Origin: Streptomyces spectabilis | GTDB taxonomy: Bacteria; Actinomycetota; Actinomycetes; Streptomycetales; Streptomycetaceae | NCBI RefSeq assembly: GCF_008704795.1 | Contig: NZ_CP023690.1 | Coordinates: 6,396,501-6,460,500, forward strand | Reading direction: 5' to 3' | DNA length: 64,000 nt | Shown: positions 1 through 64,000 of the stretch, piece by piece | Layout of the letters: every line of letters starts with the position of its first letter | Position numbering within the stretch: position 1 is the first letter of the stretch | Program-made: the position numbers and the translations under genes | The notes under the pieces: generated by a model | What the model was told of the DNA's origin: nothing | Database searches by the model: none | What the model saw: the letters and a program-made list of their open reading frames with translations, nothing else

Positions 1-186
1 TGTCTCCCCGACGTTTGCCCACGTCGCCGTCTGCCGCGGCTCCGGTGCATGAGGTCAGGGTCAGCTCTCGTCTGCCGGATCGGTCCAGTCGTCCGGCAGT
101 GGTATTCCGTTGCCTCGCCACCCAACGTCATGCGAGAGCTTCACCGCCGGAGACAAGCCCTTGATATCCGCGGGGCGGCCCCGAGC

Positions 187-402
187 TCATGGGGTGCCCG
201 CATCCGAAACGCTCTGCGCGAAATCAGAAACGGTTCGCAGGATGCCTTGGCCGAAGTCGGTCGGAGCGACCAGCACCCCGAACGTCACCGCTACGGCCAA
301 GACCATCGTCTGGTCGACCCGGCTTCTGGCCTGTACGCGTCGACGTACGAGCACGACGAGGATGACAGCGAGCAGAACTGCCAGGTTGATCGTCAGCTTC
401 AC
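187..402 (-). CDS. Small hypothetical membrane protein, integrative-element type
   Basis: A 71-residue protein starting at GTG, with a GAAGG ribosome-binding sequence about 9 nt upstream. Residues 3-18 form one hydrophobic helix (NLAVLLAVILVVLV), an Arg-rich patch follows (RRRVQARSR), and residues 31-47 form a second helix. Two-helix basic mini-proteins of this kind are common in actinomycete integrative conjugative elements and plasmids, but I recognise no named family. It is separated from the next gene by a tRNA-3'-end-like sequence and a terminator, which fits a leftover from an element that inserted at a tRNA gene. Function unknown; it could also be a chance ORF. Confidence 0.5.
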   Translation of the reverse strand: MKLTINLAVLLAVILVVLVRRRVQARSRVDQTMVLAVAVTFGVLVAPTDFGQGILRTVSDFAQSVSDAGTP

Positions 403-690
403 TGGTCGGCCCTTCCCCCAGGCAGGAACGTCCCAACTTTCCTGTGTAGCCCGGGCCGTACGGCTCGGCGACTGGGATACCTGCGGCTGGCGGCAAAGCG
501 CTTATCTGAGGCTGGATCAGCTCGCCGTTGACACCTTGGGGATCTTCGGCGCGTACTCCTCGACAGGAGTGCGGCAAGCCCGGTCAAGGTGCCCAGGGAG
601 CTCTGAGTTGAGCTCGGGCGCGTGTGGGGATCACAGGAGCTGGCCAGGCACGTTATCCCAGGCAGATCCGAATTTCACTCACTTCTACAG

Positions 691-723
691 TGTGCGCAGG
701 TTTCGCATCCTGCCGGGGGCACC
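691..723 (+). repeat. Degenerate tRNA 3'-end-like sequence (possible att-site remnant)
   Basis: The sequence reads as a T-stem GCAGG, a loop TTTCGCAT, the complementary CCTGC, an acceptor strand CGGGGGC, discriminator A and then CC. This closely resembles the 3' end of an actinomycete tRNA (Arg type by acceptor and T-arm), but the T-loop has 8 nt rather than 7 and no anticodon or D-arm precedes it. Actinomycete integrative elements recombine into tRNA 3' ends and duplicate them, so this may be a decayed attachment site. tRNA identity is inferred from memory of consensus sequences only. Confidence 0.45.
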
Positions 724-737
724 TTGGGTTAGGTGTC

Positions 738-781
738 CGAAGACCCCGTCATCAGCGGTAGCGCTGAGGTCGGGGTCTTCG
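738..781. terminator. Strong hairpin terminator
   Basis: An 11-bp perfect inverted repeat, CGAAGACCCCG at 738-748 and CGGGGTCTTCG at 771-781, encloses a 22-nt loop. It directly follows the tRNA-like remnant, so it may be the old tRNA terminator. Confidence 0.6.
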
Positions 782-818
782 CGTATGTGTGGGGTGGCGG
801 CCGCCTAGGCTCAGGGGT

Positions 819-1547
819 ATGACGACCATAGACGCAGAGATCTCGCGCGGCCTGGCCCCGGATGGGGTGTTGCGGGCCTCCATCAATCTTGGGAATCCGG
901 TGCTCGCTCAGGGGAGTGCGGAGGAGCCGGCCGGGGTCACGGTGGAGCTTGCTCGTGAGGTTGCGGCGCGGTTGGGGGTGCCGGTGCGGTTCTTGTGCTT
1001 CGACGCGGCTCGCAAGTCGTATGCGGCGATGGCCGAGGGGCGTGCCGACCTGTGTTTCCTGGCGGTGGATCCGGATCGTGAGGAGGAGGTCGCGTTCAGC
1101 GCGCCGTACGTGCACATCGAGGGGGCGTACGCGGTGCCCGTGGAGTCCTCGTTCGTCTCCGCCGCTGACGTGGACCAGGACGGGGTGCGGATCGGCGTGA
1201 AGAAGGGGTCCGCTTACGACCTCTACTTGAGTCGGGCCCTCCGGTACGCCGCCGTGGTGCGCGGCGACGAGGGGGTGGGGGTCTTCCACGCCGAGGGGCT
1301 GGAGGTGGCGGCCGGCATCCGGCAGCCGCTGGCCGCGCACGTGGCCCGGCACGACGGACTGCGGCTGCTGGAGCCCGCGTTCATGACGATCCGGCAGGCC
1401 ATGGGGACGCCGAAGGAGCGGGGGCCGAAGGCGGCAGGGTTCCTGAGTGAGCTCGTGGGTGAGCTGGTGGCGTCCGGGTTCGTGGCCGATGCGCTGCGTC
1501 GGTCCGGCCAGGATCCGGCCCTGGCCGCCCCCGTCGCCGCGGTGTGA
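819..1547 (+). CDS. Family 3 extracellular-solute-binding-like protein, no signal peptide
   Basis: A 242-residue protein related to the bacterial periplasmic substrate-binding domain (SBP_bac_3) used by amino-acid ABC transporters. The N-terminal lobe includes ITV-like GVTVELAREVAARLGVPVRF, followed by DLCFLAVDPDREEEVAFSAPY, the usual position where ligand contacts fall. There is no signal peptide, lipobox or permease/ATPase neighbour, so it probably acts as a cytosolic sensor or binding protein. The ATG at 819 is chosen because the domain begins at once and the upstream extension overlaps the terminator. It converges on the transposase-like gene. Ligand unknown. Confidence 0.75.
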   Translation: MTTIDAEISRGLAPDGVLRASINLGNPVLAQGSAEEPAGVTVELAREVAARLGVPVRFLCFDAARKSYAAMAEGRADLCFLAVDPDREEEVAFSAPYVHIEGAYAVPVESSFVSAADVDQDGVRIGVKKGSAYDLYLSRALRYAAVVRGDEGVGVFHAEGLEVAAGIRQPLAAHVARHDGLRLLEPAFMTIRQAMGTPKERGPKAAGFLSELVGELVASGFVADALRRSGQDPALAAPVAAV

Positions 1548-1578
1548 CGCGCCCTGAGGCCTCCCCCCTCAGGGCGCG
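1548..1578. terminator. Bidirectional hairpin terminator
   Basis: An 11-bp perfect stem (CGCGCCCTGAG / CTCAGGGCGCG) begins at the stop codon of the upstream gene and lies between two convergent genes. Confidence 0.7.
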
Positions 1579-1583
1579 TGGCC

Positions 1584-2816
1584 TCAGGCCGCCAAGTGGT
1601 GGTCCGCCAGTTCCGTGGCCGCGTGGGCTATGGAGGCCAGGGTGGCGTGGCGGTGCCAGCCGGCGAAGGAGCGGCCCACGAAGTCGCGGATGCCGACGCG
1701 TTCCGCGCGGGGCATGCCGGACTGTTCGACGCGGTGGCTGAGGGCGACCAGGCGGAGCAGCGCGGTGAGGTCGACCGTGGTCATGTCGGTCAGCCAGAGC
1801 TCCTCCGGCCAGCGGGGGCCGCCGCGGCCGATGCCGAGGAGCAGGAAGTCGCCGTGGTCCTGGCCCCGGTCCCCGGAGTCGAGGACGACGGGGAGGCGGA
1901 CGCGGATGGCGGCGACCAGTTCGGCGGGGTCCGCGCTGCCCGACGGGATCAGGGCCACGCGCTTGCGGCCCAGCTTGGCGAGCTGGGCGATCTGGCCCGC
2001 CTGGAGCGGCCGCTCGCCCCAGCCCGGCAGCGCCGGATCGTGCGGGAGCAGCCAGGTGTCCTGCGCGATCCGGGTGATGTGCCGCAGGCCCGCCGCGCTG
2101 AGCTTGCTGACCACCCGGATGCCGTCGAGCGGCTCGGCGTTGAGCGTCACCGGACACTCCGGCAGGCGCAGCCGTGCGGCCGTCTCCAGATAGGCGCTGA
2201 CCATCGAGTCCTCCGGTGTGGGCTGGCCCGCCCGCCGCTCGGGCCAGGAGGGGTCGTCGTCGCCCGGGGCGCCCCGCGTCCACTGGGACGGCAGATGCAG
2301 CCACCAGTTCAGCGGGCTCGTGGCGTGCGCGGACACCCCCCACACCCCGATCACCTGCTGCGCGGTGACGGACTGCCCGCGCTCCCAGGAGAACGTCCGG
2401 GCCACACCCACGGAGTGCGTGCCCGACTTGGGGATGACCATGGGGTGCAGGACACAGGCCTGCGGAGGCAGCCGACGGGCCAGATAGCGGCCGAGGGCCT
2501 CCCGCATGGGCGCCCACTCCCACGTCGAGTCGTTGATGAAGTGGTGCAGGCCCTGGTCGTTGACCTGGTCGCCGAGGAAGGCCGCGATGTTCCGCACCGA
2601 CTTCCTGCCCCGTGCGCCGAGGAGTCCGCGCAGATACATCAGCCCCTTGCGGCGCTGGTCGGCCCGCGGGAGCGAGGCGAACACGACGGGGGAGAGCTCC
2701 GCCAGCGAGCGGTCGAGGGCGACCCTTCTCGTCGCGTCCGGGTCGGGCCCGTCGCAGCGGGTCATCCGGCCGTGGTGGGTCTGAGCGCAGTACGGTTCGC
2801 TGCTGACGACAGTCAT
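1584..2816 (-). CDS. IS701/IS4-type transposase homologue, probably domesticated or inactive
   Basis: A 410-residue protein with the layout of IS701-family DDE transposases: an N-terminal region with RKSVRNIAAFLGDQ, the block PKSGTHSVGVARTF where active enzymes have KKGxxSVGVARQY, and a C-terminal RSFAGWHRHATL block. The first catalytic Asp normally lies just upstream of that block (an hDDTgfpK-like motif). Here the sequence is VLHPMVIPKSG, so the Asp is missing. No terminal inverted repeats or target duplication are evident. The ATG at 2816 follows AAAGGA at 6 nt. Such orphan homologues occur in and near Streptomyces clusters, and a regulatory or DNA-binding role is possible but unproven. 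Confidence 0.7.
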   Translation of the reverse strand: MTVVSSEPYCAQTHHGRMTRCDGPDPDATRRVALDRSLAELSPVVFASLPRADQRRKGLMYLRGLLGARGRKSVRNIAAFLGDQVNDQGLHHFINDSTWEWAPMREALGRYLARRLPPQACVLHPMVIPKSGTHSVGVARTFSWERGQSVTAQQVIGVWGVSAHATSPLNWWLHLPSQWTRGAPGDDDPSWPERRAGQPTPEDSMVSAYLETAARLRLPECPVTLNAEPLDGIRVVSKLSAAGLRHITRIAQDTWLLPHDPALPGWGERPLQAGQIAQLAKLGRKRVALIPSGSADPAELVAAIRVRLPVVLDSGDRGQDHGDFLLLGIGRGGPRWPEELWLTDMTTVDLTALLRLVALSHRVEQSGMPRAERVGIRDFVGRSFAGWHRHATLASIAHAATELADHHLAA

Positions 2817-3965
2817 GCCAATCCTTTGTGTGGTGCGCCGGAGCACGTCGGTGCGGCCGGACGGCCCGGTGCTCGGCGGCGCGGTGAGGGGGCACGGCGG
2901 CACGGCGGCGTGCGGCCGCGGGCGGCGTACCTGCGGGCGTCCGTGACCGGCCGCCCGCAGCCGTGCGGAAGGAGAGGGAGGGGGTTGGGGGTGACGTCGG
3001 CCGGACTCGGAGCCGGGACACGCGTCGTGAAGGGGCGGTGGCGCAGAGACCCGGCGGCCCGTGAGGCCTCGGTCTCCCCTCCGCGCGGCCGTGAGCGGGC
3101 AACTGCCCGGGGCCGTGACGGGGCACACCGCGAAGGCTGAGCGTAGGTGTCAGGCGGCGCCGCGACGGCGTGCCCGACCTGGGGGAAGAGGCTTCCCGTC
3201 AGGGCTCGGCCAGGGATCGCTCAGCACATGCGATCAGTCAACGCACGGTGGTACGACAGCGCGGAGGAAACGGGCTGGGGCAGTCCGGCGGAAAGCCAGG
3301 GCCGATGGAGTGGCCAGGGCTGCAGAAGTGGCCAGGGCCGCAGAAGTGGCCAGAGCCATAGGAATGGCCAGAGCCGCAGGAATGGCCAGGGCCGCGCGAA
3401 CGGCCGGGGCCGACCGAATGGCCGGGGCCGACGGTGCATTCGCGTTTCGTGGTTCATGTGTGTCGTGCATGACTCCCCCTTGGTTTCGACCGCGCCCAAC
3501 GGATGGTCGAACGTACGGAGGCAAGACTGCTTTCGTCGAAAGCGCTCGATTTCAGCAGCCTCGGATTCCCCCGTTTCCTAAGGCTTTTCAAAATTCAAAC
3601 GCAACGCCCGTGGGCCGCGCAAGGGCGATCGCGGGTCAGCTGGTCATGTCCCGGGTCAGACTGGTCAGTGGCGTTCGCGGCCAAGGGATCCATGGTCACC
3701 ACTGCCTCCTGCTTCATGATGAATGGCGGTGGCGGCGATTTCGCCGCTGAATTCACCGGCGCGTACGGGGCGCCCGGCGGCGGCGCATTCTCCGCGGTCA
3801 GGGCGGTCAGGTGTGTTGCTTACCACTTCGTAGGATCCACCGAATCCGAGCGAGGGGGAGATCGCGAGGGGTTGTACCCGGCGAGATCGCTTGATCGCCG
3901 CGGTGGTACGCCCCGCATTCTTCTTGTCACTTTCCGAAGCGTTATTCGCCGGGCCTCCGTCGCTC
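2817..3965. other. Gene-poor 1.1-kb stretch at the left edge of the cluster
   Basis: No convincing gene is seen. Open frames here are low-complexity (Arg/Gly/Ala or Trp/Pro/Leu repeats) and several are created by the 18-bp tandem repeat at 3294-3434. GC content drops around 3530-3620 (TTTTCAAAATTCAAACG), unlike flanking coding DNA, so this may be a junction or regulatory region. Confidence 0.5.
3294..3434. repeat. 18-bp tandem repeat, about 8 imperfect copies
   Basis: Units start at 3294, 3312, 3330, 3348, 3366, 3384, 3402 and 3420 (the last partial). Each resembles GGCCAGGGCCGCAGAAGT. The unit is a multiple of three, so it keeps frames open on both strands and produces repetitive pseudo-proteins. 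Confidence 0.85.
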
Positions 3966-5387
3966 TCAGGGCTCCTCCCGGGGCGCCAGGGAGCGGTCCA
4001 CGAGAGCGGGCGCGGCGCCCACGTACCCGGCCGGATCGCACCAGCGGTCGAGGTCCGCGCGCGGGACGCGGCCGGCCAGGCCGGGGGCCTCGGCCAGGTG
4101 GTCGGCCAAGGGGCGGCCGTCCCGCCCCGCGGCGGCCGAGGCGGCCGTCAGGAGCTCTCGGGCGGCCGCCTTGCCCAGGAGCGGGGCGAGCTCCGCCACG
4201 AGCCGCTCGGCGACGACCTGGCCGCCGGTGAGGGCGAGGTTCGCGCGCATCCGCTCCGGGTGCACCACGAGGCCCTCCACGAGCTCCACCGCCGTGTGCG
4301 CGGCGCCGCCCGTCAGGCGCAGGCACTCGCGCAGCGGCTGCCACTCCGCGTGCCACGCCCCGGCCGAACGCTCGTCCTCGGCGAGCATGCACTGCGTCAG
4401 GACGGTGGCGAGCGCCGGGACCTGGAGCGCGGCACCGCGGATCAGCGTGGCGAGCACCGGGTTGCGCTTCTGCGGCATCGCCGAGGAGCTGCCGCGCCCG
4501 GGCACGTACGGCTCGCCGACCTCGCCGACCTCGGTGCGGCTCAGCGACTGCACGTCCACCGCCAGCTTGCCGAGGGCTCCGGCGGTGTGCGCGAGCGCGG
4601 CGCCCAGGTCGGCGATCGGCGTGCGCAGCGTGTGCCAGGGGAGCACCGGCGCCCGCAGGCCCGTCTCGGCGGCGAACGCCGTCACCAGGCGTTCGGTGTC
4701 GGCGCCGTACGCGGCGTACCCGGCGAGGGTGCCCGCCGCGCCGCCGAGGGAGACCGGCAGGGCCGCGTGCACGGCGGCGGCGCGGGCGTCCGCGTCGCGC
4801 ACCAGCTCCCGCCAGCCGGCGGCCTTGAGGCCGAAGGTGGTGGGCACCGCGTGGAGGGCCAGGGTGCGCCCGGCGACGACCGTGTCGCGGTGGGCGCGGG
4901 CGAGCCCCGCGAGGGCCCGCTCGACCCGCCCCAGGTCCGCCCGCAGCAGCCCCAGCGCGTCCCTGGCCACCAGCATCGCCGCGGTGTCGAGGACGTCCTG
5001 GCTCGTCGAGCCCCGGTGGACGTACGCGGCGGCGTCCGGGTCCGCCGCGGCCACCGCGTCGGTGAGCGCGCGCACCAGGCCGACCACGGGGTTGGCGCTC
5101 TCCCGCGCGTGCACCGCGAGCGCCCTCAGGTCGAGCCGGTCGGCCCGCGCGGCGGCGGTGATGGCCCGCGCGGCGCCGGGCGGCACGACGCCGAGCGCGG
5201 CCTGCGCGCGGGCGAGCGCGGCCTCGGTGTCCAGCATGGCCTGGAGCCAGGCGTGGTCGGACACCGCGCGCTCCACGGGGGTTCCGGCGCGCACGGGGGA
5301 GAGGAGCCCGGCGTCCAGGGTGTGCGGGTCGACGGCGGCGTCGTGCGGGTCGGCGGCGGCGTCGCCCGCGGCGAACGGCGCGTTCAT
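3966..5387 (-). CDS. CreD-like nitrosuccinate lyase (aspartase/fumarase superfamily)
   Basis: A 473-residue member of the aspartase/fumarase superfamily, closest in layout to 3-carboxy-cis,cis-muconate cycloisomerase (PcaB) and adenylosuccinate lyase. Near residue 275 it has the signature GRGSSSAMPQKRNP with the mobile-loop catalytic Ser, and earlier the HRGSTSQDVLDTA helix. Its ATG lies inside the stop region of the preceding flavoprotein gene (ATGA overlap), so the two are translationally coupled. In cremeomycin-type clusters this exact pair is CreE (aspartate to nitrosuccinate) and CreD (nitrosuccinate to fumarate plus nitrous acid). No beta-ketoadipate genes are nearby, which argues against a catabolic PcaB. 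Function is inferred from family and pairing. Confidence 0.75.
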   Translation of the reverse strand: MNAPFAAGDAAADPHDAAVDPHTLDAGLLSPVRAGTPVERAVSDHAWLQAMLDTEAALARAQAALGVVPPGAARAITAAARADRLDLRALAVHARESANPVVGLVRALTDAVAAADPDAAAYVHRGSTSQDVLDTAAMLVARDALGLLRADLGRVERALAGLARAHRDTVVAGRTLALHAVPTTFGLKAAGWRELVRDADARAAAVHAALPVSLGGAAGTLAGYAAYGADTERLVTAFAAETGLRAPVLPWHTLRTPIADLGAALAHTAGALGKLAVDVQSLSRTEVGEVGEPYVPGRGSSSAMPQKRNPVLATLIRGAALQVPALATVLTQCMLAEDERSAGAWHAEWQPLRECLRLTGGAAHTAVELVEGLVVHPERMRANLALTGGQVVAERLVAELAPLLGKAAARELLTAASAAAGRDGRPLADHLAEAPGLAGRVPRADLDRWCDPAGYVGAAPALVDRSLAPREEP

Positions 5388-7405
5388 ACGGCGACCTCGG
5401 TGTGCTCCTCGTCGGCCGTCGGCCCGGCCCACGGGGCGCTGGTGCCGAGGGCGAGCACGGCGCGCGCGATCGCGTCCGCGTCGGCGATCGTGACCGAGTC
5501 CACGCCGGGCCTGATGCCCGCCGCCGTCACCCAGTGCACCGCCTCGGTCGGCACCCCGTACGCGAAGCGCCTCGGGTGGGCCCTGCCGTGGGCGTCGAGG
5601 AGGCGGTACGGCCGTTCGGTCACCGCGAGGCCGCCGGTCTCGTAGGCGCCGCCGTCCGCCGTGGGGATGCGGTACGGGGCGCACGCCTCGGTGTTGAGCA
5701 GGTGCCGCAGCAGGGGGTCGGCCGTGCGCCGCAGGTCCGGCTCCGGGAGGCGGGCCTCGATGAGGACGCGGGCGCGCACGGTCGGGCCCGGCACCGCGTC
5801 GGAGTCGGCCACGAACGACCGGTCGCGGGTGTCGATCCTGATCCGGGTGTCGGGCCCGGTGAGTTCCAGGACGCCCGCCTCGATCAGGGCGGTCATCTCC
5901 TCGACGCGGCGCGGCGGCGGGCCGATCGACAGGAAGGCGTTGAGCGGTGTGTACCAGCGTTCCAGCTCGTCGCGGTGCGAGTCCCCGTCGAGGCCGCCCT
6001 GGTCGACCGCGAGCCGTACCTCGTTGCGCAGGTCGCGGAGCACGTCGAGGGCGGCCTTCAGCGGGCCGCTGACGTTGCCCTCGCGGGCCTGCCGGACGTC
6101 GTCGGCGAGGCGGGCGAGGAGCCAGGAGCGGAAGTCGTCGCGGCTGGTGAAGGAGCGCCGGCGGGCCGAGTCGGCGAGCGCGTCCCAGTCCCACCTGTCC
6201 GTCGCCGGGACGCCGTACGCGTCCAGGACCGCGGCGCACTCCGCGGGGCCCGCGCAGGCCAGGTAGCGCGCGGCGAACCCGTCGGGGCCGGGCGCGCGTC
6301 CGGCCGCGCCGTCCTCGCGGGCCAGCAGCGTCTCGTAGTAGACGGTCTCCACCTCGCGCGCGATGAGCGGCCACAGGTCCTTCGTGAAGGAAAGGCGGCC
6401 GGAGGCGTCACCGGAGCGCAGCCGGGCCACGCGTTCCGCCGTGAGCAGGCGCGGCAGATAGCGGCCGTGCGCGCCCTTCTCGTTCTCGCCGCGCGAGTGG
6501 AAGGGCACGCCGCGCCGCGAACTGGCGTACAGCCGGGGCTCCTTGCCGCTCGGCCGGTAGACGAGCCCGGCCGCGCCCCGGTCGAAGCGGCCGCCGCGGC
6601 CGAGGGTGAACAGCGCGAGGTAGTCGAAGAAGCACAGGCCCAGGCCGCGCAGCAGCACCGGCTCCGCCGCGGCGATGCCGTCCAGGTCGGCGTCCGCGGG
6701 GTTGGCGGGCGGCAGATAGGTGAGGTGGTTGATCCGCGACAGGCTCGCCGTGCGCTCCTCCCGCGCGGTGGGCCGGGTCGGCAGGTGGCCCTGCGCGAGG
6801 ACGACGGCGTCGAGGTGGTTGAGGCGGGTGCCGTTCGCGAGCCGGACGCCCTGCGGCCCGCCCGCGATGCCGTGGGTGTCGGCCATGGCGACCGCCCGCG
6901 AGCGGTGCACCCGGATCTCGACGTGCGCGGGCGCGTTCGCCAGGACGCGCCGGAAGCAGGCCGTGAAGTACTGCCCGCACAGCACCCGCGTGGGGTACGA
7001 GTTCGGCTCCAGGGACCGCACCTCGGCCAGCGTCGCCTCGTCGTACGCGGTCTCGTCGTACGCGGTGTCGTGGTACGCGGTCTCGCCGGGCGCGGTGTCG
7101 CCGTGCGAGGCCGCGAGCGCCGCGGCCCATTCGTACAGGCTCGGTCCCGGCTCGACCGGCCCCTCGATGCGGGACGCCGCGTCGGAGTAGACGGTGATCT
7201 GGGAGGCCACCGTGTTGGCGAGCAGGTGCCGTGACTGGCCGGTGCTCCACACCGCGCCGGAGCCCGGCGCGACCGGGTCGACGACGTGGACGAGGACCCG
7301 GGCGTGCGATGGTCGTGCGCGCTCGTTCGCGCACAGGCGTTCCAGCACGGCGAGCCCGCGCGGTCCCGTACCGATGAGGGCGATCTCGTGCGCGGTCGCG
7401 TTCAA
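5384..7405 (-). CDS. CreE-like flavin-dependent aspartate N-monooxygenase
   Basis: A 673-residue FAD/NAD(P)-binding protein. The Rossmann motif LIGTGPRGLAVLERL sits at residues 10-24, followed by the DPVAPGSGAVW stretch. Size and N-terminus match the flavoproteins CreE and FzmM, which oxidise the amino group of L-aspartate to nitrosuccinate. The start is TTG at 7405, chosen because GGAAGGGG lies 7 nt upstream. It overlaps the lyase gene by 4 nt. Together the pair should deliver nitrous acid in the cytosol for diazotisation or N-N bond formation. A TGACAGA word (7421-7427) sits next to the ribosome-binding site. An alternative is another amino-acid N-hydroxylase, but the coupled lyase favours the aspartate-nitrosuccinate route. 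Confidence 0.75.
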   Translation of the reverse strand: MNATAHEIALIGTGPRGLAVLERLCANERARPSHARVLVHVVDPVAPGSGAVWSTGQSRHLLANTVASQITVYSDAASRIEGPVEPGPSLYEWAAALAASHGDTAPGETAYHDTAYDETAYDEATLAEVRSLEPNSYPTRVLCGQYFTACFRRVLANAPAHVEIRVHRSRAVAMADTHGIAGGPQGVRLANGTRLNHLDAVVLAQGHLPTRPTAREERTASLSRINHLTYLPPANPADADLDGIAAAEPVLLRGLGLCFFDYLALFTLGRGGRFDRGAAGLVYRPSGKEPRLYASSRRGVPFHSRGENEKGAHGRYLPRLLTAERVARLRSGDASGRLSFTKDLWPLIAREVETVYYETLLAREDGAAGRAPGPDGFAARYLACAGPAECAAVLDAYGVPATDRWDWDALADSARRRSFTSRDDFRSWLLARLADDVRQAREGNVSGPLKAALDVLRDLRNEVRLAVDQGGLDGDSHRDELERWYTPLNAFLSIGPPPRRVEEMTALIEAGVLELTGPDTRIRIDTRDRSFVADSDAVPGPTVRARVLIEARLPEPDLRRTADPLLRHLLNTEACAPYRIPTADGGAYETGGLAVTERPYRLLDAHGRAHPRRFAYGVPTEAVHWVTAAGIRPGVDSVTIADADAIARAVLALGTSAPWAGPTADEEHTEVAV

Positions 7406-7596
7406 GCCGATTCCCCTTCCTGACAGAACTCGGTCCGATCCTGAGAGCGGCGGCGGAGGCCTCGCAACGGCGGCCGGGGCAGTCAGTCAGATGCGTCCGC
7501 GGGAAGGCCCCTTCCTGCCGCCGGAGTTGACACACTGTCTGCCGGTACGCCGGGAATCCGGCGCGGCCGCGGGATTCCCGGGGAAGAATGCCCCGC
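7406..7596. promoter_or_regulatory. Divergent promoter region (creE-like / MDR)
   Basis: A 191-bp region between divergent starts. It contains TGACAGA at 7421-7427 next to the left gene's ribosome-binding site, and a TTGACA box at 7527-7532. I see no clear -10 element at standard spacing from that box. Confidence 0.45.
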
Positions 7597-8574
7597 ATGC
7601 GTGCTGCGTACATCAGTGAATTCGGTCCGGCGCACTCCATCCGGTTCGGCGAGCTGCCCGAGCCGCGGCCGGGCGCGCACGACGTCCTGGTGGACGTCGA
7701 GGTGACGACGGCCAACCACGTGGACACCTTCATCCGGTCCGGCGCCGTGGACACGCCCGTGGAGTTCCCCTTCGTGGTCGGGCGCGACCTCGTCGGGCGG
7801 GTCGCCGCCGTCGGGGACGCGGTGACGGGCTTCGCGGTGGGGGAGCGGGTGTGGTGCAACAGCCTCGGCCACGGCGGGCGGCAGGGCGCCGCGGCCGAGC
7901 GGGCCCGGGTGCCCGCCGAGCGGCTCTACCGGCTGCCGGAGGGCGTCGACCCCGCCGCGGCGGTGACCGTGCTGCACCCGGGCGCGACCGCGTATCTGGG
8001 CCTGGTCACGCACGGCGGCCTGCGGGCGGGCGCGACCGTGGTGGTGATCGGCGCCGCGGGCAACGTGGGCGCCGCGATGGTGGTCGTCGCGGCCGCGGCG
8101 GGCGCCCGGGTGGTGGCCGTCGCCCACCCCCGCGACGAGGCGTACTGCCGCGGGCTCGGCGCCGACGCGGTGGTCGACCGCACGGCCGGCGACGTGACGG
8201 CCCGCCTGGCCCGCGCCTGCCCCGGCGGGGTCGACCTCTATCTGGACGCGGCCGGGATCAACGACCTGGCGGGCGCGGTCGGACTGCTCGCCTGGCGCGG
8301 CCGGATCGTGCTGCTCGCCGGGCTGCGCACCACGCCGACGCTGCCCGCGGGGGAGCTGTACGTCCGCGACGGCTCCGTCGTCGGCTTCGCCATCACCCGG
8401 GCCACCGTGGCCGAGCTCGCGGAGGCGGCCGAGCACGTCAACGGCCTCCTCGCCGACGGCAGGCTGCGGCCGCGGGAGCGGTTCACGCTGCCGCTGAGCG
8501 CCACCGCCGAGGCCCACCGGATGCTGGAGGCGGGCGAACTGCGGGGGATGAGGGTGGCGTTGAGCACGGAGTGA
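7597..8574 (+). CDS. Zinc-independent MDR / quinone oxidoreductase family protein
   Basis: A 325-residue medium-chain dehydrogenase/reductase of the zeta-crystallin (NADPH:quinone reductase) type. The N-terminal GroES-like fold includes EFPFVVGRDLVGRVAAVGD, then the Rossmann motif VVVIGAAGNVGAAMV near residue 152. The structural-zinc Cys cluster of alcohol dehydrogenases is absent, as expected for the quinone reductase branch. The second ATG (7597) is preferred because GGGAAG lies about 10 nt upstream; the first ATG at 7588 is too close. It is the only gene on this strand between two leftward operons. It may reduce a quinone or enone intermediate, or protect against one. Confidence 0.8.
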   Translation: MRAAYISEFGPAHSIRFGELPEPRPGAHDVLVDVEVTTANHVDTFIRSGAVDTPVEFPFVVGRDLVGRVAAVGDAVTGFAVGERVWCNSLGHGGRQGAAAERARVPAERLYRLPEGVDPAAAVTVLHPGATAYLGLVTHGGLRAGATVVVIGAAGNVGAAMVVVAAAAGARVVAVAHPRDEAYCRGLGADAVVDRTAGDVTARLARACPGGVDLYLDAAGINDLAGAVGLLAWRGRIVLLAGLRTTPTLPAGELYVRDGSVVGFAITRATVAELAEAAEHVNGLLADGRLRPRERFTLPLSATAEAHRMLEAGELRGMRVALSTE

Positions 8575-8606
8575 GGCGGCGGGGCCGGGGGAACCCACAC
8601 ACCGGT

Positions 8607-8641
8607 GCGGGGGCCCTCCGCGCACACCGGAGGGCCCCCGC
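8607..8641. terminator. Bidirectional terminator between convergent genes
   Basis: A 14-bp perfect stem (GCGGGGGCCCTCCG / CGGAGGGCCCCCGC) with a 7-nt loop lies in the gap between the MDR gene and the end of the 3-HAA operon. Confidence 0.8.
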
Positions 8642-8655
8642 CGCACGAGTCCCGC

Positions 8656-10581
8656 TCACGACCCCACCAGGCTCCGCGCTCCTTGGAGTACGTCGGTCAG
8701 GAGCGTCCCCAGGATGCGGACGCCGTCGTGGGTGAGGACGGACTCGGCGTGGAACTGCACCCCGGCGAAGTGCGGGCCCCGCACGGCGTGCACCTCGCCG
8801 GTGGCGGCGTCCCGGCAGACCTCCACCGGACCGTTGCCCACCGGGTGCAGCAGGTCGGTGCCGCTGTGCGCCACGAAGCTGTTGTAGAACCCCACGCGTT
8901 CGCGGCGGCCGAAGAGGTCGAGGTCCTTCTGCACGCCCTGGTGCGGCCGGTCGCGGCGGCGCACGTCCAGGCCAAGGCGGTGACAGAGCACCTGGTGGCT
9001 CAGGCACACGGAGAGGAAGGGGCGGCGCCCGGCGAGCAGCCGGGCCGTCACGTCGTGCAGATGGGCCATCCGGGGTTCGTCCACCGCCAGCGGGTCGCCG
9101 GGACCGGGGCCCATGACGACCAGGTCGTGGCCGTCGGGGTCGTACGGCTCGTCGAAGCGGCGCACGGTCACCTCCAGGCCGGTCGACCGCAGTTGGTGGG
9201 CGATCATCGAGGTGAACGTGTCCTCGGCGTCGACGACCAGGACCCGCCTCCCGGCCAGGGCCGGGCGCCGTGCCGGGGGTTCCGGCCCGTCGCGCCAGAA
9301 GCGGGAGATGTCCGCGTTCCGCGCGAGCAGCGCGGAGCGCACCGACGGATGGTGGCCGAGGGGGCGCTGCGGCTCCGCCCGGAGCGCGCTCAGCAGGCCG
9401 AAGGCCTTCGCGTGTGTCTCGGCCACCTCGGCCGCGGGCAGCGAGTCGCGCACCAGCGTGGCGCCCACGGCGATCGACATCCGGCCCGACGCGTCGATGT
9501 CGGCCGTGCGGATGACGATCGACGAGTCCAGGGTGCGCCCGCCGTGACCGTCCCGGCCGATGAGCGCGACGACGCCGCTGTAGTAGCCGCGGCCCTGCGG
9601 CTCGTACCGGTTGATCACGCGGCTCGCGCTCTGCAGCGGGCTGCCCGTGACGGTCGGGGCGAACAGGGTGCCGCGCAGGATCTCCCGCACGTCGCGCCGG
9701 GTGGTGCCCTCGATGAAGTACTCGGTGTGCGCGAGGCGGGCCATCTCCTTGAGGAAGGGACCGACCACCCGCACGCCCGCGTCGCAGAACCGCGACATCA
9801 TCTTCAGCTCCTCGTCGACGACCATGAAGAGCTCGTACGTCTCCTTGCGGTCGTCCAGGAAGTCCATGACGCCGTCGAGGGTGGGGCCGCCCGCGGGGTA
9901 GCGGTAGGTGCCGCTGATCGGGTTCATGACGGCGGTGCCGTCGCGCAGGCTCACGTGCCGCTCGGGCGACGCCCCGACCAGGGTGCGCTCCCCGGTGTGC
10001 ACCAGGAACGTCCAGTACGCGCCCGACTCGTGGGCGAGCAGGCGGCGGAAGACCGCGGCGGCCGTGGCCGGGGTGTAGTCGGTGACATCGGCGACGAAGC
10101 GGCGCTTGATGACGAAGTTCGCGCCCTCGCCCGTGCTGATCTCGTCGGCGAGGACGCGGCGCACCAGGTCCGCGTACGCGTCGTCGTCGATGTCGAAGTG
10201 CTCGCCCGACAGCCGGATCGGTACGTCGGGGACGCGGTCGAGCAGCTCGGCCCGGCTCAGGCACGCCCGCTCGCGCACCGTCATGGCGAGCAGCGGACTG
10301 CCGTCGTCCGGTGCCGGGAAGCCGCGCTCGGCCAGCTGCCGGTAGGGCAGCAGCGCGAGTACGTCGGGCCCGGCGGGGCCTTGCGCCGACTCGGGGACCG
10401 GCAGATCGCCGACGCGGTCCACCGCGCGCACCGGCCCGGTGAGGAGCTCGACCTGGTCGACGCCGGTGGCCGTGGGGCGGTACAGGAGGGCGTACGGGGG
10501 CGGATCCGCCGTGAGCACGCGCCGCAGCAAGGCGTCGGCGTCGGCCGGGGCGGGCGGCGGCGCCGTCGGGTCCGCGCTCAT
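8656..10581 (-). CDS. phzE: PhzE-like 2-amino-2-desoxyisochorismate (ADIC) synthase
   Basis: A 641-residue fusion. Residues 1-420 form the chorismate-binding TrpE-like synthase part ([49 protein letters not shown]). Residues 440-640 form a class I glutamine amidotransferase with nucleophile Cys in [10 protein letters not shown] and the His-Glu pair in GVQFHAES. This order is that of PhzE rather than of two-subunit anthranilate synthase. It should aminate chorismate to ADIC without releasing pyruvate; the PhzD-type neighbour supports that over anthranilate. The start ATG overlaps the stop of the isochorismatase gene by 4 nt. It is the last gene of the coupled operon. Confidence 0.88.
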
Positions 10582-11258
10582 GCGACCGCCCCCGCGGCGG
10601 ACGCCTCGGCCGCTTCCGCGAGGAGCGTGCCGCCGTCGGACGGGAGGCCGCGGGTGGTGGCCACGACCGCGCAGCGGCGCGCGGCGTAGGTGAGCGCGAG
10701 CCGGTGCTCGGCGGCGGAGAAGTCGGCGGTCGCGTCGGCGACGAGGAAGGTCTCGATGTCGTGCGTGAAGGCCTCGACGGCGGTCGCGAGCACCCCGATG
10801 TGGGCGTAGACGCCGCAGACGAGGAGCTGGTCGCGGCCTGCGGCGCGCATCCGGTCCAGGAGGTCGGACCGGAAGAACGCGCTGTAGCGCCACTTGGTGA
10901 GCAGCCAGTCGTGCGGCCGCGGCGCCAGCTCGTCGGTGATGGCGCGGTCCTCGGGCGCCAGGCGCATGCCGGGGCCCCAGAAGTCGCGCAGCAGGCCGCG
11001 CTGTTCCTCGGTCATGCTGCCCGGCTGCGCCGTGTACGCCACGGGTATGCCGAGGCGGGCGCAGCCCTCGCGCAGCAGTCTCACGTTGCCGACGAGCTCG
11101 CGGCGGTGGGCGGCGGGATACGGCCGCAGGAAATAGCGCTGCATGTCGTGCACCAGCAGCACGGCACGGTCCGGACGCACCGTCCACCGCGCGGTGTTGG
11201 CCGGCAGGTCGTGCTCGCCGGGCATCGGGTAGGCGGCGATGTCGGGGATTCCGGGCAT
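10578..11258 (-). CDS. phzD: PhzD-like isochorismatase (ADIC hydrolase)
   Basis: A 226-residue isochorismatase-family hydrolase. It has the conserved Asp in [11 protein letters not shown] (about residue 38), the Lys in [14 protein letters not shown], and [13 protein letters not shown], where the cysteine nucleophile of amidase-type relatives is replaced, as in PhzD and EntB. It should cleave the enol-pyruvyl ether of ADIC to give trans-2,3-dihydro-3-hydroxyanthranilate and pyruvate. No aryl carrier domain follows, which distinguishes it from EntB. It lies 63 bp after the dehydrogenase gene and overlaps the ADIC synthase gene by ATGA. Confidence 0.9.
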
Positions 11259-11321
11259 GGCTCCGCTTCCTCTCGGGTCGCTCCTTGTTCTCTGTCCCGC
11301 GGGCGCGGCGCGGGCCCCGCG

Positions 11322-12119
11322 TCAGGCGCCGAGCGCGGCACCCCCGTCGACCGTGAGCTCGTGCAGCGTCACGTGCCCGGCCTGCTCGGACAGCAGGAAG
11401 AGCACCGCCGCCGCCACGTCCTCGGGCCGGGCCGTCCTGCCCAGCGGAATGCCCACCCGGAAGTCCTCCGCGCTGCCGCCGAGCGTGCGCGCGCGGCCCT
11501 CGTCGTCGTGCCACATCGACCACAGCATCGGCGTCTCGGTCGAGCCGGGGGCCACGACGTTGCAGCGGATGCCGTACCGGGCCACCTCCAGGCCGAGGGA
11601 CTTGGTGAACATGGTGGCGGCCGCCTTGGACGCGGCGTACGCGGCCATCTTCGCCCGGGGCGTCGACGCGGCGTTCGACGCCACCGTCACGAGGGCGCCC
11701 CGGCCGCGCGGCACCATCCGGTCCACCACGGCGCGGGAGGTGTGGAAGACCCCGCTCGCGTTGACCGCGAACATGTCCGCCCAGTCCTGCCCCGACAGCT
11801 CCCTGACCTCGCCGACGCGCAGCGTCCCGGCCGCGTTGACCAGGTACTCCACCGGGCCGAGCCCGGACTCGACCGCCGCGACGAGCGCCTCGACGCCCGC
11901 GGCGTCGGTGACGTCCGCCGGGTACGCCGTCACCGGCAGGCCCTGGCGGGCCAGTTCGGCCACGCGTTTGCGCAGCGCGTCGCCGTCGCGGTCGACCGCC
12001 GCCACGCGGGTGCCCCGCTCGGCGAGCGCGCGCACCACGGCCCGGCCGATGCCGCCCGCGGCGCCGGTGACGAGGGCGACCTTGTCCTGCCAGGCCGTGC
12101 TGGTGTCCGTCGCGGTCAC
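11322..12119 (-). CDS. SDR dehydrogenase, DHHA to 3-hydroxyanthranilate (DhbA/EntA-like)
   Basis: A 265-residue classical short-chain dehydrogenase: TGAAGGIG cofactor loop near residue 19, NAAG at about 95, catalytic Ser in VTVASNAAS, YAASK tetrad near 160, and C-terminal HELTVDGGAALGA. It resembles 2,3-dihydro-2,3-dihydroxybenzoate dehydrogenase (EntA). With ADIC synthase and a PhzD-type hydrolase alongside, the likely reaction is NAD-dependent oxidation of dihydro-3-hydroxyanthranilate to 3-hydroxyanthranilic acid, which diverts the pathway from phenazines. The GTG start overlaps the DAHP synthase stop (GTGA). Confidence 0.85.
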   Translation of the reverse strand: MTATDTSTAWQDKVALVTGAAGGIGRAVVRALAERGTRVAAVDRDGDALRKRVAELARQGLPVTAYPADVTDAAGVEALVAAVESGLGPVEYLVNAAGTLRVGEVRELSGQDWADMFAVNASGVFHTSRAVVDRMVPRGRGALVTVASNAASTPRAKMAAYAASKAAATMFTKSLGLEVARYGIRCNVVAPGSTETPMLWSMWHDDEGRARTLGGSAEDFRVGIPLGRTARPEDVAAAVLFLLSEQAGHVTLHELTVDGGAALGA

Positions 12120-13315
12120 TGTGTTCCTCCTGTCTCGGCGGCGAGCGCCAGGGGTTCGGCGTCCCGCCAGGCGCCGAGTACGTCGATCGCCTGCTCGGCG
12201 GTGAGCCGGGGGTCGCAGAGGCTGGCGTAGACCTTGCCGACCCGGTCCGCCTCCCACTCGTCCAGGACGCACTCGGTGACCTGGTCGGGCGTCGTCTCCA
12301 GATGGACGCCGCCGGGGAACGCCCCGGCCTCGGCGAGCACCGCCCGGAACTCGCGGACCTCGCGCTGGAGCGTCCGGACGTAGCGGGTCTTGTAACCCCC
12401 GGTCGTCACCACGGTGTTGCCGTGCATCGGGTCCGTCAGCCACACCACCGGATGCCCGGCGGCGCGCACGGCGTGCACCAGGTCCGGCAGCCGCTCGGCC
12501 ACCGTCCCCGCGCCCATCCGGACGATCAGCGTGAGCCGTCCGGGCTCCCGGCCGGGGTCGAGGAGCGCGCACAGCGCGAGGAGTTCGTTCGCCTCGATGC
12601 CGGGGCCCACCTTGACGGCGACCGGGTTGACCACCTGGGAGAGCAGGGCCACGTGCGGCCCGTCGACCTGGCGCGTGCGCTCGCCGATCCACGGCCAGTG
12701 CGTCGAGGCGAGCAGCAGCCGCCCGTCGGGGCCCCTGCGGACCAGCGGGAGTTCGTAGTCGAGGAGCAGCGCCTCGTGGCTGGTCCACACCGGGTGCTCG
12801 ATGCCTCCGGCGCGGCTCCACCCGAGGTGGGACATGATCCGCGCGGCCGCCGTGTACCCGTCGATCAGGCGCAGCGGGTCGGGCCGTCGCTGGCCGGGGT
12901 CGGGGCCGTTGACCAAATGGCCTCGGTACACGGCCAGTTCCTGGTCGCCGAACCGCTCGGTGGGCCGGGACCTGGGCTTGGCGAACTGCCCCGCGATCCG
13001 GCCCACGCGCACCACCGGGCGGCGGCCCGACAGCTTCATGGCGCCCGCGAGGAGGTCGAGCACGGCGACCTTGCGGGCGACGTCGTCGGCCGTGGACTCC
13101 GCCGGGTCCTCGGCGCAGTCACCGGCCTGCACGACCTCCGCGCGGCCCGCGCTGACCTCGGCCAGGTGCGTGCGCAAGGTGTGTACGTCGGCCGCGTCGA
13201 CCAGGCCGGGCCGGCGCGCCAGGGTGTCGCGGGCGCGCCGAAGACGCGCCGGGTCGTCCCACTCCGGTTGTTGTCTCGCCTTTTCCAATGGAATGTGCAC
13301 CGTATTCCTGTTCAC
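12116..13315 (-). CDS. Class II (plant-type) DAHP synthase
   Basis: A protein of about 399 residues with class II 3-deoxy-D-arabino-heptulosonate 7-phosphate synthase motifs in order: VVQAGDCAE, RIAGQFAKPRSRPTE, HWPWIGERTRQ, DPMHGNT and GGVHLE. It is shorter than housekeeping class II enzymes (about 450), as are PhzC-type cluster enzymes. It condenses PEP and erythrose 4-phosphate and boosts shikimate flux into chorismate for this operon. GTG at 13315 has GGAG 6 nt upstream and is preferred; an ATG at 13330 in the same frame is the alternative. First gene of the 3-HAA operon. Confidence 0.9.
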   Translation of the reverse strand: MNRNTVHIPLEKARQQPEWDDPARLRRARDTLARRPGLVDAADVHTLRTHLAEVSAGRAEVVQAGDCAEDPAESTADDVARKVAVLDLLAGAMKLSGRRPVVRVGRIAGQFAKPRSRPTERFGDQELAVYRGHLVNGPDPGQRRPDPLRLIDGYTAAARIMSHLGWSRAGGIEHPVWTSHEALLLDYELPLVRRGPDGRLLLASTHWPWIGERTRQVDGPHVALLSQVVNPVAVKVGPGIEANELLALCALLDPGREPGRLTLIVRMGAGTVAERLPDLVHAVRAAGHPVVWLTDPMHGNTVVTTGGYKTRYVRTLQREVREFRAVLAEAGAFPGGVHLETTPDQVTECVLDEWEADRVGKVYASLCDPRLTAEQAIDVLGAWRDAEPLALAAETGGTQ

Positions 13316-13582
13316 AGTCGGCTCCGGCATTCGTACGGCGACCCGGGGCGGCCGCCGTCATGCGCCGCTGACGCCCAGAAGAAGAAATCGCCTGGATATC
13401 GATTCGGAATTCGTAAAGGGAGCACGCCCCCACCCTCGCCGTTCACGACGGGTGCGCCAAGATATGCCGGTCCGGTTCGTCAGGTCAGCGAAAGTCTGTC
13501 AGTTGTGGCCGGGCGGCCGGTCAGTTGACAGATGCCGTGCGCATTTCTTGCCGGGCCCCTCCCGTGCTGCCATCGTGTGGCG
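13316..13582. promoter_or_regulatory. Divergent promoter with inverted TCTGTCA / TGACAGA words
   Basis: The region between the 3-HAA operon and the esterase gene. GAAAGTCTGTCA ends at 13501 and TTGACAGA lies at 13525-13532, so the two TCTGTCA words face each other. TGACAGA ends 50 nt before the esterase ATG. These words may be operator half-sites or overlap -35 boxes (TTGACA). Confidence 0.55.
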
Positions 13583-15184
13583 ATGAGCGAAGCGAGAGAA
13601 ACGCGGCCGCCGTCGGCGGCTCCCGTGGTGCGTACGGACGCGGGCGCGGTGCGCGGCGCGGCGGTCCGGGTGTCGGTGCCGGGCCGGGCGGAGCGGACCG
13701 TCTCGGCCTTCCACGGCGTGCCCTACATGGCGCCGCCCGTCGGCCCGCTCCGCTTCGCCTCGCCGCGCCCGCACCCGCCGTGGTCGGGCATCCGCCCCGC
13801 GGACACCGTGCGCCCCGCCTTCGCCCAGCCGTCGGGGCCCGCCCCGGCCACCGCGCCGGTCCGCGCCGCGGAGTCGGCCGAGGACGCCGTCCACGCCAAC
13901 GTGTGGACGCCCGACGTCCACGGCCGCCGCCCCGTGTTCGTGTACGTGCACGGCGGGGGCTGGCAGGTCGGCACGGCGTCGAGCCCGACCTTCGACGGGG
14001 CCCGGCTCGCCGCGCGCGGGGACCTGGTCATCGTGACCTTCAACTACCGGCTCGGGCCCCTCGGGTTCGGCCTGCACGAGGCGCTCACCGATCCGGCGAC
14101 CGGACTGCACGCCAACTGGGGCCTACAGGACCAGGCGGCGCTCGTGGAGTGGGTGCGCTCCTCGATCGCCGCGTTCGGCGGCGACCCGGACAACATCACC
14201 CTCTGCGGCACCTCGGCGGGCGGCGCCGCCGTCTGGCAGCTCGCCCTGCTGCCGGCGCTGCGCGGCGCGATCCGCCGCATCGTCCCGATCAGCACGGCCC
14301 ACGTCCGGGCCCCCGCCTTCGCCCTGACGCCCGACGACGCCCGGACGGCCTTCGCGGCGGTCGCCCGGCGCCTCGGCGTCGACGTACCGGGGCTGCGCAC
14401 GGTGGACGCCGCGAAGTTCCTCGCCGTGTGGGGCGCGTACTTCGCCGCCGTGCCGGACGGCCATCCCGTGGAATCCGGGCGCTGCTACCGCGGCCCCGTC
14501 GTGGACGGCGCGCTGGTGCCCGCCCACGACACGCACCGGCCGGTGCCCGACCTGCCGACGCTGTCCATGGTGACGGCGACGGAGGGCTCCTTCCACACCG
14601 CCGGCGGGCGGCCGCACCCCGTCGACGACGCCGAGCTGCGCGCCCTGGTCCGGGCGCACCTGCTCATCGACAGCCCTGAGGTGCCGCGTGGCCTCGTCGA
14701 CGACGTCATCGGGCACTACCGCACGCTGGCCGCGGCGGACCGCCGCCCGGTCGACCCGCTCTCCCTCCTCACCGAGATCCACGGCGACAACACGTTCCGC
14801 CACCGGATCGTGCGCATGGCCGAGCGCGGCGCGCGCGAGACGCGGGTGCCGCAGTACCTGCTGTACTTCGACTACGAGGTGCGCCCGCCCGGCTTCGGCA
14901 CCCCGCACGAGGCGACCTCGCCGTTCCTGTTCGGCACGCACGGCATCGCCGAGCACCGGGAGGCGTTCGGCGACGGCCCGTGGGCGCGGGAGGTCTCGGC
15001 GACCCTGATGGACCTCGTGGCGGCGTTCGCCCACGACGACGCGCCGCGCGCCGAAGGCGTCCCGCCGTGGCCCCGGTTCACGCCCGACGCGCCGAGCACG
15101 CTGCTGCTCGGCGGCCGCGAGGGGCCCCGCGTCGGGGAGCTGCCGAAGACCGCCGAGCTACGTTTCTGGGACACGGTCAGGTAG
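13583..15184 (+). CDS. Carboxylesterase, type B
   Basis: A 533-residue alpha/beta-hydrolase of the carboxylesterase/para-nitrobenzyl esterase family. The oxyanion-hole motif is YVHGGGWQVG (about residue 120), the nucleophile elbow LCGTSAGGAAVW (about 205), and a His lies in FLFGTHGIAEH. There is no signal peptide, so it is likely cytosolic. It is divergent from the 3-HAA operon and shares its motif-bearing promoter. In the cluster it could hydrolyse an ester or amide protecting group or act in self-resistance; the substrate is not evident. The start at 13583 was chosen because the longer reading would extend over the motif region. Confidence 0.82.
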   Translation: MSEARETRPPSAAPVVRTDAGAVRGAAVRVSVPGRAERTVSAFHGVPYMAPPVGPLRFASPRPHPPWSGIRPADTVRPAFAQPSGPAPATAPVRAAESAEDAVHANVWTPDVHGRRPVFVYVHGGGWQVGTASSPTFDGARLAARGDLVIVTFNYRLGPLGFGLHEALTDPATGLHANWGLQDQAALVEWVRSSIAAFGGDPDNITLCGTSAGGAAVWQLALLPALRGAIRRIVPISTAHVRAPAFALTPDDARTAFAAVARRLGVDVPGLRTVDAAKFLAVWGAYFAAVPDGHPVESGRCYRGPVVDGALVPAHDTHRPVPDLPTLSMVTATEGSFHTAGGRPHPVDDAELRALVRAHLLIDSPEVPRGLVDDVIGHYRTLAAADRRPVDPLSLLTEIHGDNTFRHRIVRMAERGARETRVPQYLLYFDYEVRPPGFGTPHEATSPFLFGTHGIAEHREAFGDGPWAREVSATLMDLVAAFAHDDAPRAEGVPPWPRFTPDAPSTLLLGGREGPRVGELPKTAELRFWDTVR

Positions 15185-15237
15185 CGCCCCGAAGGGGCGC
15201 GGGGAACTGCGCGACAAGCCACGACGAACCCGCAGAC
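15184..15237. repeat. Streptomyces dispersed hairpin repeat, likely terminator
   Basis: A GCGCCCC-GAA-GGGGCGC hairpin (15184-15200) is followed by GGGGAACTGCGCGAC and a conserved tail. This repeat family is widespread between convergent genes in Streptomyces (established knowledge), and here it lies between the convergent esterase and VOC genes. Confidence 0.65.
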
Positions 15238-15243
15238 GAAGCA

Positions 15244-16005
15244 CTACGGCTTGCCCTCAAGGATCTCGAAAAGGGTGCCCTGCGCATCCGCGACCAGCGC
15301 GCCCCGCCCGCGCAGGGAGGCGTAGGGCCCCTCGCGCACCGCACCCCCGAGCCCGACGACGGCGGCCGCGGCCGCGTCGACGTCCACGACCCCGAACGCC
15401 ACCCGCCAATGCGAGGCAACGCCTCCCACCGCTTCGGCGACCGAGGCCACCTCGCGCCCGTCGAGGCGGAGCGCGACCTCACCGGCCCCCGGCCCGGGAA
15501 CCACGGTGTGCCCGAACACGGCGGCGTAGAAGGCCGCGGCCGCGTCGACGTCGCGGCTCAGACAGTGGTGCCGCACCGCCGCGCCCGCGACCCCCGCGAC
15601 CTGGGCGCCCGGGTACTCGTCCGCCTGCCAGATCGCGAACACCGCGCCCGCCGGGTCCTCGGCGACCGCGAACCGGCCGTGCGTGCCCACGTCGTTCGGT
15701 GCCACGAGCAGCCTGCCCCCGGCCCGCTCGATCCGCCCCGCCACCGCGTCGGCGTCGGCCACCGCGAGGCAGACGAGCCACGCCGAGGGGCCGCCGCGCT
15801 CCGCGCCGGGCGGCCGGGGTCCGATGTCGGCGACGTTCCGGCCGTCGAGGCGCGCCGTCAGATAGTGGTCGTACTCCTCACCGTGGTCCAGGAACGTCCA
15901 GCCGAAGAGCCGTCCGTAGAACCCGCTGGTCCGCACCGGGTCGTCGACCTGGACCTCCACCCAGCAGGGGGTGCCCTCGGGCCACGGGGCGTCGCGTACG
16001 GTCAT
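15244..16005 (-). CDS. VOC (glyoxalase/bleomycin-resistance) family protein, two domains
   Basis: A 253-residue protein made of two VOC modules. The first, residues 1-120, includes GTPCWVEVQVDDPVRTSGFY and YDHYLTARLDG. The second, residues 128-250, includes VRHHCLSRDVDAAAAFY and VALRLDGREVASVAE. Two-module members include antibiotic-binding proteins, ring-cleaving dioxygenases and glyoxalase-like lyases. In a 3-HAA cluster it could bind or detoxify the product or a reactive quinone, but no catalytic assignment is possible. It lies 12 bp downstream of the flavodoxin-fold reductase gene, so the two are co-transcribed. Confidence 0.8.
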   Translation of the reverse strand: MTVRDAPWPEGTPCWVEVQVDDPVRTSGFYGRLFGWTFLDHGEEYDHYLTARLDGRNVADIGPRPPGAERGGPSAWLVCLAVADADAVAGRIERAGGRLLVAPNDVGTHGRFAVAEDPAGAVFAIWQADEYPGAQVAGVAGAAVRHHCLSRDVDAAAAFYAAVFGHTVVPGPGAGEVALRLDGREVASVAEAVGGVASHWRVAFGVVDVDAAAAAVVGLGGAVREGPYASLRGRGALVADAQGTLFEILEGKP

Positions 16006-16017
16006 GCCGCGCCCCCG

Positions 16018-16686
16018 TCAGACGTCCAGGCCGAAGGTACGCAGGCGCTCGTCGCTCACCATGGTGATCTTCGGCTCGGGCTTGAGGCCGCGCTCGATGG
16101 CCCCGGCGATCTGGAGGGTGCGCAGGGTCTGGTACTCGATGGCGGCGAAGTTGTCCTCGGTCACGCTCGTCGCCTCGTGCCGGGAGATCGTGCCGGTGCC
16201 GTAGGGGGCGCCGTTGCCGGGCCGGTGCAGCACGGCGGCGGCCGAGCCGTTCGGCACGATCACCGCGCCCCAGTGGCAGAACGCGTTGTGCAGCGCCAGG
16301 ATCGCCGCCTGCTGGCCCGCGTGCGGCATCGAGCCGGAGGCGAACGCGGACACGGCCTTGTTCATCAGCTTGCCGGGGATGGCGACCGGGCCCGTGTGGT
16401 CGATGAAGTTCAGGATCTGCGGGGCGGGCAGGCCGTAGTGGACCGGGGTGCCGATCATGATCGCGTCGGCCCAGACGAGGTCGTCCAGGTCCGCGTTCGG
16501 GACCTCGGCGGTGGCGTCCGCGAGCGCGGCGTAGGCGGGCTTGTCGAGGACCATCGGGTCCGGCAGTTCGGCCGCCTTGCGCACGCGGACCTCGGCCCCC
16601 GCCTCGCGGGCGGTGAGCGCGGCCCGCTCCACGAGCTGGTGGACGTTTCCGCTGCGGGAATGGAAAACAATGGTGAGGTTCGTCAA
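16018..16686 (-). CDS. WrbA-like flavodoxin-fold NAD(P)H:quinone oxidoreductase
   Basis: A 222-residue flavodoxin-fold protein. The N-terminus TIVFHSRSGNVHQLVERA is the FMN-phosphate loop; IGTPVHYGLPAPQILNFID and FASGSMPHAGQQAAI are the usual flavin-contact stretches of WrbA/type IV quinone reductases. It should reduce quinones by two electrons and may keep an o-quinone or quinone-diazide intermediate reduced, or give protection. It heads a two-gene leftward unit with the VOC gene and is divergent from the SnoaL-like gene across a TCTGTCA-bearing promoter. Confidence 0.82.
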   Translation of the reverse strand: MTNLTIVFHSRSGNVHQLVERAALTAREAGAEVRVRKAAELPDPMVLDKPAYAALADATAEVPNADLDDLVWADAIMIGTPVHYGLPAPQILNFIDHTGPVAIPGKLMNKAVSAFASGSMPHAGQQAAILALHNAFCHWGAVIVPNGSAAAVLHRPGNGAPYGTGTISRHEATSVTEDNFAAIEYQTLRTLQIAGAIERGLKPEPKITMVSDERLRTFGLDV

Positions 16687-16907
16687 GGGAAATCCCTCCC
16701 GATGGGTCGGCGCCGGTCGCTGAGCCGGTCGGACAGCGGCGCGGCGCGGATATCCCCTGCATCATGCAACTCACCGAAAAGGCACGGCCAAGCCCGCTCG
16801 CACAATCTGTCAGGTCCACCCGCGGGCCGTTCCCCGCCGCGTGCGGAGGTGACAGACATCCCCGCCGAGCGCTGACCCGCGGCATTTCCCGGTGCTGTAC
16901 TCGACGC
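16687..16907. promoter_or_regulatory. Divergent promoter with inverted TCTGTCA / TGACAGA words
   Basis: TCTGTCA lies at 16806-16812 and TGACAGA at 16850-16856. The latter ends 51 nt before the rightward ATG, almost the same spacing as at the esterase promoter (50 nt). The same pair of words in the same orientation recurs at 13495-13532. Confidence 0.55.
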
Positions 16908-17303
16908 ATGTCAGACATACGAAACGGCAGCAGCCTGCCCGTCGATCCGGCCGACCTTCCCTATGTCTTCGCCGACGCCTTCAACGGGCGGAACCTCGAA
17001 CTCCTTCAGCGTCTCTTCGAGCCGGAGGCCCTGCACGTCGTGCGGCCCGGCGAGATCTCGGCGGGCGCCAAGCGGCGGGCCGTCCTGCCGACGGTGGTGC
17101 GCGACCGCGTCCCCATCACCGTCAAGCTGCGCCAGGTCTACGTGGTGGGGGACACCGCCCTGCTGATCAACGACTACGTCCACGACGGCACCGGGCCCGA
17201 CGGCGCGCACGTGCACATCGAGGGAACGGCGACGGACGTTGCGCGCCGGGACGCGGACGGGCACTGGCGGTACCTCATCTCCAACCCGTCCGGCACGGCG
17301 TGA
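16908..17303 (+). CDS. SnoaL/NTF2-like (DUF4440-type) small protein
   Basis: A 131-residue protein with the NTF2-like cone-fold pattern: an N-terminal helix (LPYVFADAFNGRNLELLQRLFEPEA) followed by beta-strands with LRQVYVVGDTALLINDY and a C-terminal HWRYLISNPSG. Members include polyketide cyclases, isomerases and proteins without catalysis. In the cluster it could help a cyclisation or isomerisation; no active-site residues can be assigned. The ATG is the first Met of the fold. It is divergent from the WrbA-like gene. Confidence 0.75.
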   Translation: MSDIRNGSSLPVDPADLPYVFADAFNGRNLELLQRLFEPEALHVVRPGEISAGAKRRAVLPTVVRDRVPITVKLRQVYVVGDTALLINDYVHDGTGPDGAHVHIEGTATDVARRDADGHWRYLISNPSGTA

Positions 17304-17328
17304 CGCCTTCGGCGGACGGCGCCCGTAC

Positions 17329-17386
17329 GCGGGCGAGCGCTCCGCCCCCGGGGCACCTCGGTCCCGGGGGCGGAGCGCTCGCCCGC
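17329..17386. terminator. 24-bp perfect hairpin, bidirectional terminator
   Basis: Two 24-nt arms (17329-17352 and 17363-17386) are exact reverse complements around a 10-nt loop. It separates the SnoaL-like gene from the convergent N-acetyltransferase gene. Confidence 0.85.
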
Positions 17387-17393
17387 GCTGCTC

Positions 17394-18194
17394 CTACTCG
17401 AACGACATGGGCACGGCGGGCCCGCCGGACGCCTTCACGGGCAGCCGGTCCAGCTTGATCCCGAACCACTTGGCGTAGGCCTCGCGGACCTCCTGCTCGT
17501 CGGCGAGGCGCCGGCTCTCCTTCCCGTCCCCGGTGAGGACGGTGAGGCGGTCCTCCTTCAGCGTGACCCGGCCGTCGTCGGTCGGCAGCGAGCAGAACAG
17601 GTTCTGCAGGAACGGCGAGTCCGGCGCGGTGCGGTACCACCACAGCGTGGGCCCGAAGTCGCTGAGCCGGCACGGCACGTCGTAGACGCGGTACTGGAGC
17701 GCGTCGTTCGTCCGTACGTCGATGCCGCCGTCGTCGGCGGCCGTCACCTGGAAGCGGCCGTTCGGGTCGTCCTGGGGCTCCTCCGTGCCCAGGGACAGCG
17801 GGTACCTGCTGTTGCGGCCGAAGCCGACGTCGACGAGCCAGCTGTGCCCGTCGATGCGGACCTTGAGCGCCAGGTGGTGCAGGGGAGCGGTCAGTTCGCC
17901 CTTGATCCACACCCGGCCCGGAAGGAGGGACACGTCGTACCCGAGGCCTTCGAGGAGGAACGAGAGCGCGGGATTGACCTCGTAACAGCCGCCGCCACGG
18001 CGTTCGTTGACGATTTTGTCGACCACCCGCTCATCCATGTGGATCTCCTCGGCCAGGTGGTAGCCGAGGTTTTCGAAGGGTACGGCGTACAAATGCGCCG
18101 CCTGTATCGCGCGCAGCGACGCGAGGTCGGGCTTCGCGGGCCGGGGCGCGGAAATGCGGTCCAGATACGCGGCAATCGTGGCTTCGGTGAGCAA
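17394..18194 (-). CDS. nat: Arylamine N-acetyltransferase (NAT)
   Basis: A 266-residue NAT with the full catalytic triad: Cys in RRGGGCYEVN (about residue 68), His in APLHHLALKV and Asp in LVDVGFGRN. It transfers acetyl or a larger acyl group from CoA to an aromatic amine. 3-HAA or a derivative is the obvious candidate here; NAT homologues also act in ansamycin release, but no such PKS is present. The TTG start at 18194 has a perfect AGGAGG 9 nt upstream and gives the usual family N-terminus, which is better than in-frame starts further upstream. It begins one base after the amidohydrolase stop, so the two form an operon. Confidence 0.88.
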   Translation of the reverse strand: MLTEATIAAYLDRISAPRPAKPDLASLRAIQAAHLYAVPFENLGYHLAEEIHMDERVVDKIVNERRGGGCYEVNPALSFLLEGLGYDVSLLPGRVWIKGELTAPLHHLALKVRIDGHSWLVDVGFGRNSRYPLSLGTEEPQDDPNGRFQVTAADDGGIDVRTNDALQYRVYDVPCRLSDFGPTLWWYRTAPDSPFLQNLFCSLPTDDGRVTLKEDRLTVLTGDGKESRRLADEQEVREAYAKWFGIKLDRLPVKASGGPAVPMSFE

Positions 18195-18195
18195 G

Positions 18196-19233
18196 CTAAC
18201 GGCCCTCCTGCTGGTCGTCGGCGAATCGGGGAAAGAGGTCAAGGGCGTTCCGGAATTCGACACGGTCCAGGTCGCCCGCCGAGAATCCGCCGTGGTCGAC
18301 GACGAAGCGACCGCCCGCGGTGCTGTACGACTCCGGCATGAAAGGGAAGTCCGAGCCGACGAGCAGCCGGTCCGCCCCGGTGAACGAGCGCACCGAGGCG
18401 AACGCGTGCGGCTCCCCGATCATGGCGGTGTCGCTGTACAGGCGCCCCAGATAGGCGAGGGGATCGGCGGGCAGCCGCTCGGCGAGGTCGGCGCGGATCA
18501 GCGGCCCGCAGGCGAGCCGGGCCGCGTAGTACGCGACGCCGCCCCCGCCGTGCGACAGGATCACGCGCAGCCCCGGATGCCGGTCCAGCGTGCCGTTGTA
18601 CAGCAGCTGGGAGGCGAGGCGGACGGTTTCGAACGGGAACTCGCAGAGCGACACCGGCAGGCCGAACGTCGGCTGGTCCACCGGCGGCGTCGTGGGGTGC
18701 ACGAACAGCGGTGTGCCCCGGCGCGCGGCCTCGGCGTGGAAGGCGTCGAGCGCGGGATCCCCCACGTACACGCCGCCGTAGTGGGTCACCAGGCCGACGC
18801 CGTCGAGGCCCAGGACGTCCGTGCTGTACGCCAGTTCCTCCAGGGCCGCGTCCACGTGCGGCAGCGGGAGCACGGCGAACGCGCCGAGCCTGCCCGGGTG
18901 TTCGGCGACGAGACCCGCCAGGTACTCGTTCACCCGGCGGGCGAACTTGGCCCCCGTGGCGGCGTCGACGGGCGGCACGCCCGGCCAGACGTTCACCACC
19001 GCGGCCCGGATGCCCTGCCGGTCCATCATCGCGAGGCTGGACCCGACCCGCCACGCGGGTTTGTCGACGCCGGGCAGCGTGGACGCGAACCCGAGTTCAC
19101 GGAGTTCGGCCGCGTAGAATTCCGGGATGATGTGGTGATGCACGTCGATGGCGCGGGACCAGGGCGGACCGGTCGCCTCGGAATGGGGCGCCGAATGCGG
19201 CGCGGCTTCGCTGGGCACCTTGCTTGTCGCCAT
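18196..19233 (-). CDS. Amidohydrolase-2 family (ACMSD-like) decarboxylase or benzoxazole cyclase
   Basis: A 345-residue metal-dependent hydrolase of the ACMSD/gamma-resorcylate decarboxylase family. Metal ligands are visible: HHH in IDVHHHIIPEF, His in TPLFVHPTTPP, His in VILSHGGGG and Asp in VGSDFPFMP. Known members decarboxylate aminocarboxymuconate semialdehyde or salicylates. In A33853- and nataxazole-type clusters an amidohydrolase of this superfamily closes the benzoxazole ring. Its presence with an AMP ligase and KASIII favours that role, though decarboxylation of 3-HAA or a derivative to an aminophenol is a real alternative. The ATG at 19233 has GAGGGG 5 nt upstream. First gene of an operon with NAT. 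Confidence 0.82.
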   Translation of the reverse strand: MATSKVPSEAAPHSAPHSEATGPPWSRAIDVHHHIIPEFYAAELRELGFASTLPGVDKPAWRVGSSLAMMDRQGIRAAVVNVWPGVPPVDAATGAKFARRVNEYLAGLVAEHPGRLGAFAVLPLPHVDAALEELAYSTDVLGLDGVGLVTHYGGVYVGDPALDAFHAEAARRGTPLFVHPTTPPVDQPTFGLPVSLCEFPFETVRLASQLLYNGTLDRHPGLRVILSHGGGGVAYYAARLACGPLIRADLAERLPADPLAYLGRLYSDTAMIGEPHAFASVRSFTGADRLLVGSDFPFMPESYSTAGGRFVVDHGGFSAGDLDRVEFRNALDLFPRFADDQQEGR

Positions 19234-19509
19234 GAATACCCCTCGTCCGGGCGGCACGGAACTTCGGTATCCACGCTACGTATTCCCCGCATGAGCGTCG
19301 ACGTACTGACGGGAAAGTCTGTCAACTTCTGCCGGGCGCCGCGGCATTGACGCGGGGCGCGCGGCGGCGCCGAATCTGACACTTATCGCGGCATTCTCTG
19401 GGGGCCCGGGCGCGCGCCCGGTTATGTTCCGACGCGGAACTGTCGTACTGGACGCCGCGCGGGCCCCGCCCCGAGCCGCCCGCTCGGCCACGACACGAAA
19501 AGAGTCACC
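19234..19509. promoter_or_regulatory. Divergent promoter with TCTGTCA and TCTGACA words
   Basis: GAAAGTCTGTCA ends at 19324 and matches 12 nt of the word at 13490-13501. A variant, TCTGACA, lies at 19375-19381. The region should drive the amidohydrolase-NAT operon leftward and the ketosynthase operon rightward. Confidence 0.5.
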
Positions 19510-20529
19510 ATGGCCAGTCGCGCAGCAGCGGTCCCCGACACGGACGCGATCGGAATACTCGGCACCGGCTCCTGCCTCCCCGGCAACGTCGTCACCAACG
19601 ACGAGGTGGGAGCGCGGGCCGGGGTGACGGACGAGTGGATCACCCGCAAGACCGCGATCCGCGAGCGCCGCTGGGCGAAACCGGACGAGGCCACGTCGGA
19701 CCTCGCGGCGACGGCCGCGCGCAGGGCGCTGACCGGCGCGGGGGTGCGCGCCGACGACGTCGGCCTCGTCGTCGTGGCGACGTCCACGCCGGACTCGCCG
19801 CAGCCCCCCACCGCCACGGCGGTCGCCACCGAGATCGGCGTGCCCTCCGGCACGCCCGCCTTCGACGTCAACGCGGTGTGCAGCGGCTTCGTCTTCGCCC
19901 TGACCGCGGCGGAGCGCATGATCCGCGGCACCGGGCGGCACGCCGTCGTCATCGGCGCCGACATCTACTCCCGCACCCTCGACCCCACCGACCACCGCAC
20001 CGTGGTGCTCTTCGGCGACGGCGCGGGCGCGGTGGTCATCGGGCCGACCGCGGGGCGCGGCGTGCTCGCCACCCGCCTCGCCACCTTCCCCGAGGAGCGG
20101 GAGCTGATCCGGGTCCCGGCGGGCGGCTCCGTGATCCCCGCCTCCGCGGCCTCCGTGGAGCAGGGCCTGCACTACTTCACGATGGACGGGCCCGCCGTGC
20201 GCCGCTTCGTGACGGACCGGGTCGGCCCGCTGATCCGGACGTTCCTCGACGACCAGCTGCCGGGCGACGGGCGCCGCCCGCACTTCGTGCCGCACCAGGC
20301 CAACGGCCGCATGATCGAAGCGCTCGCCGCCGACCTGGGATTCGCACCTGAACACACCCACACCACCGTGCGCCTGTACGGCAACACCGGAGCGGCGTCC
20401 ATACCGATCACCCTGGACCGGGCGGCGCACCGCCTCGCCCCCGGCGACCTGGTGCTGCTCGCCGGGTTCGGCGGCGGGATGGCGGCGGGCCTCGCCCTGG
20501 TCGAATGGCAGCCGACCGAAGGGACCTGA
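19510..20529 (+). CDS. 3-oxoacyl-ACP synthase III (KASIII/FabH) family protein
   Basis: A 339-residue thiolase-fold ketosynthase III with an intact triad: Cys in FDVNAVCSGFVF (about residue 122), His in FVPHQANGRM and Asn in YGNTGAASIP. No ACP, FabD or other fatty-acid/PKS gene accompanies it, so it probably works on CoA or carrier-free substrates. KASIII homologues in A33853-type benzoxazole clusters form amide or ester bonds rather than C-C bonds. Paired with the downstream AMP ligase, it may transfer an activated aroyl group onto the amine or hydroxyl of a second 3-HAA unit. It starts a rightward operon with the SRPBCC, ligase and hydroxylase genes. Confidence 0.88.
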   Translation: MASRAAAVPDTDAIGILGTGSCLPGNVVTNDEVGARAGVTDEWITRKTAIRERRWAKPDEATSDLAATAARRALTGAGVRADDVGLVVVATSTPDSPQPPTATAVATEIGVPSGTPAFDVNAVCSGFVFALTAAERMIRGTGRHAVVIGADIYSRTLDPTDHRTVVLFGDGAGAVVIGPTAGRGVLATRLATFPEERELIRVPAGGSVIPASAASVEQGLHYFTMDGPAVRRFVTDRVGPLIRTFLDDQLPGDGRRPHFVPHQANGRMIEALAADLGFAPEHTHTTVRLYGNTGAASIPITLDRAAHRLAPGDLVLLAGFGGGMAAGLALVEWQPTEGT

Positions 20530-20586
20530 CGAACCCTCATCCGGATTCGTTGCCCCGGGAGCGAGGGCGTCGCCATCATCTTTTTC

Positions 20587-21153
20587 ATGAGCGCATCAGA
20601 AGGAATGTCCCGGACCGCTACCCGTGAAAGCGCGCCCCTCTTCGAGATCGGCGTCGAAATCCCTGTGGCCCGCCCGCCGGAGAATGTCTTCGCCGTGGTG
20701 AGCGATCTGCCGCGCAGCCGCCAGTGGAGCGAGGAGTGCACCGGCGGCGAATGGATCCACGGCGAGCCCGGCACCGTGGGCTCGGTCTTCCGCGGCCACA
20801 ACCACCGGCGCGCCGATGTCGTCGAGTGGGCCCCGGTCGTCCGCGGCACCTGGACCACCACGGCCCAGGTCGTGGCGGCCGAACCGCCGCGGCGCTTCTC
20901 CTGGGCCATGCGGACCCAGGACGGCCGGGTGCAGGACAGCGTGTGGAGCTTCCTCCTGAGCCCCGCCGACGGCGGCGGCACCACGCTGACCCACCACTTC
21001 CGCATGGGCGCCCCCACCGAGGGCATCCAGGCCATCACGGCCGGGATGGACGACGACGAGAAGAAGAGGTTCTTCACCGAGTGGGGAGCCAAGGTCCGCA
21101 CGGATATGGCCGCGACCCTCGGCCGATTGAAGAAGGTCATCGAATCCGAGTGA
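20587..21153 (+). CDS. SRPBCC (START/Bet v1-like) family protein
   Basis: A 188-residue protein with the helix-grip pattern of SRPBCC proteins: IGVEIPVARPPENVFAVVSDLPRSRQW at the N-terminus, a central strand series (GTVGSVFRGHNHRR, WTTTAQVVAAEPPRRFSW) and a long C-terminal helix (MAATLGRLKKVIES). Family members are hydrophobic-ligand binders, aromatase/cyclases or binding proteins. It is 57 bp downstream of the ketosynthase gene in the same operon and could bind or cyclise its product. No catalytic residues can be assigned. Confidence 0.8.
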   Translation: MSASEGMSRTATRESAPLFEIGVEIPVARPPENVFAVVSDLPRSRQWSEECTGGEWIHGEPGTVGSVFRGHNHRRADVVEWAPVVRGTWTTTAQVVAAEPPRRFSWAMRTQDGRVQDSVWSFLLSPADGGGTTLTHHFRMGAPTEGIQAITAGMDDDEKKRFFTEWGAKVRTDMAATLGRLKKVIESE

Positions 21154-21158
21154 ACCCC

Positions 21159-21235
21159 TGTCCGGAAAGGCTCCCGCCCGGAAGGGCAGCTGTCCGGAAC
21201 CCCTTTGTCCGGAAGCCCTTTGTCCGGAAAGACCG
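21159..21235. repeat. TGTCCGGAA repeats, three in a 15-bp tandem
   Basis: TGTCCGGAA occurs at 21159, 21191, 21206 and 21221, the last three at exact 15-bp spacing. The block fills the gap between the SRPBCC and AMP-ligase genes. It may be a short intergenic repeat or an RNA structural element. Confidence 0.7.
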
Positions 21236-21260
21236 CTGAACGACGAACAGAGGCTGACGC

Positions 21261-22883
21261 ATGCTTCTCCAGCGCATAGGAAACCGCGGCATCAGGCTGG
21301 GCACCCTCTTCGACCGGGCCGCCGCCAAGTACCCCACGAACGTCCTGCTCCTCGACCACGACCTGGACATCGCGCCGGAGCGGGGCCGCAGCCTGACCAT
21401 GACGGACGTCGCCGACCTCGTGAGCGACCTCGGCTCCCGGCTGTGGCGCGCGGGGCTCCGCCCCGGTGACCATCTAGTAGTTCACAAGAGCAACGCCTTC
21501 GACATCACCCTGCTCGCCGTCGCGGCCGCCCGGATCGGGGCCGTCCCGGTGCTCCTGTCACCGCAGCTTGACGGCGACACCGTCGTCGCGCTGCTCCGCC
21601 GGGTCGAACGCCCCTACCTGCTCACCGACGCCGCGAAGCTGACCACGACGCTGCCCGAAGCCGTCTTCGCGCTCAGCCACCGCGTGCTGCTCGCCTCCGG
21701 CACCCACGGGCGCGCCACCTCCCTGGCCGAGCTGGCGGGCGCCCCGCGCATCCCCGCCCTGGAGCTGCCGCCCGACCACCGCACCCTGGTCACGCACACC
21801 TCCGGCACCACAGGACTGCCCAAGCTGGCCGTCCACACCGCCTTCAGCCTCCAGGCGCGCTACCGGCCGCAGGCCCTGGCGACGGCCCTGATGCGGCGCC
21901 GCGAACCCGTGGCCATCCACGTGTCGTTCGTGCACTCGCGCCTGTTCACCGCCCTGGCCATCTCCCTGCTCCGCGGCTTCCCCGTGGCGATCCTCGCGGA
22001 CTCCGAACCGGGGCGCGTCGCGGAGCTGTTCGCCCGGCTGCGCCCCGCCGTCCTGGAGGCCCACCCGAACACGTATCTGCGCTGGGAGGAGCTCGCCGCC
22101 GACGACCTCGGCCCGCTGTCCAACGTCAAGCTCTTCAGCAGCACCTTCGACGCCCTGCACCCGCGGACCGTGCGCACCCTCATCGGGGCGTCGCGGCGCC
22201 GCTCCCCGCGCTTCGGCCAGATCTACGGCCAGAGCGAGGTCGGCCCGAGCGTCGCCCGCTCGTACGGCAAGCACCGCTCGCCCGACGCCGACGGGCGCTG
22301 CGTGGGCATCCCCTTCCCGGGCATGACCGGCGTACGGGTGGTCAGCCGCGACGGGAAGCGGCCGACGTCGTCGTCGCCGGGCTACATCGAGATCAGCAGC
22401 GACGGCCGCATCCGTACCTACCTCGGCGAGGACGAGCGGTTCAGCCGGCAGGCGGACGAACGCTGGTGGCGCATGGGCGACTTGGGCTACCGCACCCGCT
22501 GGGGCTGTCTGCACCTGATGGACCGCGAGGTGGACGAGATCCCCGGCTTCGGCAGCACCCTGTCGGTGGAGGACCGGCTGTTCTCCCGGATCGGGGAGCT
22601 GGCCGAGGTGGTGATCATCCCGACGGAGGACGGCGCGCCCCTGCCGGTGGTGTGCACCAAGGACGACCGGCCGCTCGACCTCGCCGCGTGGCGCGAGGCG
22701 ACCGCAGGCCTGCCGGAGATGGCCGCGCCGCTGCAGTGGCGCCGGGCGGACCTGCCGCAGACCGCCACCACCAAGATCAAGCGCCTGGAGCTGGCCGGAC
22801 TCGTCCGCGCGGGCGGCCCCCCGGCCCCGGCCCCGGCCCCGGGCGCGACAGCGGCCGCCGACCGGGTCGGTGATCCGGTATGA
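21261..22883 (+). CDS. AMP-forming acyl/aryl-CoA ligase family enzyme (BomJ-like or CreM-like)
   Basis: A 540-residue ANL-superfamily enzyme: A3 loop HTSGTTGLPKLAVHT (about residue 177), A5 QIYGQSEVGP (about 323), A7 RMGDLGYRTRWG, A8 hinge DREVDEIPGFG and an A10 Lys in TATTKIKRLEL (about 512). It should adenylate a carboxylate. Two precedents fit the context: activation of 3-HAA for condensation, as in benzoxazole clusters, and diazotisation of an o-aminophenol with nitrite by CreM of the cremeomycin pathway, which is also in this superfamily. The nitrous-acid genes in this cluster keep the second option open. The stop overlaps the hydroxylase ATG (ATGA). Confidence 0.85.
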   Translation: MLLQRIGNRGIRLGTLFDRAAAKYPTNVLLLDHDLDIAPERGRSLTMTDVADLVSDLGSRLWRAGLRPGDHLVVHKSNAFDITLLAVAAARIGAVPVLLSPQLDGDTVVALLRRVERPYLLTDAAKLTTTLPEAVFALSHRVLLASGTHGRATSLAELAGAPRIPALELPPDHRTLVTHTSGTTGLPKLAVHTAFSLQARYRPQALATALMRRREPVAIHVSFVHSRLFTALAISLLRGFPVAILADSEPGRVAELFARLRPAVLEAHPNTYLRWEELAADDLGPLSNVKLFSSTFDALHPRTVRTLIGASRRRSPRFGQIYGQSEVGPSVARSYGKHRSPDADGRCVGIPFPGMTGVRVVSRDGKRPTSSSPGYIEISSDGRIRTYLGEDERFSRQADERWWRMGDLGYRTRWGCLHLMDREVDEIPGFGSTLSVEDRLFSRIGELAEVVIIPTEDGAPLPVVCTKDDRPLDLAAWREATAGLPEMAAPLQWRRADLPQTATTKIKRLELAGLVRAGGPPAPAPAPGATAAADRVGDPV

Positions 22884-24199
22884 CGACCGTCGTCGTGGCC
22901 GGTGGCGGCATCGGCGGGCTCGCCACCGCGCTCAGCGTCTCGGCCCACGGGCACCGCGTCGTGGTGTGCGAGCGCGGCGAGGAGTTCGCCGAACTCGGCG
23001 CGGGCATCCAGCTGGCCCCCAACGGCATGCACGCCCTGGACCGGCTCGGCCTCGCCGGGACCGTCGGCCGGATCGCGGTCCCCGTCGAGGAGCTGCGCTT
23101 CATGGACGGCGTCACGGGCGACCACGTCGTCAGCATGCCCCTCGGCGAGGAATACCGCCGCCGCTTCCGCAACGCCTACGTGGTCGTGCACCGCGGCGAG
23201 CTCTACCGCACCCTGCTGCGGGCGTGCCAGGACAGCGACCTGATCGAACTGCGGGCCTCGTGCCCGGTCGTCGGCTACGAACACGGCGGGGACGAGGACG
23301 CGCCGGGCGTGCGGGTGCTGCTCGGCCAGGGGCGGGTGCTCACCGCGGACGCCCTCGTGGGCGCCGACGGGCTGCACTCCGCGGTGCGGGCGAAGGTCGT
23401 CGGCGACGGCGCGCCGCGCAACGCGGGCATCACCGTGTACCGGTCGATCGTGCCCATGGAGCGCGTGCCGGAGGACCTGCGGCACCGGTCGGTGTCGTGG
23501 TGGACGGGCCCCGGCCGGCACTTCGTGCACTATCCGATCGCGGGCGGCCGCTACCTCAACCTGGCGCCCAGCGTGGAGAACCGGCCCTCCGAGACCTTCT
23601 CCGGCCTGCCGGTCCCTGCCGCCGACGTCCGCGCGCAGTTCGCGGTCCTCTGCGACACCGCCAGGCGCCTGCTCGCACTCGGCACGGACTGGAAGGCCTG
23701 GGTGCTCGTCGACCGGGAGCCCGTGCGCGAGTGGACCGACGGCCGGGTCGCCCTGCTCGGCGACGCCGCGCACCCGATGCTGCACTACGCGGCGCAGGGC
23801 GCGTGCATGGCCCTGGAGGACGCGGTGGTCATCGGCGAGCTCCTCAACTGCCCGCCCCGGCAATTCGGCGCGCGGCTGCGGCAGTACAACGCCTCGCGCC
23901 GGGAGCGCACCGCGCGGGTGCACCGCCTCGCCCGCGACAGCATCCGCCTGTGGCACGCGCGCGACGCCGACGCCCGCGCCCGCAACGAGACCCTGGCCGC
24001 CATGTCGGCGACCGATCTGTACGACTACGTGGCGTGGCTGCACGGAGCCCGGGACTTCGCGCCGCCCTCGGGCTCGGCCGAGGGCACGTACACCCTGGCC
24101 GGATACCTCGGCCCGGCCGACTCCGGGGGCGCCGCCGACGACCCGGCCGCGCCCCACACCCTCGGCGGCTCCCTCGAACTGCCCGAGCAGCAGCGCTAG
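22880..24199 (+). CDS. FAD-dependent aromatic hydroxylase (salicylate/3-hydroxybenzoate hydroxylase-like)
   Basis: A 439-residue class A flavoprotein monooxygenase: GxGxxG in VAGGGIGGLATAL at the N-terminus, the DG motif in LVGADGLHSAVR (about residue 160) and the GD motif in VALLGDAAHPMLHYAAQGA (about 295). It is closest in pattern to salicylate, 3-hydroxybenzoate 6- and 6-hydroxynicotinate hydroxylases, which insert one oxygen next to a phenol or replace a carboxylate oxidatively. The likely substrate is 3-HAA or the assembled product. It is translationally coupled to the AMP ligase. Confidence 0.87.
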   Translation: MTTVVVAGGGIGGLATALSVSAHGHRVVVCERGEEFAELGAGIQLAPNGMHALDRLGLAGTVGRIAVPVEELRFMDGVTGDHVVSMPLGEEYRRRFRNAYVVVHRGELYRTLLRACQDSDLIELRASCPVVGYEHGGDEDAPGVRVLLGQGRVLTADALVGADGLHSAVRAKVVGDGAPRNAGITVYRSIVPMERVPEDLRHRSVSWWTGPGRHFVHYPIAGGRYLNLAPSVENRPSETFSGLPVPAADVRAQFAVLCDTARRLLALGTDWKAWVLVDREPVREWTDGRVALLGDAAHPMLHYAAQGACMALEDAVVIGELLNCPPRQFGARLRQYNASRRERTARVHRLARDSIRLWHARDADARARNETLAAMSATDLYDYVAWLHGARDFAPPSGSAEGTYTLAGYLGPADSGGAADDPAAPHTLGGSLELPEQQR

Positions 24200-24231
24200 T
24201 CCGGCGCCGTCCGCCGGTGCCCGGTGCTGGC

Positions 24232-24273
24232 ACTCCGTACTCGGTACTCCGTACTCCGTACTCGGTACTCCCA
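24232..24273. repeat. 7-bp tandem repeat ACTCCGT/ACTCGGT
   Basis: Six consecutive 7-bp units (ACTCCGT, ACTCGGT, ACTCCGT, ACTCCGT, ACTCGGT, ACTCCCA) lie between the convergent hydroxylase and regulator genes. It is a simple repeat with no visible stem, and may have arisen by slippage. Confidence 0.8.
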
Positions 24274-24338
24274 GGACTCCGTCCTTCGCCACCCGGCGGT
24301 CGCGACCCCCGCCACCGCGCCGTCGTGGCATCACGTCG

Positions 24339-25376
24339 TCAAGCGACGGTTCTGGACCCCGGGTCGGTCACCGGGACCGGCGGGCGCGTGGCCTGCCGCG
24401 GCACCCGTGGTTCGCCGCCGGGCTCCTCGGCGAGGAGCGCCGTCGGCTCGTCGCCCAGGCGCAGTTGCCCGCGCGTCCCCCAGGGCGCGGGCATCGGGCA
24501 CAGCACCCCCGGAAGGGTGCGGTCCGAGCCGATGCCGGCGAGCTTGATCAGCCGTATGGCGTCCTGGCCGTTGCCGCACTTCGTGAGGTGGCGGCTGAGA
24601 CAGGACAGGACGTACGCGCCCATGTTGCGGTCCCCGGCGAGGCCGGAGGCGCGCAGCGCGGCGAGCAGGTACTGCTGGCTCTCGGTGTGCCGCCCCTGCT
24701 TCTCCGACAGCCAGCCGGCGAGTTGGGAGAGCTCGGCCATCGCGCCGTACAGACGTCGGCCGGTGCGGGCGTCGTACGCCGCCTTCCTGGTCAGGTGCAG
24801 GGTCCAGCGCAGCTCGTGCACCACCCAGTGCAGGGCGAGGTCGCCGTTCTGGGCGGAGCTGAGCTTGCGCAGCCGGGCGATGCGGCCGATCAGCATGTCC
24901 ACCATCTCCGTGCTGAGTTCGGCGCCCTCCGTCCGTCCCGAGGCCAGGGTCTGACTGGCCGTCAGCCAGTCCACGGCGAGGGACACCAGGGCGGCGCCGG
25001 GCATCGGCCGGTAGCGCCCCTTGGGCTCCGCGCCGTCGTGCTCGTCCTGCTCGACGAGCGGACGGAGCAACAGCTCGACGTGCTCCTCGGACCAGGGCGG
25101 TCCGAGCGCGGGATCGCCGGTACCACCGGGCTCCGGATCGGGAAACTGCTCGGGCCAGATCTGGCTGATATCGATCGACCGGCCCAGGTGCTCGGAGAGC
25201 ACCGCGGCCACGAACTCGGGGACCCGGCCGCGGGGATACGCCCCTTTCGCCCAGCCGTACGGAGCCTTCAGGCTCACGGTGCCCTCGCCGTATCGCCTGT
25301 TGATTTCACGTGCCAGTCGCTCCAGGGACCAGTGCAGACTTTCGAGGAATGCTGTTAGTTGCGATCCTTTGGGCAC
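24339..25376 (-). CDS. HTH/TPR-type Streptomyces regulator, possibly C-terminally truncated
   Basis: A 345-residue protein. The N-terminus (LTAFLESLHWSLERLAREIN, then LKAPYGWAKGAYPR) matches a family of Streptomyces regulators with an atypical N-terminal DNA-binding region. Residues 130-270 are helical and TPR-like (MVDMLIGRIARLRKLSSAQNG, AELSQLAGWLSEKQGRH, AYVLSCLSRHLTKCGNGQDA). After about residue 290 the pattern stops and a Pro/Arg/Gly-rich tail follows, so the usual C-terminal repeats appear lost or replaced. It may be the cluster's pathway regulator or a decayed one. A rare CTA codon lies near the start. Function is inferred from family. Confidence 0.65.
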   Translation of the reverse strand: MPKGSQLTAFLESLHWSLERLAREINRRYGEGTVSLKAPYGWAKGAYPRGRVPEFVAAVLSEHLGRSIDISQIWPEQFPDPEPGGTGDPALGPPWSEEHVELLLRPLVEQDEHDGAEPKGRYRPMPGAALVSLAVDWLTASQTLASGRTEGAELSTEMVDMLIGRIARLRKLSSAQNGDLALHWVVHELRWTLHLTRKAAYDARTGRRLYGAMAELSQLAGWLSEKQGRHTESQQYLLAALRASGLAGDRNMGAYVLSCLSRHLTKCGNGQDAIRLIKLAGIGSDRTLPGVLCPMPAPWGTRGQLRLGDEPTALLAEEPGGEPRVPRQATRPPVPVTDPGSRTVA

Positions 25377-25540
25377 GGATGCATCTCCCCCTTGAGGCTC
25401 TCCGTCGAGGGTGCGGCTCGGTCCTGCCGCCTGATCGAGATTGACACAACTGTTCCGGTTTTGCCACTGGCTGAAGACCGATGGTCCAATTCAAGCCGTT
25501 GGGTCGCCGGAAGCCAGGGGAACAAGCGCACAAATGTGGG
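25377..25540. promoter_or_regulatory. Upstream region of the TPR-type regulator
   Basis: An AT-richer leader. On the minus strand it holds GTTGTGTCAATCT around 25440-25455, loosely like the TGTCAA part of the cluster motif. The region should carry the regulator's promoter; no definite -35/-10 pair is visible. Confidence 0.35.
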
Positions 25541-25578
25541 GATGACGACACCACCCATTGCCGGGTGGTGTCGTCATC
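25541..25578. terminator. 16-bp perfect hairpin, terminator of the NmrA-like operon
   Basis: Arms GATGACGACACCACCC (25541-25556) and its exact complement (25563-25578) enclose a 6-nt loop. It lies just past the stop codon of the leftward NmrA-like gene. Confidence 0.8.
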
Positions 25579-25595
25579 CCGCCGGTTCCCGGCGC

Positions 25596-26324
25596 CTATT
25601 TGTGATCCCAGGACCCGATGCGCATGACTTCCTTCTTCAATACGTCGCGGAAAGTCGGAACCCCCTCGGTGGTGAACACCGAGACGGTCGAATGCACATG
25701 GGCGTTGTCGGTGACCTCGCGCAGCAGGGAGTGCGCGAGATCAATGCGGGAGGTGTAGAGCCCGGGCGACTCCGGCGGCCCGACGTGATAGGCGCTGACC
25801 TCATCGGTGTTGTACAGGGCCGACGGCCGGACGATGGTCCAGTCGAGATCCGTGGCGCGCGTGATGTGCTCCATGCGCACCATGTCGTCGTAGAGCGTCC
25901 GGCCCATTGTCGTCAGGATGGGATAGAGGACCCTGCGATACATGAACCGCTCGTAGAGCGGTTTTTCACCGGACGACTTGGGGGCGTGCACGGCAAGCAG
26001 TCGAGAGGTCACGGTGACCAGTCTCTTGACGCCGTGAAGCGCCATGGCGTCGGTGATGTGGGTGATTCCCCGGGAAAGCACCGTCACCGGTTTGCGGCCG
26101 TACGGGATGCCCAGAATGGAAATGACCGCGTCCTGCCCCGCGATCGCGCGCTCGACCGCCGATTTGTCGTACACATCGACGCCGAGCGTCTGCAACTTCG
26201 GATCAGACAGGGGAAATCCATCGGGCCGGCGCACCGCCGCGGTCACGGTGTGACCCGCGGCGAGCGCCTGCGCGGTGAGGTGCCGACCGGTCGAACTGTT
26301 CGCTCCGAATATGGCGAGCTGCAC
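25596..26324 (-). CDS. NmrA/atypical SDR NAD(P)-binding protein
   Basis: A 242-residue atypical short-chain reductase with the N-terminal motif LAIFGANSSTGRHLTAQA, AVISILGIPYG in the cofactor region and DLDWTIVRPSALYN near residue 165, all typical of NAD(P)-binding NmrA/BVR-B-like proteins. The classical YxxxK is not obvious, which is normal for the group. It may reduce a pathway intermediate or act as a redox sensor. It lies 53 bp downstream of the methyltransferase gene on the same strand, so it probably belongs to that operon. Confidence 0.78.
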   Translation of the reverse strand: MQLAIFGANSSTGRHLTAQALAAGHTVTAAVRRPDGFPLSDPKLQTLGVDVYDKSAVERAIAGQDAVISILGIPYGRKPVTVLSRGITHITDAMALHGVKRLVTVTSRLLAVHAPKSSGEKPLYERFMYRRVLYPILTTMGRTLYDDMVRMEHITRATDLDWTIVRPSALYNTDEVSAYHVGPPESPGLYTSRIDLAHSLLREVTDNAHVHSTVSVFTTEGVPTFRDVLKKEVMRIGSWDHK

Positions 26325-26377
26325 TGGCTCCTCCGTCTCGAAAGGGGTCCGCGCCGCGGACCTCCGCCGTTACCGGG

Positions 26378-27139
26378 TTACGGCTTGACGGCCGTGTAGA
26401 GGGCGAACGGCGGGTTTGCCACGAAGTCGGCGTAGTACCCCTTGTCGGACATCCCGATGTCGTGCCCGGGGGCGCGGTTCGGCAGCCGTCGCACATCCAC
26501 GAGTCCGGCCTTCTCCATCGCCGCCTCGGTGGTCCCGGCGGGCCAGAAGAAGCCGTCGAAGCCGACGTGCGGCTCGACGTCCATCTCGATGTGGATCACC
26601 TGGCGGTCGCCGTGCTTGTCCTTGGGCGTGATGGACAGGCCGTAGCGCGGGTACGCCGCCATCCGCTCCAGGTCGATGTCGGGGTTGGAGCACAGCGCCA
26701 CCATCAACCCCCCGGGCTTGAGGTTCGCGGCACAGCGCGCCACCATCTCGTGGTACTCGGCGGCGTCCTTGGCGTGGACGAACGCCCAGATCGGCGCCAC
26801 GACGTCGAACGCGCCGAGCACCGGAAGCGCCGCGGCGTCCACGGCGTCGTAGGTGATGCCCAGCGGACGCTCGGCCTCGATCTGCCGGGCCACGTCGACC
26901 ATGCTCTGCTCGATGTCGACGCCCACGACCTGCTCGGCGCCGAGGCGCTTGAATATCCGGGAATAGAACCCGGTCCCGCAGGCCACGTCCAGAATGCTCT
27001 TCCCGGTCAGCTCGGGAATTCCGGAGAGCAGGGTTTCGCGCTCGACGAAGGCGTAGGGCAGGTTCTTGACGTTGTCGTACTGCGAGCTGGACGCCTGGTA
27101 CTGCTCGCTGATGCGGTCGTGGTGAACGCTCTTCTGCAT
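26378..27139 (-). CDS. SAM-dependent class I methyltransferase
   Basis: A 253-residue methyltransferase. SAM-binding motif I is ILDVACGTGFYSRIFKRLG (about residues 47-65), followed by the acidic end of strand 2 in VVGVDIEQSM and AAALPVLGAFDVVAPIWAF. It could O-, N- or C-methylate the aromatic core. The ATG at 27139 with AAAGG 9 nt upstream gives the usual compact N-terminus (QKSVHHDRISEQYQ); upstream codons belong to the neighbour's terminus. It is 44 bp downstream of the first oxygenase gene, forming an oxygenase-methyltransferase-reductase unit. Confidence 0.87.
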   Translation of the reverse strand: MQKSVHHDRISEQYQASSSQYDNVKNLPYAFVERETLLSGIPELTGKSILDVACGTGFYSRIFKRLGAEQVVGVDIEQSMVDVARQIEAERPLGITYDAVDAAALPVLGAFDVVAPIWAFVHAKDAAEYHEMVARCAANLKPGGLMVALCSNPDIDLERMAAYPRYGLSITPKDKHGDRQVIHIEMDVEPHVGFDGFFWPAGTTEAAMEKAGLVDVRRLPNRAPGHDIGMSDKGYYADFVANPPFALYTAVKP

Positions 27140-27183
27140 GGTGCACTGCCTTTCTGGGAGCGGAACGGAGAGCCGGTCGCTGG

Positions 27184-28188
27184 TCAGCTGAATATCTTCT
27201 GCACCTTTCGGGAGACCCATTCGCTCACGGTCACGGTGTCGAATCGCTCCACGGCCGGAGAATCCGTGAACGGCCGCATCGGTTCGATGGAGGCGTCGTG
27301 GTTGGGGAGGTAGAAGAACGGCATGGTGAGTCGCGACGAGGTGTCGCCGCCCGGCGGGTTGGCGACGCGGTGCATGGTCGAGACCCAGCGCCCGCCCGTC
27401 CACAGGGCCATGAGGTCGCCGATGTTGACGACGAAGCTGTTCGGGATGGCGGCGACGTCACGCCAGGTGCCGTCGTTCTGGAGCACCTGGAGGCCGCTTT
27501 TGTCGTCCTCCTGGTGCAGGATGGTGAGGCTGCCGAAGTCGGTGTGCGGGCCGCGGCGGAGCTGGCCGGGCAGCGGCGCCTCAAGCTGCGGCGGGTAGTA
27601 GTTGACGGCGATGGACGAGCCGTGGTGGTCGAACTTGTCGGCGAAGAACTCCTCGTCCAGATCGAGGTCGAGCGCCCGGGCGAACAGGCGCATGAGGTCC
27701 GCCGCCAGGTCCTCCATGGCCGCCATGTACTGCTGCCAGGTGTCCCTGAAGCCGGCCGGGTTCTCCGGCCAGATGTTCTTGTGCGTCCAGCTCGCCCACT
27801 GGCCGCCCAGCTTGTCGCGCTCGTCGTCGGCCAGCTCGCCCGTCACGTGCGCGGCGAACGTCTCGCACAGGTCGGGCGGTGTCTTCTGGTCCAGGCTGCG
27901 GGCGAGCGTGCCGCCCGCCCTGCGGTAGCCGGAGACCCCGGGCCGCGACGCGACCAGGTCCTTCTCGTCCTCGGGGAGCTTGAAGAAGGAGTTGGTCACC
28001 GTGAACATGCGGTCGATGAGCTGCTGCGGAACGCCGTGCCCCACGATGATGAAGAACCCGGAACTCCGCAGCGCGCCGCCGATCGCCTCGGCGATCGCGG
28101 CCCGCCCGCGCGCACTGTCCCGGGAGGAAAGGTCGATGACCGGTACGAAACCGTCGGTCACGGTGACGGCCAACTGATCACTGCTCAC
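27184..28188 (-). CDS. Fe(II)/2-oxoglutarate-dependent (IPNS-like) oxygenase, copy A
   Basis: A 334-residue member of the isopenicillin-N-synthase-like dioxygenase family: N-terminal VPVIDLSS and GFFIIVGHGVP, iron triad His/Asp in RRGPHTDFGSLT and His in STMHRVANPP, and the 2-oxoglutarate Arg in SSRLTMPFFY. It should hydroxylate, desaturate or cyclise a cluster intermediate. The GTG start has AGAGGA 7 nt upstream. It is a paralogue of the gene at 28497-29498 (about 70% identical by eye) and shares 137 identical bases with it. It heads the operon with methyltransferase and NmrA-like genes. Confidence 0.9.
   Translation of the reverse strand: MSSDQLAVTVTDGFVPVIDLSSRDSARGRAAIAEAIGGALRSSGFFIIVGHGVPQQLIDRMFTVTNSFFKLPEDEKDLVASRPGVSGYRRAGGTLARSLDQKTPPDLCETFAAHVTGELADDERDKLGGQWASWTHKNIWPENPAGFRDTWQQYMAAMEDLAADLMRLFARALDLDLDEEFFADKFDHHGSSIAVNYYPPQLEAPLPGQLRRGPHTDFGSLTILHQEDDKSGLQVLQNDGTWRDVAAIPNSFVVNIGDLMALWTGGRWVSTMHRVANPPGGDTSSRLTMPFFYLPNHDASIEPMRPFTDSPAVERFDTVTVSEWVSRKVQKIFS
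27518..27654 (-). repeat. 137-bp exact repeat inside oxygenase copy A
   Basis: This block is identical base for base to 28834-28970 in oxygenase copy B, a constant offset of 1316 bp. It covers the stretch from near the iron-binding HTD to the DKFDHHGSS region. Confidence 0.9.
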
Positions 28189-28496
28189 GCTTGTTTCCTC
28201 TCCCTACTGTTCTCGGGAATCCGCTGGACGGCCTCCGGCTCCTTTTTCGCGGAGCCGGACGGAAAATCGACGCAATCGGTGAACGAGGAGACTGCGTTAA
28301 TTCAGCAGCGGCATCTCGGTTTTGACCCTAAGTCGCCCCGACTGCGCTCTCCACGCACTGTGGCTGAATCTGTCAACTCGCGGTTTTTTCCCATCGGAGT
28401 AAGCCGGATAGCCGATCCGTCGACCCATGCGCCTACGGGGGTGAAGGCACCTGGACCGGCGAATCGGCTGTGGCCGGATATCGGCTCCTCCTGTCC
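28189..28496. promoter_or_regulatory. Intergenic region upstream of oxygenase copy A, with TCTGTCA
   Basis: A 308-bp gap between two same-strand oxygenase genes, so copy A has room for its own promoter. It contains TCTGTCAACT at 28369-28378, the same word as the other cluster promoters, about 180 bp upstream of the GTG start. GC content falls here (GGTTTTTTCCC). No gene is seen. Confidence 0.5.
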
Positions 28497-29498
28497 TTAA
28501 GCGGTTCCGGCGAACATCTTGCGGATCTTGTTCGACATCCACTCCCCGGCGATCACCGGCGTGCCGTACCCGCCCGGGGCATCGCCCGGGCGCAGCGGCT
28601 CGATCGTGGCGTCGTGGTTGGGGAGGTAGAAGAACGGGATGGTGAGCCGGGACGAGGTGTCGCCGTCCGGCGGGTTGACGACGCGGTGCATCGTCGAGAC
28701 CCAACGGCCGCCGGTCCACAGGCTCATGAGGTCGCCGATGTTGACGACGAAGCCCTCCGGGACGGGCGGGACGTCGCGCCAGGTGTCCCAGCTCTGCAGC
28801 ACCTGCAGACCGCTGCGGTCGGCCTCCTGGTAGAGGATGGTGAGGCTGCCGAAGTCGGTGTGCGGGCCGCGGCGGAGCTGGCCGGGCAGCGGCGCCTCAA
28901 GCTGCGGCGGGTAGTAGTTGACGGCGATGGACGAGCCGTGGTGGTCGAACTTGTCGGCGAAGAACTCCTCCGCCAGGCCGAGCGCCCGGGCGAAGAGCCG
29001 CATCAGGTCCGCCGCGAGGTCGGACATGGCCGCCAGATAGTCCTGCCACACCTCCTTGAAGCCGGGCGGGTTCGCGGGCCAGGCGTTGGCCAGGGTCCAG
29101 GTCGCCCACTCGTCGCCGAGCCTGCCGCGCTCCCGCGCGCTCAGCTCGCCCGTCACGTGCGCGGCGAAGGCCTCGCACAGGTCGGGCGGCGACTCCTGGT
29201 CCAGGCTCCGGGCGGTCGACCCGCCCGAGCGCCGGAAGCCCGAGACCCCGGGCCGGTGGGCGACCAGCTCCTTCTCCTCCTGCGGGAGGGCGAAGAAGGA
29301 GTTGGTCACCGTGAACATGCGGTCGATGAGCGTCCGGGGGACGCCGTGACCGACGACGACGAAGAATCCGGATCTCGTGCACGCCCGGTCGATCGCCGCG
29401 GCGACGGCGGCGCGACCACGAGCGGTGTCCCTTGCGGACAGGTCGATGACGGGTACGAAACCATCGGTGGCGGGGGCGGCCACCTGGTCATCGTGCAT
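28497..29498 (-). CDS. Fe(II)/2-oxoglutarate-dependent (IPNS-like) oxygenase, copy B
   Basis: A 333-residue paralogue of copy A with the same motifs: HTDFGSLTIL, HRVVNPPDGD and SSRLTIPFFY, so iron and co-substrate binding should be intact. It differs mainly at the N-terminus, around residues 125-165 and in the C-terminal 30 residues, where substrate lids usually lie, which suggests a different substrate or position. It lies 66 bp downstream of the exporter gene on the same strand. Two intact copies imply two oxidations or two substrates. Confidence 0.9.
   Translation of the reverse strand: MHDDQVAAPATDGFVPVIDLSARDTARGRAAVAAAIDRACTRSGFFVVVGHGVPRTLIDRMFTVTNSFFALPQEEKELVAHRPGVSGFRRSGGSTARSLDQESPPDLCEAFAAHVTGELSARERGRLGDEWATWTLANAWPANPPGFKEVWQDYLAAMSDLAADLMRLFARALGLAEEFFADKFDHHGSSIAVNYYPPQLEAPLPGQLRRGPHTDFGSLTILYQEADRSGLQVLQSWDTWRDVPPVPEGFVVNIGDLMSLWTGGRWVSTMHRVVNPPDGDTSSRLTIPFFYLPNHDATIEPLRPGDAPGGYGTPVIAGEWMSNKIRKMFAGTA
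28834..28970 (-). repeat. 137-bp exact repeat inside oxygenase copy B
   Basis: The partner of 27518-27654; the two are identical over 137 bp while the flanks differ, which points to recent gene conversion or a strongly constrained segment. Confidence 0.9.
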
Positions 29499-29564
29499 GC
29501 AGTGCCTCTCCTGTTCGGCTGTGTACGGATCGACCTGGCTCGACGTGGTGCCGCCCGGCGGGGC

Positions 29565-31076
29565 CTAGTACGACGCGCCGGACGTCTCGGGGACGGCCTC
29601 GCCCTCGGCCCGGGAGGCGCGCCCGCCGCCCTTGGCGAACAGGGCCACGGCGAGCGCGCCGCACACGAGGACGCCGAACGCCACCCACAGCGCCACGGTG
29701 TAGCCGTGCACCGTCCCGGCGTTGAAGGCCTCCGGACGGTTCCCGTGGTCCTTGAGGTACGACGTGGTGACGCTGGTCGCGATGGAGTTGAGGAGCGCGG
29801 TGCCGAACGCGGCGCCCACCTGCTGCACCGTGTTGTACGCCGCCGACGCCACCCCCGCCTCGGTGTAGTCCAGCTCGGCCGTCGCCATGTTGGTCGCGGC
29901 CGCGAGCAGCGTGCCCAGGCCGATACCGGTGAGGATCATGGACGGGGTCAGATAGACCCAGAACACGTTCGAGCTGTCCACCTCGAGCTGGGTGAGGATC
30001 GCCATGCCCGCGGCGGCGGACAGCAGGCTGCCCGCGATCAGGACGTTCGCCGAGACCTTGCGGTGCAGCTTCCCGGCGATCAGCATCGCGCCGACGGTGG
30101 TGCTCACGGCGTTCACGAGCAGCGTCATGCCCGCCTTGACCGGTGAGTAGCCGAGGATCGTCTGCGTGTAGTAGCTGACGAACAGGTAGAAGCCGAACAT
30201 CGCGATGAACATGACGCACACGGACACGAAGGCCGTGCCCCGCGCCTTGTGCACCAGGATGTGCAGCGGCAGGAGCGCCTTCGGCGACTTGGCCTCCACC
30301 AGGACGAACAGGGCGAGCAGCAGCACGCCCCCGATCAGCAGGGCGAGCACCTTCGGGTCGCCCCAGCCGTGCGGCTCGGCCTGGGTGAAGCCGTAGACCA
30401 GGGCCACCAGGCCCGCGGCGCTGAGCAGCACGCCGGGGACGTCGAGGTTGCGCAGGTCCCCGCTCGGGCGGTCGCGCAGGATCATCGGAATGCCGATGAG
30501 GGCGATCGCCGCCATCGGGATGTTGATGTAGAGGCACCAGCGCCAGTCGGCGTACTCGGTGAGCAGGCCGCCGGCCACCACGCCGAGGGCGGCGCCGCCC
30601 GCGCCGACACCGGCGAAGACGCCGAACGCCTTTCCGCGCTCGCGCGCGTCGGTGAAGGTCAGGATCAGCAGGGACAGGGCCGCTGGTGCCAGGAGCGCGG
30701 CGAAGACTCCCTGGCCCGCGCGGGCGGCGAACAGCGTGCCCGCGTTGCCGGCCGCGCCGCCGAGAGCGGAGGCGAGGGCGAAGCCGACGAGGCCGATGGT
30801 GAAGGCCCGCCGGTGGCCGAGCGCGCCGCACACGCGCCCGCCCACCAGGAGCAGGCCGCCGAAGGCGAGGGCGTACGCGGTGATGACCCAGTGCCGGTCG
30901 GCGTCGGTCATCCCCAGGTCCTGCTGAGCGGAGGGGAGCGCGATGTTCACGATGGTCGCGTCCAGCACGACCATCAGCTGGGCAAGGCTGACAACGGGGA
31001 GGGTCCACCAGCGCTTCGCGGACTGATCCGACGGCGCTGGAGCCTCTTGCTTCATGTCTGTCACATCTACTCGCAC
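29565..31076 (-). CDS. MFS drug exporter, DHA2 (EmrB/QacA) family
   Basis: A 503-residue 14-helix transporter. It has VVLDATIVNIALPSAQQDLG in helix 1, RHWVITAYALAFGGLLLVGG, and the motif-C-like region around helix 5 (GVGAGGAALGVVAGGLLTEY). It should export the cluster product by proton antiport and confer self-resistance. The GTG at 31076 and an ATG at 31055 are both possible starts; neither has a good ribosome-binding sequence. It is divergent from the TetR gene, the usual repressor/exporter layout. Confidence 0.9.
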   Translation of the reverse strand: MRVDVTDMKQEAPAPSDQSAKRWWTLPVVSLAQLMVVLDATIVNIALPSAQQDLGMTDADRHWVITAYALAFGGLLLVGGRVCGALGHRRAFTIGLVGFALASALGGAAGNAGTLFAARAGQGVFAALLAPAALSLLILTFTDARERGKAFGVFAGVGAGGAALGVVAGGLLTEYADWRWCLYINIPMAAIALIGIPMILRDRPSGDLRNLDVPGVLLSAAGLVALVYGFTQAEPHGWGDPKVLALLIGGVLLLALFVLVEAKSPKALLPLHILVHKARGTAFVSVCVMFIAMFGFYLFVSYYTQTILGYSPVKAGMTLLVNAVSTTVGAMLIAGKLHRKVSANVLIAGSLLSAAAGMAILTQLEVDSSNVFWVYLTPSMILTGIGLGTLLAAATNMATAELDYTEAGVASAAYNTVQQVGAAFGTALLNSIATSVTTSYLKDHGNRPEAFNAGTVHGYTVALWVAFGVLVCGALAVALFAKGGGRASRAEGEAVPETSGASY

Positions 31077-31313
31077 TATGGTCGGGTGACTCGATCGATG
31101 TTCTAGTGAGCGGTGACTGTACTACAGCTCTGCGTGCCGGGCCATGACGGAAAGCGGGCCGGGAGCGCGCTCGCGAGGCCTCAACTGCCCTTGTTTTCAA
31201 GGGAGTTGAGGCGAAGTAAAAAATCCGGGGAACACGGCGGCGACCGGGTCGGAGGGGGCCCGGGGAGCCGGACCGGTGGTCCGGACGTGTAAGACTCGAC
31301 CGGCGAACACTCG
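31077..31313. promoter_or_regulatory. Exporter/TetR divergent promoter
   Basis: The region holds an imperfect palindrome AGTGAGCGGTGACT (31105-31118, 10 of 14 positions symmetric), a candidate TetR operator. A TCTGTCA word at 31057-31063 lies just inside the exporter's 5' end. The GC-poor box CTGTACTACAG follows at about 31116. Confidence 0.4.
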
Positions 31314-32078
31314 GTGACGCATGGTGCGCCCGTAGTGAGCCGCGTGACTGTGGAGGTGAACGTCATCGCAGGCAAAGAACGCACGAAGAGCGAGTCCGGC
31401 GGGGGAGGCGGAGCGGTCGGCAACGTCTGGCTGCGACCCCAGCGGGACAAGGGGGAGCCGCCGCTCACCCGGGCCCGCATCGTCCGCGCGGCCGTCGACC
31501 TCCTGGACGAGGAGGGGATGGAGCGCCTGACGATGCGCCGTCTGGCCGAACGGCTGCAGGCGGGCGCCACGACGCTGTACTGGCACGTGAAGACCAAGGG
31601 CGACGTCATCGACCTCGCCGTCGACGCGATCTTCGGTGAGACGCCGGTGCCCGACCGGCACGGCGACGACCCCCGGCAGGACATCGCCACCCTGGTCAAC
31701 GACTGGCGCCGGGCCATGCTGCGGCACCCCTGGGCCGCCACCGTGCCCTCGCGCCAACGGCCCCTCATGGGGCCCAACTTCCTGACCTGGATGGAGTTCC
31801 TGCAGTCCGCCCTGGCGCGCGCGGGACTCACCGAGAAGCGGCTGAACGCGGCGACGTGGGCGCTCTACAACCACGTGATGGGTGCCACCGCCACCCAGTC
31901 CAGTCTGCGGCTCTCCGCGGAGGAGGCCCGCATGGGCCAGGAGTACCTGGAGCGCCAGCGCGAGCGGTACCCGACGGTCGCCGCGAACCAGTACATCTCC
32001 GACGACGACTGGGACGCCAACTTCGCCCTCGGCCTTGAGTTCCTGCTCGACGGGATCGAGGCGCAGACGCGGAGCTGA
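31314..32078 (+). CDS. TetR-family repressor with TetR_C (tetracycline repressor-like) domain
   Basis: A 254-residue regulator. After a Gly-rich disordered lead, residues 45-95 form the HTH (TRARIVRAAVDLLDEEGMER, RRLAERLQAGATTLYWHVKT), and the rest is the TetR_C ligand domain. It probably represses the divergent exporter until the cluster product binds. The true start is uncertain: GTG at 31314 lacks a clear ribosome-binding sequence and several in-frame GTGs follow before residue 20. It marks the right end of the cluster. Confidence 0.85.
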   Translation: MTHGAPVVSRVTVEVNVIAGKERTKSESGGGGGAVGNVWLRPQRDKGEPPLTRARIVRAAVDLLDEEGMERLTMRRLAERLQAGATTLYWHVKTKGDVIDLAVDAIFGETPVPDRHGDDPRQDIATLVNDWRRAMLRHPWAATVPSRQRPLMGPNFLTWMEFLQSALARAGLTEKRLNAATWALYNHVMGATATQSSLRLSAEEARMGQEYLERQRERYPTVAANQYISDDDWDANFALGLEFLLDGIEAQTRS

Positions 32079-32171
32079 CGGCGGTCCCGCGGGCCTGTCG
32101 GGGCTCCCTCGCAAGTGGCGGAAGTAGGGAAAACCCGGACGCGACGGCGGGTGTCGACCTACTCTCGAGTT

Positions 32172-32615
32172 GTGCCAGGCGTGCCCGGCCGTGTGCTTGT
32201 TGTGGACGACAACAAGGTCATCCGGCAACTGATCAGGGTCAATCTCGAGCTGGAGGGCTTCGAGGTCGTGACCGCGGCCGACGGTGCCGAGTGCCTGGAC
32301 GTCGTGCACCAGGTCCGGCCCGACGTCGTCACCCTGGACGTGGTCATGCCCCGCCTCGACGGCCTGCGCACCGCCGCCCGGCTGCGCGCCGACCCGCGCA
32401 CCCGGGACGTGCCCCTCGTCGTGGTCAGCGCCTGTACGCAGTACGAGGTGGAGGCGGGCCTTGACGTCGGCGTCGACGCGTTCCTGGCCAAGCCCTTCGA
32501 GCCCGCGGAACTCATCGCCGTCGTACGCCAGTTGACGGCCCGCGACGACCACGGGGACACCCCCGTGGAATCCCGCTGCCCGGGCAGCGGCCCGGAACGC
32601 GCCGCCCACCCCTGA
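32172..32615 (+). CDS. Stand-alone response-regulator receiver protein
   Basis: A 147-residue CheY-like protein: acidic pair in VLVVDDNKVIR, phosphoacceptor Asp in VTLDVVMPRLDG, Thr/Ser switch in VVVSACTQY and Lys in FLAKPFEP. It has no output domain and no adjacent kinase. The GTG at 32172 gives the family N-terminus; an in-frame start at 32115 is less likely. The gene is part of the conserved Streptomyces order upstream of nrtL-lysA, so it probably marks where the core chromosome resumes. Confidence 0.82.
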   Translation: MPGVPGRVLVVDDNKVIRQLIRVNLELEGFEVVTAADGAECLDVVHQVRPDVVTLDVVMPRLDGLRTAARLRADPRTRDVPLVVVSACTQYEVEAGLDVGVDAFLAKPFEPAELIAVVRQLTARDDHGDTPVESRCPGSGPERAAHP

Positions 32616-32943
32616 CCGGGGGCCCTGAACGACCCGGGCCCCCTCGCGCGGGCCGCGCCCCCCGGGATCCCTTGAGCGTCGCCCCCCTGGGCCCTGACCC
32701 GGCCGCCGTCCGTCCGAGGCCCGCGTGGCCAGTGCGACACCGGGATGTCGGGCGGACGGGCGCGTTGCCCCACCTCGGCGCCCCGGTCCCGGGCGGACCC
32801 GCGCGGCGGCCTCAGACGCCCGCGGCGGCGCAGCCGCGGGGGAGTCGGGCGAGCCCCCTGCCTGCGGGAACGGGGGAGGCGTGGGCCGGTGGGTCCGTGC
32901 CCCGTGCACGCCGGTGACGCCCCGCCTCCCCTACCCTGGTCCC
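32616..32943. other. GC-rich intergenic stretch between receiver protein and nrtL
   Basis: 328 bp of very GC-rich DNA with open frames on several strands but no recognisable protein. It should hold the nrtL-lysA promoter; no clear boxes are visible. Confidence 0.4.
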
Positions 32944-34020
32944 GTGACACCCGTCGAGCTCTCCCGCACCGTGCTGCGCGCCCTGCGCGCCGCCGTGGAC
33001 GCCGGAGAGCTCAGCGCCACCGTGCCCGAGCGGGCGCACGTGGAGCGGCCGCGCCCCGGCGGCCGGGGCGACTACGCCAGCAACCTCGCCCTGACCCTCG
33101 CCCGCGAGGCGGGCGCGCCCCCGCGCCGCGTCGCCGAGATCCTCTCCGCGCGCCTGGCCGCCGAGCCCGGCATCGCCCGCGCCGACGTCACCGGACCCGG
33201 CTTCCTCAGCATCACCCTCGACGGCGCCCCCGGCGCCCGGCTCGTCGCCGAGATCCTCGCGCGCGGCGAGACGTACGGCCACGTCCCGGACACCGGCGAA
33301 CTCGTCCAGCTGCACATCCCGCACGAGCTCCGCGCCGCCGTCGTCGCCGACAGCGCGCGCCGCGTCCTGCGCTCCCAGGGCGCCCTCGTCCGCGTCACCT
33401 GCGACGCGGCCCCCGACCCCGCCTGGACCGAGGCCCTCGGCGTACGCGTCGACGCGTACGGACGCCCCCCGGTCCCGCTGCCCACCCTCCGCCCGGTCCC
33501 CGCCCCGGCGGACCCGGACCCACTGCGCCTCGGCCGTGACGCCGCGCGCTGGGCCCTGCTCCTGCCCGCCGCCCACGACCACCCGCACACCGGCGAGGAG
33601 CACCTCGCCCAGCGCGAGACCAACCCCCTGTTCCGCGTCCGGTACGCCCACGCCCGCGCCCGCGCCCTCACCCGCAACGCCGCGGACCTCGGCTTCACCG
33701 CCGCCCCCGGTGACACCCGCGAAGCGGAAAAAGCAGTGGCAGGAACAGCGGGCGACGACGGACACTCGCTGCTCGGCGCCCTCGGCGACTACCCCGTCGT
33801 CCTCGCGGCCGCCGCCCGCCACCGCGCGCCCGACCGGCTCGCCCGGCACCTCGTCCGTACCGCCGACGCCCTCCTCGCGCGGACCCACACCGTGCTGCCC
33901 CTCGGTGACGAGAAACCCTCGGCCGCCCACCGCGCCCGGCTCGCGCTCGCCGAAGCCGCCGGGACGGTGCTCGCCGGCGGCCTGTCCCTGCTCGGCATCA
34001 GCGCGCCCGCGTACCTGTGA
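32944..34020 (+). CDS. nrtL: ArgS-related anticodon-binding protein without catalytic core
   Basis: A 358-residue protein joining an ArgS-type N-terminal additional domain (residues 1-90, with [15 protein letters not shown] and GPGFLSITL) to a C-terminal DALR anticodon-binding domain (residues 240-358, with [16 protein letters not shown]). The class I synthetase core with HIGH and KMSKS is missing; [10 protein letters not shown] stands where a catalytic HxGH would be. It cannot charge tRNA by itself. It sits directly upstream of lysA, as in other streptomycetes. A regulatory or tRNA-binding role is possible. Confidence 0.85.
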
Positions 34021-34042
34021 GACGAGAAGAGTCGAAGAAGCC

Positions 34043-35434
34043 ATGAGCCGTTCCGCCCACCCCGCAGGACCCCGGCACGGAGACGTCCTGCCCGAGGGCC
34101 ACTACTCCCCGCCGCCGGCCGACCTCAACGCCCTCGACCCCAAGGTCTGGTCGAAGACCGTCGCCCGAGGCGCCGACGGCGTCGTCCGCGTGGGCGGCAC
34201 CGACGTGCTCCGGCTCGCCGAGGAGTTCGGCACGCCCGCCTACGTCCTCGACGAGGCCGACTTCCGCGCCCGCTGCCAGGCCTGGCGCGACGCCTTCGGC
34301 CCGGACGCCGACGTGTTCTACGCGGGCAAGGCCTTCCTCTCCCGCGCCGTCGTGCGGTGGCTGCACGAGGAGGGCCTCAACCTGGACGTGTGCTCCGGCG
34401 TCGAGCTGGCCACCGCCCTGGCCGCGGGCATGCCCGCCGACCGCATCGCCTTCCACGGCAACAACAAGAGCGCCGTGGAGATCGAGGAGGCCGTCCGCGC
34501 CGGCGTCGGCCGCATCGTGCTCGACTCCTTCCAGGAGATCGTGCGGGTCGCGCACATCGCCGACGGCCTCGGCACCCGCCAGCGCGTACAGATCCGGGTG
34601 ACCGTCGGCGTCGAGGCCCACACGCACGAGTTCATCGCCACCGCCCACGAGGACCAGAAGTTCGGCATCCCGCTGGCCGGGGGCCAGGCCGCCGAGGCCG
34701 TGCGGCGCGCCCTCAAGCTCGACGGGCTCGACCTCATCGGCATCCACAGCCACATCGGCTCGCAGATCTTCGACACCTCCGGCTTCGAGGTGGCCGCCCA
34801 CCGCGTCGTGGGCCTGCTCAAGGACATCCGCGACGAGCACGGCGTCGAACTGCCCGAGATCGACCTCGGCGGCGGCCTCGGCATCGCCTACACCCCGGCC
34901 GACGACCCGCGCGAGCCGCACGAGATCGCCACCGCCCTGCGCGAGATCGTCACGCGCGAGTGCGAGCGGGCGGGCCTGCGCGTGCCCCGGCTCTCCGTCG
35001 AGCCGGGCCGCGCCGTCGTCGGCCCCACCGCCTTCACGCTGTACGAGGTCGGCACCATCAAGCCCCTCGACGGCCTGCGGACGTACGTCTCCGTGGACGG
35101 CGGCATGTCGGACAACATCCGCACCGCGCTCTACGACGCCGAGTACAGCGTCGCCCTGGTGTCGCGCGCGTCCGACGCGGAGCCGATGCTCGTCCGCGTC
35201 GTCGGCAAGCACTGCGAGAGCGGCGACATTGTCGTCCGTGACGCCTTCCTGCCCGCCGACCTCGCGCCCGGCGACCTCATCGCCGTCCCCGCGACCGGCG
35301 CGTACTGCCGCTCCATGGCCAGCAACTACAACCACGCGCTCCGCCCGCCGGTCGTCGCCGTGGCGGACGGCGCGGGCCGCGTCATCGTGCGCCGGGAGAC
35401 GGAGGACGACCTGATGCGGCTCGACGTCGGCTGA
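34043..35434 (+). CDS. lysA: Diaminopimelate decarboxylase
   Basis: A 463-residue PLP enzyme of the alanine-racemase fold. The PLP Lys is in [10 protein letters not shown] (about residue 96), the glycine-rich phosphate loop in [18 protein letters not shown] near 235, and the second-subunit Cys and Tyr in GKHCESGD and [14 protein letters not shown]. It makes L-lysine from meso-diaminopimelate, the last step. It lies 22 bp downstream of nrtL. Confidence 0.97.
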
Positions 35435-35571
35435 ACCACCCGTCCGGCGGCGACCGGACCCGATGCAACCGGTGAGTGAAATAGATGTCTCACGATCCGG
35501 ACTTTGGTCAGAAACACCGTTCCGGTGGGTGAGACTGGACCCACCGTACTTGGAGAAGGAAACGAGGTCGG

Positions 35572-36864
35572 ATGATGCGTACGCGTCCGCTGAAGGTGGC
35601 GCTGCTGGGCTGTGGGGTTGTCGGCTCAGAGGTGGCGCGCATCGTGACGACGCACGCCGACGACCTCACAGCCAGGATCGGCGCCCCGGTGGAGCTCGCC
35701 GGGGTCGCCGTCCGGCGCCCCTCGAAGGTGCGTGAGGGCATCGACCCGGCGCTCGTGACGACGGACGCCACCGCGCTCGTCAAACGCGGGGACATCGACG
35801 TCGTCGTCGAGGTCATCGGCGGCATCGAGCCCGCCCGCACCCTGATCACCACCGCCTTCGAGCACGGCGCCTCCGTGGTCTCGGCGAACAAGGCGCTCAT
35901 CGCCCAGGACGGCGCCGCGCTGCACGCCACCGCCGTGCAGCACGGACGTGATCTTTATTACGAAGCGGCCGTGGCCGGCGCGATCCCGCTGATCAGGCCG
36001 TTGCGCGAGTCGCTCGCCGGAGACAAGGTCAACCGCGTCCTCGGCATCGTGAACGGCACGACCAACTTCATCCTCGACAAGATGGACACCACGGGCGCGG
36101 GCTACCAGGAAGCCCTGGACGAGGCCACCGCCCTCGGGTACGCGGAGGCCGACCCGACCGCCGATGTCGAGGGCTTCGACGCCGCCGCCAAGGCCGCGAT
36201 CCTCGCCGGCATCGCCTTCCACACCCGGGTGCGCCTCGACGACGTCTACCGCGAGGGCATGACCGAGGTCACCGCCTCCGACTTCGCGTCCGCGAAGCGC
36301 ATGGGCTGCACCATCAAGCTGCTCGCCATCTGCGAGCGGGCCGCCGACGGCGGCTCCGTCACCGCCCGCGTGCACCCGGCGATGATTCCGCTCAGCCACC
36401 CGCTCGCCAGCGTCCGCGAGGCGTACAACGCGGTCTTCGTGGAGGCCGAGGCCGCCGGCCAGCTGATGTTCTACGGCCCCGGCGCGGGCGGCGCGCCGAC
36501 CGCGTCCGCCGTCCTCGGCGACCTGGTCGCGGTGTGCCGCAACAAGCTCGGCGAGTCCACCGGACCCGGTGACTCCGCGTACACCCAGCTGCCCGTGAGC
36601 TCCATGGGCGAGGTCGTCACGCGGTACCACATCAGCCTGGACGTGGCCGACAAGCCCGGCGTCCTGGCCCAGGTGGCCACCGTCTTCGCCGAGCACGGCG
36701 TCTCCATCGACACTGTCCGTCAGACGGTCAAGGACGGCGAGGCATCGCTCGTCGTCGTCACCCACCGCGCGCCCGACGCCGCCCTCAGCGGCACCGTCGA
36801 GGCGCTGCGCAATCTCGACACCGTGCGTGGTGTCGCCAGCATCATGCGGGTTGAAGGGGAGTAA
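35572..36864 (+). CDS. hom: Homoserine dehydrogenase
   Basis: A 430-residue NAD(P)-dependent enzyme: Rossmann motif VALLGCGVVGSEVARI, VSANKALIA (conserved Lys), NGTTNFILDKM and the DVEGFDAAAKAAILA catalytic stretch. The last 80 residues form an ACT domain (YHISLDVADKPGVLAQVA), which mediates threonine feedback inhibition in this class. It reduces aspartate semialdehyde to homoserine. Two adjacent ATGs (35572, 35575) are possible starts. thrC follows after 6 bp. Confidence 0.97.
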   Translation: MMRTRPLKVALLGCGVVGSEVARIVTTHADDLTARIGAPVELAGVAVRRPSKVREGIDPALVTTDATALVKRGDIDVVVEVIGGIEPARTLITTAFEHGASVVSANKALIAQDGAALHATAVQHGRDLYYEAAVAGAIPLIRPLRESLAGDKVNRVLGIVNGTTNFILDKMDTTGAGYQEALDEATALGYAEADPTADVEGFDAAAKAAILAGIAFHTRVRLDDVYREGMTEVTASDFASAKRMGCTIKLLAICERAADGGSVTARVHPAMIPLSHPLASVREAYNAVFVEAEAAGQLMFYGPGAGGAPTASAVLGDLVAVCRNKLGESTGPGDSAYTQLPVSSMGEVVTRYHISLDVADKPGVLAQVATVFAEHGVSIDTVRQTVKDGEASLVVVTHRAPDAALSGTVEALRNLDTVRGVASIMRVEGE

Positions 36865-36870
36865 GCAGCA

Positions 36871-37929
36871 ATGACCCACCAGTGGCGCGGAATCATCGAG
36901 GAGTACCGGGACCGTCTCCCCGTCTCCGACACCACGCCGGTCGTGACGCTCCGTGAGGGCGGCACTCCGCTCGTGCCCGCGCAGGTGCTCTCCGAGCGCA
37001 CCGGCTGCGAGGTCCACCTCAAGGTCGAGGGCGCGAACCCGACGGGGTCCTTCAAGGACCGCGGCATGACCATGGCGATCACCAAGGCCAAGGAGGAGGG
37101 CGCCAAGGCCGTCATCTGCGCCTCCACCGGCAACACCTCGGCGTCGGCCGCCGCCTACGCCGTCCGCGCGGGCATGGTCTGCGCGGTCCTGGTGCCGCAG
37201 GGCAAGATCGCCCTCGGCAAGATGGGCCAGGCCCTCGTCTACGGCTCGAAGATCCTCCAGGTCGACGGCAACTTCGACGACTGTCTGAACCTGGCCCGCG
37301 GCCTGTCCGAGAACTACCCGGTGGCCCTGGTCAACTCGGTCAACCCGTTCCGCATCGAGGGCCAGAAGACCGCCTCGTTCGAGATCGTGGACGCCCTCGG
37401 CGGCGCCCCGGACATCCACGTCCTGCCGGTCGGCAACGCGGGCAACATCACGGCCTACTGGAAGGGCTACAAGGAGTACGCCGCCGACGAGGTGTCGACG
37501 AGCACGCCGCGGATGTGGGGCTTCCAGGCCTCCGGTTCGGCGCCCATCGTGCGCGGCGAGGTCGTCAAGGACCCCTCGACGATCGCCACCGCGATTCGCA
37601 TCGGCAACCCCGCGTCGTGGCAGCACGCCCTGGCCGCGCGCGACGAGTCGGGCGGCTTCATCGACGAGGTGACGGACCGTGAGATCCTGCGCGCCTACAA
37701 GCTGTTGGCCTCCCAGGAGGGCGTCTTCGTCGAGCCCGCCTCCGCCGCGTCCGTCGCCGGTCTGCTGAAGGCCGCCGAGCAGGGCAAGGTCGACAAGGGC
37801 CAGCGCATCGTCTGCACCGTCACCGGCAACGGCCTCAAGGACCCGGACTGGGCGGTCGCGGGAGCCCCGCAGCCGGTCACCGTGCCGGTGGACGCGGCGG
37901 CCGCCGCCGAGCGGCTGGGCCTGGCGTAA
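36871..37929 (+). CDS. thrC: Threonine synthase
   Basis: A 352-residue PLP enzyme of fold type II. The Schiff-base Lys is in [11 protein letters not shown] (about residue 59) and the phosphate-binding glycine loop is [13 protein letters not shown]. It converts O-phosphohomoserine to threonine. It overlaps nothing but lies 6 bp after hom, so it is in the same operon. Confidence 0.97.
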
Positions 37930-38237
37930 CCCCACGCTCCGGGCGGAGCCCCGGCGGAACGCCGGATTCAGCCCGGGGCAAACCTCTCAACTCCCCACAG
38001 GGGGTGCACAGGGGGCTCGCGACACGCATCGTGCGCCTCCTGTGCGCCCTATGTCGCCGCAGAACCTTCCTTCGATAGGCTGTAGCGAACCCGCCCCGCC
38101 GCATATGCCGCGGTGCCGCTCGCCGAAGCGGCCTTCGGGTGCTGCCGTCCGTCGGGGGTCGAGACCGGTCGAAGCCGGTCGAGGCCCGTCACGGCGGCAA
38201 GTCCTCCACAACAGAGCTCAAGGAGAGTCATCGAGCG
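37930..38237. promoter_or_regulatory. thrC-thrB intergenic region
   Basis: A 308-bp gap. It begins with GC-rich inverted repeats (CGGGCGGAGCCCCGG, then CCCGGGGC), a likely partial terminator after thrC. A -10-like TAGGCT sits in TTCGATAGGCTGTAGC near 38075, so thrB probably has its own promoter. No gene is seen. Confidence 0.45.
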
Positions 38238-39155
38238 ATGGCCGGTCCCGCGTTCCGCGCCGCCGCCGTCAGGGTGCGCGTCCCCGCCACCAGCGCCAAC
38301 CTCGGCCCGGGCTACGACGCCCTGGGCCTGTCGCTGGGTCTCTACGACGACGTGGTCGTCCGCGTCGCCGACTCCGGCCTGCACGTCGACATCGCAGGCG
38401 AGGGCAGCGACACCCTCCCGCGCGACGAGTCGCACCTGCTCGTACGCTCCCTGCGCACCGCCTTCGACCTGCTCGGCGGGCAGCCGCGCGGCCTCGAGGT
38501 CGTCTGCGCCAACCGCATCCCGCACGGGCGCGGCCTGGGCTCCTCGTCCGCCGCGATCTGCGCCGGCATCGTCGCCGCACGGGCGGTGACCATAGGCGGC
38601 GAGGCCCGCCTCGACGACGCCGCGCTCCTGGAGCTCGCCACCGAGATCGAGGGCCACCCCGACAACGTCGCGGCGTGCCTGCTCGGCGGCTTCACGGCCT
38701 CCTGGATGGACGGCTCCGCGGCCCGCGCCATCAGGATGGACCCCGTCGATTCCATCGTTCCGGTGGTTTTCGTACCCGGAAAACCCGTGCTCACCGAAAC
38801 CGCCCGCGGACTGCTGCCGCGCACCGTCCCGCACGTGGACGCGGCCGTCAACGCGGGCCGGGCGGCCCTGCTCGTCGAGGCCCTGACCAGGCGCCCCGAG
38901 CTGCTGCTGCCCGCCACCGAGGACCGCCTGCACCAGGAGTACCGCGCCCCGGCCATGCCGGAGAGCGCCGCCCTGGTGGAGAGCCTGCGCGCCGACGGCG
39001 TGCCCGCGGTGATCTCCGGCGCCGGACCCACGGTCCTCGCGCTGGTCGACGACAGTGCGGCCGACAAGGTCGCACGCCTGGCGGGCGAGGGGTGGGCGGC
39101 CAACCGCCTGGCGCTCGACCCGGCGGGCGCGAGTGTGCTGCCACTGGCTCCCTGA
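38238..39155 (+). CDS. thrB: Homoserine kinase
   Basis: A 305-residue GHMP kinase. It has the N-terminal PATSANLGPGYDALGL motif, the ATP loop RIPHGRGLGSSSAAIC (about residue 95) and the C-terminal ISGAGPTVLAL motif. It phosphorylates homoserine for ThrC. The ATG follows AAGGAG and gives the family N-terminus. It completes the hom-thrC-thrB locus but is separated from thrC by 308 bp. Confidence 0.96.
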   Translation: MAGPAFRAAAVRVRVPATSANLGPGYDALGLSLGLYDDVVVRVADSGLHVDIAGEGSDTLPRDESHLLVRSLRTAFDLLGGQPRGLEVVCANRIPHGRGLGSSSAAICAGIVAARAVTIGGEARLDDAALLELATEIEGHPDNVAACLLGGFTASWMDGSAARAIRMDPVDSIVPVVFVPGKPVLTETARGLLPRTVPHVDAAVNAGRAALLVEALTRRPELLLPATEDRLHQEYRAPAMPESAALVESLRADGVPAVISGAGPTVLALVDDSAADKVARLAGEGWAANRLALDPAGASVLPLAP

Positions 39156-39542
39156 CCCGGGAGGGCAGCGCATTCGGGGTGTCCGGATTTGGAGAGGGGG
39201 AATGTTTGTTGGATCCGGTAGTGTTAACCTCAAGTCTGCACCCGACCCCACCATGGCGAGGTGCTTTGTGTCCCCGTCCGGGACATCCATCCTTCCGGGA
39301 GCCTCCAAAACTGCTCTGTGCTTCGCACTGAGCGGTGCCGAGCACGCTCCGGAACCGGCGTGACCGAGCCGAGTGACCACCGCACCTCAGTGGCCCGGCA
39401 TCGGGAAGCGCCACATCTGTGAACTCTTCCGCCGCGTTGGCGGACCACCGCCCCGGCACGGTCCACACACCAAGGACCGCCGGACAGCACAACCGGTCGC
39501 CGAGCCAGACAGGCCGACGTCCGCTCCAGGGAAGGACCCTTC
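39156..39542. promoter_or_regulatory. Long rho leader with candidate promoter
   Basis: 387 bp precede the rho start. Around 39205-39235 an AT-richer stretch (GTTTGTTGGATCCGG then TAGTGTTAACCTC) resembles a promoter and would leave a leader of about 300 nt. Long leaders with autogenous control are known for rho in other bacteria; here this is inference. No gene is seen. Confidence 0.45.
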
Positions 39543-41585
39543 GTGAGCGACACCACCGATCTGATGGGCGTGACTGCCGACACGCCCGCCACGGACGCCT
39601 CTGCGGCGCCTGCCACCGGTGCTTCGGCCGGGTCCCGGCGGCGCCGCGGCACCGGCCTCGAGGGCATGGTGCTGGCCGAACTGCAGCAGGTCGCATCGGG
39701 CCTCGGAATCAAGGGCACCGCGCGGATGCGCAAGAGCCAGCTGATCGAGGTCATCAAGGAGGCGCAGGCCGCGGGGGGTGCCTCGGCCAAGTCCGCCGGC
39801 AGCGCCGACACCGCGGAGGCCCCGGCCAAGCCGAAGCGCCGCGCCACCTCCAAGGCGCGCACCGGCGAGGCCGCCGAGAAGGCCGCCAAGCCCGACGAGG
39901 CCCCGGCCGAGCAGCCGAAGGCCCCGGCCCAGCAGCAGATCGACATCCCCGGCCAGCCCGCGAGCGACGACAAGCCGGGCCGCGGCCGCCGCCGCGTCAC
40001 CGCCGAGGCCGGCAGCCCCGAGACCGTCTCCGCCGAGGCCAAGGGCCAGAGCGAGGCGAAGGCCGAGGCCCCCAGGGCCGAGCAGTCCGAGGCGAAGTCC
40101 GACCGCGGCGACAAGGGCGACGACCAGCAGGGCGAGGGCCGCCAGGGCCGCCGCGACCGCCAGGGCCGCGGCCGTGACCGTGACCGTGGTGAGCGCGGCG
40201 AGCGTGGTGACCGCGGCGACCGTGGTGACCGCGGCGACCGCCGTGGCAGCAAGGGCGACGACCAGCAGGGCGGCGGCAACCGCAAGGACCAGGGCGGCCG
40301 CCAGGACCGTCAGGACCGCAAGGAGCAGGACGACTTCGACGACGACGGCAGCGGTCGCCGCGGTCGCCGGGGCCGTTACCGCGACCGCCGTGGCCGTCGC
40401 GGCCGCGAGGACTTCGCGGGCGAGCCGCAGGTGTCCGACGACGACGTCCTGATCCCGGTCGCGGGCATCCTCGACATCCTCGACAACTACGCGTTCATCC
40501 GTACGTCGGGCTACCTCCCGGGCCCCAACGACGTGTACGTCTCCCTCGCCCAGGTCCGCAAGAACGGCCTGCGCAAGGGCGACCACGTCACCGGCGCGGT
40601 GCGCCAGCCCAAGGACGGCGAGCGCCGCGAGAAGTTCAACGCCCTGGTGCGCCTGGACTCCGTCAACGGCATGGCGCCCGAACACGGCCGCGGGCGGCCG
40701 GAGTTCAACAAGCTGACGCCCCTCTACCCGCAGGACCGGCTCCGTCTGGAGACCGACCCGGGCGTTCTGACGACCCGCATCATCGACCTCGTCTCGCCCA
40801 TCGGCAAGGGCCAGCGCGGTCTGATCGTGGCCCCGCCGAAGACCGGCAAGACCATGATCATGCAGGCGATCGCCAACGCGATCACGCACAACAGCCCCGA
40901 GTGCCACCTGATGGTCGTCCTCGTCGACGAGCGTCCGGAAGAGGTCACCGACATGCAGCGGTCGGTGAAGGGCGAGGTCATCTCCTCGACCTTCGACCGT
41001 CCGGCCGAGGACCACACCACGGTCGCCGAGCTCGCCATCGAGCGCGCCAAGCGGCTGGTGGAGCTGGGCCACGACGTCGTCGTGCTGCTCGACTCGATCA
41101 CGCGTCTGGGCCGTGCGTACAACCTCGCCGCCCCGGCCTCGGGCCGCATCCTGTCCGGTGGTGTCGACTCGACCGCCCTGTACCCGCCGAAGCGCTTCTT
41201 CGGTGCCGCCCGCAACATCGAGGACGGCGGCTCGCTGACCATCCTGGCCACCGCGCTCGTCGAGACCGGCTCGCGGATGGACGAGGTGATCTTCGAGGAG
41301 TTCAAGGGCACCGGCAACATGGAGCTCAAGCTCGACCGGAAGCTCTCCGACAAGCGCATCTTCCCGGCGGTGGACGTGGACGCGTCCAGCACCCGCAAGG
41401 AAGAGATCCTGCTCGGCAGCGACGAGCTCGCCATCGTCTGGAAGCTGCGCCGGGTGCTGCACGCCCTGGACCAGCAGCAGGCCATCGAGCTGCTCCTGGA
41501 CAAGATGAAGCAGACGAAGTCGAACGCCGAGTTCCTGCTCCAGATCCAAAAGACGACGCCGGCGCCGGGCAACGGCAACGACTGA
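39543..41585 (+). CDS. rho: Transcription termination factor Rho
   Basis: A 680-residue Rho. Residues 35-80 are the N-terminal helical domain ([20 protein letters not shown]), residues 80-300 are a long Arg/Gly/Asp/Lys-rich insertion typical of high-GC actinobacteria, then the cold-shock RNA-binding domain ([19 protein letters not shown]) and the RecA-like ATPase with Walker A PPKTGKT (about 432), Walker [11 protein letters not shown] and Q/R-loop residues. It is an RNA-dependent helicase that ends untranslated transcripts. GTG start. Confidence 0.97.
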
Positions 41586-41614
41586 CCGTCGTAGCGGCCT
41601 CGCACGGGCCGACC

Positions 41615-41654
41615 GGAAGGGCCGGTCCCGTCATCCGACGGGACCGGCCCTTCC
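41615..41654 (+). terminator. Intrinsic terminator of rho
   Basis: An 18-bp perfect stem (GGAAGGGCCGGTCCCGTC and its complement) with a 4-nt ATCC loop lies 30 bp after the rho stop. Confidence 0.85.
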
Positions 41655-41944
41655 GCATGTGCGGGAAATGGGGCGACAAGCGGCCGCCGGGTTTTGGCCA
41701 AGAGACCTTGACCACACGCATAAGAGATTCTCACGGTCACGCGCGGTAGCGCCTTCTTCCGTGAAAGTGCAGGTGGGGGGCCGAAAGTACGAGATGGCGC
41801 GAACGCTGGGTGACCGGTGGAACCCGGGGCGCACACAGGCCGCTATGCAACCCTTCTTTCGGTTTCGACGTCTGACAAGTGACGGAAAGCCACGCCTGAC
41901 CCTGAAAGCAGGGGGTAGCCGAACGGACGAGGACTGAGGAGCGC
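41655..41944. promoter_or_regulatory. Upstream region of the LCP gene
   Basis: 290 bp without a gene. It has a CTTGACCACACGCATAAGAG stretch near 41706 that could supply a -35 box. A frame is open through it but lacks any recognisable protein. Confidence 0.4.
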
Positions 41945-43069
41945 ATGACCGACGAGAGCAGGCCCGCCGACGCGAAGCCGAAACACCGCGGCAAGCGCGG
42001 CCGGCGCCGCAAACCGCGCAGCACGCGCAAGAAGGCCCTCGTCATATCCGCCTGGACCGCCGCGGGAGTGGTCGTCCTCGGCGGCACCGGCCTCGGTTAC
42101 GTGTACTTCAAGCTCAACGGCAACATCAAGGGCGTCGACATCAACGCCGCGCTCGGCACCGACCGCCCCCTGGACGTCGACAACGGCTCCCAGGACATCC
42201 TCGTCCTCGGCTCCGACTCGCGCTCCGGCGACAACGCCAAGTACGGCAAGGACGAGGGCGCGGCCCGCTCCGACACCGCGATGATCGTCCACGTCTACAA
42301 GGGCCACAAGAAGGCCAGCGTGGTCTCCATCCCGCGCGACACCCTCATCACCCGGCCCGAGTGCGCCGCCAAGAACGGCGACGGCAAGACGGACCCGGGC
42401 GGCGAGCGCCAGATGTTCAACACGGCGTACGAGGTCGGCGGCCCCGCCTGTGCGGTGAAGACGGTCGAGAAGATGTCCGGCATCCGCATGGACCATTACG
42501 TCGAGGTCGACTTCACGGGCTTCAAGAAGCTCATCGACACCCTCGGCGGCGTGGAGATCGCGACCAAGCAGCCGATCAAGGACAAGGACAGTCACCTCGA
42601 CCTCCCGGCCGGTGACCACAAGCTCAACGGCGAGCAGGCGCTCGGCCTCGTCCGCACCCGGCACGGCGTCGGCGACGGCAGTGACCTCGGCCGCATCCAG
42701 CTCCAGCAGGCGTTCATCAAGGCCCTGATCAACCAGGTCAAGGACGTCGACCTGTTCGGCAACCCGAAGAAGCTCTGGGACCTCGCGGACGCCTCGACCA
42801 AGGCCATCACCACCGACTCCGACCTGGACACGGTCAAGGACCTGGCGGGCTTCGCCAATGGCCTCAAGGGCATCGGGGCCGGTGACATGAAGATGGTCAC
42901 GATGCCGGTCCAGTACGACCCGGCCGACCGGAACCGCGTCCTGCCCCTGGAGGAGGCCGGCCGCCAGGTCTGGGACGCCCTGCGGGCGGACAAGCCGATC
43001 CCCAAGTCGGCCACCGAGAAGTCCGCCGGCGACAAGGGTGCCGCGGGCAAGGTCGTGACCAGCGAATAA
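41945..43069 (+). CDS. LytR-CpsA-Psr (LCP) family cell-wall ligase
   Basis: A 374-residue membrane-anchored protein. A basic N-terminal tail (residues 1-32) leads into one transmembrane helix (33-57), and the rest is extracytoplasmic. LCP motifs are present: LVLGSDSRSG, the Arg of SDTAMIVHV and SVVSIPRDTLI, and LVRTRHGVGDGSDLGRIQLQQ. LCP enzymes attach wall teichoic acid or other glycopolymers to peptidoglycan. Its position in the core region near rfe/wecA-type genes fits wall assembly. Confidence 0.93.
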   Translation: MTDESRPADAKPKHRGKRGRRRKPRSTRKKALVISAWTAAGVVVLGGTGLGYVYFKLNGNIKGVDINAALGTDRPLDVDNGSQDILVLGSDSRSGDNAKYGKDEGAARSDTAMIVHVYKGHKKASVVSIPRDTLITRPECAAKNGDGKTDPGGERQMFNTAYEVGGPACAVKTVEKMSGIRMDHYVEVDFTGFKKLIDTLGGVEIATKQPIKDKDSHLDLPAGDHKLNGEQALGLVRTRHGVGDGSDLGRIQLQQAFIKALINQVKDVDLFGNPKKLWDLADASTKAITTDSDLDTVKDLAGFANGLKGIGAGDMKMVTMPVQYDPADRNRVLPLEEAGRQVWDALRADKPIPKSATEKSAGDKGAAGKVVTSE

Positions 43070-43240
43070 GCCCCCAGGACGACCGGCGGACCGGCCCGCG
43101 CGATGCCTCCGGGAATACTTCCGGGCCCACCCCGGTTTGGGCAGATGCGGCCGGTCCTGGCAAACTGGTCCGTCGGCCCCGGTTCACGCACCCGCATCCC
43201 GCGCGTGCGACCCGGCGCCCTCCCGAAACTAGGAGACACC

Positions 43241-43462
43241 TTGAAGCGCGACATCCACCCCGAGTACGTCGAGACGCAGGTCAGCTGCACCTGTGGCGCG
43301 TCGTTCACCACCCGCAGCACGATCTCCAGCGGCACCGTCCGCGCCGAGGTCTGCTCCGAGTGCCACCCGTTCTACACGGGCAAGCAGAAGATCCTCGACA
43401 CCGGTGGCCGTGTGGCCCGCTTCGAGGCCCGCTTCGGCAAGGCTGCCGGCTCCAAGAAGTAG
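43241..43462 (+). CDS. rpmE: 50S ribosomal protein L31 (zinc-binding form)
   Basis: A 73-residue bL31. The zinc ligands are present as CTC and CSEC ([20 protein letters not shown]), so this is the C-plus form; a zinc-free paralogue controlled by Zur is usually elsewhere in such genomes. The start is TTG with AGGAG 7 nt upstream. Confidence 0.96.
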
Positions 43463-43598
43463 CGAGCCACCTGCGCCGGTCTCCGGCCGCCCTCGTCCGC
43501 GGGGGTGGCCGGGACCGGCGTTTGCCGTCTGTCGCAGAAGCAGCCACGCAGCCCTGCGCGAGCCCCGCTCGCGCAGCCGAAAACCCAGGAGCCCGAAG

Positions 43599-44675
43599 AT
43601 GTTCGAGGCGGTCGAGGAACTGATCGGCGAGCACGCCGATCTGGAGCGGAAGCTCGCCGACCCGTCGGTCCACGCCGACCAGGCCAACGCGCGCAAGCTC
43701 AACAAGCGCTACGCCGAGCTGACCCCGATCGTCGCCACGTACCGGTCCTGGAAGCAGCTCGGTGACGACATCGACACCGCGCGTGAGCTGGCGGCCGAGG
43801 ACCCCGACTTCGCGGCCGAGGTCAAGGACCTCACCGAGAGCCGCGACGAGGTCACCGAGAAGCTGCGCCTGCTGCTCGTGCCCCGGGACCCCAGCGACGA
43901 CAAGGACGTCATCCTGGAGATCAAGGCGGGCGCGGGCGGCGACGAGTCGGCCCTGTTCGCGGGCAACCTGCTGCGCATGTACCTGCGGTACGCCGAGCGC
44001 GTCGGCTGGAAGACCGAGATCATCGACGCCACCGAGTCCGAGCTGGGCGGCTACAAGGACGTCCAGGTCGCCGTGAAGACCAAGGGCGGCAACGGCGCCA
44101 CCGAGCCCGGCCAGGGCGTCTGGGCCCGGCTGAAGTACGAGGGCGGCGTGCACCGCGTGCAGCGCGTGCCCGCGACCGAGTCGCAGGGCCGCATCCACAC
44201 CTCCGCGGCCGGCGTGCTCGTCACGCCCGAGGCGGAGGAGGTCGACGTCGAGATCAACATGAACGACCTGCGCATCGACGTCTACCGCTCCTCGGGCCCC
44301 GGCGGCCAGTCCGTCAACACCACCGACTCGGCCGTGCGCATCACGCACGTCCCGACCGGTGTGGTCGCCTCCTGCCAGAACGAGAAGAGCCAGCTCCAGA
44401 ACAAGGAGCAGGCACTGCGTATCCTGCGCTCCAGGCTGCTCGCGGCGGCCCAGGAGGAGGCGGAGCGCGAGGCCGCGGACGCCCGCCGCAGCCAGGTCCG
44501 CACCGTCGACCGGTCCGAGAAGATCCGTACGTACAACTTCCCGGAAAACCGGATCTCCGACCACCGCGTGGGCTTCAAGGCGTACAACTTGGACCAGGTG
44601 CTCGACGGCGACCTCGACGCGGTCATCCAGGCCTGCGTCGACGCGGACTCCGCCGCGAAGCTCGCCGCCGCCTGA
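43599..44675 (+). CDS. prfA: Peptide chain release factor 1
   Basis: A 358-residue class I release factor. The stop-codon-reading tripeptide is PAT in [14 protein letters not shown], as in RF1, and the peptidyl-transferase GGQ motif is in [17 protein letters not shown] (about residue 233). It reads UAA and UAG. It is followed 40 bp later by prmC, which methylates the GGQ glutamine. Confidence 0.97.
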
Positions 44676-44715
44676 GCCCGCCCCGTAACCACCGTTCAAG
44701 CCCCGGAGGACCAGC

Positions 44716-45597
44716 GTGCAGCAACATATTGGGGGTCGACCCCCCAACCCCCGCGGCGTGCTGCTCGCGGAAGTGGCCCAGGCCACCCAGCGCCTTGCCG
44801 ACGCCGGCGTGCCCTCGCCGCGCAATGACGCGGAGGAGCTCGCCGCGTTCGTGCACGGCGTGAAACGGGGCGAGCTGCACACCGTCAAGGACGCGGACTT
44901 CGACGCCCGCTACTGGGAGACGATCGCCCGCCGCGAGGCCCGCGAGCCGCTGCAGCACATCACGGGGCGCGCGTTCTTCCGGTATCTGGAGCTCCAGGTG
45001 GGTCCCGGCGTGTTCGTGCCGCGCCCCGAGACCGAGTCCGTGGTCGGCTGGGCCATAGACGCGGTGCGCGCCATGGACGTGGTCGAGCCGCTCATCGTCG
45101 ACCTGTGCACCGGCAGCGGCGCCATCGCCCTCGCCCTGGCCCAGGAGGTGCCGCGCTCGCGCGTGCACGCGGTGGAGCTGTCCGAGGACGCCCTGCGATG
45201 GACCCGCAAGAACGTCGAGGGCTCGCGCGTCACCCTGCACGCGGGTGACGCGCGCACGGCCCTGCCGGAGCTCGACGGCCAGGTCGACCTGGTCGTCTCC
45301 AACCCCCCGTACATCCCGCTCACGGAGTGGGAGTACGTTGCGCCGGAGGCGCGGGACTACGATCCCGAACTCGCCCTGTTCTCCGGCGAGGACGGCCTCG
45401 ACCTGATCCGCGGCATCGAGCGCACCGCGCACCGGCTGCTGCGGCCGGGCGGAGTCGTCGTCGTGGAGCACGCCGACACCCAGGGCGGGCAGGTGCCGTG
45501 GATCTTCACCGAGGAGCGTGGCTGGGCCGACGCGGCCGACCACCCCGACCTGAACAACCGGCCGCGCTTCGCGACCGCCCGCAAGGCGCTGCCGTGA
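44716..45597 (+). CDS. prmC: Release factor N5-glutamine methyltransferase
   Basis: A 293-residue SAM methyltransferase (HemK/PrmC). Motif I is IVDLCTGSGAIALALA and the catalytic NPPY lies in LVVSNPPYIPL (about residue 197). It methylates the GGQ glutamine of RF1/RF2. The GTG start has GGAGGACC upstream. Its stop overlaps the start of a 24-codon ORF (GTGA). Confidence 0.95.
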   Translation: MQQHIGGRPPNPRGVLLAEVAQATQRLADAGVPSPRNDAEELAAFVHGVKRGELHTVKDADFDARYWETIARREAREPLQHITGRAFFRYLELQVGPGVFVPRPETESVVGWAIDAVRAMDVVEPLIVDLCTGSGAIALALAQEVPRSRVHAVELSEDALRWTRKNVEGSRVTLHAGDARTALPELDGQVDLVVSNPPYIPLTEWEYVAPEARDYDPELALFSGEDGLDLIRGIERTAHRLLRPGGVVVVEHADTQGGQVPWIFTEERGWADAADHPDLNNRPRFATARKALP

Positions 45598-45668
45598 CCA
45601 CGGCGGCGCGCAAGACGACGAAGTACGACGAGTACGTGGACCAGTACGTGTACGAGGAGGCCCGCTAG
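45594..45668 (+). CDS. Possible 24-codon ORF between prmC and sua5
   Basis: A GTG at 45594 overlaps the prmC stop (GTGA), and the frame ends in TAG immediately before the ATG of sua5. The predicted peptide is rich in Tyr, Glu, Asp and Lys (KYDEYVDQYVYEEAR). The tail also encodes the GAGGAGG ribosome-binding sequence of sua5, so the ORF may serve only to couple translation or may be fortuitous. Confidence 0.35.
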   Translation: MTTAARKTTKYDEYVDQYVYEEAR

Positions 45669-46316
45669 ATGGCACGGCGATACGACACCAACGACGCGAC
45701 CGACCGCACGACCGGTCTGCGCGAGGCCGCGTCCGCCGTCCGCCGTGGCGAGCTGGTGGTGCTGCCGACGGACACCGTGTACGGCGTGGGCGCGGACGCC
45801 TTCAGCCCGGAGGCCGTCGCCGACCTCCTCGACGCCAAGGGGCGCGGTCGGAACATGCCGACGCCCGTCCTCATCGGCTCCCCGAACACCCTGCACGGCC
45901 TCGTCACGGACTTCTCCGAGTCCGCCTGGGAGCTCGTCGACGCCTTCTGGCCGGGGGCGCTCACCCTCGTCGCCAAGCAGCAGCCGTCGCTCCAGTGGGA
46001 CCTGGGGGACACCCGGGGCACCGTCGCCATCCGGATGCCGCTGCACCCGGTCGCGATCGAGCTCCTCACGGAGGTCGGCCCCATGGCGGTGTCCTCGGCC
46101 AACCTCACCGGGCACCCGGCGCCGGAGGACTGCGACGCCGCCCAGGAGATGCTGGGCGACGCCATCTCCGTCTACCTGGACGGCGGCCCCACGCCCGGCA
46201 TCGTGCCCTCCTCCATCGTGGACGTCACCGGCAAGGTGCCCGTCCTGCTGCGGGCCGGGGCGCTCGACGCGGACGAGCTCCGCAAGGTCGTACCCGACCT
46301 CGAGGTGGCCAATTGA
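45669..46316 (+). CDS. L-threonylcarbamoyladenylate synthase (Sua5/YciO/YrdC)
   Basis: A 215-residue YrdC-domain protein. It shows VLPTDTVYGVGADAF near residue 31, LDAKGRGRNMPTPVLI, ALTLVAKQ and SSANLTGHPAPED, the ATP/threonine-binding elements. It makes threonylcarbamoyl-AMP for the t6A modification of ANN-decoding tRNAs. It lacks the C-terminal Sua5 domain, so it is the short TsaC-like form. The stop overlaps the following TTG start (TTGA). Confidence 0.92.
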   Translation: MARRYDTNDATDRTTGLREAASAVRRGELVVLPTDTVYGVGADAFSPEAVADLLDAKGRGRNMPTPVLIGSPNTLHGLVTDFSESAWELVDAFWPGALTLVAKQQPSLQWDLGDTRGTVAIRMPLHPVAIELLTEVGPMAVSSANLTGHPAPEDCDAAQEMLGDAISVYLDGGPTPGIVPSSIVDVTGKVPVLLRAGALDADELRKVVPDLEVAN

Positions 46317-47044
46317 CAGCCCCTGAGACGGGGCGTGGCATAGCGGGCTACCCGGTCCCCGCGGGGTTCGTGGACCCGGTGGTCTTCCCCGACCCCGCCG
46401 GGGACGACGGGGTCGTCCGCTCCTTCGGGGCCCCCGGCGCCTTCCGCATCCTCCACGTCAGCACCGGCAACGTCTGCCGCTCGCCGATCACCGAGCGGCT
46501 GACCCGGCATGCCCTCGCCGACCGGCTCGGCGACCCGGGCACGGGCGGGCTCATCGTGGAGAGCGCGGGCACGTGGGGCCATGAGGGCGCGCCCATGGAG
46601 ACCCACGCCGAGACGGTCCTCGCCGACTTCGGGGCGGACGCCACCGGCTTCGTGGGCCGCGAGCTCCTCGACGACCACGTCATCCGGGCCGACCTGGTGC
46701 TCACCGCGACCCGGGACCACCGCGCCCAGGTCATCTCCATGGGGCACTCGGCCGGGCTCAGGACCTTCACCCTGAAGGAGTTCACCCGCCTGGTGCGGGC
46801 CATAGACCCCGCGACGCTGCCCGACCCCGAGGGCGATGACGGGGTGGTCGAGCGGGCCCGCGCCCTGGTGCGGGCCGCGGCCGCGCTGCGCGGCTGGCTG
46901 CTCGCCCCCAACGTGGAGGCCGACGAGGTCTACGACCCCTACGGCGCGCCCCTGCCCTTCTTCCGCTCCGTGGGCGGCGAGATCCAACAGGCCCTGGACC
47001 CGGTCGTCACAGCCCTGACAGGCGTCCCGGCCCCCCAGGCGTAG
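46313..47044 (+). CDS. Low-molecular-weight protein-tyrosine-phosphatase-like protein, Cys-to-Ser
   Basis: A 243-residue LMW-PTP-fold protein with an N-terminal extension of about 45 residues. The P-loop reads VSTGNVCRSPITE; in active enzymes it is V-C-x-G-N-x-C-R-S, so the nucleophilic first Cys is Ser here while the second Cys and the Arg remain. The general-acid region VYDPYG is kept. It probably cannot hydrolyse phosphotyrosine by the normal route and may bind phosphate or act as a pseudo-enzyme. Start TTG overlaps the sua5 stop by 4 nt. Confidence 0.82.
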   Translation: MTAPETGRGIAGYPVPAGFVDPVVFPDPAGDDGVVRSFGAPGAFRILHVSTGNVCRSPITERLTRHALADRLGDPGTGGLIVESAGTWGHEGAPMETHAETVLADFGADATGFVGRELLDDHVIRADLVLTATRDHRAQVISMGHSAGLRTFTLKEFTRLVRAIDPATLPDPEGDDGVVERARALVRAAAALRGWLLAPNVEADEVYDPYGAPLPFFRSVGGEIQQALDPVVTALTGVPAPQA

Positions 47045-47085
47045 CCCTTCCCGCTTCCTGGGGGCTCCGCCCCCGGACCCCCGCT

Positions 47086-47133
47086 CCTCAAACGCCGGAG
47101 GGCTGGAAGATCCAGCCCGTCCGGCGTTTGAGG
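47086..47133. repeat. Dispersed palindromic repeat (CCTCAAACGCCGGA family)
   Basis: A nested hairpin with outer arms CCTCAAACGCCGGA (47086-47099) and TCCGGCGTTTGAGG (47120-47133), and an inner GGCTGGA/TCCAGCC stem. It is preceded by GGGGGCTCCGCCCCC. The same family occurs at 58763-58804. Such elements are common in Streptomyces intergenic regions. Confidence 0.85.
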
Positions 47134-47263
47134 ACGAGGCGCGCAGCGCCGATAGACGGGGTCCAAGGGGGCGGAGCCCTCTTGTTCGGGAAGGGGCGGG
47201 CCAGGGGCGCACCGCGAGGCCCACCGCCGCGCACATCCGCCCGGGCACGCCTACATTGGACAG

Positions 47264-48538
47264 ATGACGACGGTCAGCCCCGGTCGAGCCGCCGCCCCGG
47301 CGGCGTACGCCGCGCTGCGCCGCCAGGACCCCGAGCTCGCCGAGGTCCTGCTCGGCGAGACGACCCGGCAGTCGACCTCGCTCCAGCTCATCGCCGCCGA
47401 GAACTTCACGTCGGAGGCCGTCCTGACGGCCCTCGGCTCCCCGCTGGCGAACAAGTACGCCGAGGGCTACCCCGGCTCCCGCCACCACGGCGGCTGCGAG
47501 CTGGTGGACGTCGCGGAGCGCCTCGCCGTGGACCGCGCCAAGGCCCTCTTCGGAGCCGAGCACGCCAACGTGCAGGCGCACTCGGGCTCCTCCGCCGTCC
47601 TCGCCGCCTACGCCGCACTCCTGCGCCCGGGGGACACGGTCCTCGCGATGGGTCTCCCGTACGGAGGACATCTCACCCACGGCTCGCCCTCGAACTTCTC
47701 GGGCAGGTGGTTCGACTTCGTCGGCTACGGCCTCGACCCGGAGACCGGCCTCATCGACTACGAGCAGGTGCGGGCCCTGGCCCGCGAGCGGCGGCCGAAG
47801 GCCGTCGTGTGCGGCTCCATCGCCTATCCGCGCCACATCGACTACGCCGCCTTCCGCGAGGTCGCCGACGACGTGGGCGCCCATCTCATCGCCGACGCCG
47901 CGCACCCCATCGGCCTGGTCGCGGGCGGCGCCGCCCCCAGCCCGGTGCCGTACGCGGACGTCGTGTGCGCCACCACCCACAAGGTGCTCCGCGGCCCCCG
48001 CGGTGGCTTGATCCTGTGCGGCGCCGACCTCGCCGAGCGGATCGACCGGGCGGTGTTCCCGTTCACGCAGGGCGGGGCGCAGATGCACACGATCGCCGCC
48101 AAGGCGGTGGCCTTCGGCGAGGCGGCGACCCCCGCCTTCACCGCGTACGCCCATCAAGTCGTGGCGAACGCAAGGGTGTTGGCCGACGCCCTGGCGGCGG
48201 AGGGCTTCGCCGTCAGCACCGGAGGCACGGACACGCACCTGGTGCTCGCCGACCCCGCCCCGCACGGAGTGGACGCCCGGACGGCCCGGGGCCGGCTCGC
48301 CGCGGCGGGTCTGGTTCTGGACACCTGCGCACTGCCCCACGGCGACGGCCGCGGCCTGCGCCTGGGCACGGCCGCGGTCACCACCCAGGGGATGCGGGAG
48401 GCGGATATGGCACGCGTCGCCGCGCTGTTCGCCGCCGCCATCCGGGAGGAGGGCGGCGTCAGGGCGGCGGTCCGGGACCTCGCGGCCCGGTTTCCGCCGT
48501 ATCCGGACCGGGGGAGCGGCGAGATCACGGCGTTGTAG
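47264..48538 (+). CDS. glyA: Serine hydroxymethyltransferase
   Basis: A 424-residue PLP enzyme of fold type I. The PLP Lys is in CATTHKVLRGPRGG (about residue 242), with ENFTSEAVLTALGSPLANKYAEGYPG near the N-terminus (Glu and Tyr contacts) and HSGSSAVLAAYAA. It interconverts serine and glycine with tetrahydrofolate. It is rather short of usual conservation in the N-terminal region, and a second copy elsewhere in the genome is likely. It is followed by the wall precursor transferase gene. Confidence 0.94.
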   Translation: MTTVSPGRAAAPAAYAALRRQDPELAEVLLGETTRQSTSLQLIAAENFTSEAVLTALGSPLANKYAEGYPGSRHHGGCELVDVAERLAVDRAKALFGAEHANVQAHSGSSAVLAAYAALLRPGDTVLAMGLPYGGHLTHGSPSNFSGRWFDFVGYGLDPETGLIDYEQVRALARERRPKAVVCGSIAYPRHIDYAAFREVADDVGAHLIADAAHPIGLVAGGAAPSPVPYADVVCATTHKVLRGPRGGLILCGADLAERIDRAVFPFTQGGAQMHTIAAKAVAFGEAATPAFTAYAHQVVANARVLADALAAEGFAVSTGGTDTHLVLADPAPHGVDARTARGRLAAAGLVLDTCALPHGDGRGLRLGTAAVTTQGMREADMARVAALFAAAIREEGGVRAAVRDLAARFPPYPDRGSGEITAL

Positions 48539-48640
48539 CGGAGTTGTGCAACGATCGTCGCTACCCGGAAGTGTCCAGCCTTATGCGCGCGAAGCTAGGG
48601 TGTGGTGCTGAGATGGCCAGCGATACCTGTGGGGAAGCCC

Positions 48641-50011
48641 GTGCGTGAATATCTGCTGACGCTCTGCATCACGGCCGCGGTGACCTATCTGCTGACCGGC
48701 CCGGTGCGGAAGTTCGCGATCGTGGCCGGTGCCATGCCGGAGATCCGCGCGCGCGACGTGCACCGGGAACCGACACCCCGGCTCGGCGGTATCGCGATGT
48801 TCTTCGGCCTGTGCGCGGGCCTCCTGGTGGCCGACCACCTGCCCAACCTCAACGAGGTGTTCACGAAGTCGAACGAGCCGCGCGCGCTGCTCTCCGGCGC
48901 CGCCCTGATCTGGCTCATCGGCGTTCTGGACGACAAGTTCGAGATCGACGCGCTGATCAAGCTCGGCGGCCAGATGATCGCCGCGGGCGTGATGGTCATG
49001 CAGGGTCTGACGATCCTGTGGCTGCCCATCCCGGGCGTCGGCACGGTCTCGCTGACCCAGTGGCAGGGCACCCTCCTGACCGTCGCCCTCGTCGTCATCA
49101 CCATCAACGCGGTGAACTTCGTCGACGGCCTGGACGGCCTCGCCGCGGGCATGGTGTGCATCGCCGCCGCCGCGTTCTTCATGTACGCGTACCGCATCTG
49201 GTACGGCTACGGCATCGAGGCCGCCGCCCCCGCGACCCTCTTCGCGGCCATCCTGATGGGCATGTGCCTCGGCTTCCTGCCGCACAACATGCACCCGGCC
49301 AGGATCTTCATGGGTGACTCGGGCTCCATGCTCATCGGGCTCGTGCTCGCCGCCGGCGCCATCTCCATCACCGGGCAGGTCGACCCGGACGCGATGAAGC
49401 TGAACCTCGGCGGCAGCGCCCGCGACGCCACGCACGCGATGCTCCCCGTCTTCATCCCGCTGCTCATGCCGCTGACGATCATCGCGATCCCGTTCGGCGA
49501 CCTGGTGCTCGCCATCGCGCGCCGCACCTGGAAGGGCCAGTCGCCGTTCGCCGCCGACCGCGGGCATCTGCACCACCGGCTCCTGGACGTGGGCCACTCG
49601 CACAGCCGCGCGGTGCTGATCATGTACTTCTGGTCGGCCCTCATCGCCTTCGGCACGGTCGCCTACTCGGTCCACTCGACGAACATGTGGATCCTGTTGC
49701 TCATCGTCGCTCTGAGCGCGGTGGGTCTGGTGCTGCTCCTGTTGCCCCGCTTCACGCCGCACGCGCCCCGCTGGGCGGAGAACTTCGTGCCGCCGAGGTA
49801 CCGGCGCGAGCGGCGCTCCCCGGCCGGTGCAGCGGCCGCTGAGCGCGCTGACGGGGCCGCCCCGGAGGAGGCGTACGGGACGAGCGGGGAGCCTGAGCCG
49901 GGAGAGGCGTCAGGGGACCGCCCGGCCGTCGGCGCGGGCGTCAACGGCGCGACCGCGCTCGGCACCCGCCCGCGCTTCCTGGACCGGCGCAAGGCCGGGT
50001 CGTCGCGTTGA
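48641..50011 (+). CDS. Polyprenyl-phosphate GlcNAc-1-phosphate transferase (WecA/TagO-type)
   Basis: A 456-residue integral membrane enzyme with about eleven helices. Signature loops are present: IGVLDDKFEIDALIKLGGQ, AVNFVDGLDGLAAGM, HPARIFMGDSGSMLIG and GHLHHRLLDVGHS. It transfers a sugar-1-phosphate to undecaprenyl or decaprenyl phosphate to start wall glycopolymer synthesis. The C-terminal 80 residues are an Ala/Gly/Glu-rich cytosolic tail. GTG at 48641 is preferred since it opens directly into helix 1; a start 39 nt upstream is less likely. Confidence 0.93.
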   Translation: MREYLLTLCITAAVTYLLTGPVRKFAIVAGAMPEIRARDVHREPTPRLGGIAMFFGLCAGLLVADHLPNLNEVFTKSNEPRALLSGAALIWLIGVLDDKFEIDALIKLGGQMIAAGVMVMQGLTILWLPIPGVGTVSLTQWQGTLLTVALVVITINAVNFVDGLDGLAAGMVCIAAAAFFMYAYRIWYGYGIEAAAPATLFAAILMGMCLGFLPHNMHPARIFMGDSGSMLIGLVLAAGAISITGQVDPDAMKLNLGGSARDATHAMLPVFIPLLMPLTIIAIPFGDLVLAIARRTWKGQSPFAADRGHLHHRLLDVGHSHSRAVLIMYFWSALIAFGTVAYSVHSTNMWILLLIVALSAVGLVLLLLPRFTPHAPRWAENFVPPRYRRERRSPAGAAAAERADGAAPEEAYGTSGEPEPGEASGDRPAVGAGVNGATALGTRPRFLDRRKAGSSR

Positions 50012-50271
50012 CGCCGACGGCAAAGCGCCCCTTTACCAGACAAAGCGACGGCGCGCTTGCACAGACGCGCAGGTTGCTTCTCATGTGTGACAGCGAGCAC
50101 ACCTGACAGGTAAAGACCTCATCAAATAGTTTGTGATACGGTTCACGAGACCCGGCGACAGAGCCGAAGGACCGTAGTGCGACGGTCCATTGGCCCGAGG
50201 ACCCCGCTCGGCCCGGGTCTACGCTCGTCCATGACGACACCCTGCCCCCATCAGTAAGCGGAGTTGCCGCC
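50012..50271. promoter_or_regulatory. atp operon upstream region
   Basis: 260 bp with an AT-rich island (CATCAAATAGTTTGTGATACG, about 50118-50138). The TGATACGGTTC there resembles a -10 region, making it the best promoter candidate for the atp operon. No gene is seen. Confidence 0.5.
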
Positions 50272-50733
50272 ATGCCGTCTCAAGACACCCGGACTCTCCT
50301 GCAGTCCGCCGTCCCCACTGCCGCCGCCGGTGCGATCACCGCCGTGGTCAGCGGTGTGGTCGCGGGCGGCAAGGGGGCGCTCGGCGCCGTCATCGGCACG
50401 CTGGTGGTCATCGCCTTCATGGGGCTCGGTCTGTTTGTCTTGCAGCGGACGGCAAAATCGCTTCCGCAGCTGTTCCAGGCGATGGGCATGATGCTCTACG
50501 TCGCGCAACTGCTGCTGCTTCTCATCTTTGTGGGTCTGTTCAAGGACACCACCGCGTTCAACCCGAAGTCCTTCGCGCTCGCTCTCGTCATCGCCACCGT
50601 CGTCTGGATGGCGTCGCAGGCTCGGGCGTACATGAAGGCCAAGATCCTCTACGTCGAACCCGAACCCGAACCTTCCTCGGCCGTCGCCTCCAAGAAGAGC
50701 GACAAGCCGGAGAAGCCGGGGTCGGAGACGTGA
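50272..50733 (+). CDS. atpI: AtpI-like ATP synthase assembly membrane protein
   Basis: A 153-residue membrane protein with four predicted helices (ITAVVSGVVAGGKGALGAVIG, LVVIAFMGLGLFVLQ, GMMLYVAQLLLLLIFVGLF, FALALVIATVVWMASQA) and an acidic, then basic C-terminal tail. AtpI helps assemble the c-ring and is encoded first in many atp operons. It is separated from atpB by 228 bp holding a second, weaker promoter-like TATCGT box. Confidence 0.9.
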   Translation: MPSQDTRTLLQSAVPTAAAGAITAVVSGVVAGGKGALGAVIGTLVVIAFMGLGLFVLQRTAKSLPQLFQAMGMMLYVAQLLLLLIFVGLFKDTTAFNPKSFALALVIATVVWMASQARAYMKAKILYVEPEPEPSSAVASKKSDKPEKPGSET

Positions 50734-50961
50734 GAGGTAGGGCCGGGATAAATGCCCGTTCGAGATGCTGCTATCGTCCGGTGCCAACTGCGGCACTGCA
50801 GGCGCGGGCATCTGAGCTGACGCCTGCACCATCGCGAGGCTCGATGCCTGACCGCCGCTCACACTTCCGAAACACCAGTCCGGTGCCGATCCGCGGCCGC
50901 GTGCCGCGCCGACTCGACAACGAGGTTGCCGTACCCATGCTTCACGCCGAAGGAGCCCGCG

Positions 50962-52094
<1,133 letters not shown>

Positions 52095-52133
52095 TTACTA
52101 CTCACCGACACATTTTCGACGAAAGGCACTGAT

Positions 52134-52691
52134 GTGATCGCCAACCTGGTTCAGCTGGCGGCCGAGGAGAAGCAGAACCCGCTTATTCCTCCCGGCCCCG
52201 AGCTGCTTGTCGGCGCCATTGCCTTCGCCATCGTTTTCTTCTTCTTCTGGAAGAAGCTCCTCCCGAACATCAACAAGGTTCTGGAAGAGCGCCGGGAGGC
52301 GATCGAAGGCGGTATCGAGAAGGCCGAGGCCGCCCAGACCGAGGCCCAGAGCGTTCTTGAGCAGTACAAGGCTCAGCTCGCCGAGGCACGGCACGAGGCC
52401 GCGCGACTGCGCCAGGAGGCGCAGGAGCAGGGCGCCCAGCTCATCGCCGAGATGCGGGCCGAGGGCCAGCGGCAGCGCGAGGAGATCGTCGCCGCCGGTC
52501 ACTCCCAGATCGAGGCCGACCGCAAGGCCGCCGCGCAGGCGCTGCGCCAGGACGTGGGCCAGCTGGCCACCGAACTGGCCGGCAAGCTCGTCGGCGAGTC
52601 CCTCGAGGACCACGCCCGCCAGAGCCGCACCATCGACCGCTTCCTCGACGAGCTCGACGAGAAGGCGACGAAGGCCGAGGCGACTCGATGA
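52134..52691 (+). CDS. atpF: ATP synthase subunit b (Fo stator)
   Basis: A 185-residue stator subunit: one N-terminal helix (VGAIAFAIVFFFFWKKLLP, about 25-45) followed by a long charged, Glu/Ala/Gln-rich coiled coil. It connects subunit a to F1. GTG start. Its stop overlaps the atpH start by ATGA. Confidence 0.97.
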   Translation: MIANLVQLAAEEKQNPLIPPGPELLVGAIAFAIVFFFFWKKLLPNINKVLEERREAIEGGIEKAEAAQTEAQSVLEQYKAQLAEARHEAARLRQEAQEQGAQLIAEMRAEGQRQREEIVAAGHSQIEADRKAAAQALRQDVGQLATELAGKLVGESLEDHARQSRTIDRFLDELDEKATKAEATR

Positions 52692-53509
52692 CAGCGCATG
52701 GAGCGAGCCGCGAGGCGCTGGGCGCCGCGCGCGAGCGCCTCGACGCGCTGACGGACAACACCGCGGTGGACGCGGCGCGGCTCGCGGACGAGCTCGCCGC
52801 CGTCACCGCGCTGCTCGACCGGGAGGTCTCGCTGCGTCGGGTCCTGACCGACCCGGCGCAGGCAGGCGAGGCCAAGGCCGAGCTTGCCGGGCGCCTGCTG
52901 GGCGACAAGGTCAGCGGCGAGGCCGCTGACCTGGTGGCCGGCATGGTCCGCTCCCGCTGGTCCGCCTCGCGCGACCTGGTGGACGCCCTGGAGGAGCTGG
53001 CGGACGTCGCCGACCTGACCGCCGCGCAGAAGTCGGGCGCGCTGGACACGGTCGAGGACGAGCTGTTCCGCTTCGGTCGGATCGTCGCCTCCAGCACCGA
53101 GCTGCGGGCGGCCCTCACCGACCGCGCCGCCACCGCGACGGCCAAGAGCGAGCTGCTGCGCAGCCTGCTCGGCGGCAAGGCGGCGGCGACCACGGAGCGT
53201 CTCGTCGAGCGTCTTGTGACCGTGCCCCGTGGACGTAGCCTGGAGTCGGGACTCGAGTCCCTCTCCAAGCTGGCCGCGGACCGCCGGGAGCGCATGGTCG
53301 CCGTCGTCACTTCCGCCGTTCCGCTGTCGGACCAGCAGAAGCAGCGACTCGGCGCCGCGCTCGCCAAGATCTACGGGCGTCAGATGCATCTGAACCTGGA
53401 CGTGGACCCCGAGGTCCTCGGCGGGATCCGGGTGCAGGTGGGCGACGAAGTCATCAACGGCTCCATCGCGGACCGCATCGAGGACGCGCACCGCCGCATG
53501 GCGGGCTAG
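52688..53509 (+). CDS. atpH: ATP synthase subunit delta (F1 stator)
   Basis: A 273-residue delta/OSCP subunit, longer than the roughly 180 residues of most bacteria, as is usual for actinobacteria, where an N-terminal region is added. The C-terminal part contains [20 protein letters not shown] and [24 protein letters not shown], the OSCP motif. It is translationally coupled to atpF. Confidence 0.96.
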
Positions 53510-53530
53510 CAACTCAACAAGCAAGACCAA

Positions 53531-53549
53531 ACGGCCCGAGTTGGGCCGT
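53531..53549 (+). other. Short hairpin in the atpH-atpA gap
   Basis: ACGGCCC-GAGTT-GGGCCGT forms a 7-bp stem within the 124-bp gap before atpA. It may stabilise mRNA or cause partial termination. Confidence 0.4.
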
Positions 53550-53633
53550 GCAGAGGATTCACCTCTTCCTGGGGGGAGTCCCCATCCCCCCCAAGTGAAA
53601 CTTCGGGCCCAACAAGGAGAGCAGGGAACCCAG

Positions 53634-55226
53634 ATGGCGGAGCTCACGATCCGGCCGGAGGAGATCCGGGACGCGCTGGAGAACTTTGTCCAGGCGTACA
53701 AGCCGGACGCGGCCTCGCGCGAGGAGGTCGGTACGGTCACCCTGGCCGGCGATGGCATCGCGAAGGTCGAGGGCCTGCCCTCGGCCATGGCCAACGAACT
53801 GCTGAAGTTCGAGGACGGCACGCTCGGTCTCGCGCTGAACCTCGAAGAGCGCGAGATCGGTTCGATCGTTCTCGGTGAGTTCAGCGGCATCGAGGAGGGT
53901 CAGTCGGTGCAGCGCACCGGCGAGGTCCTGTCGGTCGCGGTGGGCGAGGGCTACCTCGGCCGCGTCGTCGACCCGCTCGGCCACCCGATCGACGGCCTCG
54001 GCGAGATCGAGACCAGCGGACGTCGTGCCCTTGAGCTGCAGGCCCCCACGGTCATGGAGCGCAAGTCGGTGCACGAGCCGATGGAGACGGGCTACAAGGC
54101 CGTCGACGCGATGACCCCGATCGGCCGCGGCCAGCGTCAGCTGATCATTGGCGACCGTCAGACCGGCAAGACCGCTCTGGCCGTCGACACGATCATCAAC
54201 CAGCGCGACAACTGGCGCTCGGGCGACGTGAACAAGCAGGTCCGCTGCATCTACGTCGCCATCGGTCAGAAGGGTTCGACCATCGCCTCCGTGCGTGGTG
54301 CCCTCGAAGAGGCCGGCGCGCTTGAGTACACGACCATCGTCGCCGCCCCGGCGTCCGACCCGGCGGGCTTCAAGTACCTGGCCCCCTACACCGGTTCGGC
54401 CATCGGCCAGCAGTGGATGTACGAGGGCAAGCACGTCCTCATCATCTTCGACGACCTCTCGAAGCAGGCCGACGCCTACCGCGCCGTGTCCCTGCTGCTC
54501 CGTCGTCCGCCGGGGCGCGAGGCCTACCCCGGTGACGTCTTCTACCTGCACTCCCGCCTGCTCGAGCGCTGCGCGAAGCTCTCGGACGAGATGGGCAAGG
54601 GCTCGATGACCGGTCTGCCGATCGTCGAGACCAAGGCGAACGACGTGTCGGCGTTCATCCCGACCAACGTCATCTCCATCACCGACGGCCAGTGCTTCCT
54701 GGAGTCGGACCTGTTCAACGCCGGTCAGCGCCCCGCCCTGAACGTCGGCATCTCCGTCTCCCGAGTCGGTGGTTCCGCGCAGCACAAGGCGATCCGCCAG
54801 GTCTCCGGGCGTCTGCGCGTGGACCTCGCCCAGTTCCGTGAGCTGGAGGCGTTCGCCGCCTTCGGTTCCGACCTGGACGCCGCGTCGAAGGCGCAGCTGG
54901 AGCGCGGTCAGCGCATGGTCGAGCTGCTCAAGCAGGCTCAGTACCAGCCGATGGCCACCGAGGACCAGGTCGTCTCCATCTGGGCCGGCACCACCGGCAA
55001 GATGGACGACGTGCCCGTCGTCGACATCCGCCGCTTCGAGAAGGAGCTCCTGGAGTACCTGCACCGCAAGGAGCAGGGCCTGCTCACCTCCATCAAGGAG
55101 GGCGCCAAGATGTCGGACGACACGATCACCGCCATCGGTGACGCCGTCGCCGCGTTCAAGAAGCAGTTCGAGACCTCGGACGGCAAGCTTCTCGGCGAGG
55201 ACGCTCCTGCCGCTGCCGGCAAGTGA
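53634..55226 (+). CDS. atpA: ATP synthase subunit alpha
   Basis: A 530-residue F1 subunit. The P-loop is [10 protein letters not shown] (about residue 175), with the alpha-specific Gln next to the Lys, and the signature [17 protein letters not shown] lies near 365. It forms the non-catalytic nucleotide sites of the alpha3beta3 hexamer. The start ATG at 53634 has AAGGAG-like sequence upstream in AACAAGGAGAGC. Confidence 0.98.
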
Positions 55227-55246
55227 CGACGGAAGGGACCTGACTC

Positions 55247-57600
<2,354 letters not shown>

Positions 57601-57618
57601 GTCCCGTGACTCGCGGAA

Positions 57619-57664
57619 GGAGGGGCGGGCGCACCCCCGAAAGGGGACCGCGTCCCGCCCCTCC
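57619..57664 (+). terminator. Intra-operon hairpin between atpD and atpC
   Basis: An 11-bp perfect stem (GGAGGGGCGGG / CCCGCCCCTCC) with a 24-nt loop that itself contains CCCCCGAAAGGGG. It lies inside a 132-bp gap in an otherwise compact operon, so it may partly terminate or protect the mRNA and set the low relative dose of epsilon. Confidence 0.55.
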
Positions 57665-57732
57665 CTCCACGCCGACTAGAATTTGACCCAACACCCGGCT
57701 GAACCGCCGGGTGGTGACCCGAGGAGCCACCC

Positions 57733-58107
57733 TTGGCTGCTGAGCTGCATGTCGAGCTGGTCGCCGCCGACCGTAGTGTCTGGTCCGGCGAGGCCACCCT
57801 GGTCGTCGCGCGCACCACGTCCGGCGACATCGGCGTCATGCCCGGTCACCAGCCGCTGCTCGGTGTGCTGGAGTCGGGCCCGGTGACCATTCGTACGAGC
57901 GACGGCGGCACCGTCGTCGCCGCGGTGCACGGCGGATTCATCTCGTTCGCGGACAACAAGCTGTCGCTGCTCGCAGAGATCGCCGAGCTCTCCGACGAGA
58001 TCGACGTCCAGCGTGCGGAGCGGGCGCTCGAGCGTGCCAAGTCGGAGGCCGACGCCTCCGCCGAGCGGCGCGCCGACGTCCGACTGCGTGCGGTGGCGGC
58101 GCGCTGA
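57733..58107 (+). CDS. atpC: ATP synthase subunit epsilon
   Basis: A 124-residue subunit: an N-terminal beta-sandwich (ELHVELVAADRSVWSGEATL, GDIGVMPGHQPLLGVL) and a C-terminal helical hairpin (DVQRAERALERAKSEADASA). It couples and inhibits the rotary motor. TTG start with GAGGAG 8 nt upstream. Confidence 0.97.
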   Translation: MAAELHVELVAADRSVWSGEATLVVARTTSGDIGVMPGHQPLLGVLESGPVTIRTSDGGTVVAAVHGGFISFADNKLSLLAEIAELSDEIDVQRAERALERAKSEADASAERRADVRLRAVAAR

Positions 58108-58133
58108 CCCCAGCGCGCGGCGTAACGTGACTC

Positions 58134-58175
58134 AGCCGCGGCCGGGTCCGGAACCTTCCGGACCCGGTCGCGGCT
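58134..58175 (+). terminator. Terminator of the atp operon
   Basis: A 20-bp stem with one mismatch (58134-58153 and 58156-58175) around a 2-nt loop, 27 bp after the atpC stop. Confidence 0.8.
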
Positions 58176-58260
58176 GCGGCAATGCGGGTGCTTTTTCGGG
58201 TGCGGTAGTTCGGTCCGTTTCGGGAAGTCGTGTTGAGACTGTAGTGAGGCGAGGAGGTCG

Positions 58261-58725
58261 GTGCCGATGATCCTCGTTCTGCTCGTGTGCGGACTTGCGT
58301 TGATCGCGCTGGTGTTGCTGGGGCTCTTCGTCTTCGGCCTGCGCCGCAGACTCATCCAGCGCTCCGGCGGCACCTTCGACTGCAGCCTGCGGTGGAACGC
58401 GCCGGATCCCCAAGAGGCCCCCGACACCTCGGGTAAGGGGTGGGGATACGGGGTCGCCCGTTACAACGGGGACCGGATCGAGTGGTTCCGAGTCTTCTCC
58501 TACGCACCCAGGCCGCGGCGCGTCCTCGAACGGTCGGCGATCGAGGTCGTGGACCGGCGCGCGCCCGACGGCGAGGAGGAGCTGGCGCTGCTCTCCGACG
58601 CGGTGGTGCTCGGCTGTCTGCACCGGGGCGTGCGCCTTGAGCTCGCGATGAGCGAGGACGCGCTGACCGGCTTCCTGGCCTGGCTGGAGGCGGCACCGCC
58701 CGGCCAGCGCGTGAACGTGGCGTAG
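58261..58725 (+). CDS. DUF2550 family membrane protein
   Basis: A 154-residue protein with one N-terminal helix (ILVLLVCGLALIALVLLGLFVFGL) and a soluble domain including GTFDCSLRW, GWGYGVARYNGDRIEWFRVFS and LAMSEDALTGFLAWLEAAPP. It is the actinobacterial DUF2550 protein found immediately downstream of atpC across the phylum. No function is known; the location suggests some link to the energised membrane. GTG start with GAGGAGG upstream. Confidence 0.9.
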   Translation: MPMILVLLVCGLALIALVLLGLFVFGLRRRLIQRSGGTFDCSLRWNAPDPQEAPDTSGKGWGYGVARYNGDRIEWFRVFSYAPRPRRVLERSAIEVVDRRAPDGEEELALLSDAVVLGCLHRGVRLELAMSEDALTGFLAWLEAAPPGQRVNVA

Positions 58726-58762
58726 GCCTTGGACCCCCGCCTTTTCGGCGCTCCGCGCCTCG

Positions 58763-58804
58763 TCCTCAAACGCCGGACGGGCTGGCAGATCCAGCCTCTT
58801 GAGG
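58763..58804. repeat. Dispersed palindromic repeat, second copy (partly truncated)
   Basis: TCCTCAAACGCCGGACGGGCTGGC then ATCCAGCC and CTTGAGG: the same family as 47086-47133, but the outer right arm is degenerate. It lies between the convergent DUF2550 and response-regulator genes. Confidence 0.75.
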
Positions 58805-58805
58805 G

Positions 58806-59483
58806 CTACTCGCCGCCCGCTGTGATCAGGCCCGATTCGTAGGCCGCTATGACCGCCTGGGCGCGGTCGCGGGCGCCCAGTTTGGCGAAGACCGCGGTGA
58901 CGTGGTTCTTCACCGTGGAGGGGCTGATCCGCAGCTCCTCGGCTATCTCCGTGTTGTCGTACCCCCGGGCGATGAGCGCCCAGACGTCCGTCTCGCGGGA
59001 CGTGAGGTCGGGGCGGACGCGCGGCGTGGCCGCCCGGGGCGCGGGCGTGGTGACGTACGCCGAGATGAGCCGGGTGAGCAGCCGAGGGGCCACCGCCGCC
59101 TCGCCGCGGCTCACGGTGTGGACCGCGGCCACCAGCTCCTCGGGCGACACGTCCTTGGGCAGGAAGCCCGCGGCGCCCGCGCGCAGCGCCCCGACCACGT
59201 ACTCGTCCATGTCGAAGGTGCTCAGGGCCAGGACCCGGCAGTCGGGCAGCTCGGCGGCGAGGGCCGCGGTCGCCTCGACCCCGTCGAGGCGGGGCATGCG
59301 GATGTCCATCAGCACCACGTCGGGCCGGAGCCGCAGCGCGAGGTCCACGGCCTCGCGGCCGTCCCCGGCCTCGCCGACGACGCTCACGCCCGGGTCGGCG
59401 TGGAAGATCAGCGCGAGCCCCCTGCGGACCAGCGGCTGGTCGTCGGCGATCAGGACGGTCAGGGGGCTTTCGGAAGCGGTCAA
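58806..59483 (-). CDS. NarL/LuxR-family response regulator
   Basis: A 225-residue regulator. The receiver domain has acidic residues in VLIADDQPLVRRG, phospho-acceptor Asp in DVVLMDIRMPRLDG (about residue 58) and Lys in GFLPKDVSPEEL. The LuxR-type HTH is TSRETDVWALIARGYDNTEI to STVKNHVTAVFAKLGARDR. It overlaps the kinase gene by 4 nt and forms a two-component system with it; the divergent MMPL gene is a possible target. Confidence 0.93.
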   Translation of the reverse strand: MTASESPLTVLIADDQPLVRRGLALIFHADPGVSVVGEAGDGREAVDLALRLRPDVVLMDIRMPRLDGVEATAALAAELPDCRVLALSTFDMDEYVVGALRAGAAGFLPKDVSPEELVAAVHTVSRGEAAVAPRLLTRLISAYVTTPAPRAATPRVRPDLTSRETDVWALIARGYDNTEIAEELRISPSTVKNHVTAVFAKLGARDRAQAVIAAYESGLITAGGE

Positions 59484-60661
59484 CGGATCGTCGCTCTCTC
59501 GTGGGGCGCGGAGGCCTGCTCGGCGGCGGGCAGGGGCAGTGTCGCAAGGACCCGGAAGCCACCCTCGGGCCGGGGTCCCGTCTCAAGGGAGCCCCCGTGC
59601 AGGGCGACGCGTTCGCGCATGCCGACGAGGCCGTGTCCGGAGCGGCCCTTGCGCGGGGTGGTGGTGCCGGAGCCGTCGTCGCGGATCTCGACGGTGAGCA
59701 GCTCGGGCCCGTAGGCGAGGCGCACCGTGGCGCGGGCGCCGCCCGCGTGCTTGCGGATGTTGGTGAGGGCTTCCTGGACGATCCGGAACACGGTGAGGCC
59801 GAGGGTGGGGGCCAGCTCCTGGCGGACGCCGTCGACGAGCAGCTCGGTGTCCACCCCCGCCTGGCGCGACTCGGCGACCACCCGGGGCAGGTCGGTGACG
59901 TCCGGCTGGGGCGCGGCCGGGCGGCCCTCGGTGTCGTCGTCGGTGCGCAGGACGTCCAGGAGCTGGCGCATCTCGCTGAGCGCGAGGCGGCCGGAGTCCT
60001 CCAGGGACTCCAGGGCGTCCTGGGCGAGGGCGGTGTCGTGGTGGAGCACCTTCCGCGCGCCGCCCGCCATCAGCTGCATGGCGGTGATGTGGTGGGCGAC
60101 GACGTCGTGCAGCTCGCGGGCGATGCGGCGGCGCTCGGCGGCGACCGCGCCCGCGGCGAGGAGTTCGCGGTGGGCGGCGAGCTGTCGCTGCCACTGGCGT
60201 GCGGCACAGCCGGCGAGGACCGCCATGCCGACGGCGACGGCGGCCCCGATGATCGCGCGCACCCACCGCTCGTCCTCGATGACGCCGGGCAGCTGGAGCC
60301 CGATGAAGGTCAGCGCCCCCGCGGTCACCGCCACCCGCAGCGGCCGTTCGAGGGCCACGGCGAACAGGGCGGTGAGCAGGGAGATGGGCTGGCCGTACGG
60401 GCCGGGGCTGAAGTAGGCGACGGCGGTCACGACGACGAGCACGCCGGCGAGGGCGGCGAGGGGCCGACGCCGGTGCCAGACCAGGCAGAGGGGGAACAGG
60501 AAGTGCAGCGCGATGACCCCCCCGTGCCAGCTCTCGCCGTCGGCCCCCGTGTTCAGCGCGTAGGCGGTGAGGTCGAGGACCAGGGCGGCGAGCGCCACCT
60601 GGACGTCTCGGCGACTCGGCCTCCGGGGGCCGGGCCGTGGCGTGTGGCTGCGCGCGAGCAT
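59480..60661 (-). CDS. Sensor histidine kinase, NarX-type (HisKA_3)
   Basis: A 393-residue membrane kinase with four or five N-terminal helices (residues 20-150), phosphoacceptor His in RRIARELHDVVAHHITAM (about residue 190) and the HATPase domain with IVQEALTNIRKHAG and DDGSGTTTPRKGRSGHGLVGMRERV. The ATG at 60661 is chosen since AAGGAG lies 10 nt upstream; in-frame starts further upstream have none. It probably senses an envelope signal. Confidence 0.92.
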   Translation of the reverse strand: MLARSHTPRPGPRRPSRRDVQVALAALVLDLTAYALNTGADGESWHGGVIALHFLFPLCLVWHRRRPLAALAGVLVVVTAVAYFSPGPYGQPISLLTALFAVALERPLRVAVTAGALTFIGLQLPGVIEDERWVRAIIGAAVAVGMAVLAGCAARQWQRQLAAHRELLAAGAVAAERRRIARELHDVVAHHITAMQLMAGGARKVLHHDTALAQDALESLEDSGRLALSEMRQLLDVLRTDDDTEGRPAAPQPDVTDLPRVVAESRQAGVDTELLVDGVRQELAPTLGLTVFRIVQEALTNIRKHAGGARATVRLAYGPELLTVEIRDDGSGTTTPRKGRSGHGLVGMRERVALHGGSLETGPRPEGGFRVLATLPLPAAEQASAPHERATIR

Positions 60662-60902
60662 GCCGTACTGACTCCTTGCCGGGGGAACGTGTGTGTCCAT
60701 TCCAGTCTGCGGGATCGGCGCGGGCGTCATCCCCGGGGCGGAGCGCGCGGCTAGGAGCAGGGTCCTGGTCGGGCGGCGGGCCGTGGCCCTGGTCCCGGGG
60801 CGGGTTCGTCGCAGCGGGCGAGGTGGACGCGGGGGAGCCGGTGATCTGCTGGAAGAGCCCGGTGGGACCGGGCTTCACCCACCTGCCGGAGGAACCGGAA
60901 CC
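60662..60902. promoter_or_regulatory. Divergent promoter region, kinase / MMPL transporter
   Basis: 241 bp between the divergent kinase and transporter starts. GC-rich with no clear promoter boxes; GGAGGAACC supplies the ribosome-binding sequence for the MMPL gene. Confidence 0.45.
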
Positions 60903-63182
60903 ATGATCAGATCCTTGGCGGCGTGCACGACGCGCCATGCCTGGAAGTTCATCCTGCTGTGGACGGTGCTGGGTCTCGCGCTGACCCTCGTCGGCCAGTC
61001 CAAGATGTACAGCGTCACCGAGCCCGACGTCGGAAACTTCCTGCCGAAGTCGTACGACTCGGCGGCCGCCCTGCGGATCGCGGAGGACAAGTTCGGCGCC
61101 AAGCCCGACGGCAACGCCGTCACCGTGCTCGTCGCCCGTGAGGACGGGCGCAAGCTCGCCGCGGCCGACAGCGCGCGCATCGACAAGATCGCGACCGGGC
61201 TCGGCAAGCACCGCCTGACGATGAAGAACCCCGACGACGTGCCGTCGTTCATGCTGGAGGACCACTCCCAGACGCCGCTCGTGCGGCCGATGACCGACGC
61301 GCCCGACAAGTCGTTCCGCCTGCTCTCGGTCTCGCTCAAGGGCAACAGCAACGACCCCGCGCTCCAGGACGTCTTCCGGGACTTCCGTGAGCACGCGGAG
61401 AAGGAGTTCGGCCGGGCCGACCTGCGCAGCGGGTTCACCGGCGGCCTCGCGGACCTCGCCGACACGGCGGAGGACCAGGAGGACACCGAGAAGCTGGTCG
61501 GCATCCTGACCCTGGGGCTCATCGTGCTCCTGAACGTCCTCGCCTTCCGCAGCGTGCTCGCCGCGCTCCTGCCGCTGCTCGCGGTCACGATCATCGGAGG
61601 CGCCGCGACCGGCGCGGTGGTCGGCACGGCCATGCTGTTCGACTTCAAGCTCGACCCGTCGACGCCGTCCCTGATCACCGTGGTGCTCCTGGGCATCGGC
61701 ATCGACTACTTCCTGTTCCTGCTGTTCCGCTTCCGCGAACTGCTGCGGGCCGATCCGGCGGCGCGCCCCCGGGACGTCGCGGGGGAGTGCGCGGGCCGGG
61801 TCGGCGCGGCGATCACTTCCGCCGCGCTCACCATCGTGGCCGCGTTCGCCACCCTGGGCATCGCCAGCTTCGGCCAGTTCAAGGTGCTCGGCCCGGCCAT
61901 CGCGGTGTGCGTCCTGGTGATGCTCGTCGCCAGCCTCACCTTCATGCCCGCGCTGCTCGCGGTCTCCGGGCGCAAGATGTTCTGGCCGTCGAAGTCGCTG
62001 CGCAAGGAGCCGCGCCCCGGGATGAGCGCGCGGCTCGGGGAGCGCGTCGCCCGGCGCCCGTTCCTCTTCGCGGCCGCCAGCATCGGGCTCCTGGTGGCGC
62101 TGAGCGCCGGTGCGCTCGGCATGAAGATGGACTACGGCACCGGCTCGGGCCCCGACGACACGCCCGCGGCGGTCACGGCCAAGGAGATCTCCAAGGCGCT
62201 GCCCGGCGGCGTGGACAGCCCGCACACCGTGTACGTCGCGGCCGACGGGGCGAAGAAGGTCACGATCGACCGGGCGGGACTCGAAGGCCTCGCCAAGGAC
62301 CTGAAGGCCGTCAAGGGCGTCGGCCGGGTGGCCGCGCCCGTGCTCAACAAGGAGCACACGGCCGCCAAGGTGGACTTCTACCTGGACATGGACGTGCAGT
62401 CGCAGCACGCCCGCGACGTGGTCTCCGACGAGGTGCGGCCGGTCGTCTCCAAGGCGGCGCCGCCCGGCACCGAGGCCCATGTCTCCGGGCAGGCCGCGAT
62501 CTTCTCGGACGTCTCCGAAGCGGTGTCGAAGGACCTCAAGGTGGTCTTCCCCGTGGCCGCCGCGCTGATCGCCCTGATCCTGGTGGCCCTGCTGCGCAGC
62601 CTGCTTGCGCCGCTGGTCCTCATGCTCGCCATCGGGCTCGGCTTCACGGCGACGCTCGGGTCCGGCGTGCTCGTCTTCCAGCACCTGCTCGACCGGCCGG
62701 GCGTGTCCTTCACGCTGCCGCTCGTGCTGTTCCTGTTCGTCGTCGCCCTCGGCACCGACTACAACATCCTGATCAGCGACCGCATCCGGGAGGAGATGGG
62801 GCGGCCGGGATCGGCCCGGCAGGCGGTGGCCGCCGCGGTGCGGCACACGGCCCCGGCCATCGTCACCGCCGGAGTCGTCCTCGCGGGCTCCTTCGCGAGC
62901 CTCGCCGTGAACCCGTCCCCGGCCACCCAGGAGATCGGCCTCGTCACCGCGCTCGGCATCGGCCTGTCGTCGCTCGTGCTCTCGATCGTCCTGGTGCCCG
63001 CGGTGGTGGCGATGCTCGGCCGGGCGACGTGGTGGCCCTCGCGGTCGGGCCGCGGATCCGGCGGCGCGCACGGCGGCGGCCACCGGGCACCCGCGCCCGC
63101 GCCCGCGCCGTACGGGACGTACCCGGGCCCCTACCAGCAGCAGGAGTACGGATCGCCGTACGGCTCGGAGGTCCGCCGCTGA
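60903..63182 (+). CDS. MMPL family RND-type transporter
   Basis: A 759-residue transporter with two repeats of one plus five helices. The first helix is HAWKFILLWTVLGLALTLVG, followed by an external loop; helix groups lie at about 195-345 and 540-730, with GIGIDYFLFLLFRFRE and ALGTDYNILISDRIREE in the conserved Asp-Tyr positions of the proton relay. The C-terminal tail is Gly/Pro/Tyr rich. MMPL proteins export lipids or drugs. It is divergent from the two-component system, which probably controls it. ATG at 60903 has GGAGG upstream. Confidence 0.92.
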   Translation: MIRSLAACTTRHAWKFILLWTVLGLALTLVGQSKMYSVTEPDVGNFLPKSYDSAAALRIAEDKFGAKPDGNAVTVLVAREDGRKLAAADSARIDKIATGLGKHRLTMKNPDDVPSFMLEDHSQTPLVRPMTDAPDKSFRLLSVSLKGNSNDPALQDVFRDFREHAEKEFGRADLRSGFTGGLADLADTAEDQEDTEKLVGILTLGLIVLLNVLAFRSVLAALLPLLAVTIIGGAATGAVVGTAMLFDFKLDPSTPSLITVVLLGIGIDYFLFLLFRFRELLRADPAARPRDVAGECAGRVGAAITSAALTIVAAFATLGIASFGQFKVLGPAIAVCVLVMLVASLTFMPALLAVSGRKMFWPSKSLRKEPRPGMSARLGERVARRPFLFAAASIGLLVALSAGALGMKMDYGTGSGPDDTPAAVTAKEISKALPGGVDSPHTVYVAADGAKKVTIDRAGLEGLAKDLKAVKGVGRVAAPVLNKEHTAAKVDFYLDMDVQSQHARDVVSDEVRPVVSKAAPPGTEAHVSGQAAIFSDVSEAVSKDLKVVFPVAAALIALILVALLRSLLAPLVLMLAIGLGFTATLGSGVLVFQHLLDRPGVSFTLPLVLFLFVVALGTDYNILISDRIREEMGRPGSARQAVAAAVRHTAPAIVTAGVVLAGSFASLAVNPSPATQEIGLVTALGIGLSSLVLSIVLVPAVVAMLGRATWWPSRSGRGSGGAHGGGHRAPAPAPAPYGTYPGPYQQQEYGSPYGSEVRR

Positions 63183-63196
63183 CGGGCGGGCGCGAA

Positions 63197-63237
63197 GAAG
63201 CCGGGGAGGAGGGGGGCGTTCCCGCCTCCCCGGCTTC
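63197..63237. terminator. Bidirectional hairpin terminator
   Basis: A 13-bp perfect stem (GAAGCCGGGGAGG / CCTCCCCGGCTTC) with a 15-nt loop between the convergent MMPL and chitinase genes. Confidence 0.8.
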
Positions 63238-63316
63238 GCCATGGGCCCCGGCCGTGTCAGGGGGCGGAGCACGGCCGGGGTCGCCGAGGGGGGGTGCCCC
63301 TCGGGTTCGGGGAGGG

Positions 63317-64000
63317 CTACTTCAGGCCCTCGTGGATGGCGTTCACCAGCTCACCGCTCGCCGTGTCGCCGCTGAACTCCCAGAAGAAGGCGCCGCCGAG
63401 GGACTGCTCCTTGGCCCAGGCCATCTTGGCCCGGATGGTCGCCGGGGTGTCGTACGACCACCAGTTGGTGCCGCAGTGGGCGTAGGCCGTGCCCGCCACG
63501 GTGCCGTTGGCGGGGCAGGAGTTCTTCAGGACCTTGTAGTCCTCGAAGCCCGCCTCGTAGGTGCCCGCGGCGGGGCCGGTGGCGGTGCCGCCCGGCTCCT
63601 TCTGCGTGACGCCGGTCCAGCCGCGGCCGTAGAAGCCGATGCCGAGCAGCAGCTTCTTCGCCGGGACGCCCTTGGCCTTCAGCTTGGCGATCGCCGCCGC
63701 CGAGTTGAAGCCCTGCTTGGGGATGCCCGGGAAGTCGGTCAGCGGGGAGTGCGGGTTCGTGGGGCCCTTGGCGTCCCAGGCGCCGAAGAAGTCGTACGTC
63801 ATCACGTTGTACCAGTCGGTGTACTGCGCGGCGCCGCCGTAGTCCGCGGCGTCGATCTTGCCGCCGTCGGAGCCGTCGGCGGTGATGGCGGCGGTGACCA
63901 GGTTGTTCGCGCCGAACTTGGCCCGGAACGCCTGCATCATGTTCTTCATCACGGCGGGACCCGAGGTGTCGCAGGTCAGGCCGCACGCGTTCGGGTACTC
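63317..64000 (-). CDS. GH18 chitinase, C-terminal part (runs off the right edge)
   Basis: The last 227 codons of a glycoside hydrolase family 18 chitinase; the 5' part lies beyond base 64000. Visible features are the beta-strand 6 motif YNVMTYDFFGAWD, LLLGIGFYGRGWTG, a loop with Cys residues, and the final GGAFFWEFSGDTASGELVNAI with the substrate-lining Trp. The catalytic DxxDxDxE motif is upstream and not seen. It should hydrolyse chitin outside the cell; the signal peptide and any binding domain are outside the window. Confidence 0.9.
   Translation of the reverse strand, partial: EYPNACGLTCDTSGPAVMKNMMQAFRAKFGANNLVTAAITADGSDGGKIDAADYGGAAQYTDWYNVMTYDFFGAWDAKGPTNPHSPLTDFPGIPKQGFNSAAAIAKLKAKGVPAKKLLLGIGFYGRGWTGVTQKEPGGTATGPAAGTYEAGFEDYKVLKNSCPANGTVAGTAYAHCGTNWWSYDTPATIRAKMAWAKEQSLGGAFFWEFSGDTASGELVNAIHEGLK

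Follow-up and report, generated by a model that had tools for sequence, protein, structure and literature searches.

A Streptomyces spectabilis gene cluster combining 3-hydroxyanthranilate and nitrous-acid supply with a candidate diazotase from a sister clade of the AvaA6 type

The DNA analysed here, a 64 kb stretch of Streptomyces spectabilis referred to as the window, carries a gene cluster that spans about 1.6–32.1 kb (Table 1). A first-pass annotation had placed a 3-hydroxyanthranilate (3-HAA) supply, a nitrous-acid supply and an AMP-forming ligase in one cluster with the bounds 3966 and 24199. All of these parts are open reading frames at the places given, but the bounds were too narrow. 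The cluster continues beyond 24199, since the genes through the TetR regulator, which ends at 32078, are retained in Streptomyces sp. NRRL B-1347. Homologues of NADb10 and TetR were also found within orthologous clusters. The uncharacterised B-1347 cluster has the same gene content and order as the window cluster, with 85–96% nucleotide identity in the aligned blocks, and differs from it left of position 1584, where the B-1347 blocks do not match the window. Because the gene set is syntenic in this strain and recurs in other genomes, it is more than a chance association.

Table 1. Genes of the cluster, with positions in the window
Feature	Position	Strand	Basis
DDE_5/IS701-type transposase-like, without catalytic Asp pair	1584..3128	-	Pfam DDE_5; motif comparison
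CreD, nitrosuccinate lyase	3966..5378	-	NCBIfam NF052556, 728.5 bits, cut-off 650
CreE, predicted aspartate N-monooxygenase	5384..7405	-	626 bits to 8cp2; RDLRNEVR
MDR-type quinone reductase	7588..8574	+	ADH_N/ADH_zinc_N
PhzE-like ADIC synthase	8656..10587	-	683 bits to 3r74
PhzD-like isochorismatase	10578..11258	-	PF00857
DhbA-like SDR, presumed 3-HAA-forming	11322..12119	-	TIGR04316, 340 bits, cut-off 300
Class II DAHP synthase	12116..13330	-	PF01474, 408 bits
Type B carboxylesterase	13532..15184	+	PF00135
Two-domain VOC/glyoxalase-like protein	15244..16005	-	
WrbA-like FMN quinone reductase	16018..16686	-	
SnoaL/DUF4440-like protein	16764..17303	+	
Arylamine N-acyltransferase (NAT), Cys93/His130/Asp145 kept	17394..18263	-	PF00797; alignment
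ACMSD-like amidohydrolase-family decarboxylase	18196..19257	-	PF04909; nearest solved relatives ACMSD; alignment
KASIII, Cys124/His262/Asn292 kept	19510..20529	+	
SRPBCC protein	20587..21153	+	PF10604
AMP-forming ligase, candidate diazotase, clade sister to AvaA6 type	21261..22883	+	PF00501; tree
FAD hydroxylase, 3-hydroxybenzoate 6-hydroxylase/salicylate hydroxylase-like	22880..24199	+	408 bits, below cut-off of 459
NsdA-family regulator	24339..25376	-	NF053720, 138 bits, cut-off 75
NAD(P)-binding Rossmann protein (NADb10), flavin-reductase-like	25596..26324	-	PF13460
Methyltransferase, start uncertain, overlaps next frame	26378..27403	-	PF13649
2OG-Fe(II) oxygenase 1	27184..28188	-	
2OG-Fe(II) oxygenase 2	28497..29498	-	
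MFS exporter	29565..31076	-	PF07690
TetR regulator, right end of cluster	31314..32078	+	homologues beside KASIII in orthologous clusters

CreD passes its curated equivalog model. The CreE-like protein had no match among the NCBIfam models, but it scores 626 bits against 8cp2, a solved L-aspartate N-hydroxylase. The native chromosome has a second creE/creD pair at about 44–66 kb, which may complement the one in the window. The spacing of its RDLRNEVR motif equals that of Arg409, Arg412, Asn413 and Arg416, residues described for the L-aspartate N-hydroxylase in PMC10404684, and we predict from its sequence that it is an aspartate N-monooxygenase. The four-gene route to 3-HAA (PhzE, PhzD, DhbA-like and DAHP synthase) is complete on the minus strand, with the class II DAHP synthase recognised by Pfam and scoring under the NCBIfam cut-off (391 vs 614.7 bits).

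An assignment of the ligase as CreM is not supported by these data. Its identity to AvaA6-type diazotases is only about 26%, it scores well below the cut-off of the curated AvaA6 model (69.3 bits, cut-off 975) and it belongs to a clade that is sister to the AvaA6-type clade on a long branch. The comparison had AvaA6-type enzymes and ligases of the same genome as references. The position of the motif Glu, reported as E352 in CreM, did not discriminate when compared with the clades, and indirect indications on orthology with Pzm18 were mixed. The two clades together were separated from 13 other ligases of the own genome with a support of 100/99, subject to long-branch warnings. This grouping places the ligase, as a candidate, with the ATP-dependent diazotases in a wider sense (CreM, AvaA6 and kin). 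The own genome contains no match to the AvaA6 model at E<=1e-60 among the 6 of 131 candidates that were scored. The clade itself is large: of 8000 candidates scored, 1351 proteins reach E<=1e-80. Within the genus, 67 of 392 genomes have a match at E<=1e-150.

We surveyed the neighbourhoods of close ligase homologues at 35 loci. An SRPBCC homologue was present in 34 of them and an MDR quinone reductase in 30, while CreE and PhzE were each found near the ligase in 27 loci and CreD in 26. CreE and PhzE occurred together at 22 loci, in 21 genomes. By comparison, five loci of the AvaA6 clade that contain CreE had no SRPBCC, MDR or PhzE match within 12–13 kb. The type B carboxylesterase was seen at 9 of the 35 loci.

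It is possible, if rather unlikely, that not nitrite but a carboxylate, from 3-HAA or from a partner acid, is adenylated by the ligase, and that nitrous acid acts elsewhere or non-enzymatically. KASIII would then condense an acyl unit, as PqsD does, toward a quinolone or cinnoline, or form an amide or ester in the manner of BomK. Ligase and SRPBCC occur with 3-HAA genes even where no CreE match is nearby, at five of the 35 loci. Four genomes (G356, G239, G009 and G069) combine ligase, SRPBCC, MDR and 3-HAA genes in this way, which counts against diazotisation as the main reading, as does G301, which retains the ligase without local CreD or CreE. A partial CreD match remains in G069, and the whole genomes of G356 and G069 yielded only distant CreE-like matches (E about 1e-84). 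Against 3h76, the PQS enzyme, the KASIII reaches 134.6 bits, although FabH chains score higher, and BomK-type KASIII enzymes are described from 3-HAA-type clusters (PMC5867642). However, the ligase adjoins the AvaA6-type clade in the tree, and CreE accompanies it at most loci. Furthermore, a KASIII/NAT/decarboxylase cluster in MP131-18 lacks CreD, CreE and the ligase jointly, in favour of diazotisation; a locus with CreE, CreD, ligase and 3-HAA genes lies elsewhere in that genome.

The combination of 3-HAA and nitrous-acid genes had been thought to be without a described counterpart. This novelty has to be given up, because the putative penzonemycin cluster pzm from Streptomyces sp. SCSIO 40020 (ON345781, published in 2022) already contains it (PMC9323291). 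The pzm cluster encodes the 3-HAA genes pzm6-9, the CreD/CreE homologues pzm11/12, a quinone reductase (pzm13), a CreM homologue (pzm18, protein UUJ74630, with 48% identity to CreM, BAU09310, reported) and an SRPBCC protein (pzm19). The window holds the same core of 3-HAA operon, CreD/CreE, quinone reductase and SRPBCC, and, by Table 3 of PMC9323291, the two also share a VOC protein, an MFS protein, an AMP-binding ligase and the presence of a transposase gene within the cluster. Only pzm has an acetolactate synthase, an F420-dependent oxidoreductase, a second acyl-CoA ligase and a 171-aa N-acetyltransferase. KASIII, the NAT-family acyltransferase, the ACMSD-like decarboxylase, the FAD hydroxylase, WrbA and the 2OG-Fe oxygenases are found only in the window. 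The acetolactate synthase and the F420-dependent oxidoreductase are the proposed source of the penzonemycin coupling partner (PMC9323291); neither turned up in the scan of 30 frames from 0.8 to 34 kb. By eye no acetolactate synthase was seen near CreE among the matches listed for 68 genomes, and pzm itself thus did not come up in this sample. While the pairing is thus already published, the present gene set, its unusual ligase and its product have not yet been characterised. New here are the ligase clade sister to the AvaA6 type, a sub-family of clusters with KASIII, NAT and ACMSD-like decarboxylase, which also occurs in Micromonospora chalcea, and a resident transposase-like gene without the Asp pair.

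Penzonemycins are aryl hydrazones in which the nitrogen of 3-HAA is acylated and the N-N unit sits on C-4 (PMC9323291). Diazotisation of the o-aminophenol nitrogen, as first supposed for the window cluster, is therefore not seen in the nearest product. The expectation of an N-N-bonded product fares better; with the penzonemycin precedent, it is the best inference for the cluster. Retention of the N-N bond in penzonemycins also speaks against a purely oxidative use of the nitrous-acid enzymes, converting an o-aminophenol to an o-quinoneimine as suggested for the crexazones. Deletion of crxD or crxE is reported to abolish compounds without an N-N bond (PMC11429834), and quinone reductases recur with the ligase. 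Yet the crexazone cluster works with 3,4-AHBA, and a diazo intermediate is left open in its authors' account. We regard this reading as very unlikely.

The cremeomycin, avenalumic acid and p-coumaric acid clusters (with CreM, AvaA6 and CmaA6) share with the window the CreE/CreD route to nitrous acid and a class I adenylate-forming enzyme that uses ATP, but their aromatic amine derives from 3,4-AHBA. The ava and cma systems are described as precedents for a deamination that depends on diazotisation (PMC10777205), in which hydride replaces N2 and the product carries no N-N bond. In keeping with this reading, the window cluster encodes NAD(P)-binding proteins as well as quinone reductases. For AvaA7 we took the Rossmann-type frames downstream of AvaA6-type genes at two loci (L131 and L140), presumed to encode it by the published gene order. 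Neither had a blastp match at E<=1e-3 among 27 window proteins, and deamination by an AvaA7 homologue was rejected; such a fate in general seems quite improbable.

From the observed gene families, conserved residues, synteny, recurrence and tree position of the ligase, we infer every reaction, the reaction order, the nitrogen diazotised and the product as follows. On balance, the cluster probably diazotises a 3-HAA-derived aromatic amine by means of the ligase; an aryl hydrazone may then form by capture of the diazonium, in line with the proposal for the penzonemycins. Chorismate would be converted to 3-HAA by DAHPS, PhzE, PhzD and the SDR, and aspartate would yield nitrous acid through CreE and CreD. 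The ligase would then carry out the ATP-dependent diazotisation, with the SRPBCC protein and the quinone reductases as helpers. Ring editing may fall to the FAD hydroxylase together with the ACMSD-like decarboxylase, acylation of an arylamine to NAT, and the supply of an acyl or beta-keto unit to KASIII. The product could also be a quinone diazide or benzotriazole-like. We favour diazotisation because of the CreD/CreE assignments, the 3-HAA operon, the ligase tree, the recurrence of CreE and PhzE, the joint absence in MP131-18, the penzonemycin precedent and the lack of an AvaA6-model match in the own genome within the scope given above; the low identity to AvaA6-type enzymes and the long branch weaken the case.

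It counts against this pathway that the decarboxylase (4 of 35 loci), KASIII (12 of 35) and NAT (13 of 35) do not accompany the ligase as a rule. Together with the 3-HAA operon and the ligase, KASIII and an amidohydrolase-superfamily enzyme, there of the NatAM/CbxE type, also occur in caboxamycin and nataxazole clusters as these are described, for example in cbx (PMC5481532), and the nitrous-acid genes might be mere passengers in a benzoxazole cluster. Here, however, the amidohydrolase-family enzyme is ACMSD-like by its closest solved relatives, and the 30 larger frames scanned include no carrier protein, whereas the ACP cbxD is reported as essential for caboxamycin (PMC5481532). With CreD and CreE present in the window and recurring with the ligase, a benzoxazole assignment is hardly tenable against the clusters described in PMC7204872, PMC5481532 and PMC5867642. 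A further reading considered was that the 3-HAA genes feed a ring A of the paulomycin type (PMC4425429).

A more speculative and on the whole doubtful extension is that the ligase clade makes up a second family of ATP-dependent diazotases, so far unrecognised, that is dedicated to 3-HAA derivatives and works alongside an SRPBCC protein. Where KASIII, NAT and decarboxylase are part of the cluster, the first two would build a beta-ketoacyl anilide of 3-HAA, which would capture the diazonium either intramolecularly, giving a cinnoline-like ring, or intermolecularly, giving an azo or hydrazone pigment. We found no description of such an anilide-trapped 3-HAA diazonium in the literature searched. 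Few enzymes that make N-N bonds from nitrite are known. If the clade diazotises, it would add to these a separate family that has partner proteins of its own and of which many members are sequenced. It would also be the marker of a group of clusters that is widespread and for which we found a product report only for the related pzm. Natural variants without CreDE, or with neither CreDE nor the ligase, could be used to test which components form a unit.

The transposase-like gene is flanked, among the matches listed, only by short imperfect inverted-repeat pairs. It lies near the ligase at 24 of the 35 loci and is a resident gene of many such clusters.

In the window, at 6,396,501–6,460,500 of a 9.8 Mb chromosome, GC-frame gene calling combined with family scans (30 frames) reveals a compact block of specialised-metabolism genes. 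The first-pass annotation had its genes and coordinates right, except for the right end, which should be placed at about 32,078. Since the two-domain VOC protein matches the KbpA model, albeit below its cut-off, it may be regulatory and not catalytic.

Genes of the cluster in their order, with window coordinates
Gene	Position	Strand	Basis
Transposase-like gene (DDE_5/IS701-type)	1584–3128	-	gene calling and family scan
CreD			
CreE			
MDR quinone reductase			
PhzE			
PhzD			
DhbA-like dehydrogenase			
Class II DAHP synthase			
Carboxylesterase			
Two-domain VOC protein	15244–16005	-	151 bits on AfsK-binding protein KbpA model, cut-off 250
WrbA-like reductase			
SnoaL-like protein			
NAT (arylamine N-acyltransferase)			
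ACMSD-like decarboxylase			
KASIII			
SRPBCC			
AMP-binding ligase	21261–22883	+	
FAD hydroxylase			
NsdA-like regulator			
Rossmann protein NADb10			
Methyltransferase			
Two 2OG-Fe(II) oxygenases	27184–29498	-	
MFS			
TetR			
argS (beyond the cluster)	~32.7 kb		

CreD, at 728.5 bits, clears the cut-off (650) of the NCBI model for nitrosuccinate lyases. An NCBIfam scan gave no match for CreE, but it scores 626 bits against the solved structure of an L-aspartate N-hydroxylase, 8cp2, and the residues of its Arg/Asn motif are spaced as reported there (excerpts of PMC10404684). PhzE matches 3r74 over residues 20–636 of 643. With PhzD, the DhbA-like SDR and the DAHP synthase it constitutes, by family assignment, the route from chorismate to 3-hydroxyanthranilate (3-HAA), and the same route is described in excerpts on pzm (PMC9323291) and caboxamycin (PMC5481532). 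A second CreD (62%) and CreE (57–59%) lie at about 44–66 kb of the same chromosome (stretches L058/L059), together with a 45% ligase, a DAHP synthase and an anthranilate-synthase-like gene; this locus could complement a creE deletion.

A cluster pairing 3-HAA with nitrous-acid supply had been thought undescribed. This was wrong, because Liu et al. reported such a cluster in 2022: they attributed penzonemycins A and B, which they had isolated, to the putative cluster pzm. According to portions of that paper (PMC9323291), pzm6-9 make 3-HAA, pzm11/12 are CreD/CreE homologues, pzm13 is a quinone reductase, pzm18 a CreM homologue, pzm19 an SRPBCC and pzm21 a VOC gene. Pzm10 was called a transposase, and the window cluster too has a transposase-like gene. 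That the amine of 3-HAA is itself diazotised had also been suggested, which is not the pattern of the nearest known product: in the same portions, penzonemycins are aryl hydrazones with an acyl group on the 3-HAA nitrogen and the N-N unit on C-4. The diazo-forming role of Pzm18 is termed "putative" in an excerpt of a 2024 review (PMC11705231).

The pairing is a recurring theme, because 22 of 35 ligase loci (21 genomes) hold both CreE and PhzE. These loci come from 392 genomes drawn evenly across the genus (G numbers), 285 of which have CreE-like proteins (E≤1e-60) and 67 the ligase (E≤1e-150). They are what remains of 39 ligase matches listed at about 59% identity or more once the window's own ligase, a mirror copy in G108 and two G289 loci are set aside. 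Up to 35 kb from the ligase, as far as the fetched DNA reached (some contigs are short), we counted CreE at 27 loci, CreD at 26, PhzE at 27, SRPBCC at 34, MDR at 30, the transposase-like gene at 24, FAD hydroxylase at 16, NAT at 13, KASIII at 12 and the decarboxylase at 4. CreE occurred without PhzE at five loci (three on contigs <15 kb), PhzE without CreE at five, and neither at three.

The ligase, our candidate diazotase, reaches 69 bits where the AvaA6 diazotase model demands 975, and is 23–28% identical to AvaA6-type proteins. Among solved structures it matches 9xb8 best (89 bits), which is labelled a FadD fatty-acid-CoA ligase; an AvaA6-type protein reaches 322 bits there, and more still against 8ztz and 8tf7/9bq0. 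None of the 6 candidates scored, out of 131 in its own genome, hit the AvaA6 model at E≤1e-60. A tree was built from 20 window-clade members (38 were extracted and 22 chosen, two of which lacked the trimming motif and were dropped), from 20 AvaA6-model hits, and from 13 further ligases of the window's own genome (20 stretches fetched, 7 without a usable frame). It places the window clade and the AvaA6 group together against the own-genome ligases (support 100/99) and apart from each other, with a program warning of long branches. SRPBCC nearly always accompanies window-clade ligases, but no match to it, to MDR or to PhzE was seen in five AvaA6-clade loci with CreE (12–13 kb each). By eye, among the matches listed, 3,4-AHBA synthase genes lie about 26 kb or less from AvaA6-clade ligases and CreE in G115, G180, G046 and G179, and, in the 67 genomes searched, none lies within 100 kb of any listed window-clade ligase. 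This hints that CreM may belong on the AvaA6 side, and the Pzm18-Pzm19 (SRPBCC) neighbourhood hints that Pzm18 may belong opposite to it, with the window clade.

Some natural variants lack one or more of these parts. In Streptomyces sp. MP131-18, the KASIII/NAT/decarboxylase cluster (L113/L125) retains the 3-HAA genes, FAD hydroxylase and SRPBCC; the stretches read showed no CreD, CreE, MDR or ligase. About 4.7 Mb away (L126), a locus combines CreE and CreD with a further 3-HAA operon and a ligase of 64% identity. The G301 cluster is missing CreD and CreE, and the same genome holds another CreD/CreE/PhzE/ligase locus. Both cases fit a ligase and nitrous-acid unit that may act in trans. At about 10.3–11.1 kb of G301 stretch L099, a match to 30% of the length of PhzE sits immediately ahead of the FAD hydroxylase, which together with the absent CreD/CreE looks like a deletion.

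Streptomyces sp. NRRL B-1347 has identical genes in identical order, and the aligned blocks (85–96% nucleotide identity) extend past argS into the core genome on one side and as far as the transposase-like gene on the other, with no block >300 bases left of window position 1584. The two adjoining 2OG-Fe(II) oxygenases match each other's B-1347 homologues at 61–72% identity, apparently a tandem duplication; comparison with the other clusters of the family did not turn up the pair there. An alignment of four decarboxylases, run against named genomes, retrieved six loci: NRRL B-1347, Streptomyces sp. F001, sp. yr375, sp. MP131-18, S. aurantiacus ISP-5412 and Micromonospora chalcea DSM 43026. KASIII, NAT, WrbA, SnoaL and NADb10 homologues lie within 10 kb of the decarboxylase in all six, and a TetR homologue in five (in B-1347 it is on the adjoining stretch L122). 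Among the 392 genomes, 60 have a decarboxylase match (E≤1e-50); besides the window, identity is at least 60% only in G196, G062, G301 and G032. We found no cluster with this KASIII/NAT/ACMSD-like set described in the open-licence PMC literature searched.

KASIII keeps Cys124, His262 and Asn292, NAT keeps Cys93, His130 and Asp145, and the decarboxylase, whose closest solved relatives are ACMSD, keeps His40/His42, His187, His236 and Asp303, all of which we take to be catalytic. Acyl transfer to an arylamine is suggested, since KASIII and NAT follow PhzE on the same strand in G321, G071, G134 and G272, and G196, G062, G301 and G032 each have a second KASIII (30–33% identity) and two NATs.

The two precursor routes, 3-HAA and nitrous acid, rest on family evidence; we infer all later steps. 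The 3-HAA-derived aromatic would be hydroxylated on the ring, perhaps decarboxylated, and N-acylated by NAT. The ligase would then carry out an ATP-dependent diazotisation, and an enolisable partner made with KASIII would capture the diazonium as a hydrazone. Hydrazone formation is proposed for penzonemycins (portions of PMC9323291), and Japp-Klingemann coupling is reported for the tasikamide hydrazone (portions of PMC11705231 and PMC9323291). We lean slightly towards diazotisation as a whole. One observation speaks against a unit of ligase and nitrous acid and is the main reason why this confidence is moderate: G356, G239, G009 and G069 keep the ligase, SRPBCC, MDR and the 3-HAA genes, yet no CreE match lies close by. 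G069 retains a partial CreD match, and genome-wide the CreE-like hits of G356 and G069 are all distant. A hydrazone as end product is a tentative and rather doubtful proposal.

The Asp-Asp pair (xDDxxxPKxG), presumably the catalytic pair of the transposase, is kept in three distant IS-like homologues (L262, L263, L264). No Asp occupies either position in 30 rows of cluster-resident proteins, which include three loci twice; Glu stands at the second position in one locus that was read twice. The pair is also absent in 17 of 20 further homologues, three of those on contigs of these clusters. In G062, G032, G301 (37 of 44 candidates scored), G272, G356, G219, G233 and the added M. chalcea (G394), no scored candidate other than the cluster copy matched at E≤1e-20. 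Homologues in 9 of 10 added control genomes (best 44% identity) show that the family extends beyond these clusters. The gene looks domesticated, possibly as a regulator.
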